This document shows, piece after piece, positions 1 through 64,000 of a stretch of 64,000 nucleotides of DNA. Position 1 is the first letter of the stretch. The number at the start of each line of letters is the position of its first letter. The stretch is from Siphonodentalium dalli. Taxonomy: Eukaryota > Mollusca > Scaphopoda > Gadilida > Siphonodentaliidae. The notes beneath the pieces were generated by a model that had not been told where the DNA came from, made no database searches, and saw only the letters and a list, made by a program, of their open reading frames with translations. The stretch lies in contig CP136065.1 of assembly GCA_032622095.1 (NCBI GenBank), forward strand, positions 247,441,474 to 247,505,473, given 5' to 3'. A program made the translations under genes and the position numbers.

Positions 1-153
1 CCAAAATATATATTAGAATTATAGATATACATTAGCATAAAATGTCAATCTTTGTCACTTTCATACAACTATTCTTCTTGCCCATAATTTCAGTGTCCTT
101 CATTAATTCAGGTCATCTTAAATTATTCTCTAACAATTAATTTCAATTTGTAG

Positions 154-414
154 TTGACCCTTCCATGACTGGAGCTTCCTGAAATTTTATGAACCCCTGT
201 GCCAATGCATTCTCTTATATATGTGAGTCTCCCATAGGGAGCCTTGCATATATAAGAGAATACATTGGCCTAACAATATTTACCATGACCTTGTAAGCCA
301 GTGCATTCTCTTATATAAGAGAGGCTCCGTATGGAATACTCACATATATAATAGAATGCACTGGCACTGGATATGTAATGCTGCACCAGAGCAGCTCCTG
401 TCATGAAAGATTAA
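154..414. mobile_element. Family B MITE copy (TTAA type, two hairpins)
   Basis: Runs from TTGACCCTTCCATGAC to TCATGAAAGATTAA, both ends slightly mutated. Contains two near-palindromes of about 69 bases (203-271 and 299-367) beginning GCCAATGCATTCTCTT or GCCAGTGCATTCTCTT, joined by an AT-rich spacer with a CTTGTAAGCCAG motif. No open frame. Length, TTAA ends and CCCTT termini suggest a piggyBac-type non-autonomous element. Confidence 0.75.
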
Positions 415-435
415 TGAAAACATTTTTAATAATGT

Positions 436-685
436 TTAACCCTTTGAGTGCCAGGGGCCGATATTATCGGCCCTAAACCTACACAATAAGTCTGTTAAAG
501 AATATAACAAAATATATTAAAATTGTAAAAAATTGTAAAAAAAAAAATTAAAACAAAATTGTTAAGCCAATGCATTCTCTTATATATGCGAGGCGACCTA
601 TGGTCGACTCGCATATATAAGAGAATGCATTGGCACAGGGTATATGGGTTAATACAAAAATCGGACCTGGCACTCAAAGGGTTAA
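436..685. mobile_element. Family C MITE copy (TTAACCCTTTGAGTGCC ends)
   Basis: Perfectly matched ends TTAACCCTTTGAGTGCCAGG and CCTGGCACTCAAAGGGTTAA flank a single shared 69-bp hairpin (565-634) and an inner GGGCCGATATTATCGGCCC palindrome near the left end. It lies 21 bases right of a family B copy. Confidence 0.8.
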
Positions 686-1279
686 ATCTATTATTAGTGG
701 TTGTATTGTATTACTATTTTGTTCAGGTCATAGATTCGTAGGAAACATTTCGCTAGAAACTAGAGTTAATTCATGTTCCGTCTTTTATTAGTGTTAAAAC
801 TTAATGATGGTGTTATTGTTTAAGAGTTATATTGTATTGTTATACATATCTTATAAATGTTAAAACATAGTGATGGCCTTACTGTTTTTGGAGGTTGTTA
901 TTCATATCTTTTTATATAATATGAATGACTGCTCGCTGTTAGATATTTGCTCATGAGAAAATTCTCAAGCAGTGTTCTGAGAGGCATCTGATACTTGACT
1001 ACATTTTACTATTAATACATGTGTGATGCACTATATCACCAAACATGAGCCTTTTCATTTAGTTCTTCCTTTCATGTCCTTTTTTGGACATCGTTGACCG
1101 AGGACAATTAAGGATAGTGTATCTCTTCTGGGCCACAATATTTCTGTGATTATTATGTATATGGCTTTAATTCTGTGATTATTATGGATATGGCTTTAAT
1201 TCAGCCCCCTTTGCTTATGCCAAATCCACTTATTCCGACAATTTCTAACAAATAGTTGTTAACTATTCTGTATGTCTAT
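686..1279. other. AT-rich interval without recognised genes
   Basis: Contains a 32-bp direct duplication (about 1141-1200; repeated TTCTGTGATTATTAT) and nothing else recognisable. Confidence 0.6.
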
Positions 1280-2970
1280 TCAATGTGATCCTACATGAAA
1301 AGCTAGCAATGAATGTGATCCAACATGAAAAGCTAGCAATGAATGTGATCCAACATGAAAAGCTAGCAATGAATGTGATCCAACATGAAAAGCTAGCAAT
1401 GAATGTGATCCAACATGAAAAGCTAGCAATGAATGTGATCCAACATGAAAAGCTAGCAATGAATGTGATCCTACGTGAAAAGCTAACAATGAATGTGATC
1501 CAACATGAAAAGCTAGCAATGAATGTGATCCTACGTGAAAAGCTAACAATGAATGTGATCCAACATGAAAAGCTAGCAATGAATGTGATCCTACGTGAAA
1601 AGCTAGCAATGAATGTGATCCAACATGAAAAGCTAGCAATGAATGTGATCCAACATGAAAAGCTAGCAATGAATGTGATCCAACATGAAAAGCTAGCAAT
1701 GAATGTGATCCAACATGAAAAGCTAGCAATGAATGTGATCCAACATGAAAAGCTAGCAATGAATGTGATCCAACATGAAAAGCTAGCAATGAATGTGATC
1801 CAACATGAAAAGCTAACAATGAATGTGATCCAACATGAAAAGCTAGCAATGAATGTGATCCAACATGAAAAGCTAACAATGAATGTGATCCAACATGAAA
1901 AGCTTGCAATGAATGTGATCCAACATGAAAAGCTAGCAATGAATGTGATCCAACATGAAAAGCTAGCAATGAATGTGATCCAACATGAAAAGCTAGCAAT
2001 GAATGTGATCCAACATGAAAAGCTAGCAATGAATGTGATCCAACATGAAAAGCTAGCAATGAATGTGATCCAACATGAAAAGCTAGCAATGAATGTGATC
2101 CAACATGAAAAGCTAGCAATGAATGTGATCCAACATGAAAAGCTAGCAATGAATGTGATCCAACATGAAAAGCTAGCAATGAATGTGATCCAACATGAAA
2201 AGCTAGCAATGAATGTGATCCAACATGAAAAGCTAGCAATGAATGTGATCCTACATGAAAAGCTAGCAATGAATGTGATCCTACATGAAAAGCTAGCAAT
2301 GAATGTGATCCAACATGAAAAGCTAGCAATGAATGTGATCCAACATGAAAAGCTAGCAATGAATGTGATCCAACATGAAAAGCTAGCAATGAATGTGATC
2401 CAACGTGAAAAGCTAGCAATGAATGTGATCCAACATGAAAAGCTAGCAATGAATGTGATCCAACATGAAAAGCTAGCAATGAATGTGATCCAACATGAAA
2501 AGCTAGCAATGAATGTGATCCAACATGAAAAGCTAGCAATGAATGTGATCCAACATGAAAAGCTAGCAATGAATGTGATCCAACATGAAAAGCTAGCAAT
2601 GAATGTGATCCTACATGAAAAGCTAGCAATGAATGTGATCCAACATGAAAAGCTAGCAATGAATGTGATCCAACATGAAAAGCTAGCAATGAATGTGATC
2701 CAACATGAAAAGCTAGCAATGAATGTGATCCAACATGAAAAGCTAGCAATGAATGTGATCCAACATGAAAAGCTAGCAATGAATGTGATCCTACATGAAA
2801 AGCTAGCAATGAATGTGATCCAACATGAAAAGCTAGCAATGAATGTGATCCAACATGAAAAGCTAGCAATGAATGTGATCCAACATGAAAAGCTAGCAAT
2901 GAATGTGATCCAACATGAAAAGCTAGCAATGAATGTGATCCAACGTGAAAAGCTAGCAATGAATGTGAAT
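1280..2970. repeat. 30-bp satellite, about 56 copies
   Basis: Head-to-tail units reading CATGAAAAGCTAGCAATGAA plus TGTGATCCAA. Most units are identical; variants are CTACATG, CTACGTG, AGCTAACAATG and one AGCTTGCAATG. Because 30 is divisible by three and the unit lacks stops, frames stay open on both strands for over 500 codons; these are not considered genes. Near the left end (1471-1610) variant and standard units alternate, giving a 60-bp dimer. Confidence 0.97.
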
Positions 2971-3013
2971 ATGTTTACACCAATTATTGGATATATTATT
3001 TGTCTATAAAGGC

Positions 3014-3181
3014 ATAATAAATAGACAGAACACAACGCGCATCTTAATCGAGAATCTTTTATCGAATGAGTTGCGGATGGCGCAAGGATATATTTTGCGA
3101 GAGCGTAGCTATGCGCCGTCCGCTACGAGTTCGATAAAAGATTCAAGATTATGATGCAAGTTGTGTTCTGTATTTATTCTA
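3014..3181. mobile_element. Foldback element I
   Basis: Long imperfect inverted repeat. The left arm reads AATAAATAGACAGAACACAA then GCATCTTAATCGAGAATC and TTTTATCGAA; the right arm is its reverse complement (TTCGATAAAAGATTC near 3130, GTTGTGTTCTGTATTTATT near 3160-3180). Short arms TGCGGATGGCGCA and TGCGCCGTCCGC lie inside. Probably a MITE; no clear target duplication. Confidence 0.6.
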
Positions 3182-3734
3182 CACCATTGTGTCATATAAA
3201 TTAAATCCATTACTGTCACCTTATTGATACTATCACTACCTTTATTGTGATTTAACTCTGATGAATAACCAGTAATTTTCGGGGCATCACCCGAATAGGA
3301 TCTTAGCGACAACGTCAACAAGAATAGTTCCGGCTTGTATTCCACTAGAGGTATACACTAATATGTATTTAATGGCTGCGATTCCGTTGAATACATGTGC
3401 CTCACGTCGATGGGTGTGGAATAAAGTGGTTTATTCCTGATGTAGCCGAGCAAAATATCGGACTTGAAATGACAGTTTGCCTTGCCAATGAGGGTGCTAA
3501 TAAGATACATTTCTCCCTCCTGCTACTCTCCGAACGTTTCCGCGAGATACCTGGAGTTTCTGTTCTAAAAATAGGCCATAAAACTGTCCCAAAAGGTTGT
3601 ATGTATTATACCCGAAAAAATTGAAAAAAATCAATTGATAGACATCTTTCCAGACAGGTGTCTTTGTTTCAAATTTATTATTTTATAACCACGCCGTTAC
3701 CCCGGAAACATTATGCTGCTGAACTTTTATTTGA
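3182..3734. other. Interval with short open frames, no recognised gene
   Basis: Holds a 78-codon frame on the minus strand (3109-3345, partly inside element I) and a 75-codon frame on the plus strand (3397-3624). Neither has a recognisable domain, good start context or splice signals. They could be decayed exons, but I cannot support a gene. Confidence 0.4.
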
Positions 3735-4134
3735 TTAACCCTTTACCCAACAGAAGGGCCCTGTGCCAATGCATTCTCTTATATATGCGAGTCGACCATA
3801 GGTCGCCTCGCATATATAAGAGAATGCATTGGCTTAACACATTAAAAATTGTAAAATTGTTAAAGAATGTAAGAAAAAATGGTAAAAAGTGTTAAAAAAA
3901 GATTTTTTTTAGGCCAATGCATTCTCTTATATATGCGAGGCGACCTATGGTCGACTCGCATATATAAGAGAATGCATTGGCACAGGGCATAACTGTAACT
4001 ATCACAATGTGGTCAAGGAGCCGGTTCCAATGATATCCATATTTGTATGGTTCTATTGAGACAGACCGAAGATATTTTAGGCTGTTGAAGCTTTATTTGG
4101 CCGGTTTTGGCCGGTTTGTTGGGTAAAGGGTTAA
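3735..4134 (+). mobile_element. Family A MITE, full copy 1
   Basis: TTAACCCTTTACCCAACA at the left end and TGTTGGGTAAAGGGTTAA at the right end form perfect inverted termini with TTAA at both edges. Inside are two 69-bp near-palindromes (about 3765-3834 and 3913-3983) in opposite orientation, an AT-rich spacer, then a unique 3' arm with ACTATCACAATGTGGTCAAG and CTGTTGAAGCTTTATTTGGC. No coding capacity. TTAA target plus CCC terminus is the piggyBac signature; the class is inference. Confidence 0.88.
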
Positions 4135-4454
4135 TAAAGAACCAGGACCGCCACAGAAACAAACATAGATTCAATATTTAGCAATTTTTACATTTTCATA
4201 TTGTTTTCCCATGAAGGAATTTTCTTGGGGAAAATCACCTACAGCATAATGTTCTTTATAAATTTTGCTAAAATACTCGCCAGAGCTTGATGATGTTATG
4301 GGATCATACCAGTCCTTGTGTATGTGATTAATTGCCTTTTAATTATGTATGCAAAAATATCTAGAATTTTGAAGGTATTGTTTGCTATTTATAATTATTA
4401 TGAAAGAAGAATTAGTCTAGTTTTTGTCACATGATATCATTCTCAATACTATTA

Positions 4455-4778
4455 TTAACCCTTCCATGACCGCAGCTTCCTGAAATTTTGTGAAAACCCT
4501 GTCCCAGAGGGAGCCTTGCATATATAAGAGAATACATTGGCCTAACAATATTTACCTTTACCTTGTAAGCCAGGACATTCTTTATATATGCGAGGCTCCC
4601 TATGAAAACCCTTTGCCAATGAATTCTATTATATATGCGAGTCTCCCATTGACCTTGTAAGCCAGGGCGTTCTCTAATATATGTGAGGCTCCCTATGGGA
4701 GACTCGCATATATAAGAGAATACACTGGCACATGATCTTTAATGCTGCACCAGCGCAGCTCCCGTCATGAAAGGGTTA
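4455..4778. mobile_element. Family B MITE, rearranged copy
   Basis: Ends TTAACCCTTCCATGAC and GTCATGAAAGGGTTAA. The interior holds partly duplicated and truncated hairpin arms (AGCCAGGACATTC, AGCCAGGGCGTTC), so it seems to have gained about 60 bases by internal duplication. The TTAA is intact at both edges. Confidence 0.7.
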
Positions 4779-4996
4779 AAGCATTGTATTTATGTATGCG
4801 AAAATAGGTAGAATTTTGATGTGGTTATGTTTCGCTATTATAATCATTATGAACTAAGAATTAGACTAGTTTTGTTTAACATAAAATAGTTCTCAATGCT
4901 GTTATTAAAGATAAATACCTTTCTACTCTGGCGACTGTGCAACTGAAAATAGATTGATGGAGGGGGTCTTTTTATTATTTCAAGAATTTGGTAATT

Positions 4997-5280
4997 CTAA
5001 CTTTTTCATGGCGGGGGCTGTGCTTGTGCAGCATTAAAGATCCTGTGCCAGTGCATTCTCTTATATATGCGAGTCTCCCATAGGGAGCCTCGCATATATA
5101 AGAGACTGCACTGGCTTACAAGGTCATGGTAATATTGTGAGGACAATGCATTATCTTATATATGCGAGGCTCCCTATGGGAGACAAAATATGTCATTTTG
5201 CCTTGCCATGGAGGGTGCATTGGCACAGGGTTTTCGCAAAATTTCAGCAAGCTCCAGACCTCCAGTCATGAAAGGTTTAA
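4997..5280. mobile_element. Family B MITE, degraded copy
   Basis: Orientation opposite to the copy at 154: begins CTAACTTTTTCATGGCGGGG and ends CAGTCATGAAAGGTTTAA. The first hairpin (about 5047-5113) is intact; the second is broken by an unrelated stretch near 5185-5210. Confidence 0.65.
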
Positions 5281-5654
5281 GGATGTATTAATAATTTTAC
5301 ATAATACAATGCTACAATTACCGAAGCAATCTGGAACCTCTCTCCTAAATATGTTAACCATTAAATCATAAACATATACATGCTTACTGTCTAATCATGA
5401 ATAAATGAGACAACATGTTTTTTTTTGTTGAAAATTTCTTTAAATTTACAAATAAAATTCTTAATGAGGTTCGCTCCAAACTTTGAGGGACCTAAAAATG
5501 ATATTATGCACATGCATTATAGACAATTTATTACATTCCTATGTGATTTGCCTTGATTTCTCGAGTGATTATGAATGATAATATATCACTAGTAAATTAT
5601 TTCACTTTAACCTGCGCGTTATCTATTCATACGTGCTATAGAAATGTATTCAAC

Positions 5655-5711
5655 TGGTGACATGAAATAATTCATGAGAGGCCTCTCATGAATTATTTCA
5701 CGTCACCAGTT
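5655..5711. repeat. Near-perfect 57-bp palindrome
   Basis: Arms ACTGGTGACATGAAATAATT and AATTATTTCACGTCACCAGT flank CATGAGAGGCCTCTCATG. One mismatch is seen. No loop to speak of, so it could extrude as a cruciform. No target duplication seen; it may be a relic of a foldback transposon. Confidence 0.85.
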
Positions 5712-6317
5712 CAATGAAGTGATTATTCTCTACATACTTGCCTCAAATCAAGGGGACTATTACCTCGGGGTTTAGCCCCATGTTAGAAGCTAATGTAGAA
5801 ACAGACGGCTCATTTGTTTATGCAGCTTTTCTTTATCATTTACATTTATATCTACATCTAGATAAGCGAACCATTAATTGTTGTGGTAAATAGTTATTTC
5901 ACTTATAGATGTGATTCATGACTATTTTACCCATGGTTCAATTCTTGAATATTATTTTAGCCATAATTCAAATAAGGTGGTCCTGAGGTGGCTAATTTTT
6001 CATCCTCACAGAAATCACAATTCCTCATAGATGGAATTTAAAAGAATTAATTCAACTGAACTGCATGCGTTGTAAACTTGTCATTGTTTTAGGCGCAAAA
6101 TGTAGTGTTCAGATTTAAAGGGAGATAACTCATACTTCAGAATAGGTTACATACTGTTAAGATTTAAAGGGACATAACTCATACCTCAGAATTCGGGTGA
6201 CATGTTTTGGAACAGAAAAATATTTCCAAAAATAAATCAATCAATTAGGTGAAACCCTAATGAAAATCACATAAACAGAAAAAGCTAACATTCAGGCCTC
6301 AAAATATAATGACGGAC
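5712..6317. other. Interval without recognised genes
   Basis: Contains a local duplication at 6114-6185 (repeated AGATTTAAAGGGAGATAACT-like words about 60 bases apart). Nothing else is identified. Confidence 0.5.
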
Positions 6318-6674
6318 ATTTGGTGAATTTAGTGACGCCACCCCGCACATCGGGCTTGCATCACCAAATTCATCATCTGAGCACCTCATTCTGCATGGCC
6401 TTATCTGCTATGGGAGACTTTGATTTAAATTCCCAGATGGTGATGTGCACCCATTGGGCACCTCGATTATGCATTGTGTCATCTGCCAATTTGGGGATAT
6501 AGAGAAACTAAACTAAAAAATAATGTTTCTAAAGAAGTTTCTAATGATACTAAAAAACTTGTTATATTGATAATAAGTAGAATAAGGTCCCCAGATGGTG
6601 AATTTGGTGATGTTAGCCTGCTGTGTAGGATAGCATCACTAAATTCACCCTCTGGGGACCTCATTCTGCAAATG
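6318..6674. mobile_element. Family E1 MITE, truncated copy
   Basis: Matches the E1 interior: palindromic segment with GGTGAATTTAGTGACGC, the middle domain with GGGGATATAGAGAAACTAAA, then the second palindrome ending CCTCATTCTGCAAATG. The terminal CAAGCCTGAG/CTCAGGCTTG ends are missing. Confidence 0.7.
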
Positions 6675-6736
6675 TTGGGCACCAATAAACTTGTACTCTC
6701 ACTTGTTCAACTAAATTCACTTCGTCCAAAAATGCT

Positions 6737-7011
6737 TCAAGGAGTTTCCATGCCTGAGTTATGTCAGGGTGTTGAAAGTTTAGATGGACCTACACAGAAA
6801 ACTTCTTAATTAATAAGCTAGTACTCCACATGAAGCAATCTATACAATATGAAGACCACATCAGGCATATTATATAACCATAAATTATGTCAAAAATATG
6901 ACTTTAATCATAGTTTTAGAAGGGAAATTTTGGGAACAAGCGTTCTCAGCAAATTACAAGTTGAGTGGAAATGAATAACTGCTGTAAAAAGTATATGATC
7001 TGAACTAGTAA
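6737..7011 (+). repeat. Dispersed repeat F, copy 1
   Basis: Diverged copy of 16122-16395: both contain CACAGAAAAC, TTAATAAGCTAGT, GAAGACCACA, GACTTTAATCATA and GATCTGAACTAGT in the same order. Origin unknown; no coding potential. Confidence 0.75.
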
Positions 7012-7018
7012 AAAGGTG

Positions 7019-7090
7019 GATATATAAAAGAATGCATAAGGCACAGGGTTTTCGCTAAATTTCAAGAAGCTCCAGTCAAGGAAGGGTTAA
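7019..7090. mobile_element. Family B MITE fragment
   Basis: Only the right end remains: hairpin half (TATATAAAAGAATGCA), GGCACAGGGTTTTCGCTAAA and GGAAGGGTTAA. Confidence 0.7.
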
Positions 7091-7781
7091 GTTTCTGAAA
7101 AATTAGCCATGATGATCAATGTTTAAATTAGCCATCTCTACTCTACCTCTGTTAATTTGCTCATAATGCAATACCTTACTTTATTTTACATATCATTCCA
7201 TTTATAACGTTATAATATGTTAGCCGTAATTTTATTTCTTGCTATAATTTTACTTATAATTCAATTCATTCTGTTATATTATAAATCAACAGTATAGTTA
7301 GGATATTAACTAACTTTTGACACAAGTTTATATTATTTATATTAGATTTATTATATAAGTATACACCATTGAAATTTAATAAGATCATAGAACAAATATG
7401 TTGTCTTGTCTGTTTTATTTTTGTCCCCTGTTACCAAACAATTCTTGTGTTCCAAATGAGTGTTCGTTTGTATTTGGGTCACAGGTTTAATAGATCAATA
7501 GTTTGGTCCTCAAATTTCCAAATTGACCTTGCAACCAAATATACGGCCCTTCAATTGCGAACTTTGGAATTTTAGGTTGCCATTGAGGAGGGTGGTGTGT
7601 ATGACCTTACGATTCAATTCACTTCAAAACTGGCGCATTGATTTGATCTTATTCGAAACATTCGACTGAGATTTGGGTTGTATCAAACCTTTGACATGGT
7701 CCTGTAAAATCATCAGAACAAACATCACCAAGTGATCGTAAATCACTACATGCAGATGTTCAATGTGCACACATTATAAAA
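7091..7781. other. AT-rich interval without recognised genes
   Basis: Holds a 68-codon frame (7369-7575) with no recognisable domain or splice context. Nothing else is seen. Confidence 0.45.
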
Positions 7782-7912
7782 CGGTTGGTTAGGCCAAAAA
7801 AAAAAGGTTTTGGTTCTCAGGCCCCGCCGCATTGAATAAAAAGGGCCGTGTTAGGCCTTTTTATTGCAATGCCTGATGTTATGACAAAAAAAAAAAAAAA
7901 AAAAAAAATTTA
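7782..7912 (+). repeat. Dispersed repeat end with poly-A tract
   Basis: Contains TAGGCCAAAAAAAAAAGG then GGTTTTGGTTCTCAGGC and ends in about 23 A. The word GAGAACCAAAACACTTTTTT at 8397-8416 is its reverse complement in diverged form, so 7782-7912 and 8340-8425 seem to be copies of one family in opposite orientation. The A tail suggests retroposition. Confidence 0.45.
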
Positions 7913-8339
7913 TTTCATAAACATGTCCATAGAAGATTGGTATGTATTGAGCTCTAACATGTAATGTCTTAAAAAGTGACTTGCAGGCTTACAACATGAA
8001 GTAGATGACTACAATTAAGAAAATGATTAGCTGATCCTCATGCTCTTCTTACAATTAGTCATTGTGATCTAACTTACACTAATCGTAACTCCATACAATT
8101 GAAAGGCACAGGATTGAATTCAGGATCACATATTAGAACGGGGAGGTATCAGCTTTTAGAAAACAATAACAATATTGAATGTCGGGGGGCATTGTATAAT
8201 GTTGGGTAATCCCAGTCATAGACTGATAGTACAATATCATTTTTATGTAAGATTAAATGAGTTTATATGCATAACAGTTCCCTCTACATTTCTGGATATT
8301 ACTAGACAGAGGAAGGTATCTTTACCCATGCTTACTATG

Positions 8340-8425
8340 TGCAGAAAAAAATAAAAATAAAACCCTCCCTCATTGATTTGAAAAAAAAATTGCCCGAGAA
8401 CCAAAACACTTTTTTTTTGGCCTTA
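8340..8425 (-). repeat. Dispersed repeat, opposite-strand relative of 7782-7912
   Basis: AGAAAAAAATAAAAATAAAA followed by CCCTCCCTCATTGATTTG, a run of A, and CGAGAACCAAAACAC before T8 and GGCCT. Matches the reverse of the 7.8-kb repeat over the GGCC...GGTTCTC portion. Confidence 0.4.
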
Positions 8426-8484
8426 TATATATTTACACCCCCATCCCAAAAGATGGGGGGGTATACAGGATTACATGCATCCAT

Positions 8485-8960
8485 GAGTGATCGGATCTCA
8501 ATGAAATGCAGGTTTGTATGCACGTTTGTATGCAGGTTTGGCGTCAGAAGGGCTTTCAAAAGTGGGTTCATTGACGTTCACATTTTTCGTTAAAGAGTTA
8601 TCCCTCCTTGTTCATCTTAAATGTTGGATTTCCATCCGTCCGCTCTTATATCTCAACCATGGGTTATTGGATCTCAATGAAATTGGTATACAGATATGGC
8701 ATCAGGAGGGCTTTCAAAAGAGGGTTCATTGACGTTCACATTTTCTGTTCAAGAGTTAACCCTCTTTGTTTATCTGAAAATGTCGGATATCTGTCCATCC
8801 GCTCATATCTCTCAACCATGGATTATGGGTAAATGAAATTTGGTGCGCAAATTTGGCATTAAGAGGACTTTAAAAAGAGGGTTCATTGACGTTGTTCACA
8901 TTTTCCGTTCAAGAGTTATCCCTCTTTTTTTATCTGAAAATGTTGGATATCCATCCATAG
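8485..8960. repeat. Degenerate tandem repeat, about 159 bp x 3
   Basis: Words AGGGCTTTCAAAA, GGTTCATTGACGTTCACATT, AAGAGTTA(T/A)CCCTC and ATCTCAACCATGG recur at about 8540, 8699 and 8857. Similar prose-like repeats at 39.2, 21.4 and 54.7 kb suggest an old, widespread family. Confidence 0.75.
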
Positions 8961-9191
8961 TTTGTTAGAGTTGTCAAGTAATTTGTTCGTTCATCACATT
9001 TTTTTCACTGTTTGGTTTCTGACCTGCCCATATTTAAATTTTGACCATGGGGGGTATCCCAACACCGATGGTGCAACTTGTTTTAATTTGAGTTATTGCC
9101 GTCTTTCCGTAGTATTCGCTCACATGTTCCGTGTTGGAAATATCCATGTCAATAATGTTAATTTTACTATATGCCCACTCTGTTTCCTAAC

Positions 9192-9408
9192 TACAGTAAT
9201 GCTCTAATTAATCGACCTCTTAACCAAAGCAGAATTATGGGTAACTTTTCAGGATTTAGTCGGAAATATGGCTTGTTGCCATTCATCGGAAAGCTCTCGG
9301 GGAGAGCTTTCCGATGAATGGCAACAAGCCATATTTCCGACTAAATCCTGAAAAGTTACCCATAATTCTGCTTTGGTTAAGAGGTCGATTAATTAGAGCA
9401 TTACTGTA
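9192..9408. mobile_element. Family D foldback MITE, perfect copy
   Basis: TA, CAGTAATGCTCTAATTAATC ... GATTAATTAGAGCATTACTG, TA. The two arms of about 105 bases look identical when one is reverse-complemented, meeting at CTCTCGGGGAGAG. The TA duplication and CAG terminus fit Tc1/mariner-pogo type elements (inference). Arm-specific words GACCTC and TTAACCAAAGC appear on both sides. Confidence 0.9.
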
Positions 9409-9749
9409 TGTTCTAATTGTCCACTATTGCGACAGTGCGGTCAGTAATTGATTTTGAGGTTCAGTTCGATTCGAAACTAAGATGCCGATTCGGTTTCAAG
9501 ATTTGATTTGATGTTAATTATAAGATTCGAAGGGCCCTAGTGGTGTGTTCATATGATGAGAAGACCCCCCCCCCCACACAGTTCCTGTTGCTTGCTATAT
9601 CCCCCTACCTATATTGTTCCATAACAAAAGAAACTTGTTTATGTTTATAAGCCTGTCGCCCAATCAGGCAGTACTTTTACATGATATTGAAGTCCATCTG
9701 TACTCTGAATCATATGGTCTTTTGCGGTGTTGATAACATCTGCATGTTT
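9409..9749. other. Interval without recognised genes
   Basis: Only a C-rich run (9567-9577) stands out; no gene or element recognised. Confidence 0.5.
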
Positions 9750-9957
9750 TCATCAATTATGGTATCAAGTATCTCCATAACATTGACTATGGTACCCAGG
9801 ATCTCCATAACATTGACTATGGTACCCAGGATCTCCATAACATTGACTATGGTACCCAGGATCTCCATAACATTGATTATGGTACCCAGGATCTCCATAA
9901 CATTGATTATGGTACCCAGGATCTCCATAACATTGATTGGGGTGCCCAGAATCTCCA
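9750..9957. repeat. 30-bp minisatellite, about 6.5 copies
   Basis: Unit ATCTCCATAACATTGACTAT plus GGTACCCAGG, with ATTGATTAT variants in the later units. Frames are open on both strands because the unit is a multiple of three. Confidence 0.92.
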
Positions 9958-10050
9958 AAACTCGGCTAGACATTCGAAAAGCATGTCACCCAGAACATTT
10001 GTGAAAGAAGGGATCAAAAATATGGATTTCGGTAAGTGACCATACACTGT

Positions 10051-10284
10051 TATTAAAGTATAAATTGGAGTAGTCTATTATTCATTTGGAGGGATGCTAA
10101 GGATATATGAGCAGACGACAGCCAGATAAATTGTTAATACAAGTGCCGAAGAATTCTTATTCATTGGCAGGAAATATTGAGATAATAAGTTCAACAAACA
10201 TCCTGTGGTCATTTATTGAACTTATTATCTGAACATTTCCGATGATAATTACTCGTCAATGGGTATTAAAATAGAAAGGATTAA
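10051..10284 (+). mobile_element. Family K MITE, left-truncated copy
   Basis: Matches the K interior (AAAGTATAAATTGG, GTCTATTATTCATTTGG, GCAGACGACAG, internal hairpin around ATAATAAGTTCAACAAACAT and ATTGAACTTATTAT) and ends GAAAGGATTAA. Its left TTAACCCTTTCTATAC end is missing. Confidence 0.65.
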
Positions 10285-10317
10285 ACCATTTTTAATCGTG
10301 TCAGCACACCTTAATCC

Positions 10318-10760
10318 CAAGTCTGAGTTTAGTGTGCCTGTCATTTGCAGAATGAGGTCCCTAGAGGGTGAATTTAGTGACGCTCTCCCACATAGCGGGC
10401 TAGCATCACTAAATTCACCCTCTGGGACCTCATTCTGCTTAGGCGTCATCTTCTCTGCAAAGTTTCTTTATTATAAAATTTCTATAGAAATTTCTTCACA
10501 TAGATTCTATTTCTTTTTTAATTTAGTTTCTCTATATCCCCAAATTGGCAGATGATACATTGCATAATCAAGGTTCCCAATGGGTGTACATCACAACATT
10601 CACCATTTGGGAATTTCAATCTGAGTCTATGTCTCCCATAGATGAAGCCATGCAGAATGAGGTCCCCAGAGGGTGAATTTAGCTATGTGGGATAGCGTCA
10701 CTAAATTCACCATTTTGGGACCTCATTCTGCAAATGACAGGCACACTAAACTCAGACTTG
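10318..10760. mobile_element. Family E1 MITE with perfect 8-bp duplication
   Basis: Ends CAAGTCTGAGTTTAGTGTGC and GCACACTAAACTCAGACTTG. The 8 bases CTTAATCC occur on both sides (10310-10317, 10761-10768). Inside are two palindromes around GAATGAGGTCCCC/GGGGACCTCATTC and a middle domain. An 8-bp duplication fits hAT-type elements. Confidence 0.88.
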
Positions 10761-11002
10761 CTTAATCCTTTGAATTACCTTGATATCCCATGAAAAAGGA
10801 TATGTTCAGATAATAAATTCAACATGTCGTTTGTTGAAATTATTATCTGAACATTTCCCTCCAATAAATAGAACTTCTTCTACACTTTTATTTTCTGTCG
10901 TCTGCTAATTTTTCCTGAACACCCCTCAAGATGAATAATAGACCATTCCAATTTATACTTTTATGAAGAATGGGAGAATCCATTTAGTATAGAATGGGTT
11001 AT
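10761..11002 (-). mobile_element. Family K MITE, inverted copy
   Basis: Reverse orientation: TTAATCC at left, then TTCAGATAATAAATTCAACA, GTCGTCTGCTAAT, AATAATAGACCATTCCAATT and AGTATAGAATGGGTTA at right. Together with 10051-10284 it forms an inverted K pair around the E1 insertion. Confidence 0.65.
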
Positions 11003-11139
11003 TGTCCCTTCTCTTTTCATATATTTACACTCCTATTTCACGCTGCCGAACTTGAATGGAGGATGTTGGTTGGTTGAAATAGTGTCATGTGATGCCACGC
11101 GCAGGCCCCAACTTGTTATCATATTGTATGGACACAACT

Positions 11140-11475
11140 TGAAAAGCAATACCAGTGCACTGGTGCGTTATTAAAGACCATGTACAGTAATGCTCTAATT
11201 AATCGACCTCTTAACCAAAGCAGAATTATGGGTAACTTTTCAGGATTTAGTCGGAAATATGGCTTGTTGCAACAAGCCATAATTCCGACTAAATCCTGAA
11301 AAGTTACCCATAATTCTGCTTTGGTTAAGAAGTCGATTAATTAGAGCATTACTGTTCCTGTGCATTCTCTTATATATATGAGTCTCCAATTGGGAGCCTC
11401 ACCTATATATAAGACAATGCACTGGCACAGGGTTTTCTCAAAATTTCAGGAAGCTCCACTGAATGAAAGGGTTAA
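11140..11475. mobile_element. Family B MITE split by a family D insertion
   Basis: Left piece (about 11150-11184) has CTGGTGCGTTATTAAAGACC, matching the B word CTGGTGCAGCATTAAAGATC. The right piece resumes after the D element with CCTGTGCATTCTCTTATATA, one hairpin, GCACAGGGTTTTCTCAAAAT and GAAAGGGTTAA (TTAA 11472-11475). The second hairpin is absent. Confidence 0.6.
11183..11354. mobile_element. Family D foldback MITE inside family B
   Basis: TACAGTAATGCTCTAATTAA to GCATTACTG. The central part from CATTCATCGG is deleted, so arms are about 85 bases. The 3' flank reads TT instead of TA. Shares GACCTC and CCAAAGC with the 9.2-kb copy. Confidence 0.85.
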
Positions 11476-11505
11476 TCTGCTAGTTATGTATAAATATAAG
11501 AAATG

Positions 11506-11652
11506 TACAGTAATGCCCTAAATAATCGACTCTTTAACCACATCTCTCAGCTTTCCGATGAATGGCAACAAGCCATATTTCTGACTAAATCTTGAAAAGT
11601 TACCCATAATTCTGCTGTGGTTAAGGAGTCGATTATTTAGGTCATTACTGTA
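11506..11652. mobile_element. Family D foldback MITE, left arm deleted internally
   Basis: TA + CAGTAATGCCCTAAATAATC, then CCACATCTCTCAGC joined directly to TTTCCGATGAATGGCAACAA and a full right arm to TCATTACTG + TA. About 70 bases of the left arm are missing. Confidence 0.85.
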
Positions 11653-11812
11653 TGTTGATTTTATTGTGTTCCATGGACGCAAGATTGTCTGACATTTTTA
11701 GATAAACTTGCATCGATACTCGCAACAAAATCAACATCAGTTTCTTAATATAAAGAGGGAGAAGTGACACATTTTAGGGAAACAATATCTCTCAGGTTAT
11801 ACCCTCTAGCAT

Positions 11813-12057
11813 CAAGCCTTGAAATAGTGTGTCTGTCATTTGCAGAATGAGGTCCCCAGAGGGTGAATTTAGTGATGCTACCCCGCATAGCATCACCAAA
11901 TTCACCCTCTGGGGACCTCATTCTGCTTACACCTCACAGAATGAGGTCCCCAGAGGGTGAAGTTGATAATGCTAGCCCGCTATGCGGGGTAGCATCACTA
12001 AATTCACCCTCTGGGGACCTCATTCTGCAAATGACAGACACACTATTTCAAGGCTTG
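11813..12057. mobile_element. Family E2 MITE, double palindrome
   Basis: Ends CAAGCCTTGAAATAGTGTGT and ACACTATTTCAAGGCTTG; flanks TCTAGCAT and TCTAGCCT are a 7-of-8 target duplication. Two adjacent palindromes (11845-11935 and 11937-12029) each carry GAATGAGGTCCCCAGAGGG and its complement. Confidence 0.87.
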
Positions 12058-12086
12058 TCTAGCCTGCTGGTTTTATTGACTGTCAA

Positions 12087-12728
12087 CAAGCCTGAATTTA
12101 ATGCGCGGGCTAGCATCACAAAATTCACCCTCTCGGGACCTCATTCTGCTTAGGCCTCAACTATTATGGGAGACCTAGGATCAGACTGAAGTTCCCCTGC
12201 AGTTGATGTTGGTGATAATCACCCATTAGTCACCTCGATTATGCAATTTAAATTCTGCAAATTAAGGGATATAGAAACTGACAAGGGAAAAAGTAACTAA
12301 AAACAATGTTAATTTGAGACCATAGTTATTTCCTAGAAGATGAGGGGCCCAGAGGGGGAATTTGGTGATGCTGGCCCGCTTAGCGGGATAGCGTCGCAAA
12401 ATTCACCCTCTAGGGACAACATTCTGCAAACGTCAGACACATTAATTCAGGCTTGACTGCATGACCTCATCTGGTATGGGAGACGTCGACTCAGATTGAA
12501 GTTCCCAAATGGTGAATATTGTGATGTACACCCATTGAGAACCTCGATTATGCAATGTGTCGTCTGTCAAATTGGGGATATAGAGAAACTAAACTAAAAA
12601 AGAATATAGAATCTATGTGAAGAAGTTTCTACAGAAATTTGACAATAAAGAAACTTTGCAGAGAAGATGAGGCCTAAGCAGAATGAGGTCCCCAAAGGGT
12701 GAATTTAGTTACGCTAAATTCAGGCTTG
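12087..12728. mobile_element. Family E1 MITE, composite or tandem copy
   Basis: From CAAGCCTGAATTTAATGCG through one set of E1 interior and an end CAGGCTTG at 12455, then a second E1 interior (ATGACCTCATCTGG, GGGGATATAGAGAAACTAAA) to a second CAGGCTTG at 12728. Looks like two partial E1 copies sharing one terminal, or a copy inserted in another. Confidence 0.65.
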
Positions 12729-12939
12729 ACTGTGATCTTCAATCTATTTGTTGCATCAGTAGAGAATGAATTTATATTTGCTTTTTATCAGGAGGCCAAT
12801 CATACATCTGTGTGTATTGCTTCTAAACATGAATCAAACTCTAATCATGCAGACTACTTAAAGGTTCAATTCACTATTGATTATAGCTATATTGATTTAT
12901 CACTTTTAAGCATCATAAAACAATCTCAACTCCTCAGCA

Positions 12940-13690
12940 GACCTTAGTGATGATATCAATGTGTGTTGTTTCTGAACATGCATCAAACTCCAATGCCTAG
13001 ATACCTCTTAGCGATGATATCAATGTGTGTTGTTTCTGAACATGCATCAAACTCCAATGCCTAGATGCCTCTTAGCGATGATATCAATGTGTGTTGTTTC
13101 TGAACATGCATCAAACCCCAATGCCTAGATGCCTCTTAGCGATGATTATCAATGTGTGTTGTTTCTGAACATGCATCAAACTCCAATGCCTAGATACCTC
13201 TTAGCGATGATATCAATGTGTGTTGTTTCTGAACATGCATCAAACTCCAATGCCTAGATGCCTCTTAGCGATGATATCAATGTGTGTTGTTTCTGAACAT
13301 GCATCAAACTCCAATGCCTAGATGCCTCTTAAAGCGATGATATCAATGTGTGTTGTTTCTGAACATGCATCAAACTCCAATGCTACAGTCCTCTGCAACA
13401 TCAACTGATAACAGATTTGCATCACTCTTAAATCACTCTTAAATCTTATATTAACTTATTACTGCTAAACATGCATCAAACTCCAATACCTAAATGCCTC
13501 TTGGCAATGATATCAATCTTGTCTTGTTTCTAAACATGCATCAAACTCCAATGATTCTACAGTCCTCTGCAACTTACACCGATTAATGATTCTCGTCACT
13601 CTTAAAGCTTATATTAACTTATTACTGCTAAACATGCATCAAACTCAAATTACTCAATGCCTCTTTGCGATGATATCAACGATACAATCA
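12940..13690. repeat. 64-bp tandem array, 7 good copies plus degenerate tail
   Basis: Unit includes ATGTGTGTTGTTTCTGAACA, TGCATCAAACTCCAATGCCT and AGATGCCTCTTAGCGATGAT. Period 64 from 12.94 to 13.38 kb; then spaced diverged units (AACATGCATCAAACTC at about 13469, 13536 and 13632). It ends 250 bases before the candidate exon at 13942. Confidence 0.9.
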
Positions 13691-13801
13691 GAAACAAATA
13701 GCTATGAGCACATTTATGTCTGCCTCTTGGCTTGTGACTAGACGATGAATTTCCAATATTAATCAATAATCGGTCTACATCGACTGTGTTCTCACCACGC
13801 T

Positions 13802-13809
13802 CTATATAC
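13802..13809 (+). promoter_or_regulatory. TATA-like sequence upstream of candidate exon
   Basis: CTATATAC about 135 bases before ATG 13942. A core promoter is possible, but such words are frequent in this AT-rich DNA. Confidence 0.2.
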
Positions 13810-13941
13810 TACCACAGGCGATGGATAAATGTTGTGATGCTGCATGAAGAAACAATTGGTCGTACAGAATCATCTAACACAGACTTATGAAAAGCACAGA
13901 GGCCATATTAATTTATCCCCAGATATCCCCAGAGTTTAACA

Positions 13942-14004
13942 ATGTCGGCTGGACCGCCACGGGCTGGCAGGATAGCAGGAGATCGTGCTGAACGACGGAT
14001 TCAG
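13942..14004 (+). CDS. Candidate first coding exon, 21 codons, phase 0
   Basis: ATG 13942 (context AACAATGTC, A at -3) opens 21 codons ending TTCAG directly before a donor, GTATGTG, at 14005. The peptide starts MSAGPPRAGRIAGDRAERR; it is rich in Arg, Gly and Ala and unlike the AT-rich neighbourhood. A TATA-like sequence (CTATATAC) lies near 13802-13809, about 135 bases upstream. The exon length is an exact multiple of three, so it would be in frame with the BTB exon 48.6 kb downstream, but no direct evidence links them. No homologue is recognised. Confidence 0.35.
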
Positions 14005-14797
14005 GTATGTGATTTAATCAAAACCTATTATACATTGTTTGAACCAAGTACATAGTAACTGAGATTTAAGATGTCTTCCTGCTTTGTTAGTGATTTATTA
14101 GAGTGTTGGAGAAATTACTAAATCCTTTGGAATCTGAATTTGACGCTTTATTTTGATTTGTGCATATTTGTCATAAATTATTAAATTGCTATAATATTAG
14201 AGTTGTTTCTCTTTGAACTGTTGCAGACACTTCCTGATGAATGATTGTTGGATCTCGGTGAATATTCTAAAGTTATCACTCCTGTTCAAATTTGTATTGA
14301 TCATTAATATTTCCTATACATTGTGTATATTACGATGCCCAATGTGGGACTTATTGATGAAGTGATATTATTATTTAGGAATCCCACTTCTGAGACATAA
14401 TTTAGAAGGCATATAACAAGAGTACTTTTGTTAATTGCATATATGTCATCAATTATTCAAGTCAGATGCATAGTTATTTGTTTTCGATTGGTTTCGATAT
14501 ACTTTGCTCTGCCATATACATCATAATTAAGCACTATAGATAGATACAGCTGAATATATATATTTGCTCTTTCTCATTGCGGTATTAGTTGAAGTTAAAT
14601 TTAATCAACAAATCTGTTGATTTATTTGCCCAACATATCGTGAAATGTTGAAATTCTAAAAGTTAATTGCAGTTCATAAGACGTCCTAATCTCGAAATCT
14701 TGCCACATGAATGACATGAATGAAATCCAATCAGAAAATCAACATTGTTGAAAATCTTTCCCAGCCTTCAAATTTTGAATGATAGATTATAATCTAT
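14005..14797. other. AT-rich interval, putative intron
   Basis: Begins with the donor GTATGTG. No open frames, elements or RNA genes recognised. Confidence 0.45.
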
Positions 14798-15125
14798 GGA
14801 GCTCCATGGTCCAGTGGATAAACAACACATCAACACATATCGAATTGATTGACATGCAATCGTGGGATCATACGATGCTGTTCAAATTTCACACCAAGTT
14901 GTGACCCTTGAGCAAGGTCCCTTGTACTGTGTCTGATTTGCACCACCCATGTGTTAAAAGGACACATGGTTATGTGCAGTGAAAGATCTTGTCAGTAATA
15001 ATTGCTAGCCACATGCATTGTCCCCAGGGAGCAGTAGATGGTTATATTACTGAGTGTTCAGGATCATCAGGGTAATAATTATCCAATGCATTTGAACATG
15101 TACCTGTAGAATGCGTGTAACCCGT
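14798..15125 (+). mobile_element. tRNA-headed SINE, diverged copy
   Basis: Starts GGAGCTCCATGGTCCAGTGG (A-box-like TGGTCCAGTGG). It shares with 45293-45710 the words CCAAGTTGTGACCCTTG, TGTACTGTGTCTG, CACCACCCATG, GTGAAAGATC, GGGAGCAGTAGATGGTTA and TCATCAGGGTAATAATT. The box B part and the ATT-rich tail are lost. Confidence 0.78.
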
Positions 15126-16121
15126 ACAAAAACTCCACATGTGATCACAGTAGTTCTCAGGTGGAATGACAGTAGTTTCTCAGTAGAAATGTATTCAAAT
15201 TAGACTGCTGGGTGAGAAATAAGGTAGTTCTCCTGTGAAATAAATTTCTACCCTAAATCTAGCATGAGAAATATTTCTCAGGAGAAATTTCACACATGAG
15301 TTTATGGTAGAATAGGATAGAAATCTGACATGGAGGTTCTGGCCAAATTCTGATCGGAACATCTCAGGAATAATTCTAAGTCAGATTACAGATCTGTACT
15401 TTTAAAATATATATAGATTAATTCCACAACTGCTGCATGTCCAGTCTGATAAATATCCAGACTCCATCTAATCACTTTCGTTGTAAGTTAATTGAAATGA
15501 AACATCATGGTCTATTTTTATTTAGACTGCTGCATGTCTAACCTTTGTCTACTAGTATTTTTCCTATAAATGAATACTCAACTGTGCATTGGAATATTTC
15601 TCAGATCATGACTATCTAACTTGATCAGGGATGCCAGCAGCAGAAAATATCAAAGATGCAAAAAATGTCTAATAGTGCTTTCTGAGGTCCCATGTTTACC
15701 ACAACCACTGGACCAGGGCAAGAGGGTATGTGGGTGGGGGTAGTGTCCATACCCCCTATCCAGCAGATACCCCCTACTCCAGCAGCTGTCTATTTCTACC
15801 CTATTCTCAGTAGGATTTCAATTCTAAATTATGGATCGATTATTATTATTATCCCCAATATGCTTGTGGGTGTTAGAATTAAATGCTATCAGCAGCTAGC
15901 ATATAACCATTCTGGGTTTTGCTTTTTTCAAATGAACTTGAACCACAAATGTATATGAACCATACACTGTTCCTTGTGAGATGTATAGATACTGAGTAAC
16001 AGGGGCACCTGTTGTAGCCAATGGCAATGGGAGAACTTCCAGGAAATTATAGTCAGAGGAAAAGCACAAATTTGTGTCACGCAATACTGGTATTTAATGC
16101 ATTCTCTAGGATGAAGCTCTT
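15126..16121. other. Interval with SINE tail fragment, no gene
   Basis: Holds loose repeats of TTCTCAG/CTGAGAA near 15150-15300 and, at 15829-15853, ATGGATCGATTATTATTATT, which matches the ATT-rich 3' end of the SINE. An 88-codon frame (15692-15958) has no recognisable domain. Confidence 0.45.
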
Positions 16122-16395
16122 AAGGGGGTTCCACGACTGAGCTATATCCGGAGGTGGAATGTTTAGATGCACATACACAGAAAACCATTTAATTATTAAG
16201 CTAGTGCACCACCTGAAGGAATCTATGCTATAAGAAGACCACACCAAGCATATTATGTAAAAATAAAAATGTCAAAAAGGTGACTTTAATCATATTTTTA
16301 GAAGGTAAATTTTGGGAAGAGCGTTCTCAGCAAGTATAAAAAATTATTGGAAATGATTAACTGCCATAAAAAGTACATGATCTGAACTAGTGCAA
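16122..16395 (+). repeat. Dispersed repeat F, copy 2
   Basis: Same order of words as 6737-7011, ending GATCTGAACTAGTGCAAG exactly where the 46-bp satellite begins. Confidence 0.75.
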
Positions 16396-18925
16396 GACTC
16401 AAATGAGTATTTAATAGAGATTCAAGACAGTTAACAGAATGAGTATTTAATAGAGGGCAACACTGATTCAAGACAGTTAACAGAATGAGTATTTAATAGA
16501 GGGCAACACTGATTCAAGACAGTTAACAGAATGAGTATTTAATAGAGGGCAACACTGATTCAAGACAGTTAACAGAATGAGTATTTAATAGAGGGCAACA
16601 CTGATTCAAGACAGTTAACATAATGAGTATTTAATAGAGAGCAACACTGATTCAAGACAGTTAACAGAATGAGTATTTAATAGAGGGCAACACTGATTCA
16701 AGACAGTTAACATAATGAGTATTTAATAGAGAGCAATACTGATTCAAGAATGTTAACAGAATGAGTATTTAATAGAGGGCAATACTGATTCAAGAATGTT
16801 AACAGAATGAGTATTTAATAGAGGGCAACACTGATTCAAGACAGTTAACAGAATGAGTATTTAATAGAGGGCAACACTGATTCAAGACAGTTAACAGAAT
16901 GAGTATTTAATAGAGGGCAACACTGATTCAAGACAGTTAACAGAATGAGTATTTAATAGAGGGCAACACTGATTCAAGACAGTTAACAGAATGAGTATTT
17001 AATAGAGAGCAACACTGATTCAAGACAGTTAACAGAATGAGTATTTAATAGAGGGCAACACTGATTCAAGACAGTTAACAGAATGAGTATTTAATAGAGG
17101 GCAACACTGATTCAAGACAGTTAACAGAATGAGTATTTAATAGAGGGCAACACTGATTCAAGACAGTTAACAGAATGAGTATTTAATAGAGGGCAACACT
17201 GATTCAAGACAGTTAACAGAATGAGTATTTAATAGAGGGCAACACTGATTCAAGACAGTTAACAGAATGAGTATTTAATAGAGAGCAACACTGATTCAAG
17301 ACAGTTAACAGAATGAGTATTTAATAGAGGGCAACACTGATTCAAGACAGTTAACAGAATGAGTATTTAATAGAGGGCAACACTGATTCAAGACAGTTAA
17401 CAGAATGAGTATTTAATAGAGGGCAACACTGATTCAAGACAGTTAACAGAATGAGTATTTAATAGAGAGCAACACTGATTCAAGACAGTTAACAGAATGA
17501 GTATTTAATAGAGGGCAACACTGATTCAAGACAGTTAACAGAATGAGTATTTAATAGAGGGCAACACTGATTCAAGACAGTTAACAGAATGAGTATTTAA
17601 TAGAGGGCAACACTGATTCAAGACAGTTAACAGAATGAGTATTTAATAGAGGGCAACACTGATTCAAGACAGTTAACAGAATGAGTATTTAATAGAGGGC
17701 AACACTGATTCAAGACAGTTAACAGAATGAGTATTTAATAGAGAGCAACACTGATTCAAGACAGTTAACAGAATGAGTATTTAATAGAGGGCAACACTGA
17801 TTCAAGACAGTTAACAGAATGAGTATTTAATAGAGGGCAATACTGATTCAAGACAGTTAACAGAATGAGTATTTAATAGAGGGCAATACTGCTTCAAGAA
17901 TGTTAACAGAATGAGTATTTAATAGAGGGCAATACTGATTCAAGACAGTTAACAGAATGAGTATTTAATAGAGGGCAACACTGATTCAAGACAGTTAACA
18001 GAATGAGTATTTAATAGAGGGCAACACTGATGCAAGACAGTTAACAGAATGAGTATTTAATAGAGGGCAACACTGATTCAAGACAGTTAACAGAATGAGT
18101 ATTTAATAGAGGGCAACACTGATTCAAGACAGTTAACAGAATGAGTATTTAATAGAGGGCAACACTGATTCAAGACAGTTAACAGAATGAGTATTTAATA
18201 GAGAGCAACACTGATTCAAGACAGTTAACAGAATGAGTATTTAATAGAGGGCAACACTGATTCAAGACAGTTAACAGAATGAGTATTTAATAGAGGGCAA
18301 TACTGATTCAAGACAGTTAACATAATGAGTATTTAATAGAGGGCAATACTGATTCAAGACAGTTAACAGAATGAGTATTTAATAGAGGGCAATACTGATT
18401 TAAGACAGTTAACAGAATGAGTATTTAATAGAGGGCAATACTGATTCAAGAATGTTAACAGAATGAGTATTTAATAGAGGGCAATACTGCTTCAAGAATG
18501 TTAACAGAATGAGTATTTAATAGAGGGCAATACTGATTCAAGACAGTTAACAGAATGAGTATTTAATAGAGGGCAATACTGCTTCAAGAATGTTAACAGA
18601 ATGAGTATTTAATAGAGGGCAATACTGATTCAAGACAGTTAACAGAATGAGTATTTAATAGAGGGCAATACTGATTCAAGACAGTTAACAGAATGAGTAT
18701 TTAATAGAGGGCAATACTGATTCAAGACAGTTAACAGAATGAGTATTTAATAGAGGGCAATACTGATTCAAGACAGTTAACAGAATGAGTATTTAATAGA
18801 GGGCAATACTGATTCAAGACAGTTAACAGAATGAGTATTTAATAGAGGGCAATACTGATTCAAGACAGTTAACAGAATGAGTATTTAATAGAGGGCAATA
18901 CTGATTCAAGACAGCTAACAGAATG
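16396..18925. repeat. 46-bp satellite, about 55 copies
   Basis: Unit GATTCAAGACAGTTAACAGA + ATGAGTATTTAATAGAGGGC + AACACT. Variants: GAGAGC for GAGGGC, CAATACT for CAACACT, AGAATGTTAAC for AGACAGTTAAC, CATAATG for CAGAATG. CAATACT units cluster at 16.73-16.80 kb and dominate from 18.3 kb to the end. The unit contains in-frame stops, so no long frame results. Confidence 0.97.
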
Positions 18926-19214
18926 GTAGTTTGTGCTGGAAATTCGTAAGCATCTATTTTGCAAGAACTAAAAGAATGCTGTTCCCAAAATTTCCCTTCT
19001 AAAAATTATAAAAAAAACAATGCAAAGTCAGAGTTATTGAGTTGGTATTTCAGTTTTTTTTGCCATTCAATGATCAAAGTCCACGTTGAACCCCATGTGC
19101 CACCTCCCCCTTCCTCTATGGTAATGGACAAGGTGATAAACTGTCCCCATTTGCTCTCGAGCTATTCAACAAAACAATGCAAACTCCGAGTTGATTGATA
19201 TATATGCTTTATAC
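18926..19214. other. Interval right of the satellite
   Basis: Opens with a 79-codon frame (18959-19198) without recognisable domain; CACCTCCCCCTTCC is a C-rich stretch. No gene supported. Confidence 0.4.
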
Positions 19215-19730
19215 AAACCATGCATGCATGTCTAGTTGGTGTCATTTACAAAAGGCATTAGATACGGCTCCCGGCAATAAATTGTTTAACTAGAAATTGC
19301 TGATCATTATAAAAACAGTTACTAATAGGACATGCTAACATCTTTAACCCCATTCTGAACGAAATCTTCAATTTAAGTTTTTTAAATTCTAACAATTGAT
19401 CATGCAGAAATTTGAACTTTCACTCAATGAGGTCATTAATCAAACATATGTCAGTGGGAACATCACTACACTTGTCAGTGTTTATAGTGAAGTACACCTT
19501 ATATAAACCATCGGACCGATACCTTGATGTATAAACCAAGCATTTATAGTGAAGTGCCCCTTATATAAACTATCGACCTATACCTCAATGTGTAAACCAG
19601 GTCTAGTTGGTGACATTTATGAAAGGCATTAGATACGGCTCCAGGCATGTTTAACTAGAAATTGCTGATCATTATAAAAACCGATACTAATACGACGTGC
19701 TAACATCCTCCAACCCATTCAGTGAATTAG
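19215..19730. repeat. Local duplication, about 385-bp spacing
   Basis: GTCTAGTTGGTGTCATTTAC ... GGCATTAGATACGGCTCC ... TTTAACTAGAAATTGCTGAT recurs at about 19229 and 19608; between them CATTTATAGTGAAGT and CTTATATAAAC are also doubled. Diverged tandem duplication of non-coding DNA. Confidence 0.75.
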
Positions 19731-19811
19731 GATAACTACACACATTGAGTGACTATTGTAAAGTTTATTTGCAGTGGATAATGTGATGTGACATGATCTT
19801 TATCTATTGAC

Positions 19812-20430
19812 CAAGCCTGAGTTTAGTGTGCCTGTCATTTGCAGAATGAGGTCCCCAGAGGGTGAATTTAGCATAGCAGACTAGCATCAATTCAAGCCTT
19901 GAAATAGGGTGTCTGTCATTTGCAGAATGAGGTCCCCAGAGGGTGAATTTAGTGATGCTACCCTGCATAGCGTGCTAGCATCACCAAATTCACCCTCTGG
20001 GGACCTCATTCTGCTTACACCTCAGCAGAATGAGGTTCCCAGAGGGTGAATTTGGTGATGCTAGCCATCATCAAATTCTGCATGGCCTCATCTGCTATGG
20101 GAAACATAGACTCAAATTGACCTTCCCAAATGGTGAATATTGTGATGTACACCCATTGGGAACCTCGATTATGCAATGTGTCATCTGCCAATTTGGGGAT
20201 ATATAGAGAAACTAAACTAAAAAAGAAATACAATCTATGTGAAGAAGTTTCTAATAAACTTTGATAATACACTGGATAATAAAGAAACTTTCCAGAGATG
20301 AGGCCTAGGCAGAATGAGGTCCACAGAGAGTGAATTTAGTGATGCTAGCCTGCTATGCGGGATAGCATCACTAAATTCACCCTCTGGGGACCTCATTCTG
20401 CAAATGACAGGCACACTAAACTCAGGCTTG
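19812..20430. mobile_element. Family E1 MITE with nested E2 piece, perfect 8-bp duplication
   Basis: Outer ends CAAGCCTGAGTTTAGTGTGC and GCACACTAAACTCAGGCTTG with CTATTGAC on both sides (19804-19811, 20431-20438). A partial E2 start (CAAGCCTTGAAATAGGGTGT, from 19893) lies inside, followed by palindromes and the E1 middle domain with GGGGATATATAGAGAAACTA. Confidence 0.85.
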
Positions 20431-20604
20431 CTATTGACATTCTTTAATTTTGTAACTATGTCAAAATGTCAGCATATTCCGGGCATTTAAATCCGGTCCA
20501 TTGACTAAATGTTCCTCCCTTCCACTCCTGTAACTTGAGTTTATATGACCTGTCATTGTCAAGCTCAAGTATCATAATGTCGGGCAGACCTCTGCATCAG
20601 AAAC

Positions 20605-21120
20605 TTAACCCTTTCTATACTAAATGGATTCTCCCACCCAGTTATCAAAGTGTATGTTAGAATTGTCTATTATTCATTTAGAGGGATGTTGATGAAAAAA
20701 AAATCAGACGACAGACATATGAAAAGCTGATAGAAGCAAGCCTTGAAATAGGGTGTCTGTCATTTGCAGAATGAGGTCCCCAGAGGGTGAATTTAGTGAT
20801 GCTACCCCGCATAGCGGGCTAGCATCACCAAATTCACCCTCTGGGGACCTCATTCTGCTTACACTTCAGCAGAATGAGGTTCCCAGAGGATGAATTTGGT
20901 GATGCTAGCCCACTATGCGGGGTAGCATCACCAAATTCACCCTCTGGGAACCTCATTCTGCAAATGACAGACACTATTTCAAGGCTTGAATAGAAGTGAA
21001 GAAGCATTACTATTAATTGGTGGGAAATGTTCAGACCTATGGTCATTTGTTGAACTTATTATCTGAACATTTCCAAAGTGATAACTACTCGTCAATGAGT
21101 TTTTGTAAAGAAAAGGTTAA
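20605..21120 (+). mobile_element. Family K MITE, complete, interrupted by E2
   Basis: TTAACCCTTTCTATAC at left and GTAAAGAAAAGGTTAA at right form inverted ends with TTAA edges. K interior words (AGACGACAGACATATG; GTTGAACTTATTATCTGAAC) surround the E2 insertion at 20737-20988. This is the copy that defines the family. Confidence 0.78.
20737..20988. mobile_element. Family E2 MITE nested in K
   Basis: CAAGCCTTGAAATAGGGTGT ... ACACTATTTCAAGGCTTG with flanks GATAGAAG and AATAGAAG (7 of 8 match). Two palindromes of about 90 bases. K resumes immediately afterwards, so E2 is the younger insertion. Confidence 0.88.
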
Positions 21121-21239
21121 AGATGCTTTGCCTGATTTGACGTCAAATTATTTGATTTTCAGCTTCCCAGGCATTCTGAATTTCTGATAGTTAATTATCA
21201 TGTTCATTGTGGATGTAGCCTATGGGCAATACCAATTTG

Positions 21240-21790
21240 CCGAGATGTTTTCCACTTTTTGACCATTTTAGCTTTGAGCTATTGCCATGGGTTGGTGTCT
21301 CTCATCCGTGCATGTGTCCATGCATCCATGCGTCCATCAACAATTTTTTTCCGAAAACATGCCCACCATCAGCCATCTTGGATTCACATTTCAATTCATC
21401 AGCACACCCTGCAGCCCTCGTTTATTTATTATGGAGAATTGTTTTGAAAATTTACAGACAGTTTAGGACCACCTCTAGATGGGGGATATTGAATGAAGAA
21501 TATGACCACTGGCAGCCATCTTGAATTTTACTCTTTCCATGATTAAATCCTTTGTTACACCTACAGACCACGTCCCTCATGCAATAGTCATCCAACTTCA
21601 TGTTCTTCAGGGTGACCACTAGGTGGGAGCCAAAAAATATTTCTGAATTTCGTTGACTGACATGGCCATCGGCAACTATCTTGGATTTTACTCTTCGCAT
21701 GAATAAATCTTTTGACACCCCCCATAGGCCACAACCTGATCCAATCATCACCACCAAACTTCATTTGGATCTTTGGGTCGACCTCTAGTA
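21240..21790. repeat. Degenerate tandem repeat, about 165-190 bp x 3
   Basis: GCCATCTTGGATTC, GCCATCTTGAATTTTACTCT and ACTATCTTGGATTTTACTCT, each followed by similar CATGA(T/A)TAAATC and CATCC/ATCACCAAACTTCAT words. The open frames here are incidental. Confidence 0.65.
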
Positions 21791-21861
21791 TTACTTAAAC
21801 ATTTAAACTTTCCGCATTCCTGCTCGTTTCCTTGACTCTAATGTATGACATTATCCCCACT

Positions 21862-22041
21862 TACAGTAATGCCCTAAATAATCGACTCCTTACCCACAGC
21901 AGAATTATGGGTAATTTTTCAGGATTTAATTAGTCGGAAATATGGCTTGAATGGCAACAAGCCATATTTCCGACTAAATCCTGAAAAATTATCCATAATT
22001 CTTCTGTGGTTAAGGAGTCGATTATTTAGGGTATTACAGTA
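21862..22041. mobile_element. Family D foldback MITE, shortened
   Basis: TACAGTAATGCCCTAAATAA at left; right end mutated to GGGTATTACAG + TA. The centre is truncated to GGCTTGAATGGCAACAAGCC. A short AATT duplication (TTTAATTAGTC) lies in the left arm. Confidence 0.85.
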
Positions 22042-22328
22042 ACTATTCCTGACATCCGAGTCTGAATGATACTCTTCTGTAGCTGCCTCCTCGCTGTTTC
22101 GTGGCCCACCCCCCTCCACTGCCTCCTCCCCTCACCCTCAGCTGTTTCCCCCTCTTCCCCCTCGCCCTCAACTGTTGTCAAGGCCCCTGAATGCAGTGGT
22201 GTTGATTCTTATCAACGTTTCCACATCGGTTCGTTGCATAAGATTACATTTTTATCACTGGATACGGAAGAGTAATACATAGATTGAGTCTGATCGTATC
22301 ACAAACTGGTTTGACATACCTGTCATAA

Positions 22329-22526
22329 ATGGTTTTCATCCAATTTAATAACGACACAATAAGGTCTCTGTCATTTGACTCAGATCGGGTTTTCATGCGT
22401 CTTGGATGGTCGACCAATTATAAATCTTACGTCGGTGTAACATATAAGCATAGTAGCAAAATACCAGGCTTGGGATTGTGTCTCATTAAAGTGGGTGGGC
22501 AGCTAAAAACTTCTGATGAGATTACT
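22329..22526 (+). CDS. Possible exon of unknown gene, ATG to donor
   Basis: An open frame from ATG 22329 reads about 66 codons (start MVFIQFNNDTIRSLSFDSDR) to TTCAG followed by GTAAGC near 22533. The donor would leave phase 1, so it would not be in frame with the BTB exon. The amino-acid composition is protein-like with alternating hydrophobic stretches, but no domain is recognised. It lies just right of a family D foldback (21862-22041) and a C-rich open stretch (22066-22275). It may be chance. Confidence 0.15.
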
Positions 22527-22539
22527 TCAGGTAAGCTGT

Positions 22540-22769
22540 AAAATTACTGTTAAAGACGTTGTATCTCTTCCATGAACTTTCTCCATAGAATCGTCATCAT
22601 AAAATAATAATTTTGAGTCTGAGAAACCAGTCAACAGGAGCTTCTGTCACCAGAAAATAAATTTGTTACCCAAGATTTTCCATGGACTGGGACAGTAAAT
22701 GTGGCTATTATTAGAACACTACACTGTTCAGCTAATATGTGTGTATGTTTTTGGATTGAAATCTATCTT
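22540..22769. other. Interval without recognised features
   Basis: AT-rich; no element or gene. It shares loose words (CAGTAAA...GTGCTATTA, AGAACACTACACTGTTC) with 22920-23050, hinting at an old tandem duplication of about 300 bases. Confidence 0.4.
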
Positions 22770-22923
22770 TTAACCCTTTCATGACTGGAGCTTCCTGAAG
22801 AGAATGCATTGGCCTAATAACATTTACCTTGATCTTGTAAGCCAGTGCATTCTCTTATATATGCGAGTCTCCCTATGGGAGTATAAGAAAATGCACTGGC
22901 ACATGATCTTTAATGCTGAAGCA
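22770..22923. mobile_element. Family B MITE, deleted copy
   Basis: Starts TTAACCCTTTCATGACTGG; the first hairpin is lost (CTGAAGAGAATGCATTGG junction), the second is half-deleted (ATGGGAGTATAAGAAAATGC). The right end is missing after GATCTTTAATGCTG. Confidence 0.7.
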
Positions 22924-23768
22924 GACTTTAAGTGAACTGTGTCAGTAGCTTCTGTCACTAGGAAATAATTTTTCTCATTATAAACTGGGACAGTAAAAAG
23001 TGCTATTAATAATGTTTCAGAAAATTACACTGTCCACTGTAACATGTGTAATGTGTTTTAGATTGAGCACTGCCCACTGTAATGCCTGCATATTTAGATT
23101 GAAAATGTATCTTTGAAAACACCTTTAAGTGATTTAAAATAATCATGGCAAACAGAACCATATCACCTTATTGCGTGTGGCAAGAAGTTTGAACAGCACT
23201 GTTTTCTCACAAATGGACATGTAGTCATCAATTCTGCGAAAAGGTTTCTGCACTGTCAGAAAAATTTATGACTTCGGAGCAAGTTCATTATGCTATTCCA
23301 ATATAATAGTAGATCCGTTAATTAATAGGTGGGGTTAGGGTATTTACTGTTTTCTGCTCAAATGGCTCACAACTATAAGATAATTTTACTGCATTATTTT
23401 TGACACGAACATGGTTATTTTTATATTTATTAAAATAATAGAATATTTCTGACTGATTTGAGTCATTACATGGTAATTATTTCGACGGAACCTTTAGTTT
23501 ATAAATATTCCAACCCATGTTCAGATTGATACGCTGCTCAGCTCTCGGTGAAAGGCTTCCTTTTAAGGATGTCCCTATAGCCATCATCGCGGTCTGGGCT
23601 AGACGAGGTTCGTGCAGGTTTTAAGCCTGACATGGGTGAAATTAAAGCTTGATATAAGTTGAGGGTCATCTCAATATGCCATCCCAATCGATATATGGCC
23701 ATTTTGAAAAGAAATGAGAATTTGTTCACTCTCACTGAAGCAAGCACATTTGAGGCATTGAACACTCA
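22924..23768. other. AT-rich interval without recognised genes
   Basis: No mobile element recognised; a 75-codon minus-strand frame (23538-23765) has no domain. Ends at the 8-bp duplication of element G. Confidence 0.45.
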
Positions 23769-23776
23769 TTCCTGAG

Positions 23777-24286
23777 CAAGGATCGCCCTGCCACTTGCCA
23801 AATTTGCCATGCAATGGCAAAAATAATTAACATTTGGCAAAAAATATTTTCATTTGGCAAAAGTTTTGGCAAGTCACTTTTTAATTCCTCAAGAAATTTG
23901 AAAAATATTGGCCGATCAATACCATTCATTTCATGATCACAGGAAACTATCACAATATAATTATATTAGTGGTGTTTTATAAGGTCTAGGAAAAGTTAAC
24001 AGTTAATCTGATAGCCTTAGCATTGATGGATGAGGGATTACCTGTATTTAGTGTGGTGGTGGTGTTTACATACCTAATCCTCTTGTAATGTGCCCTTCTG
24101 ATGAAGCAATCCTTCTGCAATTTTATTGTTTGGTGATTGGTTTATTGTTGTTTGATAAACCACAAAATAAGACTCAATGTTGCAGAAAATGATACTATCA
24201 GGAATAGCATTTGGCAAATTCTAAAAGAATTTGGCAAAAAATATTTTCATTTGGCAAAAGGAAATTTTGGTCCAGCACGGACCCTG
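23777..24286 (-). mobile_element. hAT-like MITE G, intact copy
   Basis: Perfect 8-bp duplication TTCCTGAG at 23769-23776 and 24287-24294. On the reverse strand the element begins CAGGGTCCGTGCTGGACC and ends GGCAGGGCGATCCTTG; the ends are imperfect inverted repeats rich in TTTGCCAAATG. No transposase coding. About 510 bases. A second copy lies at 34485-37847 on the other strand. Confidence 0.88.
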
Positions 24287-24294
24287 TTCCTGAG

Positions 24295-24989
24295 TCCATG
24301 CCTCTGACATATCTAATGAAGTTATGTTGCAACATCAACTGAGCATTATTTTCTATAATTATTATACAGACCTAAATTTGTTTCATTCACTTCTTAAAAT
24401 ATTTAAAGGGTAGCGATTTCATGCTAATTTGGATAAGCACTCCACCACCCCACTTGAACAAGTCACACCCAAAATTTCAAAGAACCTTTCATGGAATTCA
24501 TCTAATAATTTAGCAATTAATTCAGTCAACAATTTGCATTGATACACTATGACATGGCTACACTATACACCGTGACAGGACTAATTATTCTGATATACCT
24601 GATTAAATTGACTCTATTCTTATTACGCCCCCACCCACTGATCGTACAGACATAACTATTAAATGTAACTATTGTTGCCATACATTCTGGTTATGCATTC
24701 ATTAGTAATGTAGGTAACTTGACACACAATGATCTGACCCAGAAAGATGATCTGACCCACTAAAGCAACCATACTGAAATGACTTATACCATTTGTTACA
24801 ATAGCTTTACTTTACCACACATATTGAAGAACGAGTCTGTGCTTTTTAAGTTTTATTTAAATTTCAAAAGGATTTTCATGTAAGTAAATTGTTTTTCTAT
24901 ATTCTATAGTGTGCAGACCATTTGTTGAACTTTGTAGTGAATAATAGTTTCATTATAGAGAGGAGAGTAATACAAACGCTCTTTATGTT
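24295..24989. other. AT-rich interval without recognised genes
   Basis: Nothing recognised apart from short duplicated GATCTGACCCA words near 24731-24760. Confidence 0.45.
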
Positions 24990-25403
24990 TTAACCCTTTA
25001 CCCAACAGAACGGCCCTGTGCCAATGCATTCTCTTATATATGCGAGTCGACCATAGGTCGCCTCGCATATATAAGAGAATGCATTGGCTTAACACATATT
25101 AAAAATGATAAAATTGTCAAAGAATGTAGAAAATATTATAAGAAAAAATGGTAAAAAGTGTTAAAAACAAATTTGTTTTAGGCCAATGCATTCTCTTATA
25201 TATGCGAGGCGACCTATGGTCGACTCGCATATATAAGAGAATGCATTGGCACATGGCATAACTGTAACCATCACAATGTGGTCAATGAACCGGTTCCAAT
25301 AATATCCATATTTGTATGGTGTTATTGAGACAGACCGAAGATATTTTAGGCTGTTGAAGCTTTATTTGGGCGTTTTTGGCCGGTTTGTTGGGTAAAGGGT
25401 TAA
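24990..25403 (+). mobile_element. Family A MITE, full copy 2
   Basis: TTAACCCTTTACCCAACAG to GTTGGGTAAAGGGTTAA. Two hairpins (25020-25089, 25182-25251). Differs from copy 1 by an extra AGAAAATATTAT stretch in the spacer and CAATGAACC in the 3' arm. Confidence 0.88.
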
Positions 25404-25575
25404 CATATCAAGTACAAATACCACGAAATTCATTCACTATTTCATGCAATCATTTCTATCTTGCAGAGCATAACCTATCCATATAATTGTATAATAAATA
25501 TTTTTTCAGTCTAATTATATCTTGGTGAATACAAATATAATTACCAAATACTCGGCTTAAAGTTGATAGGTTGCT

Positions 25576-25711
25576 TCAACCCTTTCATGAGGGGAGCTGA
25601 GCTGGTGCAGCATTAAAGATCATATGCCAGTGCGTTCTCTCATTTATAAGAGAATACATTGGTACAGGGTTTTCACAAAATTTCAGGAAGGTCCAGTCAT
25701 GGAATGGTTAA
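25576..25711. mobile_element. Family B MITE, mostly deleted
   Basis: TCAACCCTTTCATGAGGGGA to GTCATGGAATGGTTAA, with only one broken hairpin remaining (GTGCGTTCTCTCATTTATAA). Confidence 0.7.
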
Positions 25712-25869
25712 GAGGTAGGATAAGTGAAAATTGTAGCCATTTAATTTTATCAAATTCAAATTCAAATTCTTTATTGGATATAACCATGTTTTAGCATAAT
25801 CCAAGAATAAAATACATAAATAAATAACATCTTATATATAATCATTAATAAATTAAGACATTGATTGAC

Positions 25870-25910
25870 TTAACCCTTTCAGTGCCAAGTCCGATTTTTG
25901 TATCAACCCA
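25870..25910 (+). mobile_element. Family C MITE left-end fragment
   Basis: TTAACCCTTTCAGTGCCAAG then GTCCGATTTTTGTATCAACC, identical in wording to the left end at 44061; the rest is missing. Confidence 0.65.
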
Positions 25911-26103
25911 TATTTCGTTGATCATTTTTAAATATGCCTACATTTAGGCGCTGCCTATAGTAGTATATATATATATAGGTTTTAATGTGTTGGTTAACAT
26001 GCCCTATACCAACATCGTGCTAATATTTATTTGTTCGTAATATGAGCTTGAGCTTTATTCATTGATTTAGTATAGATTAATTCAAGGGCATGTTTGAGTT
26101 ATA

Positions 26104-26254
26104 GAGGATCTCACATGAGTTTCTAGTTTATACGGAATTTATCAACCGAGTTCACTAAATTCGATTTGAGTCGAGGTTTACCGAGGCTCAAATAGAATTT
26201 AGAGGACGAGGTTGATAAATTACGTATAAAATAGGACGAGTGTGAGATACCTTT
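26104..26254. mobile_element. Foldback element J
   Basis: Arms about 70 bases: AGGATCTCACATGAG ... GGAATTTATCAACCGAG ... CTAAATTCGATTTGAG, mirrored by CTCAAATAGAATTTAG ... GTTGATAAATTACGTA ... GAGTGTGAGATACCT. Diverged palindrome, loop TCGAGGTTTACCGAGG. No target duplication recognised. Confidence 0.6.
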
Positions 26255-27324
26255 TATCACATGATCAAATAAACCCGAAGCAACGCGCAATATTCATCGA
26301 AAACAACAATCATAAACTACAGCGATCGCAAGTTATTTGAAGAACGCCGTGACGTCATCGCACGCGCTGATATTAAACGTGTCTATTACCGATAATTATG
26401 AAACTACTTTTATGGCCAAATTATGTGATAAATGTATATCTAAGGCGTCTTTGATGAAATAACATATTTGTTTTGTTGCAGAGAAGGTTATTGGGTTCAG
26501 TAGCATCTTGGGGTAGTTAAAATATCTCTGTTTTCATTACATGACATAATAACATTTGGCCGATGGACATTCCACAACTGCCGTCTGCTTATATTTCCTT
26601 AATAACAGACCATTTTAATGACACTGAGCCGGTCGCTTGCTGCATTGAAAATTCTTTGTTGACAATAATTTTGATATCCGCGCAAACTTTCAATTTTAAG
26701 TTTCCTATTTTCAAACAACTGTTTTGATTTATGCATCAAGAATGTCTACTTTCATTTGTTTGAAAATGATTTATACACCTTTCTTGCCTCCAGGTAAACT
26801 CTTTATTTGATGTAAACACCAGGGGAACCTGATACATCACCACACAATGCACACATAGCTTAATTATTCCAAGCACAAAATTAATTATATATACTAGTAA
26901 GATTAATGAAGGTAGATAAAAATATAGTCAAGTGCAAGTATTTTATTCAAAATTATTAATATATAAGCAGACTGAATTTGGAATTTTGTTATTTCATTTA
27001 AGCATCTTAAATGTCTACTTTTATTTGTTTGAAAATATATTTATACACTTCTTGCCTTCAGGTAAACTCGTTATTTGATGTTAACACCAGGGGGACTTGG
27101 TACATCACCACACATGGCTTATTCTGAGCAAAAATTAAAATATAATATAAGTTTAATGAAGGTTGATAAATATTTATTCAAGTGCAAGTATTTTATTCAA
27201 AGATGTTAATATTTTATAAACAAGATATTCACCCCTTACATTAACAAAGTTATGTGGGGGGTGTACTGGAAACAGCATTTGTAAATCTTTACTAAATGAA
27301 TTCTGAGTCTCCCATTTGTTTATA
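26255..27324. other. Interval with diverged tandem duplication
   Basis: About 230-bp duplication: TTATTTGATGTAAACACCAG at 26801 and TTATTTGATGTTAACACCAG at 27071, followed in both by GG(A/T)GAC-like words, CATCACCACACA and GTGCAAGTATTTTATTCAAA. No gene. Confidence 0.55.
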
Positions 27325-27538
27325 AAATTATATAAAAGTATAAACTGGAATGGTCTATTATTTATCTGGATGGACGTTCAGGAAATATAAGCAGATAATA
27401 GAAGGTTCAGAAGGAATCCTATTCATTGGTGGGATATGTTCATAAAATAAGTTCAATAAACAGCCTACGGTCTTTTGTTGAACTTATTATCTAAACATTT
27501 CCTACTCGTCAATGAGCATCTAGTAAAGAAAAGGTTAA
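27325..27538 (+). mobile_element. Family K MITE, left-truncated copy
   Basis: AAAGTATAAACTGGAATGG, GTCTATTATTTATCTGG, hairpin around AATAAGTTCAATAAACAG and TGTTGAACTTATTATC, ending AGTAAAGAAAAGGTTAA. Confidence 0.68.
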
Positions 27539-27689
27539 ACGTATTGTGTTAATTTAAACATGAGATTCTGAGGCGACAGCTTGCATCGCAATATAGTTTA
27601 CATAATGCACTAGCAATACACAATGCACAATACACAATGCAAATAGGTGTGTATATTTTAGATATAATGTTTCAACAATGCACACAATT

Positions 27690-27850
27690 AAAATATAGGT
27701 TTATAGTTTACCTAACATACACCAGACGAGTTCCTATTGTCGTTCTCGGTTATGGCGTCTTTCAGACAGTATGTGTGGAATGTACATATTAACCATGGAG
27801 TAGATCAGACTATCACAAGATTATTGTGAGACTCGCGACTAAAAAACATT
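27690..27850 (+). repeat. Duplicated segment carrying an empty insertion site
   Basis: Shares ACGAGTTCCTATTGT, GTTCTCGGTTATGG, CAGTATGTGTGG and ACATATTAACC with 30660-30745 and 31146-31200. Here a single TTAA (27789-27792) stands where the other copy holds a family A MITE. A small ATG-to-GTATGT frame exists but is not conserved in the sister copy. Confidence 0.8.
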
Positions 27851-28482
27851 ACATATTTAATAACAGAACACAGATTTAAATTTTCTGACACTTCATAACT
27901 TTTGTCAAACTCCAGGCAGAGTTATCTCCCATCACTCCGCTGAGATACCACTGCCATAATGACATTAATTGGTAAGGAATTCTTACGTGTTTTTAGTTCT
28001 TATGTTTTAGGATTAAAATTGTCTATGTCTGGCTCAGTTCATATTCTTATCAATACCGAAAGAATTACCATTATTGCAAACTTTAAAACAAATTTGGTGG
28101 TCAAAACAAGGTGACTAAATAGTAGTAAATACAGTTCCGTGACGAATCGTCGCCGACGATATGTAAAAATAGATTTATCGTTGCAAAGTACACTCATTGT
28201 GGCAGTGATATATCGCAGCGATAGCGTAGAGGGCGCTGTATGGAGTTTGAACTATTGTATGTATAAAGGAGGCCTCCAAAGTTACAAACATAGCAAGGAA
28301 GCCTCCCCACAGCCCTGGGATTTGGCCTAGGCAATGGGCAATGCCCAGGTAAAATCAGTTTGCCTACGTAAAATAAGTTCATTGTTTTACTAAAATTGGC
28401 TTCCCGCCAATAAGTCAATCAGAAATACAACCTCTTTAGCCAAAATGACTTCCTATCACTCTTCTTTACATATATTGACCTA
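27851..28482. other. Interval without recognised genes
   Basis: Two short overlapping frames (28139-28330 +, 28194-28418 -) lack recognisable domains. A GGTAAGG donor-like word follows ATGACATTAATT near 27959. Confidence 0.4.
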
Positions 28483-28782
28483 TACAGTAATGCCCTAAAT
28501 AATAGACTCCTTAACCGCAGCAGAATATGGGTAACTTTTCAGGATTTAGTCCGAAATATGGCTTGTTGCCATTCATCGGAAAGTTCTCAGTGAGAGCTTT
28601 CCGATGAAAGGCAACAAGCCATATTTCCGACTAAATCCTGAAAAGTTACACATAATTCTGCTGTGGTTAAGGAGTGAGAGCTTTCCGATGAATGGCAACA
28701 AGCCATATTTCCGACTAAATCCTGAAAAGTTACCTATAATTGTGTTGTGGTTAAGGAGTCGATTATTTAGGGCATTACTGTA
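28483..28782. mobile_element. Family D foldback MITE with duplicated right arm
   Basis: TA + CAGTAATGCCCTAAATAATA to GGGCATTACTG + TA. After the first right arm (ending GTGGTTAAGGAG) a second GAGAGCTTTCCGATGAATGG arm begins at 28677, so the element has one left and two right arms in tandem. Confidence 0.85.
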
Positions 28783-28914
28783 ATAGTATGGATCCATGGC
28801 ACTGGGGCATTAACTATAGGGACACTGGGGAGTTCTATGTTTGGGGAATTGTTCATATATGTTGAGTATGAATAGGTAAGCATTTGGAGGAGAGTAATTT
28901 GAGTGAATTAAATT

Positions 28915-29019
28915 TTCAGCTTACATTATTGACTATATTTCTTTGATAACTAATCATAATAAAGTAGCATACATTATTGACTATATTTCTTTGATAACTA
29001 ATCATAATAAAGTAGCATA
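28915..29019. repeat. 52-bp direct duplication
   Basis: TACATTATTGACTATATTTC and AATCATAATAAAGTAGCATA occur twice back to back, ending at the D left arm. Confidence 0.85.
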
Positions 29020-29357
29020 CAGTAATGCCCTAATTAATCGACTCCTTTAACCACATCAGAGGGTCAATCACAATGGTGGTTAACTGGTTACATCCGTGAC
29101 CATCTATAAATTGAGCCATGTCTGTTTATAATAAACTCACCCATTCTTATGACAAATAAAATCTTTGGCTGACCGGACGAGCCCTCTGGGTCTGTTCTGC
29201 AATCCGCGCACGGGGCATGGTGTTAATATACTGGCGAGCCGACCACAACTGATCCATTTAAGAGAGACCCGTCACATCTCAGGGAGAGCTTTCCGATGAA
29301 TGGCAACAAGCCATATTTCCAACTAAATCCTGAAAAGTTACCCATAATTCTGCTGTG
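29020..29357. mobile_element. Family D MITE remnant interrupted by another insertion
   Basis: Left arm TACAGTAATGCCCTAATTAA to CCACATC (29020-29060), then foreign DNA, then right arm GGGAGAGCTTTCCGATGAAT to AATTCTGCTGTGG (29281-29357), where the G-rich satellite cuts it off. The CACATC word flanks the foreign part on both sides. Confidence 0.7.
29061..29277 (+). mobile_element. Possible LTR-retroelement fragment inside D
   Basis: Inserted between CACATC repeats. Contains a TATA word (CTATAAATTGAG), AATAAA (GACAAATAAAATC) and then CTGGCGAGCCGACC, reminiscent of the primer-binding edge of LTR elements. Canonical TG/CA termini are not seen and no coding remains, so this reading is tentative. 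Confidence 0.3.
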
Positions 29358-30057
29358 GGGGGGGGGGGGGGGGGGGGGGGGGCAGAGGGGGCAATATTAC
29401 CACCAGGGGGCGCCGGAAGAGGGGGGGGGGGGGGGGGCAATATTACCACCAGGGGGCGCTGGAAGAGGGGGGCAATATTACCACCAGGGGGCGCCGGAAG
29501 AGGGGGGCAATATTACCACCAGGGGGGCGCCGGAAGAGGGGGGGGGGGGGCAATATTACCACCAGGGGGCGCCGGAAGAGGGGGGGGGGGGGCAATATTA
29601 CCACCAGGGGGGCGCCGGAAGAGGGGGGGGGGGCAATATTACCACCAGGGGGCGCTGGAAGAGGGGGGCAATATTACCACCAGGGGGCGCCGGAAGAGGG
29701 GGGCAATATTACCACCAGGGGGCGCCGGAAGAGGGGGGGCAGAGGGGGCAATATTACCACCAGGGGGTGCCGGAAGAGGGGGGCAATATTACCACCAGGG
29801 GGCGCTGGAAGAGGGGGGGCAATATTACCACCAGGGGCGCCGGAAGAGGGGGGGAAATATTACCACCATGGGGCGCCGGAAGAGGGGGGGGGCAATATTA
29901 CCACCAGGGGGCGCCGGAAGAGGGGGGGGGGGGGGGGGGCAGAGGGGGCAATATTACCACCAGGGGCGCCGGAAGAGGGGGGGGGCAGAGGGGGCAGCTG
30001 ATTCAATATTACCACCAGGGGCGCCGGAAGAGGGGGCCCCCTGCCCTTGGATGCTTC
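29358..30057 (+). repeat. G-rich satellite with CTCF-like core, 16 units
   Basis: Unit of about 33-50 bases: a G run, CAATATTACCACCAGGGGGC, then GCCGGAAGAGG. I count 16 CCACCA..GGGG cores; nine read exactly CCACCAGGGGGCGC, which is the core of the well-known CTCF motif, and others have one G more or fewer or one substitution. The variable G runs (6 to more than 20) could form G-quadruplexes and explain the length variation. Coding frames across it are incidental. Confidence 0.9.
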
Positions 30058-30165
30058 CGGCACCCCTGATTATACCACCACTATGCAGAGTACAGATATT
30101 GAAATACAGACAGAATACAAGGATTTATCTTAAAAAGGACTGCCCAAAATGCAGCCTAATCAATG

Positions 30166-30382
30166 TACAGTAATGACCTAAGTAATCGACGTCTTAACGA
30201 AAGCAGAATTATGGGTAACTTTTCAGGATTTAGTCGGAAATATGGCTTGTTGCCATTCATCGGAAAGCTCTCGCCGAGAGCTTTCCGATGAATGGCAACA
30301 AGCCATATTTCCGACTAAATCCTGAAAAGTTACCCATAATTCTGCTTTCGTTAAGACGTCGATTACTTAGGGCATTACTGTA
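30166..30382. mobile_element. Family D foldback MITE, near-perfect
   Basis: TA + CAGTAATGACCTAAGTAATC to GATTACTTAGGGCATTACTG + TA. Arms of about 106 bases differ at one position (GACC versus GCCC complement). Copy-specific words GACGTC and TTAACGAAAGC occur on both arms. Confidence 0.92.
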
Positions 30383-30659
30383 CACCATGCAGGTAGTGAT
30401 TCTCCTGGCTGCCAGTCTGATGACGTCACAGAACATTCAAGTTTAAACAACACAAATATTTTTCCGCGAAATCTCAGATGTCTTTCGGCACCAAGGAACA
30501 CAAAAATGCGATAAACTACTAAACTTCCATTTTTGAAACATCAACTTTAAGGTTGCATCACAATGATAATATGCATTTATAGTTTACTCAATTCACAATT
30601 CAAATAGGCGTTCATACTTCACGGTAATGCACCAGCAATACACAATACAAGTTTATGTT

Positions 30660-31200
30660 GATATAATACAGCAACGAGACGAGTTCCTATTGTTGTTCTC
30701 GGTTATGGCATCCTTCAGGCAATATGTGTGCAATCTACATATTAACCCTTTACCCAACAAAGCGGCCAAAAACGCCCAAATAGAGCTTCAACAGCCTAAA
30801 ATATCTTCAGTCTGTCTCAATAACACCATACAAATATGGATATCATTGGAACCGGTTCATTGACCACATTGTGATGGTTACAGTTATGCCCTGTGCCAAT
30901 GCATTCTCTTATATATGCGAGTCGAAGAGAATGCATTGGCCTAAAAAATATTCTTTAACAATTTTATAATGTTTTCTTACATTTTTTTTACATTTTTTAT
31001 AATATTTTTCTACATTTTTTGACAATTTTATCATTTATAATCTGTGTTAAGCCAATGCATTCTCTTATATATGCGAGGCGACCTATGGTCGACTCGCATA
31101 TATAAGAGAATGCATTGGCACAGGGCCATTCTGTTGGGTAAAGGGTTAACCGTTAAGTAGATCTTTGACTATCACAAACTTATTACAAGGTTTGTGACTT
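30660..31200 (+). repeat. Duplicated segment with filled insertion site
   Basis: Sister of 27690-27850. Matching flanks ATCTACATATTAA and TTAACCGTTAAGTAGATC enclose the family A copy, showing that TTAA is duplicated on insertion. Confidence 0.8.
30742..31149 (-). mobile_element. Family A MITE, copy 3
   Basis: TTAACCCTTTACCCAACAAA to TGTTGGGTAAAGGGTTAA, reverse orientation. The hairpin nearest the left arm is broken (GCGAGTCGAAGAGAATGC deletion), and the spacer carries an extra ACATTTTTTTTACATTTTT stretch. The other hairpin (31053-31122) is intact. Confidence 0.88.
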
Positions 31201-32096
31201 AAAATTGTGCCAAAGACCTTTAGAATGGCAGGGTGGCAGATTTCAATATACACATATGACCACTAGCTATTCTAATTAATAAACTGGAGCCTCTTGTCAA
31301 TTTGTAAAAATTAGTATCATACCTGGAGCCGAAATAATATAAAGAAATCGTATAACATAAATAATATAAAGAGATAGTCAATTTTAGTTAAAAGTGATCA
31401 CCAGATGTGTTTCATATTTTGTTGAAAATTACATTTTCCACTCTCTCTCTCTATAATTTTACCCAAGGAACCGATAATATATATACTGATGTGTACAATC
31501 TTATAAGATGTATAATTATATTAAATTCATGTAGCAAAATATCTTTCTTGGATATCTGGACATTTTGAGTTTAATGACGGTGGCTTCACTTCTAACGATC
31601 ACAAATATCTCAAGCTCCATTTTCTTTTGCTAAGAATGAAAACTTTGATTGAATGAAACAGTTCGAGTCTCAATAGCATATGATTCTGTGTCCGTTCTCT
31701 ATTGAGCATGGGTCCTTTATGTCCTAATAATGGTTACAAGTACCCAGCATTAATCTATGGGGTGATAACTATTCTCTATAGAATGAACTACCCAGTATTA
31801 ATCTATGGGGCGATAACTATACTGTATATAGAATGGACTTTTGTTCTTTTCAGTGATTTCTAATATACAAGTCATTCAAATTTGAAGCACGAACACAGTG
31901 CATAACTTTAGGAACAGGAATTAAGTTCCAAACAACAATGAGCCGACATCTCGCTTTGTTTCCTGCTGTAATTACGATTTCTTACTAATCATTACGAGGC
32001 TCCCTTAATTGTTGTCCTCACGAATAATATATTGATTTTTTCCTGTGTGTTAAGTACTCATGGTGCGAGGTTCAACTTAAAAAGAAAGTAGATGTA
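31150..32096. other. AT-rich interval without recognised genes
   Basis: A 60-bp direct duplication near 31740-31840 (CAGTATTAATCTATGGGGCG with CAGCATTAATCTATGGGGTG) is seen; otherwise nothing. Confidence 0.45.
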
Positions 32097-32294
32097 ATAC
32101 CGACCATACCTGGCATAGTAAATAGTGATCGCATCTCGTCAACATTAGTGGATCCCTGGGTCTCTGTCGTACCATTATCTCTGACAGGTGATATAATTCT
32201 CATTCAGACGACGGCAGACAAAGCCCATATTATTCTGTCTCTCTGTATGTGAATTAGTTCTATGGAATAATTTGGAGATATTCAGTTTTTGACT

Positions 32295-32333
32295 ATGTAT
32301 TATTATAAGAGGTGTCATAGGTCTCCCTCCCCA
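32295..32333 (+). other. Mini-exon-like ATG-to-donor unit (a)
   Basis: 13 codons (MYYYKRCHRSPSP) ending directly at GTAAGT. Same layout as units at 32922 and 33122; phase 0. Expression unproven. Confidence 0.15.
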
Positions 32334-32472
32334 GTAAGTATCTAAATTTATTGTGATAGATTTTTTCATTTTTTTTTTTTTCCTTCGACTGCATGGTTTG
32401 GTTCTCTAAATCTCAGACATTCGATCACGATTTATGGACTTGTTATCTAGTTGGTGGAGGACTATAAAATAA

Positions 32473-32608
32473 AGTAATAATATAAATAAGATTGTAACAC
32501 CTTTATAATTTTATTTTATTTTTCTCTATTTTGAAGGGTCGGAAGCTCGTGAAATAAAATTTCACAATAAGTCTATAAAGGTGTTACAATCTAATCTTAT
32601 TTATATTA
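32473..32608. repeat. Inverted repeat with 33-35 bp arms
   Basis: TAATATAAATAAGATTGTAA CACC at left and GGTG TTACAATCTAATCTTATT at right are near reverse complements, separated by about 65 bases. Sits between two donor-bearing units; probably a small foldback insertion. Confidence 0.75.
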
Positions 32609-32921
32609 ACAATTCTGGAGACTTTTACGGCTCTTAAAATAAAGTAGACAGATGCTGGCACTGTAAATAGTGATCACATCCTGTCAACATAAGAGGATCC
32701 CTGGGTCTCCGTCTCTCCATTATATGCACATGTGCGAATGTGACAGGTGATATTACTCAGAGGATTGCGGACAAAGTCCTTTGTGATGAATATAACCTTT
32801 ATATCGACAGCTGATCGTGTTTATATTCTGGCTCTGTGAGGGCTGACAGTTCTTTGGGGGTATGATTTCTCTGTGCTCGGGAGATTCCATGGAATAATTC
32901 GGAGACATTCAGTATATCACC

Positions 32922-32957
32922 ATGTATTATAGGAGGTACCCCCGGTCACCCTCCCCG
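32922..32957 (+). other. Mini-exon-like ATG-to-donor unit (b)
   Basis: 12 codons (MYYRRYPRSPSP) ending at GTAAGTG, phase 0. An identical unit follows 200 bases later. Confidence 0.17.
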
Positions 32958-33121
32958 GTAAGTGAACTCATCATTGTGTTATGAGTATAACCTATATATC
33001 GACAGCTGATCATGTTTACCTTATATTCTGGCTTTGTGAGGGCTGACAGTTCTTTGGGGGTATGATTTCTCTGTGCTCGGGAGATTCCATGGAATAATTC
33101 GGAGACATTCAGTATATCACC

Positions 33122-33157
33122 ATGTATTATAGGAGGTACCCCCGGTCACCCTCCCCG
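33122..33157 (+). other. Mini-exon-like ATG-to-donor unit (c)
   Basis: Identical 12 codons and donor to the unit at 32922, as expected of a recent 200-bp tandem duplication. Confidence 0.17.
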
Positions 33158-33450
33158 GTAAGTGAACTCATCATTGTGTTATGAGTATAACCTATATATC
33201 GACAGCTGATCATGTTTACCTTATATTCTGGCTCTGTGAGGGCTAGCTGAAAGTTCTTTGGGGGTATGATTTCTCTGTGTTCGGGCGATTCCATGGAATA
33301 ACTCTGAGACATTCAGTATCTTGCCACGTATTATACTTCTCATTGTCTTGTATTATACCTTAGTTCTCTTTGAAGTGAGTCACCCTCCTGATTGTCTTGG
33401 CATTTAAATACCTTTTTCATTTATTTCTTCTATAATCTCAGACATGATAC

Positions 33451-33558
33451 CGAGAGCTTTCCGATGAATGGCAACAAGCCATATTTCCGACTAAATCCTG
33501 AAAAATTACCCATAATTCTGCTGTGGTTAAGGTGTCAATTATTTAGAGCATTACTGTA
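33451..33558. mobile_element. Family D MITE, right half only
   Basis: CGAGAGCTTTCCGATGAATG to GAGCATTACTG + TA; the left arm is absent. Confidence 0.85.
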
Positions 33559-34007
33559 TGTGCATGGCTATTATTCATATTTGAGAATATGCATTCTATC
33601 CTGATTCCATTGTCCTGAATATAACCTATATTCATTCTGTGACGATTCCTTGGAATAATTTGAAGACATTCAGTTCTTCATCATGTCTTATGGGAGATAA
33701 ATCTGATTCAGGGGATGACACACAAAGTCCATTGTCCGGAATAAAACCTATGTCCATTCTGTGACGATTCCTTAGAATAATCTGAAGACATTCAGTTGTT
33801 CATGTATCATGGGAGATAACTCTGATTCAGAGGATGGCAGACAATGTCCATTGTCATGAATATAACCTATATATTGACAGTGTTTTGTTTACCATTTATT
33901 ATGTCTCTGTGTGGATGATTTCCATGGAATAACTAGGAGATATTCAGTATTTCGCCTGATTTCACCAAGTCCTATAAGAGATACCCCTAGTCACCATCAC
34001 TGGTAGG

Positions 34008-34229
34008 TACAGTAAAGCCCTAAATAATCGACTCCTTAACCACAGCAGAATTATGGGTTACTTTTCAGGATTTAGTCGGAAATATGGCTTGTTGCCATTC
34101 ATCGGAAAGCTCTCCCTGAGAGCTTTCCAATGAATGGCAACAAGCCATATTTCCGACTAAATCCTGAACTGAAAAGTTACCCATAATTCTGCTGTGGTTA
34201 AGGAGTCGATTTCTTAGGGCATTACTGTA
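34008..34229. mobile_element. Family D foldback MITE
   Basis: TA + CAGTAAAGCCCTAAATAATC to TTAGGGCATTACTG + TA. Inserted in a donor-bearing repeat (GGTAGG left, CTATAAGAGACACC right). A five-base duplication CTGAA lies in the right arm. Confidence 0.9.
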
Positions 34230-34275
34230 CTATAAGAGACACCCCTGGTCACCCTCACAGGTAAGTATAAGTAAG

Positions 34276-34476
34276 CTCATGATTGCATATTTTTTTATTT
34301 ATTTTGTTTCTTTCCAATTGAATGGTTGGTTCTTTAAATTTCAGAGATTTGATGTCAGATGAATTTTGTCTGCTATTGCTTATTTGGGGTATCAGTTCTC
34401 CATGCTATGGTGATTTCATGGACAGATATTCTGAAGTTGAATCTTAATTATTACTTTATTTGGGAGGGCTGTTAAG
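34276..34476. other. Interval between repeats and element G
   Basis: AT-rich; no feature recognised. Confidence 0.45.
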
Positions 34477-34583
34477 TTCTCTATCAGGGTCCGAGCTGGC
34501 CCGAAATTTACTTTTGCCAAATGAAATTTTGTTTTGCCAAATGATGTTAGAAGTTGCCAAATGCTATCATTTGTCTTTTGTTT

Positions 34584-37035
34584 TCATTCCCCACTATTTC
34601 GACCATCGCTGCTTGAGAGACCTTTTGTTTTGATTCCCCACTATTTCGACCATCGCTGCTTGAGAGACCTTTTGTTTTGATTCCCCACTATTTCGACCAT
34701 CGCTGCTTTGATTCCCCACTATTTCGACCATCGCTGCTTGAGAGACCTTTTGTTTTGATTCCCCACTATTTCGACCATCGCTGCTTGAGAGACCTTTTGT
34801 TTTGATTCCCCACTATTTCGACCATCGCTGCTTTGATTCCCCACTATTTCGACCATCGCTGCTTGAGAGATCTTTTGTTTTGATTCCCCACTATTTCGAC
34901 CATCGCTGCTTGAGAGACCTTTTGTTTTGATTCCCCACTATTTCGACCATCGCTGCTTTGATTCCCCACTATTTCGACCATCGCTGCTTGAGAGACCTTT
35001 TGTTTTGATTCCCCACTATTTCGACCATCGCTGCTTGAGAGACCTTTGTTTTGATTCCCCACTATTTCGACCATCGCTGCTTGAGAGACCTTTTGTTTTG
35101 ATTGCCCACTATTTCGACCATCGCTGCTTGAGAGATCTTTTGTTTTGATTCCCCACTATTTCGACCATCGCTGCTTGAGAGACCTTTTGTTTTGATTCCC
35201 CACTATTTCGACCATCGCTGCTTGAGAGACCTTTTGTTTTGATTCCCCACTATTTCGACCATCGCTGCTTGAGAGACCTTTTGTTTTGATTCCCCACTAT
35301 TTCGACCATCGCTGCTTGAGAGACCTTTTGTTTTGATTCCCCACTATTTCGACCATCGCTGCTTGAGAGACCTTTTGTTTTGATTCCCCACTATTTCGAC
35401 CATCGCTGCTTGAGAGACCTTTTGTTTTGATTCCCCACTATTTCGACCATCGCTGCTTGAGAGACCTTTTGTTTTGATTCCCCACTATTTCGACCATCGC
35501 TGCTTGAGAGACCTTTTGTTTTGATTCCCCACTATTTCGACCATCGCTGCTTGAGAGACCTTTTGTTTTGATTCCCCACTATTTCGACCATCGCTGCTTT
35601 GATTCCCCACTATTTCGACCATCGCTGCTTGAGAGATCTTTTGTTTTGATTCCCCACTATTTCGACCATCGCTGCTTGAGAGACCTTTTGTTTTGATTCC
35701 CCACTATTTCGACCATCGCTGCTTTGATTCCCCACTATTTCGACCATCGCTGCTTGAGAGACCTTTTGTTTTGATTCCCCACTATTTCGACCATCGCTGC
35801 TTGAGAGACCTTTGTTTTGATTCCCCACTATTTCGACCATCGCTGCTTGAGAGACCTTTTGTTTTGATTGCCCACTATTTCGACCATCGCTGCTTGAGAG
35901 ATCTTTTGTTTTGATTCCCCACTATTTCGACCATCGCTGCTTGAGAGACCTTTTGTTTTGATTCCCCACTATTTCGACCATCGCTGCTTGAGAGACCTTT
36001 TGTTTTGATTCCCCACTATTTCGACCATCGCTGCTTGAGAGACCTTTTGTTTTGATTCCCCACTATTTCGACCATCGCTGCTTGAGAGACCTTTTGTTTT
36101 GATTCCCCACTATTTCGACCATCGCTGCTTGAGAGACCTTTTGTTTTGATTCCCCACTATTTCGACCATCGCTGCTTGAGAGACCTTTTGTTTTGATTCC
36201 CCACTATTTCGACCATCGCTGCTTGAGAGACCTTTTGTTTTGATTCCCCACTATTTCGACCATCGCTGCTTGAGAGACCTTTTGTTTTGATTCCCCACTA
36301 TTTCGACCATCGCTGCTTGAGAGACCTTTTGTTTTGATTCCCCACTATTTCGACCATCGCTGCTTGAGAGACCTTTTGTTTTGATTCCCCACTATTTCGA
36401 CCATCGCTGCTTGAGAGACCTTTTGTTTTGATTCCCCACTATTTCGACCATCGCTGCTTGAGAGACCTTTTGTTTTGATTCCCCACTATTTCGACCATCG
36501 CTGCTTGAGAGACCTTTTGTTTTGATTCCCCACTATTTCGACCATCGCTGCTTGAGAGACCTTTTGTTTTGATTCCCCACTATTTCGACCATCGCTGCTT
36601 GAGAGACCTTTTGTTTTGATTCCCCACTATTTCGACCATCGCTGCTTGAGAGACCTTTTGTTTTGATTCCCCACTATTTCGACCATCGCTGCTTGAGAGA
36701 CCTTTTGTTTTGATTCCCCACTATTTCGACCATCGCTGCTTGAGAGACCTTTTGTTTTGATTCCCCACTATTTCGACCATCGCTGCTTGAGAGACCTTTT
36801 GTTTTGATTCCCCACTATTTCGACCATCGCTGCTTGAGAGACCTTTTGTTTTGATTCCCCACTATTTCGACCATCGCTGCTTGAGAGACCTTTTGTTTTG
36901 ATTCCCCACTATTTCGACCATCGCTGCTTGAGAGACCTTTTGTTTTGATTCCCCACTATTTCGACCATCGCTGCTTGAGAGACCTTTTGTTTTGATTCCC
37001 CACTATTTCGACCATCGCTGCTTGAGAGACCTTTG
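34584..37035. repeat. 47-bp satellite, about 52 units, inside element G
   Basis: Unit TTTTGTTTTGATTCCCCACT + ATTTCGACCATCGCTGCTTG + AGAGACC. Some units are short (31 bases), fusing GCTGC directly to TTTGATTCC. The pattern of short units and single changes (AGAGATC, ATTGCCC) over 34802-35567 repeats from 35568, a 766-bp higher-order duplication. Confidence 0.96.
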
Positions 37036-37087
37036 ATATTCATAGATAAGCAGGTAATTATTAAAAATGCTCGCCTCTATACGTGGG

Positions 37088-37487
37088 TTAACCCTTTACC
37101 CAACAAACCGGCCAAAACCGGCCAAATAAAGCTTCAACAGCCTAAAATATCTTCGGTCTGTCTCAATAGAACCATACAAATATGGATATCATTGGAACCG
37201 GCTCCTTGACCACATTGTGATGGTTACAGTTATGCCCTGTGCCAATGCATTCTCTTATATATGCGAGTCGACCATAGGTCGCCTCGCATATATAAGAGAA
37301 TGCATTGGCCTAAAAAAAATCTTTTTTTAACACTTTTTACCATTTTTTCTTACATTCTTTAACAATTTTATAATTTTTAATGTGTTAAGCCAATGCATTC
37401 TCTTATATATGCGAGGCGACCTATGGTCGACTCGCATATATAAGAGAATGCATTGGCACAGGGCCCTTCTGTTGGGTAAAGGGTTAA
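37088..37487 (-). mobile_element. Family A MITE, copy 4, inside element G
   Basis: TTAACCCTTTACCCAACAAA to TGTTGGGTAAAGGGTTAA; hairpins at about 37239-37308 and 37389-37458 are intact. It lies 52 bases right of the satellite end. Confidence 0.9.
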
Positions 37488-37855
37488 TTATCACAGAACA
37501 ATAAACCAACAACGTAACAATGAAGCTGTAGAAGGGTTTCTTCATCAGAAAGGCACATCGAAACAAAGAGGATTAGCTATGTAAACACCACCACCAGACA
37601 TGCTAGCAATCCCTCCACCTGTCGATACTAAAGACATCAGATTAATTGAATCTTGATAGCGCGGTGTTAACTTTTCATAACCTTATAAATCACAACTAAT
37701 ACCATTAATGAAAGTGTTGTATTGATTGACAAATATTATTAAACTTTCTTGACGAATCAAAAGTGACTTGCCAAATGAATATATTTTTTGCCAAATGTGA
37801 ATTATTTTTGCCATTGGGAAATTTGGCAAGTGGCAGCGCAAACCCTGTTCTCTGC

Positions 37856-38576
37856 ATGTGCTTTGAAATTTCTATGGAATAACTGGATGATATTCATCAT
37901 AGCATTTTAATGTGGGGGAGGGGTCTCTCTATTAGACAGGTTGGGGGCTCTTTTCTAGGTTGGGGGCATTTTTGTAAGATGTGTGTCCTCCTTCAAAGGT
38001 CTATCTAGTTCTCTACCACAATTATAGTTTTAAAATATGCAGCAACAGAAATTTAAGCAAGAACTGCTAACCTGAACATTAACATGATGTAATGAATTGT
38101 ACCTGTCACATAAAAGTCATTGAGTTAGGTGTACCGTGTCAACAGCTAAATTAGGTCATTGTTTCATAAAATTTATAGCTGATTTATATAGCATTATATA
38201 GTGATGTTGAAAGACAGCATTAGTATTTATGTTGACAATGTTTTCAAAGCCAGGAGTAACCAAAGTGTTTCCTCTGTAGTTCTGTTCAAATATCCGTGAT
38301 TATTTGTTCTGAAAACTGTTCTGAATATATACTCATGAAGGTAATATTATAACTTTATTTAGCTTTTGTTTATTGACAACATCCTGTTTTTTCTCCTGCA
38401 CGGTCTTGAAAGATAAAGAGAGGTAACAAAATCATGTGTGGGTGTTACCTGATAATATTTACACTCCCTGAGTGCAGGACGTTGGTTGGTCAAAATTACG
38501 CTGACCCCTACTTGCTTTCATTTTTGTGTAAATGCAACTTGCAACGAGTTACAAGAATAATGTTGGAAGTGGGTGC
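37856..38576. other. Interval without recognised genes
   Basis: Contains GGGGGAGGGG and GTTGGGGGC words near 37915-37965 but no recognised element or gene. Confidence 0.45.
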
Positions 38577-38976
38577 TTAACCCTTTACCCAACAAACCGG
38601 CCAAAACCGGCCAAATAAAGCTTCAACAGACTAAAATATCTTCGGTCTGTCTCAATAGAACCATACAAATATGGATATCATTGGAACCGGCTCCTTGACC
38701 ACATTGTGATAGTTACAGTTATACCCTGTGCCAATGCATTCTCTTATATATGCGAGTCGACCATAGGTCGCCTCGCATATATAAGAGAATGCATTGGCCT
38801 AAAAAAAATCTTTTTTCAACACTTTTTACCATTTTTTCTTACATTCTTTAACAATTTTATAATTTTTAATGTGTTAAGCCAATGCATTCTCTTATATATG
38901 CGAGGCGACCTATGGTCGACACGCATATATAAGAGAATGCATTGGCACAGGGCCCTTCTGTTGGGTAAAGGGTTAA
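38577..38976 (-). mobile_element. Family A MITE, copy 5
   Basis: Same orientation and nearly the same sequence as copy 4; both hairpins present (second has GTCGACACGC for GTCGACTCGC). Confidence 0.9.
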
Positions 38977-39600
38977 TGCTCTTTAAATCTGCCAGTTGAC
39001 TCAGTTGAGAGTAAATATAAGTAATGGATGTTGATTTCGTGTTTCACACAAAATGTCAGACCAACTTGCATCCATACTCTCTGGAACCCAATCAAATCAA
39101 CATTCATTTCTTAAATGGTAACGACAAACATTTTATACCCCCTGTAACAAAGTTATTGGTACATACTGGAATCAGCTTGTCTGTCCGTCAATCTGTTTGT
39201 CTGTCCATCCGTGGATTCAACTTTGTCCAAGCTTGTATATACATGTATTCCTTTATTTTTCAGTCAATGTTTTTGAAACTTGGCATAGATGTTTACTACC
39301 AAGAGAACCTGTGCACCTGTGGTTATGAGGTCCGTCCGACTCTTTTAGTGGAGTTATTTCCCTTTTCAACTTAGAAATTTATTTGCAACCCTGTAATTTT
39401 GTCCGAGCTTGTATTACGCATTTATAGGTCAATGTTTTTCAAACTTAGCACAATTATTAACTTACATCAGAACCTATGTACCGGTGATTATGAGATCCAT
39501 CCTACCATTTTTACTATAATTATCTCCCTTTTCACAATGTACGTAATTTTGTCATTTTGTGCAAGCTTGCATTTATGAAAATATTTATTCTTGTATGATT
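38977..39600 (+). repeat. Degenerate tandem repeat, about 195 bp
   Basis: AATTTTGTCC(A/G)AGCTTGTAT, CAATGTTTTT(G/C)AAACTT, AGAACCT(G/A)TG and ATCTCCCTTTTCA-like words recur at about 39225 and 39396; preceded by CTGTCCGTCAATCTGTTTGT. Related wording occurs at 54720. The 116-codon frame at 39024-39374 is a by-product. Confidence 0.6.
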
Positions 39601-39689
39601 AGAATAGATAGCATCATACCAGCTAAATATCGTGTTTCGATTGTAACCAATAAGCAACAGCTGAGGAGATTTGTCTGTATGTTCAGGGA

Positions 39690-39790
39690 CCAGCCTTGGG
39701 AGACATCTTCTTTCTTCTCCCTATAATGTACCACTTCTCCTTATTTTTGTCCTAGTGAGAAGTGACTTCTCTCTCTCGTATACCTCTATG
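39690..39790 (-). repeat. Dispersed repeat M, copy 1
   Basis: On the reverse strand GTATACGAGAGAGAGAAGTC, ACTTCTC, GGACAAAAATA and ATAGGGAGAAGA, matching 56435-56520. Function unknown. Confidence 0.55.
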
Positions 39791-39999
39791 TATATTTCCA
39801 AACAGTTTATGTGTTTTTACTGATTATAATGGTATTATTAATGGTACTATTATAACTGGGCTCTTGTATTGCATAATACTTATTGGATCACAGAAATGTG
39901 TAAATCAAACTAAAGCATTTATGACTTAATTCTACCTGATAACATTTCTCCTTCTTATTTGAATTCTCTAGGCCCAGGGATGTGGCAACATGAGGAGTG

Positions 40000-40850
40000 T
40001 TGGGTTTGGTGAAAAATTTCAACAGTTGGAAATTTCATACCTGACACAACATTAGATGGAAATTTCACATAAAAAATAGTTGTAGTTTGATTTTTTAAGA
40101 TTTTATTAGGGGTGAATTTTTTGTTTTTAGATCAACATTTGCATATTTACCTACTTTTGGTAAAAAATTTGGACTGAAACGACCATCAGTTGGAAAATTT
40201 TCAACCAAGGGAAAGCTTGTATCCTGGTCGCTCCCTTGGGGCCAGTCAAAAACTGCTGGTTAATTTATGAAAACAATGTGGGCTGAAATGGTCATCAGTT
40301 GGAAATTTTCCAACCTAAGTGGAGGGTGTCAGGTTTGAAATTTCCAACACAAGGAAAGCTTGAGGCCAGTCTAGATGCTAGGATTTTGTTGTTCAGATTT
40401 CAATTTTTTTCACACCAGGCCAAACTATGGTCAGCCCATGTATCCTGGTCCATCCCCATGGCCAATAAAAAACTGCTAATTAGTTTAAGAAAACACAAGT
40501 TTACTACATTTGTCTAAATTGTGAAAATAGAATTGTCATCAGTTGGAAAATTTCCAACATAATGGGGGTACGATGTTTGAAATTTCCAACACTATAGGAA
40601 CGCTTGAGGTCAGTCCAGATGCTAGGATTTTGGTATTTTCTTGTTCAGATTTCCAAATTTTTTTTACACCGTGCCGAACCATGGTCGCCTTGGTCTCTCA
40701 CCCATGGCCCTGTCAATATGTCTGGAGCTAGACCACTAGATGTTAGGATTTATGCAATTATCAGGTTCAGCTCTGTAAATTTTCTTATACCGGGTATATT
40801 GAACTATGGTTCTGTTTTTCCATCTGACTATAGTGACTGCAAGAGCCATT
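40000..40850 (+). repeat. Degenerate tandem repeat, about 245 bp x 3
   Basis: CATCAGTTGGAAAATTT, TTGAAATTTCCAACAC, GAGG(C/T)CAGTC(T/C)AGATGCTAGG and ACCATGGTC/ACTATGGTC words recur. Frames of 60-80 codons within are shadows. Confidence 0.65.
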
Positions 40851-41344
40851 AAGAATAGGCTATCAGGGGTAGTTGGTGTGCAAAGGGAGGCCGGGTGAAT
40901 GGAATTCATCAAACTTGTGTTGGTCTGATTCAAGGTGGGGGGGGGGTGCAATTGGAATTTGCAAGGTGTGGACATCCCCACCCCAATGGAAACCCTCCAG
41001 CCACATCCCTGTCCAGGTTAGTCCCTTTGTCCGTTAGTATATATAATCTTTTTTTATGTGAAGCACACTCACAAAGAAGCTTTATGCATTAGTTGTGCAT
41101 ACATTAGGATCTTTCTTATGCGCCTCGTACACAAATTTCCATGCTAAATTTAACATTTAAATAGGCACTACCCTGGGGGGTAATTTTTACCCTTAATCAG
41201 ACATTTAATTTACACATCTCTGCATTTTTAACCCAGAAATATAAAAGGATCCCTTCATCTTGAAAACCTATAACTGTCAAAATTTAGATACTTGTTAAAT
41301 TTCATATCAATTGTATATGCATAAAGATGGATAGGGCGGCCTGA
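40851..41344. other. Interval without recognised genes
   Basis: A G run (40938-40946) and AT-rich DNA; nothing recognised. Confidence 0.45.
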
Positions 41345-41352
41345 CTTGGTCG

Positions 41353-41605
41353 CAAGCCTTGAAATAGTGTGTCTGTCATTTGCAGAATGAGGTCCCCAGA
41401 GGGTGAATTTAGTGATGCTACCCCGCATAATGGGCTAGCATCACCAAATTCACCCTCTGGGGACCTCATTCTGCTTACACCTCAGCAGAATGAGGTTCCC
41501 AGAGGGTGAATTTGGTGATGCTAGCCCGCTATGTGGGTAGCATCACTAAATTCACCCTCTGGGGACCTCATTCTGCAAATGACAGACACACTATTTCAAG
41601 GCTTG
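41353..41605. mobile_element. Family E2 MITE with perfect 8-bp duplication
   Basis: CAAGCCTTGAAATAGTGTGT ... ACACTATTTCAAGGCTTG, flanked by CTTGGTCG on both sides (41345-41352, 41606-41613). Two palindromes, the second with GCCCGCTATGTGGGTAGC at its centre. Confidence 0.92.
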
Positions 41606-41613
41606 CTTGGTCG

Positions 41614-42100
41614 ATTATAAATAGGGAGGAGGCATGATTCTTACTCGGCTTGTTTGGTGAGATTTCATTGTTTCTTTAGATCCATGCATTCACATTTTTT
41701 AAAGGTCCTTCCTCTCTGTTAAATGTCCTCCAAGAGGGGACGGATTTGTAGATGGAATAATTGTGAAGTTTTTGTAAGTATTCAAATTCCTTCGTGACCA
41801 CTTGAATTGTATATGTACACTATAGATAGAAAAATATAATTCTGACTGGGGTGGGTTTGTGAGTTAGGTTTTGAATTGTATAATACACACTATAGATAAA
41901 AGTATTATCCTGACTGGGGTGGGCAGGTGAGTTTGGTTTTATTTTATAGTTTTTTCACTAACTGGAATGACCTCTTTCAGGGGGGGGGGTGGGACAAGTT
42001 TAAAGCTTTAGTGGGTATTTAAGTCATGTGTCCTGCAGACTATAGATAGTGACATAGATCAGGGCTTTTGCGCAAGGGAAGTTGAAGTTTGAAGTTGAAG
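41614..42100 (+). other. Interval with diverged duplication
   Basis: ACACTATAGATAGAAAAATA and ACACTATAGATAAAAGTATT each precede CTGACTGGGGTGGG, about 75 bases apart; TTTTTGTAAGTA words at 41770 and 42292 look donor-like. No gene. Confidence 0.45.
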
Positions 42101-42188
42101 GCGATAAGCCATATTTCCGACTAAGTCCTGAAAAATTACCCATAATTCTGCTGTGGTTAAGGAGTCGATTATTTAGGGGATTACTGTA
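42101..42188. mobile_element. Family D MITE, right half only
   Basis: GATAAGCCATATTTCCGACT to GGGGATTACTG + TA; left arm lost. Confidence 0.82.
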
Positions 42189-42408
42189 TCTGTAAACTGT
42201 AAATAGAGAAACCGTTCATAATTCTTTTTGGGGTGGACTTAAATTGTGAGCTAGTTTATAAATAACCTCATCATCAAGGAGGACGTGGAGTTTTTGTAAG
42301 TACTAAAATCCTTGTTGCGAAACTATTGTTGACAATTCACCTAAAGAGCTTAACCCAAGCGAAATAAGTTACACTATATTTTAATAAAAAAAGTATTGAT
42401 ACACCAAA

Positions 42409-42576
42409 TACAGTAATGCTCTAATTAATTGACTCCTTAAACACAGCAGAATTATGGGTAACTTTTCAGGATTTAGTCGGAAATATGGCTTGTTGCCATT
42501 CATCGGAAAGCTCTCCTGAAAAGTTACCCATAATTCTGCTGTGTTTAAGGAGTCGATTAATTAGAGCATTACTGTA
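42409..42576. mobile_element. Family D foldback MITE, centre deleted
   Basis: TA + CAGTAATGCTCTAATTAATT to GATTAATTAGAGCATTACTG + TA; after GGAAAGCTCTC it goes straight to CTGAAAAGTTACCC, so part of the right arm is missing. The private change TTAAACACAGC appears on both arms. Confidence 0.88.
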
Positions 42577-42888
42577 GCTAATTAACTAAGTTACCATACT
42601 TAACAAGCAACCTATGACAAGTTAAACTGACCTATGCTTTACTAAGGCAGTTAGGCTTCCCATGCTAAACTATGATATTGTTAACTGTAGATAGAGAAGC
42701 AGGTGATGATTTGGGGTAGGGAAAAAGTTTATTGTTTTGTAAATATTTAACAAATTATTCAGGGTTCCAGACCTCCAGTTACAACAACAACAACATAAAA
42801 ATCTTATTTAACATCACTATTGGCTGTGCTATATTGAATTAAATGTTGAATGTTAAAATTTCTGTTGATTCAGATCAAGGTAGGAACA
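42577..42888. other. Interval without recognised genes
   Basis: Only an (ACA)n-like patch near 42781-42796 is seen. Confidence 0.45.
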
Positions 42889-43151
42889 TTAAACCTTTCA
42901 TGACGGGAGCTGCGCTGATGCAGCATTAAAGATCCTGTGCCAATGAATTCTCTTATATATGTGAGTCTCCCGTATGGAGCCTCATATATATAAGAGAATA
43001 TTTTTGCTTACAAAGTGAAGGTAAATATTGTTAGGCCAATGCATTATCTTATATATACGACGCTCCCTATGGGAGACCCTCATATATAAGAGAATGCAAT
43101 GGCATAGGGTTTTCGCAAAATTTCAGGAAGATCCAGTTTTGAAAGGGTTAA
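42889..43151. mobile_element. Family B MITE, complete
   Basis: TTAAACCTTTCATGACGGGA to TTTTGAAAGGGTTAA. Two hairpins, both with several mismatches (ATATTTTTGCTTAC, ATATACGACGC). Confidence 0.78.
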
Positions 43152-43154
43152 TAG

Positions 43155-43228
43155 TAAGTTTGAACCAGTAAGATATTTCTTAAGGTTACTATTAGTAACC
43201 TTAAAAAATATCTTACTGGTTCAAATTT
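43155..43228. repeat. Perfect-arm hairpin, about 33-bp arms
   Basis: TTTGAACCAGTAAGATATTT and TTAAGGTTACTA at left; TAGTAACCTTAA and AAATATCTTACTGGTTCAAA at right. Almost perfect palindrome with no flanking duplication recognised. Confidence 0.88.
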
Positions 43229-43479
43229 CATCACGCACCCCCATGCTGTGTTAAATTTAAATCTGAGCCTAAAATAGAGCAGCAAATATTATTTATGAAT
43301 AATTAGAGTGATTACGAACAGGTGACATTACGGTTGTGCATATACTGAGGGAAATCGCATCACCAGAAACGGACTTACTTCAAACATATAATTAGTATAT
43401 TTGTATAATTTATACACATATTCTTCTTCATAATTGGTCACCATATAATTAATACTTGGGTGGTCGATTCTAATTCATG
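43229..43479. other. Interval without recognised genes
   Basis: AT-rich; nothing recognised. Confidence 0.45.
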
Positions 43480-43487
43480 GTCTGATT

Positions 43488-43933
43488 GAAGCCTGAGTTT
43501 AGTGTGCCTGTCATTTTCAGAATGAGGTCCCCAGAGGGTAGATTTAGTGAACCATTCCGCTTAGTGGACTAGCATCACTAAATTCTCCCCCTGGGGACCT
43601 CATTCTGCTTAGGCATCATCTAAGCTTCTCTGGAAAGTTTCTTTATTATCAAATTTCTATAGAAACTTCTTCACATAGATTCTATTTCTATTTTAGTTTA
43701 GTTTTTTTATGTCCCTGATTGGCAGACGACACATTGCATAATCGAGGTTCCATAATATTCACCATTTGGGAACTTCAGTCTGAGTCTAGGTCTCCCATAG
43801 CAGATGAAGCCATGCAGAATGAGGTCCCCAGAGGGTGAATTTGGTGATGATAGTCCGCTATTTGGGATAGCATCACTAAATTCACCCTCTGGGGACCTCA
43901 TTCTGCAAATGACAGGCACTAAACTCAGGCTTT
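43488..43933. mobile_element. Family E1 MITE, near-complete
   Basis: GAAGCCTGAGTTTAGTGTGC to GCACTAAACTCAGGCTTT with flanks GTCTGATT and GTTTGATT (7 of 8). Carries both palindromes and the middle domain (CATAGATTCTATTTC, TTAGTTTAGTTTTTTTATG) in reverse orientation relative to 19.8 kb. Confidence 0.85.
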
Positions 43934-44060
43934 GTTTGATTACAAAAGATATGATAAGTACTGTGTAAATTTTGTGAATCTTGTGACTGAAACATTAAAA
44001 CAACATGTATAGTAATTAAACTGAATATTAAATACTCTTGGTAGGTCATGGTAGTTATCT

Positions 44061-44544
44061 TTAACCCTTTCAGTGCCAGGTCCGATTTTTGTATCAACCC
44101 ATATACCCTGTGCCTATGCATTCTCTTATATATGTGAGTCAACCATAGTTCCGCGCGATCGCCTCGCATATAAGAGAATGCATTGGCCTAACAATTTTTC
44201 ATCATTTGTTATTATTTTTTACAATTTTTTACAATTTTAATAATTTTTTCTTATATTATTTAACAGACTTATTTTGTAGCTTTAGTGCCAGGGAATCTAA
44301 CGTTTTTCATGGGCATCAAAATTATTACTATGAATACTTGGTGATAGTTTTGAGTTATAACATGCCCCTAAGGTTTTATCCAGTTTGTTATTAAATTTGC
44401 TATAGCATGCTTAAGCATACCCAAAAAAAATTCAACCCAAAAAGATCTAAAAAAAGAAGAGGATTTTTTTTATTTTTTTAGGGCCGATTTTACAGACTGT
44501 AAATTAGGGCCGATGAGATCGGCCCCTGGCACTGAAAGGGTTAA
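44061..44544 (+). mobile_element. Family C MITE, long copy
   Basis: TTAACCCTTTCAGTGCCAGG to CCTGGCACTGAAAGGGTTAA, perfect ends. One hairpin (about 44110-44190, with an inserted TTCCGCGCGATC), then an A/T-rich region and GGGCCGATGAGATCGGCCCC near the right end. About 230 bases longer than the copy at 436. Confidence 0.82.
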
Positions 44545-44816
44545 TGTGCACACCTTGTTGGACATGGGTCATAACTTAACATTGGCCCTTATTTTACAGT
44601 GTGTATGCCATAGTGTAATTTCTGAACGTGACACACTATGAGAGGAGCTGTAGTGTACTCTTATCCTTTACAATTTTCAGATGAGTCGAAGATTCTTTTG
44701 CTCCCAAAATAATTTTCTGATCGTGGCACCGATGATCGATTCGTTATGCTCACGGTACTGGGAATGCAGATGATGATAGAAAGTCACACCAAACCCCTTT
44801 CAGCTCTTGATTGTCT

Positions 44817-45057
44817 TTGACCATTTCATGATGTTCTGGTGCAGCATTAAAGATCCTGTGCCAGTGTATTCTCTTATAAACACAAGTCTCCCAAAGGGAG
44901 CCTCGCATATATAAGAGAAGGCCAAGGTAAATATTGTTAGGCCAATGTATTCTCTTATATATGTGAGGCTCCCTATGGGAGACTCACGTATATAAGAGAA
45001 TGCCATGGCACAGGGTTTTCGCAAAATGTCTGAAAGCTCCCATCATAGAAGGATTAA
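44817..45057. mobile_element. Family B MITE, mutated
   Basis: TTGACCATTTCATGATG to ATCATAGAAGGATTAA. First hairpin broken (CTTATAAACACAAGTC, AGAGAAGGCCAAGG), second intact (44938-45008). Confidence 0.72.
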
Positions 45058-45159
45058 CCCACTAACCAACTAGTCCAGTTTATTATGAGAAAAGTTCCAA
45101 AGCCAGAACAAATTGCAACACGTTTTTTTTTTTGGAAAGAGGACACCATGAGCAATCAC

Positions 45160-45781
45160 TGGTAAAATGCTAATGCATTCTCTTATTACCATAGGGAACC
45201 TCACATATATAAGAGAATACATTCGCCTAACAATATTTACCTTGACCCAGTAAACCAGTGCATTCTCTTAAATATGGGAGGCTCGCATATATGGAGCTCT
45301 GTGGTCCAGTGGTTAGTGTGTCAGACTTGCCTTCGCTATTAACACAGTGGGACAAGTTCACAGCCCGCCGCTGATCTAATGTGAGTTTCACACAGCAGTG
45401 GCTTTGGCCGAATTGATAGATGTGCAATTGTCGGATTGTCCGTTGTTCATATTTCGTGCCAAGTTGTGACCCTTGTGCAGGGTCGTTTGTACTGTGTCTG
45501 TTTCTCACCACCCATGCGTTGAAAAGGGTATCTACCTGATTATGAGCAGTGAAAGATATATATTGTCAGTAGGCTGTACCTCCCGCTGTCCCCGGGGAGC
45601 AGTAGATGGTTACTGAGTATTCAGGTTCATCAGGGTAATAATTGTCCCATGCATTGGAACGGAGTACCGGTAGAACGCGTGAAATAAATGGATCGATTAT
45701 TATTAATATTTATATAAGAGAATGCACTGGCACAGGATCTTTAATGCTGCACCAGCTCAGCTCATGTCATGACAGGGTTAA
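45160..45781. mobile_element. Family B MITE split by a SINE
   Basis: First hairpin remnant at 45168-45232, second hairpin left arm to CTCGCATATAT (45292), then the SINE, then the rest of the arm from TATATAAGAGAATGCACTGG (45711) to GTCATGACAGGGTTAA. Left terminus missing. Confidence 0.8.
45293..45710 (+). mobile_element. tRNA-headed SINE, full-length copy
   Basis: Starts GGAGCTCTGTGGTCCAGTGG, with an A-box-like TGGTCCAGTGG and a weaker box-B-like AAGTTCACAGCCCG about 45 bases on; a conserved body (GTGACCCTTGTGCAGGG, CACCACCCATGCG, GGGGAGCAGTAGATGGTTAC, TCATCAGGGTAATAATTG) and an ATT-rich tail (GATCGATTATTATTAATATT). The TATAT on both sides fits a short target duplication. About 418 bases. 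Non-autonomous; needs a LINE partner. Confidence 0.85.
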
Positions 45782-45888
45782 ATCAGACAGGAGAAATATT
45801 TTTTTAGGACTAAAGTTATATAATAAGCAAAAATGTGGTGAGATTTGGAATTCAGTAATAAATAATAAATAACCAGGAAATCAAACAG

Positions 45889-46655
45889 TCATGTAAAGGT
45901 CATGTAAAGGTCATGTAAAGGTTATTATTACTAAAGTATCTATCCGCTCCTCTACTTATACTATGAGAGTCAATGTAAAGGTTATTATTACTAAAGTATC
46001 TATCCGCTCCTCTACTTATACTATGAGAGTCAATGTAAAGGTTATTATTACTAAAGTATCTATCCGCTCCTCTACTTATACTATGAGAGTCAATGTAAAG
46101 GTTATTATTACTAAAGTATCTATCCGCTCCTCTACTTATACTATGAGAGTCAATGTAAAGGTTATTATTACTAAAGTATCTATCCGCTCCTCTACTTATA
46201 CTATGAGAGTCAATGTAAAGGTTATTATTACTAAAGTATCTATCCGCTCCTCTACTTATACTATGAGAGTCAATGTAAAGGTTATTATTACTAAAGTATC
46301 TATCCGCTCCTCTACTTATACTATGAGAGTCAATGTAAAGATTATTATTTCTAAAGTATCTACCCGCTCCTCTACTTATACTATGAGAGTCAATGTAAAG
46401 GTTATTATTACTAAAGTATCTATCCGCTCCTCTACTTATACTATGAGAGTCAATGTAAAGGTTATTATTACTAAAGTATCTATCCGCTCCTCTACTTATA
46501 CTATGAGAGTCAATGTAAAGGTTATTATTACTAAAGTATCTATCCGCTCCTCTACTTATACTATGAGAGTCAATGAAAGCAAACAGTCATATAAAGGTTA
46601 TTATTACTAAAGTATCTATCCGCTCCTCTACTTATACTATGAGAGTCAATGAAAT
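45889..46655. repeat. 60-bp satellite, about 12 copies
   Basis: Unit CTATGAGAGTCAATGTAAAG + GTTATTATTACTAAAGTATC + TATCCGCTCCTCTACTTATA. Nearly all units are identical; 46321-46380 carries four changes. The last unit contains CAAACAGTCAT, matching the sequence at the array's left edge. The 215-codon frame is a by-product. Confidence 0.96.
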
Positions 46656-47821
46656 TATTTTTTTTCCCATGATATGTTGTGGAAAATTACGCAATGAGGA
46701 ACCACGCGCCATGAATTTGATTTAAATCGAGTATAAATTGCCTTTTAACTTTGGGGCTTTAATCGCCCACATTCTGGTTGATGTTATCGCGTTATCACAT
46801 CATCATGTTCTCACAGCTTCACACAGCATGAATTCATTATGACTCTTTATGGTCGTGCATGTCAGTAATACGTCACAGTACAAATAAGGCTAAATGAATT
46901 AAATTATATGTTTCTGTCTAAAGTTCTATATTTGGATGATTATTCACGCGTATTTTGGAAACTAAATTTTTTCAAGCGTGTTGGCTGGAAATTAACCGTC
47001 TTTTGGACTGGATATTTGAAGTAATAAATTCTGGAAATATGGAAATTTTCTAGAAAATGGAAACTTAATTTGTAGTTTATGATCATATTCTTCATTCAAC
47101 ACTTGCATTGAAATAGAAACAGTTGACCACATTTTCTCACAATGAACCATTGGAACCTCCAAGTACACCAGACTATGATGATCAGCTAATCATTTTCTTC
47201 AATGTAGTCATTTACTTAATGTTCTATGTCACTATATGTATACATGATAATCAATCTTCACACAGTACACAGAGATATGTTAAGAGTTCATGTATTTTGC
47301 AATTAATGCTCAATATGTATGGACGTATTGGTAAAAACATACCAAAATAATTTTGGAAAAAATATTTATTTTGTTTTTTCATTCTTTTTTTGGTCATAAT
47401 ATCAAAATTTTAAATAAAACATCCAATGCGGGCCATTTATTTCAATGCGTCGCTGTCTGAGACTCAAATAATATTTGTTATTTGGCCTAATATTTCTTTT
47501 ATATGGCCTAATGATTATAGAGAATGCATTAGCAGTACTATTACACTGCATCATAATAAAGTACACCTACAGATATAGAGAAGTATAGCCTTTATTACTG
47601 GCTAGTGTTAACGCAACAGGTAACTAAAACGTGCACAGGACAAAACAGGTTTGCAGCACTGTGTAAATATGTATGTTTCGGGACGCCTCAATACCTCTCG
47701 TGTTCAAACAAACGTCATAGATATCTTCATGGAGTTTATTCAGTAAAGCGAAGGTGGGCTAGTGTCTAATTGATTAAGGAGAAGGTTAAAGGTTAGATAA
47801 CGGAAGAATCTTAACGACAAA
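46656..47821. other. Interval upstream of candidate exon
   Basis: No mobile element recognised; a single AGAGAATGCATTAGC fragment at 47519 recalls the shared hairpin. The last 250 bases before ATG 47822 are less AT-rich and free of repeats, as a 5' UTR or promoter might be. Confidence 0.4.
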
Positions 47822-47920
47822 ATGGAAGACCAGAGCAGGTTTCCGTTACAACAAAGGTTCGATTTCAGTGACCAGCTCCTAATGATGGCTCACAGACCGA
47901 CTTACCTGCAGACCTACCAT
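47822..47920 (+). CDS. Candidate first coding exon, 33 codons, phase 0
   Basis: ATG at 47822 in a strong context (AAAATGG) opens a 33-codon frame ending in CAT directly before a perfect donor (GTAAGT from 47921). The peptide starts MEDQSRFPLQQRFDFSDQLL and is not recognised. Being an exact multiple of three, it could splice in frame to the BTB exon at 62598, giving a 14.7-kb intron; this is inference. The first 200 bases of the putative intron contain a degenerate repeat with three further donor-like sites (CAGGTGAGA, CAGGTAAGC). It may instead belong to another gene or be chance. Confidence 0.38.
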
Positions 47921-48130
47921 GTAAGTTTGTTAGCATTATACAGGTGAGAAATACCGTGAGATCATATAATTCATTACCTTCATGACATACAGGTAAGCTT
48001 GTTAGGTATATAGTTACCTGGGTGGGACAGTTAATGTATTGTCTTTATCGTGACTCATACACCTACTGCGACCTGGGACATATTGCAGGTAAGCATTGTT
48101 AGCATTATACAGGTGAGATCATTCACTTAT
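47911..48130 (+). repeat. Diverged duplication with donor-like sites
   Basis: GTAAG(T/C) + TTGTTAGCATTATACAGGTG occurs at 47921 and about 48090 and, partly, at 47994. It begins at the donor of the candidate exon. Confidence 0.6.
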
Positions 48131-48235
48131 TCAGGTATTACTTAATATTATCAGAACTTCTGGGTAATCTTGCTCTCTATATATATAGGGATATGGTTAC
48201 CCGGGTGTGGTAGTTGATGCATTTATTGTCTTGGT

Positions 48236-48510
48236 GGCAATATCATACGACTTCCCCGTCTAGATAATTTGTCGCCCAATGTTTTGAGTTTTTCAAAGAA
48301 ATGTAACTCTAACATACCCGTTATTTCGTAAAAAAATCACCTTTACGAAATAACGGGCATACCAAAAGAATGACACCACAAAGAGACGCGTTTCAAAAAC
48401 ACTATAGGAAAAAACACTTGTAGGGTGGGTGGGCTTGGGGGAGGAGCGCGGCACATTGAAACAAACTTCAGCCCAAAATTTACTCGACGGGGAAGTCGTG
48501 TGAGATTGCC
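48236..48510. mobile_element. MITE H with nested hairpin
   Basis: Terminal inverted repeats of 25 bases: GGCAATATCATACGACTTCC + CCGTC and GACGGGGAAGTCGTGTGAGA + TTGCC (two mismatches). In the middle an inner hairpin, CCCGTTATTTCGTAAA / TTTACGAAATAACGGG (48319-48359). No recognised target duplication. Confidence 0.78.
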
Positions 48511-49165
48511 GTTATTACTTGCTCGTTAATAATGTACTTCACTGCATGTGAAGGTCCCAATAAAAATTTAACAATTTATGTGAGTTTATGAGCGATTTTG
48601 CTGTGCGTCGTTTATAATTATGGAATTTATCCTGGGTAATTATTTGAATTTATTTCAATGTTTATTGCGATATTGGCTCAAAAAAGTCACAGAAAAGCAT
48701 ATAGTTTCGAGTTGGGACATTCACCGAGTTGGGACATTCACCGAGTTGGAACATTCACCTACAGTGAAGTACATTATTAAGGAACAGATAATAGCTAAGA
48801 AATATATTCTCCGTGTTATTTTTCACCTTTATGAGGTTCCCTGTCAAATCTTCAAAAAGTTCCCAGGTTTTGTTCTGGTGGAATATGATCTCTATGGGCC
48901 TTAGCAAGAGTAGAAATTCATGGCATGATCTAGGTAGTGACTCAGATACACCTACTTACTGACACCTGTAGTCAAACAAGGTAATCTCGTAATGTGTACC
49001 TAAGTGAGATACCTCATAAAAAAAAATCTACTTTCTACTTCCTCTGACTGAACTTTAACTCATTTAGATTACAGTATACATGGGAATTTCTCCATAAATA
49101 GAAAACTTAGACAAACTTAGTCAAATTCTGTCATACCCCTCCCTCCCCCGAATCTTCAATACCAG
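48511..49165. other. Interval with 18-bp triplication, no gene
   Basis: GAGTTGGGACATTCACC occurs three times at 48709-48762. A 94-codon frame (48620-48904) overlaps it and has no domain. Confidence 0.5.
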
Positions 49166-49420
49166 TTGACACTTTCATGACTGGATCTTCCTGAAATATT
49201 GCGAAAAACCATGTGCCAATGCATTCTCTTATATATACAAGTCTCCCATAGGGAGCCTCGCATATAAAAGAGAATACATTGGCCTAACAATATTTACCTT
49301 GACCTTGTAAGCTGTGCATTCTCATATATGTTTGAGGCTCCCTATTTTATATATAAGAGAATGCACTGGCACAGGGTCTTTAAAGCTGCATCAACACGGT
49401 TCCCGTCATGAAAGGGCTAA
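49166..49420. mobile_element. Family B MITE
   Basis: TTGACACTTTCATGACTGG to CCGTCATGAAAGGGCTAA; both TTAA edges mutated. First hairpin good, second shortened. Confidence 0.75.
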
Positions 49421-49525
49421 CAGAGAGGGGTGAATCCTGCGTTCCAGTTAAGAAATTATGGAAAACATACTCAGTAGTATTACACTAATCAAAGAGTTCT
49501 CACACATTTGCTGAATTACTATCTA

Positions 49526-49772
49526 TGAGGCCCCCACCCCCTCTTTTCGTACGCCGCATTCCATGCCCTGTTATGCGGTACGCCGTATTCCGACCCTCTG
49601 TTAGGAGGTATTCGGTACTCCAAAAATACAGGTATTCGTACGCCGACCTTCCAAAAAATGGAATTTTCATATATTTTTATGTATTCCATATGGCTGTTAA
49701 ATGGTATTCCGTATTCCACCATCTGTGTTAAGTGGTATTCCGTATGCCACGGGGGTGGGGGTGGGGGCCTCA
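49526..49772. mobile_element. MITE O with G/C-rich ends
   Basis: TGAGGCCCCCACCCCC and GGGTGGGGGTGGGGGCCTCA are inverted ends; TCTA lies on both sides (49522-49525, 49773-49776). The interior repeats GTATTCCG and TACGCCG words. Class unknown. Confidence 0.65.
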
Positions 49773-49859
49773 TCTATAACTTCAACATATCAAGAGGTCG
49801 GCCTATACTGGACTGAATTATGTCATATTTGCTGAAAAATAATCATTTTTTTTGCTATG

Positions 49860-49990
49860 AAAGCTGCATACCGGCCTTTTTGTTGAATCCTGAATACCGG
49901 TTAAATTGGGCATATGAATCCCGAGTACCAGATAACAGAGGGGCATGAATCCCACATACTGCCTGAAAAAGACCTGATTCCTGCATACAT
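49860..49990. repeat. Diverged repeat of 'GAATCC..TACCGG' wording
   Basis: Short phrases GAATCCTGAATACCGG, GAATCCCGAGTACCAG and GAATCCCACATACTGC recur every 30-40 bases; similar wording lies at 55450-55545. Confidence 0.5.
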
Positions 49991-50102
49991 GTACCAGCAC
50001 TTCCCAGGTAAAGGTAATTGTTGCAGGTTCTCCTGGTTAATTAATTTGAGGTGCCTTTTCTAGTACATATCTTCCAGTTAATATTGTATGGATTATATAT
50101 AG

Positions 50103-50268
50103 TTAACCCTTTCATGACGGGAACTGTGCCAATGTTTTCTTCATTATATATGAGTCTCCCATAGGGAGCCCTTCACATGTACGGGAATGCACTGGCTTAT
50201 AAAGTCAATGTAATGCCAATGTATTCTATGGGAGACTCACATATGCAAGAGAATGAATTGGTACAGGG
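50103..50268. mobile_element. Family B MITE, truncated, abutting A copy 6
   Basis: TTAACCCTTTCATGACGGGA onward with two eroded hairpins, ending GGTACAGGG where the TTAA of the A element starts. The right end of B is missing. Confidence 0.7.
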
Positions 50269-50660
50269 TTAACCCTTTACCCAACAAACCGGCCAAAACC
50301 TGCCAAATAAAGCTTCAACAGCCTAAAATATCTTCGGTCTGTCTCAATAAAACCATACAAATATGGATATCATTGGAACCGGCTCATTGACCACATTGTG
50401 ATGGTTACAGTTATGCCCTGTGCCAATGCATTCTCTTATATATGCGAGTCGACCATAGGTCGCCTCGCATATATAAGAGAATGCATTGGCCTAAAATAAA
50501 TCTTTTTTTAACACTTTTTACCATTTTTTCTTACATTCTTTAACAATTTTTAATGTGTTAAGCCAATGCATTCTCTTATATATGCGAGGCGACCTATGGT
50601 CGACTCGCATATATAAGAGAATGCATTGGCACAGGGCCCTTCTGTTGGGTACAGGCTTAA
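50269..50660 (-). mobile_element. Family A MITE, copy 6, mutated right end
   Basis: TTAACCCTTTACCCAACAAA at left; right end GTTGGGTACAGGCTTAA (two changes in the terminal repeat). Both hairpins intact (50416-50490, 50562-50632). Confidence 0.87.
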
Positions 50661-51009
50661 GGTGTACATTTCGCAGGTTTCAGTTTCATTTGATCTTTTA
50701 TGGTGGATCAAGTATGTTCGCAACCATAGAATATGCAAATCCTAAATTTGATTGGACCATGCAGGCTGATGTATTTTCATATATTTGTGACTGTGTCTTT
50801 GAATAGATATACAACATAGGAGTATATGTTACTATAGTCAACAAAGGTTCATGGAACATATCCCACGAAAGGAAAGTTTATGAGGACAAAATTAATTTAC
50901 GTATGTATCTGTCAAAAATGGATCGATGCCTTTATTTTTGGTGAACGATAGAATTAAAGGAATCCTATGTTTTACTGCCCTGGTTTCTCTGTTCCAATAT
51001 TTGTTTGAT
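50661..51009. other. Interval without recognised genes
   Basis: AT-rich; nothing recognised. Confidence 0.45.
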
Positions 51010-51220
51010 GTTAGTTGACAGACTTTGATTTCAGATTGAGTGTGATGCGTGACTCCATGACTTTCCGATTGAGTGTTATGCGTGACTCCATCTGACCTTT
51101 GATTTCCAATTGAGTGTTATGCGTGACTCCATCTGACCTTTGATTTCCAATTGTTATGTGTGACTCCATCTGACATTTGATTTCCGATTGAGTGTGATGC
51201 GTGACTCCATCCAACCATAA
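51010..51220. repeat. About 40-bp tandem repeat, 5 copies
   Basis: GATTGAGTG(T/T)TATGCGTGACTC plus CATCTGACCTTTGATTTCC, with one unit shortened (AATTGTTATGTGTGAC). Confidence 0.88.
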
Positions 51221-53127
51221 CTCAGTCATAACTTCTTTGTTACGGAAATGATTTATCACCATATTAGGACTTTTTTAGGAGTTGATTTGAATAAATTTAG
51301 TTGCAGCTGCTGATATATGTCATTAATGCGTAGAGCTGTTACATATAAAGTATTGCGCAGCAGCGTTAACAAAGAATGTGAGCCTTTGATTTTCTGGCTT
51401 GGTTCAAAATTAATGATCCGAGACCATTTTTCAGAGAGCCCAGATTTCTTCTCAGCAACATGTGCCTGAGTTAAATGAATTGATGTGAGCTGCTTTAACT
51501 AACTCTAAGGTCTCAGCCTCCAGGGGATGTCACTAGATATATAGTCCGTGGACAGTTCTGTCCTTCTCTCTGTCGGGGCATCCATCTGTCAGAGATAACC
51601 AAAATTTATCTGGGAATCTGATCTTTTTCACATTTAAAGATGCATAATCCGATAAAGTGCCCCTCAATTACTATTTATTTGGATTCCGCAGTAAAAAATA
51701 TTTTATTTGAGCCAAGGAACTCACCTATCAAAGCTCAGAGTTATTAGATATCGATTTTTTAAATCTATTATTTTTCACCATTGAGACTTATTGTGGCCCA
51801 GTAAAAAGTTGACGAGCAGACGGTCTTGGACCAAATTACAGATTGAGATGGATAACTCTAAAATCAAGAGGCTTTGTGCTGATAATAAGGCCAAATTTTG
51901 TCAAAAACATGTTGATTTATAACACGTTTCGGGTAATTTTATACTATAGTTGACAGTGGTTAGCATTATTTTTTTGACAAATAATCGATTTTGATAACCC
52001 AAATGGCTTTTCTAAAAATGTTGTTGTTGGAATCTGATTATATGGGGACCATCTAATCAGATTGAGTACCTTTAACAATTTAGCCTGTGAAGAAGCTACT
52101 TGAAATCAATGAGACTATTACAGTGGGATGTCTCGTCTCGGGATTTACCCGTTGTAGATATTATACCCCTCATGCCTATATAATCTCAAATTTGGTGCTT
52201 CTTTGGTTCATGGCGAGACCAACATGGGGTTAATTGACTTCCACATATTTGTATAATTATGACTGTCAGGTCTTTACCACATGCAGTCAATCATTTACAG
52301 ATATTCAGATATCCATTTAGCATTATCCGGGTTAGTTTGTGTTTTTACAGGGCGAAATGTTACGATATTCGTCATTATTTGTCATAATCCGATTACAAGT
52401 TTTGACTCATTTTTATCCAATTGAGTAGACCTTTACTTGATTAACATATTGTTATATCAGGACTTTCTTTTAATCATCCATGTTGAAACTGAATCATCTG
52501 ATCGTATATATAAATACTGTATTGCCACAATGCCGGGTTGTTTCAAGTGTTATCCAGGTGTAGGGTGACAACTCTATTGTTATCCCGAAACAACCATGTG
52601 TATAGGATTCTGTGTGCAGACTACCTCAGTATGAACACTTTACCTTGTAGTTCAGGTTTGTATAATTAGCATTTGCAGCTGACACATTAATTATTCCAAA
52701 GGTTCGTGGTTGAAATTCCCACACAAAATTTGCCTTACTTTTCAATTGATTGCAGGGGGCAAGGGTATCATGCACATACTTAGGATATAATGTTTATAAT
52801 TATATATAAGTTAATGGGGCATCTTATTGTTACGAGCAAGAATCTCTTCAGGGCAATCATGTATTGCTTGTATGTCACCACAGGGCTATTTTAATAGCAA
52901 CATTCACCTTCACAAGTCTGTGCGTGTATTCTCATTGTACAATGTAATAGTTTTAATTTCCTTAAGGTATTTCTTTTATTTAAATAGTTGACATGGTTTT
53001 AACATGTGAAGTACTTATATATAGTGCATGGCATTGTTCCATGTCACTCAAACAAACATTAAATACAGTTAACCACATGGCCAGCCAGCCAAGTTAACTA
53101 CTCTATTCTATAGATACAAGGTCAATA
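51221..53127. other. Long interval without recognised features
   Basis: About 1.9 kb free of MITEs, arrays and long frames, the longest such stretch. TATATATAAATAC at about 52506 is TATA-like, 24 bases before an ATG, but no credible frame follows. Confidence 0.45.
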
Positions 53128-53390
53128 TTAACCCCTTCATGACTGGAGCTTCCTGAAATTTAGCGAAAACCCTGTGCCAATGCATTCTCTTATATATGTG
53201 AGTCTCCCATAGGGAGCCTTGCATATATAAGAGAATACATTGGCCCAACAATATTTATCTTGACTTTGTAAGCCAGCACATTCTCTTATATATGCAAGGC
53301 TCCCTATGGGAAACTTGCATATATAAGAGAATGCACTGGCACAAGATCTTTAATGCTGCACCAGCGCTGCTCCCTTCATTAAAGGGTTAA
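53128..53390. mobile_element. Family B MITE, complete
   Basis: TTAACCCCTTCATGACTGG to TTCATTAAAGGGTTAA, both hairpins near-perfect (53176-53244, 53271-53340). Confidence 0.82.
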
Positions 53391-53493
53391 ACTCTATATA
53401 ATGCAGTCTAAAATGCCTGAAGAAGCTTAAATATTCTCTGGATTAATTAATTCAGATGTGGTGATACCTAGAGGGATCTGCCGGTTAGGCTTA

Positions 53494-53615
53494 TAAACCT
53501 TCCATGACTGGAGCTTCTAGAAATTTTGTGAAAACCTTGTGCCAATATATAAGAGAATGCACTGACACATTGTCTTTAATACTGCACCAGTACAGCTCCC
53601 TTCAGAAAATGGTTC
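53494..53615. mobile_element. Family B MITE, internally deleted
   Basis: ACCTTCCATGACTGGAGCTT to CAGCTCCCTTCAGAAAATGG; only GCCAATATATAAGAGAATGC remains of the hairpins. Confidence 0.7.
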
Positions 53616-55010
53616 AGTATACTGAATTATATAAGTTCATTCTGGAGTTAATATAGTACTTTCTGAACTCAAAATCAGGGCTTGTGATTGCATTTGTAAG
53701 TAGTAAGTTCAAAAACGTTAAAGTGATGTGAAACACTCTGGCAGGGTGGTCAATTACAAATGGAGAATAATCTTGCTAAAAGTAGTTGCATTTTACAAAT
53801 ATTATTTCCAAATCGATATGACACACCATCATTCTTATATATTAATTAAATATAGCGACTCTCGGTGGTGAAATCCTTTTCGTTAGTTTATCGCCAGTAG
53901 TTGCGTCCCGAATCGAGATGTAAATATTTACAATTGAGCGTAGTTCAGACAATGTTTTCTATGGAGTGTTATGGTCTATTTGCTTGAAAATTTCGGTGAT
54001 GTTAGTAGAATGCTGCGTTCCTCCAGTTGGCATAGCGCCTGAATACTAAATTATCAGTTTTACGTACCTTTTAAGTCCATAATATGTCTTTAATATATTA
54101 AATAGCAATACCATGCATTGTTAAGAAATATTGAATTTATTCAGCTGATTTAATCATAAATAATTCCTATTTTATATAATAAGTTGATTATAATTAAATT
54201 TCCTGCATTGATTTTCTGAGTGTATTGTGTTTTGATGATATGAGCCTAGAGCCAACACTAAATTATGCAACATCATCAATGAAAAAAAACCCAGATCTCA
54301 CCAAAAAAGTGAAATTCATATTAACATAAGTGATAAGCAGCCACTGTTGTATGTCGGGTTAACCGGAGGCAATATCAGCAAGTTTGATATTCAGAGTTTC
54401 AGATATGATTGATGCAGCTGTCAATGAATGCAGAATAAACTTAATGACCTCATTCGTGTACGCCGTAAGCACGAGGCGTCAACATAAGATGCATATCTAT
54501 ATATATATAGACTAGTATTACAACAATTTTGCCGTTACTATTTGAAAATTTAAAAATGAATCACTGTGCTTTTATGTTATGAAATTTTGTTCAGCATGGT
54601 GTTAAACATTAACCCTTTGATAACTGAATACTCTGATGGATAATTCAACAGATATACAGGATGTTTGTTAACTTATACCCCTCCTTTTTGAAGAAATATA
54701 GGGGATATTACTTGATTGACTTTGTCCATCCGTCCATCTGTCTGTCAATCCGAGGATATGTCTCAGCCATGGGATATCGGATCTGAATGAAAGTTAATTT
54801 GGTATGGATGTTTGTTATCGAATCGGGGTGAATAAATGCCAGTTAACAGAGGGGGTGATTACCAGGTCTGTGGTGTATAAGACCAGGTCTGTAACAGAGT
54901 TTGGATAGTATTGGTTTCTTATGAGTTTGGATAGTATTAGTTTCTTATGCAGATCTTTGTTTTAACTAAGAACATCAAATTAAGTACTTTCTATGGAATA
55001 CTATTAGGGC
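53616..55010. other. Interval without recognised genes
   Basis: Near 54715-54850 lies CTTTGTCCATCCGTCCATCT with ATGTCTCAGCCATGG, part of the old repeat wording also at 8.6 and 39.2 kb. TTGGATAGTATT(G/A)GTTTCTTATG is doubled at 54900-54950. No gene. Confidence 0.45.
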
Positions 55011-55300
55011 CACTTCCTAATGGCGCTTACGGCGCGCGCCGAAAGCGACATAAAGTGCGCCATTAGTAACGCGCCGAAAGCGACAAAATGTGCACCTTCC
55101 AAAAGCCGAAAGCGACAAAAAGTGCGATATTAGCGCCACAAGCGACAAAATGTGCGCCATTACGAAACATGCGCTAATATCTCACTTTTTGTCAGTTTCG
55201 GCTTTTGGAAGGCGACTTCGTTTTCGCCTTGCAGACACCCGAGGGCGAAGTTGCCGGCTTGAAGGCAAAAACTTCGCCCGAGTCGCCTCCAAGCTTGGGG
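55011..55300. mobile_element. G+C-rich foldback element N
   Basis: Arms CCTTCCAAAAGCCGAAAGCG (from 55095) and TTTCGGCTTTTGGAAGG (to 55212) with GCGATATTAGCGC / GCGCTAATATCTC inside them. Left of this GCCGAAAGCGACA(A/T)AA(A/T)GTGC recurs four to five times; on the right GGCGAAGTTGCCGGCTTGAA pairs loosely with CTTCGCC. Strong base-composition contrast with surroundings. Confidence 0.6.
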
Positions 55301-55304
55301 CCTA

Positions 55305-55405
55305 GGTCTGTTGTGTATTGGACAAGGTCTGCTATGTATAGACTAGGTCTGTTGTGTATAAGACCTGGTTTGCTGTGTATTAGACCAGGTATGTAGTGTC
55401 TAAAG
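55305..55405. repeat. About 24-bp tandem repeat, 4-5 copies
   Basis: AGGTCTG(T/C)T(G/A)TGTATTGGAC-like units. A matching pair (GGTCTGTGGTGTATAAGACC) lies at 54870, left of element N. Confidence 0.75.
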
Positions 55406-56134
55406 TGACTACATGTAGGAGAGTTTGTTATGGTGTTTTAATGGGCATATAAACTCCAAGTGTCAGTTAACAGAGGGGTGTGAATCCAGTGTGCCATTTC
55501 AAAATATCCTGGAATCCGGCGTACCGGAAAAAGGGGGGATAACACCAATCCTGAGACCTTTTGTGCTTCGATCTTGACACGTTTGTATCTGTATGTATAG
55601 TATCTTTGCTAGCTAGGACATGCTCAATATGTTGAGTCGTGGCTGGGACCTTATGTATGCATTTGTATGTGTAGTGTGGCATGCTTGTTATGTTGGGCAG
55701 GCATTTCGATCCAGGAACCTTGTGTAGTGGGGTGTGTTTGTTAATGGATCTATTGATCGATACAAGGAAGCTTGGTGTGTATTGAACCAAGTATGTCTCG
55801 CAAACAAACCATTATTGTAACAAGATTTCTCAAATGTTTGCCACGTTCAAAGGTTATCTTATTCGCGGACTGAAGTATTTGCTATAATATAATCAGATTT
55901 CATAGCTAAGGGGGTGATATTAATGGCAATAATTTCTGCCAATTACCTTTCCTTCCCAACATTTTAATGATTCCAAGGGTAAGCACTGGCTTAGAGTGGA
56001 CCTTAATTCTATGCTATAACTTTAATTTAAGTTCAATTTACAACCCAACATTGTCTTTCTATGATCCAATAAGTACAGGTATTATGCAATACAAGAGCTA
56101 ATTTATAACGCCATTATAATGAGTAAGAACACCA
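55406..56134. other. Interval without recognised genes
   Basis: A 107-codon minus-strand frame (55467-55790) covers repetitive phrases such as TGTATGT and has no domain. Nothing else. Confidence 0.45.
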
Positions 56135-56404
56135 TTAACCCTTACATGACTGGAGCTCCCTGAAATTTTGCGAAAACCCTGTTCCAATGCATTCTCTTAT
56201 ATATGCGAGTCTCCCATAGGGAGCCTCACATATATAAGAGAATACATTGGCCTAACAATATTTACCTTATCTTTGTAAGCCAGTGTATTCTCTTATATAT
56301 ACGAGGCTCCCTATAGGAGACGCGCATATATAAGAAAATGCACGGGCACAGGATCTTTATTGCTGCATCAGTGCACCTCCCGTCTGGAAAGTCATGAAAG
56401 TAAA
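56135..56404. mobile_element. Family B MITE, complete but mutated right end
   Basis: TTAACCCTTACATGACTGG to GTCATGAAAGTAAA; the last TTAA is lost. Two good hairpins. Confidence 0.78.
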
Positions 56405-56424
56405 TACACTTCAAATATGCTGTT

Positions 56425-56525
56425 TTGAAATATGCATCTGGTATATGAGAGAGAAGTCACTTCTCCCTGCGACAAAATATGAAGAAGAGGCCGATTTTAG
56501 GGAGAAGATATCGCCCTCTTGGCTG
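56425..56525 (+). repeat. Dispersed repeat M, copy 2
   Basis: GGTATATGAGAGAGAAGTCA, CTTCTCCCTGCGACAAAATA and TTTTAGGGAGAAGATATC, opposite in strand to 39690-39790. Confidence 0.55.
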
Positions 56526-56551
56526 CACAGAGTCCACTGTATAGTTACAGC

Positions 56552-56954
56552 CAAGACTGAGTTTAGTGTGCCTGTCATTTGAGGTCCCCAGAGGGTGAAT
56601 TTAGTGACGCTATCCCACATTGTGGGCTAGCATCACCAAATTCACCCTCTTGGGACCTAATTCTGCATGGCCTCATCTGCTATGGGAGACATAGACTCAG
56701 ATTGAGGTTCCCAAATGGTGAATATTGTGATGTACACCCATTGGTAACCTTGATTATGCAATGTGTCATCTGCCAATTATAGAAAAATTAAAATAAAAAA
56801 GAAATAGAAGCTATGTGAGAAGATGAGGCCTAAGCAGAATGAGGTCCTCAGAGGGTGAATTTAGTTATGCTAGCCCACTATACAGTATAGTGTCACTACA
56901 ATACCCTCTGGGGACCTCATTCTGCAAATGACAGGCACACTAAACTCAGGCTTG
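56552..56954. mobile_element. Family E1 MITE, complete
   Basis: CAAGACTGAGTTTAGTGTGC to GCACACTAAACTCAGGCTTG, flanked by GTTACAGC and GTTGCAGC (7 of 8). The first palindrome has lost AGAATGAG at its left end (CATTTGAGGTCCCC). Confidence 0.85.
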
Positions 56955-57877
56955 GTTGCAGCATGTTCAATGTGGTTAAAAGTTGGTCCATTGGAATAAT
57001 CACAGCTCATGCAGTGATGTTGCACCAGAATATTTGCAATAATGACCATTATTAAGGGGAGGGGGGCTTTTATCTTTCAAATCCAGTATATATATATATG
57101 CCACACTGCATCTTTCAATTACACTGCAAACAAATATTTTTCTATTTTATTGCTATGTTAAATTTTAGTAAGTGAACTCAGACGTATCTATTTAAGATGA
57201 TCGGACTGGCTTTACTTGTGACAATAAATCACCTTTCAATGTTATCGCTGTACAGGGATATATTCTACTATGTATTAAAGTGGCCTATAGGTTAATATTA
57301 AGCATGCTTTTATTATTGCAATAAATCACTTCTGAGATCATATAACCTGAATATTGTTGAGCGTCCGATGTTGCTGGGTGGATATTTAATAGCTATATTA
57401 GAATCAATATTAGGAACTTTGATAACCATTGAACATGCTTTTCTTGTGACAATAAATAACTTTTTTAAATTCTATAAACTGAATATTTTGTTGAGTGTTT
57501 TATGCTTCTGGGTGGATTTTTTATAAACATTTTCGTATCTCTATGTGGAGCCGTAAAGACGCTTGAACATGTTTCTCTTATGATAATAAATCACTTTTGA
57601 AAAAAAGCAACATTAAAGCTGAATTTTGTAGAGTGTTTTATGTTGCTGGGTGGATTTTTCTCATAGGATTTGTTCAGATCTCTATAAGGAGACTCTGAGA
57701 CGATTGAACAGGCTTCTCGTGTGACAATATATCACTTTTGAAATAAAGTTTCTAAATATTTACTTTGTACAAAGGTTATCTAGGTGTTCCTTATATAATA
57801 AAGCAGGTAGCTATCATTGACAGAAATCAATCACATGATAACACAGTAGCTGTGACGCTCACGCAAAATAACTTCTA
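56955..57877. repeat. Degenerate tandem repeat, about 130 bp, AT-rich
   Basis: GACAATAAATCACTTTT-like words (57220, 57319, 57450, 57583, 57722), TATGTTGCTGGGTGGAT-like words (57369, 57509, 57640) and TTGAACATG recur. No gene. Confidence 0.65.
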
Positions 57878-57916
57878 ATGACTCTTATGAGGCACAACTT
57901 TCTTTCGTTAATTCAG
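57878..57916 (+). CDS. Possible short first exon, 13 codons, phase 0
   Basis: ATG 57878 opens a 13-codon frame (MTLMRHNFLSLIQ) ending CAG before a donor GTAGGT at 57917. It lies 4.7 kb upstream of the BTB exon and is also in phase 0. Short ATG-to-donor frames arise easily by chance, so support is weak. Confidence 0.18.
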
Positions 57917-58099
57917 GTAGGTTGCGTAAAAGCTCTTTCAACCATTATGACACCTATACAATCGTGTACAAAGAATAAATTCATTTTAATATTTTGAGAA
58001 ATAACTTCAATGAATTAATCTTTATGGACACTCCCCTGCACATGTTTACTGTAGGATTTTAAGTGCCTTTGATATCTGTAGGTGTATTGAGTCATTTGC

Positions 58100-58416
58100 T
58101 CCGAACTTAGTCTGAACATGGGTCCACATAGAATGAAGGTAGGTACGAGATATCGTTATTTCTCTTGAAGATGGTTTATCTGTATTGAGCTATTCAATCG
58201 TTATGCAGAAAAAGAGGTATGAACTCAATATTTTGTTTTGAACTACTAAGTATAGTACATGGAAAATGACGGTAGGTATAGGATATCGTTATTTCCCTTG
58301 AAGATGGTCTAGCTGTCTGTTTTAAACTATTAAGTAGTACACGGAAAAAGACGGTAGGTATAGAATATCATTATTTCTCGTAGAAGATCGTCTATCTGTT
58401 TTGAACTATTAAGTAG
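58100..58416 (+). repeat. Donor-bearing tandem repeat, about 110 bp
   Basis: GGTAGGTA(C/T)(A/G) + GATATCGTTATTTC + TTGAAGATGGT recurs at 58139, 58271 and 58350, and again after the D element at 58648. One unit reads ATG + six codons directly into GTAGGT (58118-58138). Confidence 0.68.
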
Positions 58417-58634
58417 TACGGTAATGCCCTAAATAATCGACTCCTTAACCACAGCAGAATTATTGGAAATTTTTCAGGATTTAGTCGGAAATATGGCTTT
58501 TGTTGCCATTCATCGGAAAGCTCTCACTGAGAGCTTTTCGATGAATGGCAACAAGCCATATTTTCGACTAAATCCTGAAACATTACCCATAATTCTGCTG
58601 TGGTTAAGGAGTCAATATTTAGGGCATTACTGTA
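58417..58634. mobile_element. Family D foldback MITE inside a tandem repeat
   Basis: TA + CGGTAATGCCCTAAATAATC to GGGCATTACTG + TA. The neighbouring unit near 58330 (AAGTAGTACACGGAAAAAGA) is the same site without insertion. Confidence 0.9.
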
Positions 58635-58779
58635 CATGGAAAATGACGGTAGGTATAGGATATCGTTATTTCTCTTGAACATGGTCTATACTTTTTGAGC
58701 TATTGAATATTATATGGAAAAATGTTTGTATGTACAAGATAACATTGCGTCTGTTAAAGATTGTCTATCTTTTTTGAGC

Positions 58780-58945
58780 TATTGAGTATACATATTTTTT
58801 TATCTATTGAGTATACATATTTTTTGAGCTATTGAGTATACATATTTTTTTATCTATTGAGTATACATATTTTTTTATCTATTGAGTATACATATTTTTT
58901 TATCTATTGAGTATACATATTTTTTTATCTATTGAGTATGTACTA
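58780..58945. repeat. 25-26-bp minisatellite, about 6 copies
   Basis: TATCTATTGAGTATACATAT + TTTTTT, with GAGCTATTGAG variants. Confidence 0.92.
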
Positions 58946-59555
58946 CATGGAAAAGAACTTCTAGAAGGTCTATCTGGTTTGAGCTAATGAGTATACATGT
59001 ACTACATGGAAAGGACTTCACGAGATCTATTTGTTTTTATCTATTTAATGGGTACACTGTGATCAAAGGAAGGTCGATACAACATGTTTTTTCTTCAAAT
59101 TGATCGACTATTAGGAGCGAGGGGTGATCAATTTCAAATTTAGATTACAAAAATTGTAACAATATTAAAGTTACAGAAATATTTGAGCAATTTCAAGTTT
59201 GAGAAATATCAGAGAAAGGTTTCAGGTAATGAAAGTTAACAATGACTATAGCTCATTGAGGTGATTCAGGTGAATCCATATAATATCAAATCACACGACT
59301 GTACATGAACTCATATTGTTATTCTTCATGCAAAATTAATGCAATGAAGAAAAAAATCATTACATATGGATATATATGGCTAGAGGGAAGGGCAGATGGA
59401 TGAATTACCATGGAGGGGGAGGGGGCATAAAGACTATTATATCAAGTTCCCACAGAATAGGAAAATGTTGAGTTATTTCTGTATCAAATTTTCAATCCAT
59501 TGTAAACTATGGTCCATTTAAATTCATTCCAATGAGATCATCCATGGAAGCCATC
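58946..59555. other. AT-rich interval without recognised genes
   Basis: Only a G-rich patch near 59410-59425 (GGAGGGGGAGGGGGC) stands out. Confidence 0.45.
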
Positions 59556-59955
59556 ATTTATTAACACACCTGTACTGTATAAGGTCTTTTAGTGCTAGTG
59601 CTACCAGTGAGAGAAATAACTTATTAGCACACCTGTATTCTCTATAAAGTCTTTCAGTGCTGCCTATATTGTGAGATTTATCACATATATACACACACCT
59701 TTATACTATAAGGTCTTCCACTGCTACCTTTATCAGCAATTAGTTATTAGCACATCTGTATTCTCTATAAGGTCTTTCAGTGCTGCCTATATTGTGTGAT
59801 TTATCACATATATACACACACCTTTATACTATAAGGTCTTCCAATGCTACCTTTATCAGCAATTAGTTATTAGCACATCTGTATTATATAAGGTGTTCCA
59901 GTGCTACCTGTATTGTGAGAAATATCACATATAAACACACCTGTATTCAGAGCAC
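59556..59955. repeat. About 120-bp tandem repeat, 3 copies
   Basis: TATAAGGTCTT(T/C)CA(G/C)TGCT, GCCTATATTGTGAGATTTAT, CACATATATACACACACCTT and AGCAATTAGTTATTAGCACA recur at about 59640, 59765 and 59890. Confidence 0.82.
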
Positions 59956-60379
59956 CTGGTCGCTATGTTATTAACTGGCGACTTTTGTTTGACTACTGGG
60001 AGTTGTCGTAAAATCGACATCACATGATCGCTTCTGCTGATCAAACAGCTTTCTTACGTCATTTGTTACCTGTCTTGTATGTTAATTAAACACTAATGAA
60101 TGTCACCTGTACCGCAGCCTGTAAATTAGTTTCCTGTGTGTCGATGACAGACGTACCAACGAGATGTCTTGTCACCTTGTATTTGGTTGGAGTCTTCACA
60201 AGTCACAATGACAGACGTACCAACGGGATCTCAATAATCTCATGATACGTTCTATTTGGTTTCGGGTTTCACGAGTCGGTGATGAATTCCATCCTTTGAC
60301 AGCTTCGTAATTAGCCTCTAATTATGGTTCCAAGGTCATACAAGGAACACTGATAGTAAAACTTTCTTATGTCATCCTT
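59956..60379. other. Interval without recognised genes
   Basis: ATGACAGACGTACCAACG occurs twice (60144, 60209), a short duplication. Nothing else. Confidence 0.45.
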
Positions 60380-60495
60380 GTACGTCAAGATAGGAAGATA
60401 TTGTATGTCAAGATAGGAAGATATTTGTACGTCAAGATAGGAAGATATTATAGGAAGATATTTGTATGTCAAGATAGGAAGATATTTGAATCCAA
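60380..60495. repeat. About 24-bp minisatellite, 5 copies
   Basis: TGTACGTCAAGATAGGAAGA + TATT, with TGTATGTC variants and one truncated unit. Confidence 0.88.
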
Positions 60496-60699
60496 GATAT
60501 GCAACTTTCTCAAATTCTTTCTTTATTCATTTCATGAAAATTTAGAACAGTGTTTTTTTAGGATAGGTAATATTAAAGCCTCCCTATAACACTGGATAAT
60601 TTCAATCAATTTTTCAACATTTTGGTCAAAAGTTTATAGCTGGTGTGAGGCGATAATCATCTCAACTAAGATAGTTTATAAATAAACTTATATGATATA

Positions 60700-60975
60700 A
60701 AAAACTGAAATACTAGATTCACTTAAAATCAACTTACATTACCTAATTTCAACTGCGCTACCTGAGTTGAACTTAATCAACTAAAATTAACTAAAATCAC
60801 TTAAAATCAACTGAAAATACCTAATTTAAATCGAAATCACCTAATGTTAACTGAAATCAAATGATATAATCTAAAATTAACTTTAATAACTTAAAATCTA
60901 ATTAAAATACCTTAATTCAATAAAATCCCATAACATTAACTGAAATCAACTGAAATAATATAAAATTAACTTAAC
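60700..60975. repeat. Simple low-complexity 'AAATCAACT' region
   Basis: Irregular repetition of CTGAAATCA, CTAAAATTAACT and CTTAAAATCAACT. Similar wording (AAATACCTAAATCCAACTG) reappears at 62537-62575 in front of the BTB exon. Confidence 0.75.
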
Positions 60976-61137
60976 CCTGGATTATATATGTAAAATGCCC
61001 CATTTCCCATGGTTGTATGATAAAATGGCAATGTTTCATATGATATCTAGACCACTTTACAATATAGAATCAAACACATATAAGACTAGGTTATTATTAG
61101 GTTATACTGAATTAGAAAACACTTAAGATTTATCGTA

Positions 61138-61531
61138 TTAACCCTTTACCCAACAGAAGGGCCCTGTGCCAATGCATTCTCTTATATATGCGAGTCGACC
61201 ATAGGTCGCCTCGCATATATAAGAGAATGCATTGGCTTAACACATTAAAAATTATAAAATTGTTAAAGAATGTAAGAAAAAATGGTAAAAAGTGTTAAAA
61301 AAAGATTTTTTTTAGGCTAATGCATTCTCTTATATATGCGAGGCGACCTATGGTCGACTCGCATAAGAGAATGCATTGGCACTGGGCTAACTGTAACTAT
61401 CACAATGTGGTCAAGGAGCCGGTTCCAATGATATCCATATTTGTATGGTTCTATTGAGACAGACCCAAGATAATTTAGGCTGTTGAAGCTTTATTTGGCC
61501 GGTTTTGGCCGGTTTGTTGGTAAAGGGTTAA
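61138..61531 (+). mobile_element. Family A MITE, copy 7
   Basis: TTAACCCTTTACCCAACAG to TTTGTTGGTAAAGGGTTAA (one G lost in the right terminal repeat). The second hairpin lost TATATA in one arm (CTCGCATAAGAGAATG). Confidence 0.88.
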
Positions 61532-62030
61532 CGAGTCTATGTACACTCACTCACAGTGGTTGAGCTTGCTATGTCATGCCCACCAACAGTTATCCCCAGG
61601 TTTCCCTATGCAAAGGAACATTATATTTATTGACACCATATGTTTTCAGCAATTACGTCAGATGTTTCAGACAGCATCAGCTTTTTATTTAAAAAATAGG
61701 ACTCTGTATATATAAATGAGGACATTCAGTCGTTATCCCGATAAAAGTTATCACCAGGTTTCCTATCCTAAGCAACAGTAGATTTATTGACAGTAAATTT
61801 ATTATTAATTTATTTAGTGGCAATTATGTCAAATGTTTCATATGGCATCAGCTGGTAAGTTTGTCAAATTTTAATTAAAACAAGTGCTAGATATCTTATA
61901 TAAATGAGATATACATGTATTAAATAGATGTCCTTGCTATGTCATGCTCGCCAACAGTTATCAGAAGGTTTCCTTATGCAACCCTGAAATCTATATTTAA
62001 CAAGCCACATTCCCTTTTTACATGACGTAT
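61532..62030. repeat. Degenerate tandem repeat, about 165-180 bp
   Basis: GCTATGTCATGC(C/T)C(A/G)CCAACAGT, TATC..AGGTTTCC and CAATTA(C/T)GTCA(G/A)ATGTTTCA recur at 61570, 61740 and 61935. Contains one GTAAGT at 61856. Confidence 0.65.
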
Positions 62031-62128
62031 GTCGGCTGGTTGGTTTTCCGGCCAGCTGGGTTATAGCCATTTATGCGTTGGCCAGAAAACCGGCCAATTT
62101 TCCTGCCAACCGGGTTCAAAGGTTTTAA
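62031..62128. repeat. Short interval with CCGGCCA inverted words
   Basis: GGCTGGTTGGTTTTCCGGCC and GGCCAGAAAACCGGCCAA form loose inverted repeats. Function unknown. Confidence 0.45.
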
Positions 62129-62133
62129 TTCAC

Positions 62134-62533
62134 TTAACCCTTTACCCAACAGAACGGCCCTGTGCCAATGCATTCTCTTATATATGCGAGTCGACCATAG
62201 GTCGCCTTGCATATATAAGAGAATGCATTGGCTTAACACATTAAAAATTATAAAATTGTTAAAGAATGTAAGAAAAAATGGTAAAAAGTGTTAATTTTTT
62301 TTTTTTTTTAGGCCAATGCATTCTCTTATATATGCGAGGCGACCTATGGTCGACTCGCATATATAAGAGAATGCATTGGCACAGGGCATAACTGTAACTA
62401 TCACAATGTGGTCAAGGAGCCGGTTCCAATGATATCCATATTTGTATGGTTTTATTGAGACAGACCGAAGATATTTTAGGCTGTTGAAGCTTTATTTGGC
62501 CGGTTTTGGCCGGTTTGTTGGGTAAAGGGTTAA
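62134..62533 (+). mobile_element. Family A MITE, copy 8, next to the BTB exon
   Basis: TTAACCCTTTACCCAACAG to TGTTGGGTAAAGGGTTAA with two hairpins (62163-62233, 62312-62382). It ends 64 bases before the acceptor, so if the exon model is right this copy sits in the intron just before the branch-point region. Confidence 0.9.
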
Positions 62534-62572
62534 AACCAAATGAAAATACCTAAATCCAACTGAAATAATCTA

Positions 62573-62597
62573 AAATCGTTGTTTTTTGTATTTGCAG
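62573..62597 (+). promoter_or_regulatory. Splice acceptor of the BTB exon
   Basis: A pyrimidine-rich run (GTTGTTTTTTGTATTTGCAG) ends at 62597, immediately before the BTB reading frame. It decides the exon start and implies at least one upstream exon. It lies only 64 bases downstream of a family A MITE that ends at 62533. Confidence 0.8.
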
Positions 62598-63884
62598 GTA
62601 ATGGATGACCAGAAACAGGAGGAACAACAAGTAAGCTCCCCGGTCAGCGCAACATCCTCCGACGGCAACCACATCCTCCGTGACGAAGTCGACTTCATTA
62701 GCAACGTCTCACAATTCTTCAACCAAGAATCACTCAGTGACATCCTGCTCAAAGTCGAAGACAGCAAATATTTCGGACACAAGTTCGTTCTCGCCAAATC
62801 TAGTGATGTGTTCCGGACTATGTTATATGATAGCCGATTTGAGAAAAGTGAAAACTCCGGTGTTCTTGATTTGAACGAGTCTGCTGAGTGTCAGGCCGTT
62901 TTTGATAAATTTTTACGTTTCTTGTACACGGCAGAAATATCCATCAACACGGATACCGCTGTGGGAATTCTGTGTCTCGCTGACAAATACAATGTAATCT
63001 CACTAAAGTCACTGTGTACGCGGTACATGGTGGAACACACGAAATCTCCAAAAGTTCACAATGCCTTGACATGGTATTCATGGGCCAAAATTCTCCACTT
63101 AGCAGACCTCATCGAGCAGTGCGCTAAAACAATAGCATGGAATGCCGAGGAGATACTACATTCGTCAGCGTGGATGTCGATGGAAGTCGACTTTGTCGAT
63201 GATATTCTGAACAATTCCAATCTCGTGATGAATAATGAATATCAGCTTTACTGCTCGGTGGTTGATTGGTTAAAACAGGAAAGTCATGTCGACCACTTAG
63301 CGAAACACGCCAAGAGGCTCCTCCCACTTATACGATTCCCGCAGCTGATGGTGACGCAGCTTTACGAAATCGAATGCAGTGATTTCGCACAAAGGTTGGA
63401 AACGTCTGAAATAATCCATGATTTAATAGGAAAGGCTTATCGATTTCGCTCTCTTTGTCCATCGCAATCAACTGTCAACATTCATTTCAACGAAAAGTTT
63501 TACTTGCCTAGAAATTACACACATCTTGTTGTTGACACAGTTCGTATGCAGAATACTATGAGGTTCGGGATTCAAGTTGACGTTCGGACTTACGTTGGCC
63601 CTGTTCCTTCCGTTACGAAGGAGGGCGACTGGAAAATTACTTACAGGAAAAATATGGAACAATGGGCGTTACAAATATACTGCCATGAATCTGCAATGGT
63701 GAGCGGTGAGGCACAGATCGAAGCGACCGTCGTTATTTATAACGAGAATGAGAAAGCGATTCAGGTTGAGCAGACGGACACGTTTATATGTACTCGCGGG
63801 AACCATCTACCACTTACAGTGAATGTCGCTTACCCGGAGGACTCAAAAACTATGGCTGTTATTATAAAGCCCATTCCAGAATAG
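62598..63884 (+). CDS. BTB-BACK domain protein, BTBD17-like (terminal coding exon)
   Basis: Intact reading frame from ATG 62601 to TAG 63882-63884, 427 residues. The ATG follows a consensus splice acceptor (T-rich tract, then TTTGCAG ending at 62597), so 62598 is the likely exon start; only GTA lies between acceptor and ATG, in frame. Domains seen: an acidic hydrophilic N-terminus (1-35), a BTB/POZ fold (about 38-146; motifs SDILLKVED, GHKFVLAKSSDVFRTML, FLRFLYTAEI, LADKYNV), a BACK helical region (about 150-258; WAKILHLADLIEQC, VVDWLKQES, LLPLIRFPQLM) and a beta-rich C-terminal region (about 283-427) typical of BTBD17. BTB-BACK proteins usually dimerise and many act as CUL3 adaptors; BTBD17 itself has no firmly established role. 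Vertebrate BTBD17 begins with a signal peptide; none is visible after this ATG, so an upstream exon may supply another N-terminus. The exon is visibly richer in G+C than its surroundings. No polyadenylation signal is seen before the window ends. Confidence 0.93.
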   Translation, partial: VMDDQKQEEQQVSSPVSATSSDGNHILRDEVDFISNVSQFFNQESLSDILLKVEDSKYFGHKFVLAKSSDVFRTMLYDSRFEKSENSGVLDLNESAECQAVFDKFLRFLYTAEISINTDTAVGILCLADKYNVISLKSLCTRYMVEHTKSPKVHNALTWYSWAKILHLADLIEQCAKTIAWNAEEILHSSAWMSMEVDFVDDILNNSNLVMNNEYQLYCSVVDWLKQESHVDHLAKHAKRLLPLIRFPQLMVTQLYEIECSDFAQRLETSEIIHDLIGKAYRFRSLCPSQSTVNIHFNEKFYLPRNYTHLVVDTVRMQNTMRFGIQVDVRTYVGPVPSVTKEGDWKITYRKNMEQWALQIYCHESAMVSGEAQIEATVVIYNENEKAIQVEQTDTFICTRGNHLPLTVNVAYPEDSKTMAVIIKPIPE

Positions 63885-64000
63885 AGCAATAGTACTCAAT
63901 GAACTATACCATAGGTGCACGGCGCCAAAATTCGCAATTCCAGATGGAATTTACATGATCAGTTTTCTGCAGATAGTTATGAGAAAGTATATTTGTTAGA
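63885..64000. other. 3' flank of the BTB gene
   Basis: Presumed 3' UTR. No AATAAA is present before the window edge. Confidence 0.5.

Follow-up and report, generated by a model that had tools for sequence, protein, structure and literature searches.

A palindromic core common to miniature transposon families with different ends in the scaphopod Siphonodentalium dalli

Related elements in other genomes

The closest precedent for the four transposon families treated here, designated A to D, is the CMITEs of Acropora corals, likened to them by description and not by sequence (Wang et al. 2010, PMC2872659). According to the accessible part of that paper, CMITEs are TTAA MITEs with different TIRs, most of them CCCTTT..., around a conserved interior of ~75 bp, which the authors suggest matters for transposition (PMC2872659). 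CMITEs are ~100 bp long, with ~1600 copies estimated in A. millepora, tandem arrays occur, and one family has TIRs identical to those of the piggyBac-like AmiPB1 (PMC2872659). S. dalli, too, combines different TIRs with an interior that is conserved from family to family. Here, however, the interior is a self-palindrome, which is paired in A, B and D and accompanied by a spacer. Neither paired palindromes nor a non-TTAA family are described in the accessible CMITE text, whereas family D lacks TTAA, and copies number tens of thousands (91,612 exact family A ends genome-wide) against ~1600. Relative to the CMITEs as described in that text, the paired self-palindromes, the non-TTAA family and the scale are new. 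The name CMITE was found in no other paper among the literature matches listed, and literature searches for the sequences gave no match. Of the searches for palindromic or mosaic MITEs, the useful yield was the piggyBat paper (PMC11707139).

Both piggyBac and piggyBat target TTAA. Subterminal palindromes bound by cysteine-rich domains of the transposase are described for piggyBac and for one end of piggyBat, and the consulted text states that subterminal sites can alter activity, lowering it in piggyBat (PMC11707139). Palindromes near the ends are a likeness to A-D, yet in the text consulted they measure 14-19 bp and belong to autonomous elements, compared with 69 bp in non-autonomous elements here. 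MADE1-type MITEs are near-perfect short palindromes from end to end, whereas the palindrome here forms an interior cassette. MITEs are classed by their ends, but in these families the interior is constant and the ends vary.

Families and layout of the core

The window, that is the whole stretch of 64,000 nucleotides analysed, holds 28 full 69-bp hairpins, in line with the "about two dozen" of the initial annotation. Matches to the 20-mer hairpin arm at up to 3 mismatches number 73, against 0.03 expected. The three termini annotated for A, B and C are present, and A has eight copies (Table 1). Position 154 marks one end of the first B element, and position 62533 one end of the last A element. 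Among the window copies checked, TTAA stands on both sides in 8/8 A, 2/2 C and 3/5 B copies, the two B copies without an intact pair reading TTGA/TAAT and TTGA/CTAA. With consensus lengths of 400 (A), 263 (B) and 248 (C), all three are too short to encode a transposase. Their consensus tips share TTAACCCTTT and read TTAA and then CCCTTT.... The TIR start CC[C/T]T contained in these tips is the motif used for piggyBac-type MITEs in the accessible CMITE text (PMC2872659). A, B and C have three features of piggyBac-type MITEs, namely TTAA duplication, a CC[C/T]T TIR and small size. The two hairpins of A are reverse complements of each other, as their annotated opposite orientation implied, and the C consensus bears out a single hairpin.

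One hairpin common to three TTAA families had been annotated. The sharing between TTAA families stands, but three families are too few: a fourth, D, occurs genome-wide. Its ends, TGTGACCCGCC..., are unrelated to those of A, B and C, and the piggyBac-type TTAA duplication is absent, with TTAA outside 0/17 D ends. TA flanks both sides of D in 3/6 distinct two-ended copies. No D ends were found in the 64-kb window at up to 5 mismatches.

Across the whole genome (2.23 Gb, 9 contigs), the exact 20-base hairpin arm occurs 312,227 times. Labelled by short flanks, exact outer arms number 38,059 for A-left, 43,147 for A-right, 9,054 for B-left, 23,794 for D and 17,081 for C, the C pattern being imperfect (20 places fetched gave 16 C-ended copies, two A and two neither). 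Together the five flank patterns account for 131,135 of 148,664 exact CTGT-outer arms (88%), and about 12% fall outside all of them. The 100 places listed for A include 34 elements whose two ends are both exact; 31 of these carry an exact outer hairpin arm and the other three carry other listed arms, some of the 34 being units of one array. The genome sample comprised 19 stretches of 5 kb, from a design of 120 positions of 10 kb. A 27-base hairpin arm had no match in viral and prokaryote contigs.

In A, B and D the core opens with CCTGTG and the 69-bp self-palindrome; CTAA and an AT-rich spacer follow, and the reverse-complement palindrome with CACAGG closes it. Family C holds half a core, cut within the spacer and without the second hairpin, and the CCTGTG boundary is common to all families. 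The hairpin consensus is identical in A, C and D, most C and D copies having been selected for 20 of the 69 bases. Spacers align between A and D, C and D, and A and C better than in 1000/1000 dinucleotide shuffles, narrowly so for A and C (score 48 versus 47 for the best shuffle). Among the outer arms, 0/13 cross-family pairs beat all 1000 dinucleotide shuffles. A common hairpin and related spacers inside unalignable outer arms lead us to reject simple divergence for A, C and D. The initial interpretation, which had offered capture between families or a functional or mobile hairpin, is supported for these three families as far as capture or end replacement is concerned, and it is not supported for an independently mobile hairpin.

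Table 1. Elements and fragments of families A, B and C in the window
Positions	Strand	Feature	Hairpins	Remarks
154..415	+	B element	201-269, 297-365	TSD decayed, TTGA/TAAT
436..685	+	C element	566-634	TTAA both sides
3735..4134	-	A element	3765-3833, 3913-3981
4455..4779	+	B element	rearranged
4997..5280	-	B element	5047-5115, second broken
7022..7090	.	B fragment	one decayed arm	an end present
11356..11475	.	B fragment	single
22770..22900	+	B fragment	shortened	left end
24990..25403	-	A element	25020-25088, 25182-25250
25576..25711	.	B deletion derivative
30742..31149	+	A element	first with internal deletion, second 31051-31119
37088..37487	+	A element	37241-37309, 37389-37457
38577..38976	+	A element	38730-38798, 38878-38946
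42889..43151	-	B element	42939-43007, 43035-43103
44061..44544	-	C element, long form	one, enlarged, 44112-44187
44817..45057	-	B element	44860-44928, 44941-45009	degenerate ends, by eye
45169..45273	.	B fragment	arms only
45712..45781	.	B fragment	one arm	an end present
49166..49420	+	B element	49215-49283, second shortened
50103..50268	+	B remnant		adjoins A copy at 50269
50269..50660	+	A element	50422-50490, 50562-50630
53128..53390	+	B element	53176-53244, 53272-53340
53493..53566	+	B fragment	one arm	left end
56135..56347	+	B element	56183-56251, 56279-56347	end set at last hairpin base
61138..61531	-	A element	61168-61236, second shortened
62134..62533	-	A element	62164-62232, 62312-62380

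Conservation and base pairing of the hairpin

The initial annotation gave the hairpin a higher conservation than the remainder of its element. This holds for substitutions in A, fails for B and is mixed for C. Within A, substitutions hit the hairpins as seldom as the TIR and less often than the arms or the spacer. Across 11 copies not picked by their hairpin, 7/1491 hairpin cells are variant, against 49/1616 in the arms (20 singletons and 29 shared) and 33/858 in the spacer (25 singletons and 8 shared); the outer 18 bp have two singletons and no shared variant in 395 cells. Four copies picked by the hairpin (L002, L007, L085, L086) and an A copy cut short (L051) were left out. Gap cells number 27 in the hairpins, from deletions in two copies, one in the arms and 11 in the spacer. 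The A element at 24990..25403 differs at 10/147 sites in its arms and 0/138 in its hairpins. With hairpins co-oriented, a C-to-T change at hairpin column 45, a CpG, recurs in one C and two A copies, so A lacks shared hairpin variants only if its two hairpins are kept apart. The low variation could also come from a short time since spread.

B shows no such advantage for the hairpin: 66/790 of the hairpin cells are variant compared with 53/586 in the arm and 8/161 in the spacer; these counts come from six window copies, the remaining B copies being too decayed or broken for end patterns. Because most C and D copies had been found through an exact outer hairpin arm, the comparison covered the 49 unselected bases of the hairpin of C and of the first hairpin of D. 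The second D hairpin is partly selected too, and one D copy (L096) was picked by D ends. Among the unselected bases of C, 18/840 hairpin cells are variant against 128/1445 in the spacer and 104/642 in the far arm, but the near arm, at 12/678, is no worse conserved than the hairpin. A repeat of another copy (L078, of L077) was excluded from the C counts, and an inverted copy (L089, of L088) from the D test.

Changes on both sides of a pair occupy 40 cells, compared with 18.7 for shuffles and a range of 3 to 23 for slid controls, and most of these cells reflect one old difference between B and the rest. Six pairs carry double changes, an ordinary figure that 124/500 shuffles attain, with 3 to 9 in slid controls. 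Pairing was kept through the double changes between B and A, C and D.

Possible roles of the core and its transposase

With about even confidence, we regard the core as a portable subterminal module of non-autonomous transposons (MITEs), which is probably needed in cis for amplification. The module would have acquired its different ends through a putative non-homologous end replacement. Such replacements might have arisen when the template was switched during gap repair, or from nested insertion followed by mobilisation as a composite. Two C-ended copies with a D-type interior (L080, L081), seen at one end only, would fit this reading too. Copies keeping palindromes near their ends would amplify better because the palindromes might assist the pairing of ends, either by folding or by binding a dimeric protein, which could be a host factor or the C-terminal domain of the transposase. 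Cutting would not fall to a single transposase: A-C would probably use the piggyBac type, and D another. A functional hairpin was among the initial suggestions; the rarity of substitutions in A and the kept pairing make such a cis role plausible, though unproven. If the core raises transposition, this would help to explain how families with unrelated ends grew to copy numbers from the thousands up to tens of thousands, and the question raised by CMITEs, why the interior is kept and the TIR changed, could be tested directly on young copies.

Palindromes break easily, and recombination between them is frequent. A possible but rather unlikely alternative is that the core has no function, was spread recently through several families by recombination among abundant copies, and looks conserved for being young or homogenised by gene conversion. 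Such a spread would fit the identical hairpin consensus of A, C and D, the recurrence of the column-45 variant, hairpin-carrying tandem arrays on contig C1 and deletions hitting the hairpins too, as well as two mosaic copies (L080, L081) that are C-ended with a D-type interior, one end only being in view. Three A copies speak against it: their arms differ at 10-14/147 sites but their hairpins have 0, 0 and 1 substitutions, so a hairpin younger than its copies is too simple an account. In no A element do both hairpins carry the same variant, hence there is no sign of conversion within elements, and gene conversion between the hairpins of one element was rejected.

Going beyond a cis role, the layout of end, self-palindromic hairpin, spacer, reverse-complement hairpin and end might be a general amplification device for any transposase, which we consider unlikely. 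It is equally doubtful that, as part of such a device, a host protein or the DNA fold would read the layout instead of a transposase. Built on one hairpin sequence, the layout is present in A, B and D, and half of it in C, families both with and without TTAA. Built on an unrelated hairpin of ~100 bp, it recurs in hAT-like elements of this genome, which have 8-bp target duplications and variant ends.

Descent of all four families from one ancestor, with constraint keeping only tips and hairpins, is improbable. The shared TTAACCCTTT of A, B and C and the CCTGTG boundary of all families would agree with it, but D lacks both the common tip and TTAA. Spacers vary more than arms within A and within D, yet spacers align across A, C and D and arms do not. 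A single ancestral flank explaining all families by divergence consequently fails for A, C and D, and it may hold for B versus the rest, B differing moderately and in part with compensation.

An RNA role, with transcripts folding into double-stranded RNA as a source of small RNAs or a decoy for them, appears very improbable. The extreme folding of the core (z -24.9 for one A copy with DNA parameters) would suit it, but no Rfam match was found in the window and four loci, and conservation in A tracks the TIR, as expected of a cis DNA site. Least probable of all is insertion of the 69-bp hairpin, or of the core from CCTGTG to CACAGG, into unrelated elements: the core does start at CCTGTGCC in six distinct outer arms and adjoins sequence of no known arm in two copies (L070, L073), but one 4-bp flank pattern fits 295,285 of the 312,227 exact arms (94.6%), flanks too constant for a free mobile hairpin, the spacer travels along, 88% of exact outer arms fall into five known arms, no consistent target duplication was seen by eye beside the core in A or B, and C holds a core cut inside its spacer.

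A piggyBac search of the genome gave 128 matches, of which 39 loci were inspected. Since none of these 39 loci holds a hairpin-bearing autonomous element, A, B and C could not be linked to a transposase. The view extended only 1.5-1.6 kb beyond each match, so the ends of the piggyBac loci were often unseen, and no exact A, B or C TIR match was found in the 39 inspected loci. Kolobok also targets TTAA, but the CC[C/T]T tips would favour piggyBac over Kolobok. Among the 39 of 128 loci, the closest match for C is TTAACACGTTGAGTGCC, which is present in three loci (L009, L016, L021) and agrees at 12/16 scored positions.

One core between different ends

The hairpin pattern in the window is real and excludes chance. 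The 20-base start of the 69-bp near-palindrome (here the hairpin arm) has 73 matches with at most three mismatches against 0.03 expected, and 28 full hairpins were counted where the initial annotation had estimated about two dozen. The hairpin consensus forms 32 pairs, and folding of a single strand from one A copy was far better than for shuffled sequence (z -24.9). In both A and D the second hairpin consensus matches the reverse complement of the first exactly, which makes the core a palindrome of palindromes. Exact hairpin arms number 312,227 genome-wide (2.23 Gb, nine contigs), and at 35 per 64 kb versus ~0.14 per kb the window lies above average. A genome sample of 19 stretches (95 kb) held 10 arms at up to four mismatches, confined to three stretches.

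Different ends surround this one shared core. Family A (ends TTAACCCTTTACCCAACA..., 400 bp) carries its hairpins 153 and 30 bp from its two ends, and family B (ends TTAACCCTTTCATGAC..., 263 bp) carries them at 48 and 50 bp. Family C (ends TTAACCCTTTGAGTGCC..., 248 bp in the consensus with longer forms up to 484 bp) has a single hairpin 51 bp from one end. The core starts with CCTGTGCC in every family consensus, and the inner hairpin sides read CTAA or TTAA with an AT-rich spacer beyond. The hairpin was indeed shared as the initial annotation proposed, among at least four families rather than three. Family D, built as TGTGACCCGCCATATCAAATCCAGTCGTAAGTCGGGATTTTTTTA, core and the same arm inverted, was found in all nine fetched places chosen for outer arms unlike those of A to C. 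No D ends were found in the window, and exact ends genome-wide number 19,162 for D and 91,612 for A. TTAA adjoined none of 17 D ends, and TA stood on both sides in three of six distinct two-ended copies. Between the two D hairpins, and also within some C-ended copies, lies a second imperfect hairpin of the form GAGCCCC...GTGTCGTCTGCTCATG...GGGGCTC, or one closely related to it. In L091, one of the fetched stretches, a relative with TTAACCCA at its flanks stands alone. Rfam gave no matches in L081, L087 or L091, which hold this hairpin.

A, C and D share one hairpin consensus across all 69 bases, of which 20 were fixed by the selection of most C and D copies and 49 were free, and B differs at seven. 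Spacer alignments exceeded the best of 1000 dinucleotide shuffles for A-D (score 71 vs 41) and C-D (80 vs 43), and narrowly for A-C (48 vs 47). Arms were compared across families in 13 pairs, and no comparison stood out from dinucleotide shuffles; C and D arms have a common 10-base T-rich run (p 0.05, simpler shuffles only). Spacers vary more than arms within A and within D, and shared spacers beside unrelated arms are therefore hard to obtain by simple divergence from one ancestral flank, the outcome that would have undercut the initial annotation. C-ended copies in L080 and L081 contain a D-type interior with the second imperfect hairpin, as read by eye with one end of each in view. The B spacer aligned with no spacer of another family, so that B may represent old divergence or an older capture. 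A B remnant and an A element meet at a TTAA in the window as a nested insertion, which could be one starting route to mosaics.

Flanks and conservation of the hairpin

A hairpin mobile by itself, as raised initially, is not supported: the hairpin moves together with spacer and flanks rather than alone, and the flank pattern YTRD, spanning both hairpin sides, fits 295,285 of 312,227 arms. Among 148,664 exact arms with a CTGT outer flank, 131,135 (88.2%) received one of five approximate labels set by a few flank bases only (A-left 38,059, A-right 43,147, C 17,081, B-left 9,054, D 23,794). A single mutation in these added bases suffices for a label to miss an arm, so further large families or solo cores may exist to a limited extent. 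Of 20 places with the C pattern, 16 were C-ended, two were A (L085, L086) and two neither; the latter (L070, L073) are mutual copies, whose core adjoins sequence matching no known arm. The right hairpin of B has its own variant CCAGTGC (8,162 exact genome-wide). From the first 100 entries in the list of A ends, 34 A elements could be paired, some being units of one array; 31 had the exact outer hairpin arm and three had other arms. Large tandem arrays on contig C1 repeat hairpin-bearing units every ~14.56 kb and later every ~11.17 kb.

The reported better conservation of the hairpin holds for substitutions in A and fails in B and against the near arm of C. Across 11 A copies, not picked by hairpin, hairpins had seven substitutions in 1491 cells, arms 20 singletons and 29 shared substitutions in 1616, the spacer 25 and eight in 858, and the outer 18 bp, which were selected for, two and none in 395. 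Hairpin and arm differ in variable sites (Fisher p 0.0008) and singletons (0.03). Gap cells numbered 27 in hairpins, from deletions in two copies, versus one in arms. Three copies with arms 7-10% off consensus had zero, zero and one hairpin substitutions, and one of them has a hairpin deletion. When both hairpins are read in one orientation, a single variant, a C-to-T change in a CpG, recurs in a pair of A copies and in one C copy. Selection for mobility in source copies would give the A pattern, as could homogenising processes. In 18 C copies substitutions were 18/840 in the unselected hairpin part, 12/678 in the near arm, 128/1445 in the spacer and 104/642 in the far arm. Six D copies had 3/246 and 3/414 in hairpins, 6/228 and 9/306 in arms (first hairpin versus arms not significant) and 114/1144 in the spacer. 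In six B copies the hairpin (66/790) had no advantage over arm (53/586) or spacer (8/161).

Pairing was assessed on 69 hairpins, 33 distinct. Paired cells reached 93.3% versus 89.7 in shuffles, and 40 cells were changed on both sides of a pair, where shuffles averaged 18.7 and slid controls gave 3 to 23. The six pairs with double changes are ordinary (124 of 500 shuffles; 3 to 9 slid). Most of the signal comes from two neighbouring pairs with a fixed B-versus-rest difference, and the palindrome thus outlived the divergence, though independent events are few.

Transposases and known systems

Matches to piggyBac transposase listed genome-wide number 128, and many have open frames. We inspected 39 loci with 1.5-1.6 kb each side for the suggested match to a piggyBac-type transposase: no A, B or C ends were found on the elements, and no hairpin within them. 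The nearest end, close to C, was TTAACACGTTGAGTGCC in L009, L016 and L021. A B copy lies beside the element in L061, and L064 has one match resembling the hairpin arm with five mismatches. Numerous transposase copies with long open frames occur in L009-L038, and piggyBac may have been recently active.

This kind of arrangement is already known from coral CMITEs, the closest case found: PMC2872659 describes TTAA MITEs with differing TIRs around one conserved 75-base interior, which its authors suspect has a part in transposition. Paired self-palindromes, the half core in C, a non-TTAA family and the scale are new relative to that description. Near-end palindromes of piggyBac and piggyBat are bound by transposase cysteine-rich domains (PMC11707139) and measure 14-19 bp versus 69 bp here; by this analogy, the hairpin is reasonably viewed as a putative protein-binding site. 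A cis role of the core in transposition is our best guess, held with about even confidence.

Other palindromes and repeats

An unrelated ~100-bp palindrome (CAGAATGAGGTCCCCAGAGGGTGAATTTAGTGATGC...), also present in the window, is paired within elements bearing CAAGCCT ends and delimited at 245 to 538 bp, which suggests that the layout rather than one sequence is favoured in this genome. Five of seven such elements have 8-bp target duplications (0-1 mismatch), as hAT elements do, and two lack them. Among three end variants, duplications accompany CAAGCCTTGAAATAG and CAAGCCTGCAAATA and none accompany CAAGCCTGAGTTTAG. A further long palindromic repeat has the core GGCTTGTTGCCATTCATCGGAAAGCTCTC and stems up to 134 bp. 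Repetitive open frames in the window stem from two minisatellite arrays (1282-2968 and 45913-46579).

Coordinates of repeats and other features in the window and in fetched stretches (L numbers)
Feature	Location	Remark
hAT-like MITEs	window 11813-12057, 20737-20988, 41353-41605; L036:3038-3291; L064:3091-3536	~100-bp palindrome in pairs
GGCTTGTTGCCATTCATCGGAAAGCTCTC palindromic repeat	window 9184-9416, 28524-28656, 30140-30408, 34058-34174, 58500-58554	
GGCTTGTTGCCATTCATCGGAAAGCTCTC palindromic repeat	window 11173-11366	kinship a guess
Second imperfect hairpin or relatives	L087-L091, L093, L080, L081, L070, L073	
Nested B remnant and A element	window 50103-50660	
Tandem arrays with hairpin	G000 C1:735542-926260	record coordinates
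Long minisatellite arrays	window 1282-2968, 16419-18925, 34957-37034, 45913-46579	units 30, 46, 47, 60 bp
Open frame, BTB and BACK domains	window 62586-63884	432 codons; 53 bp past last A element
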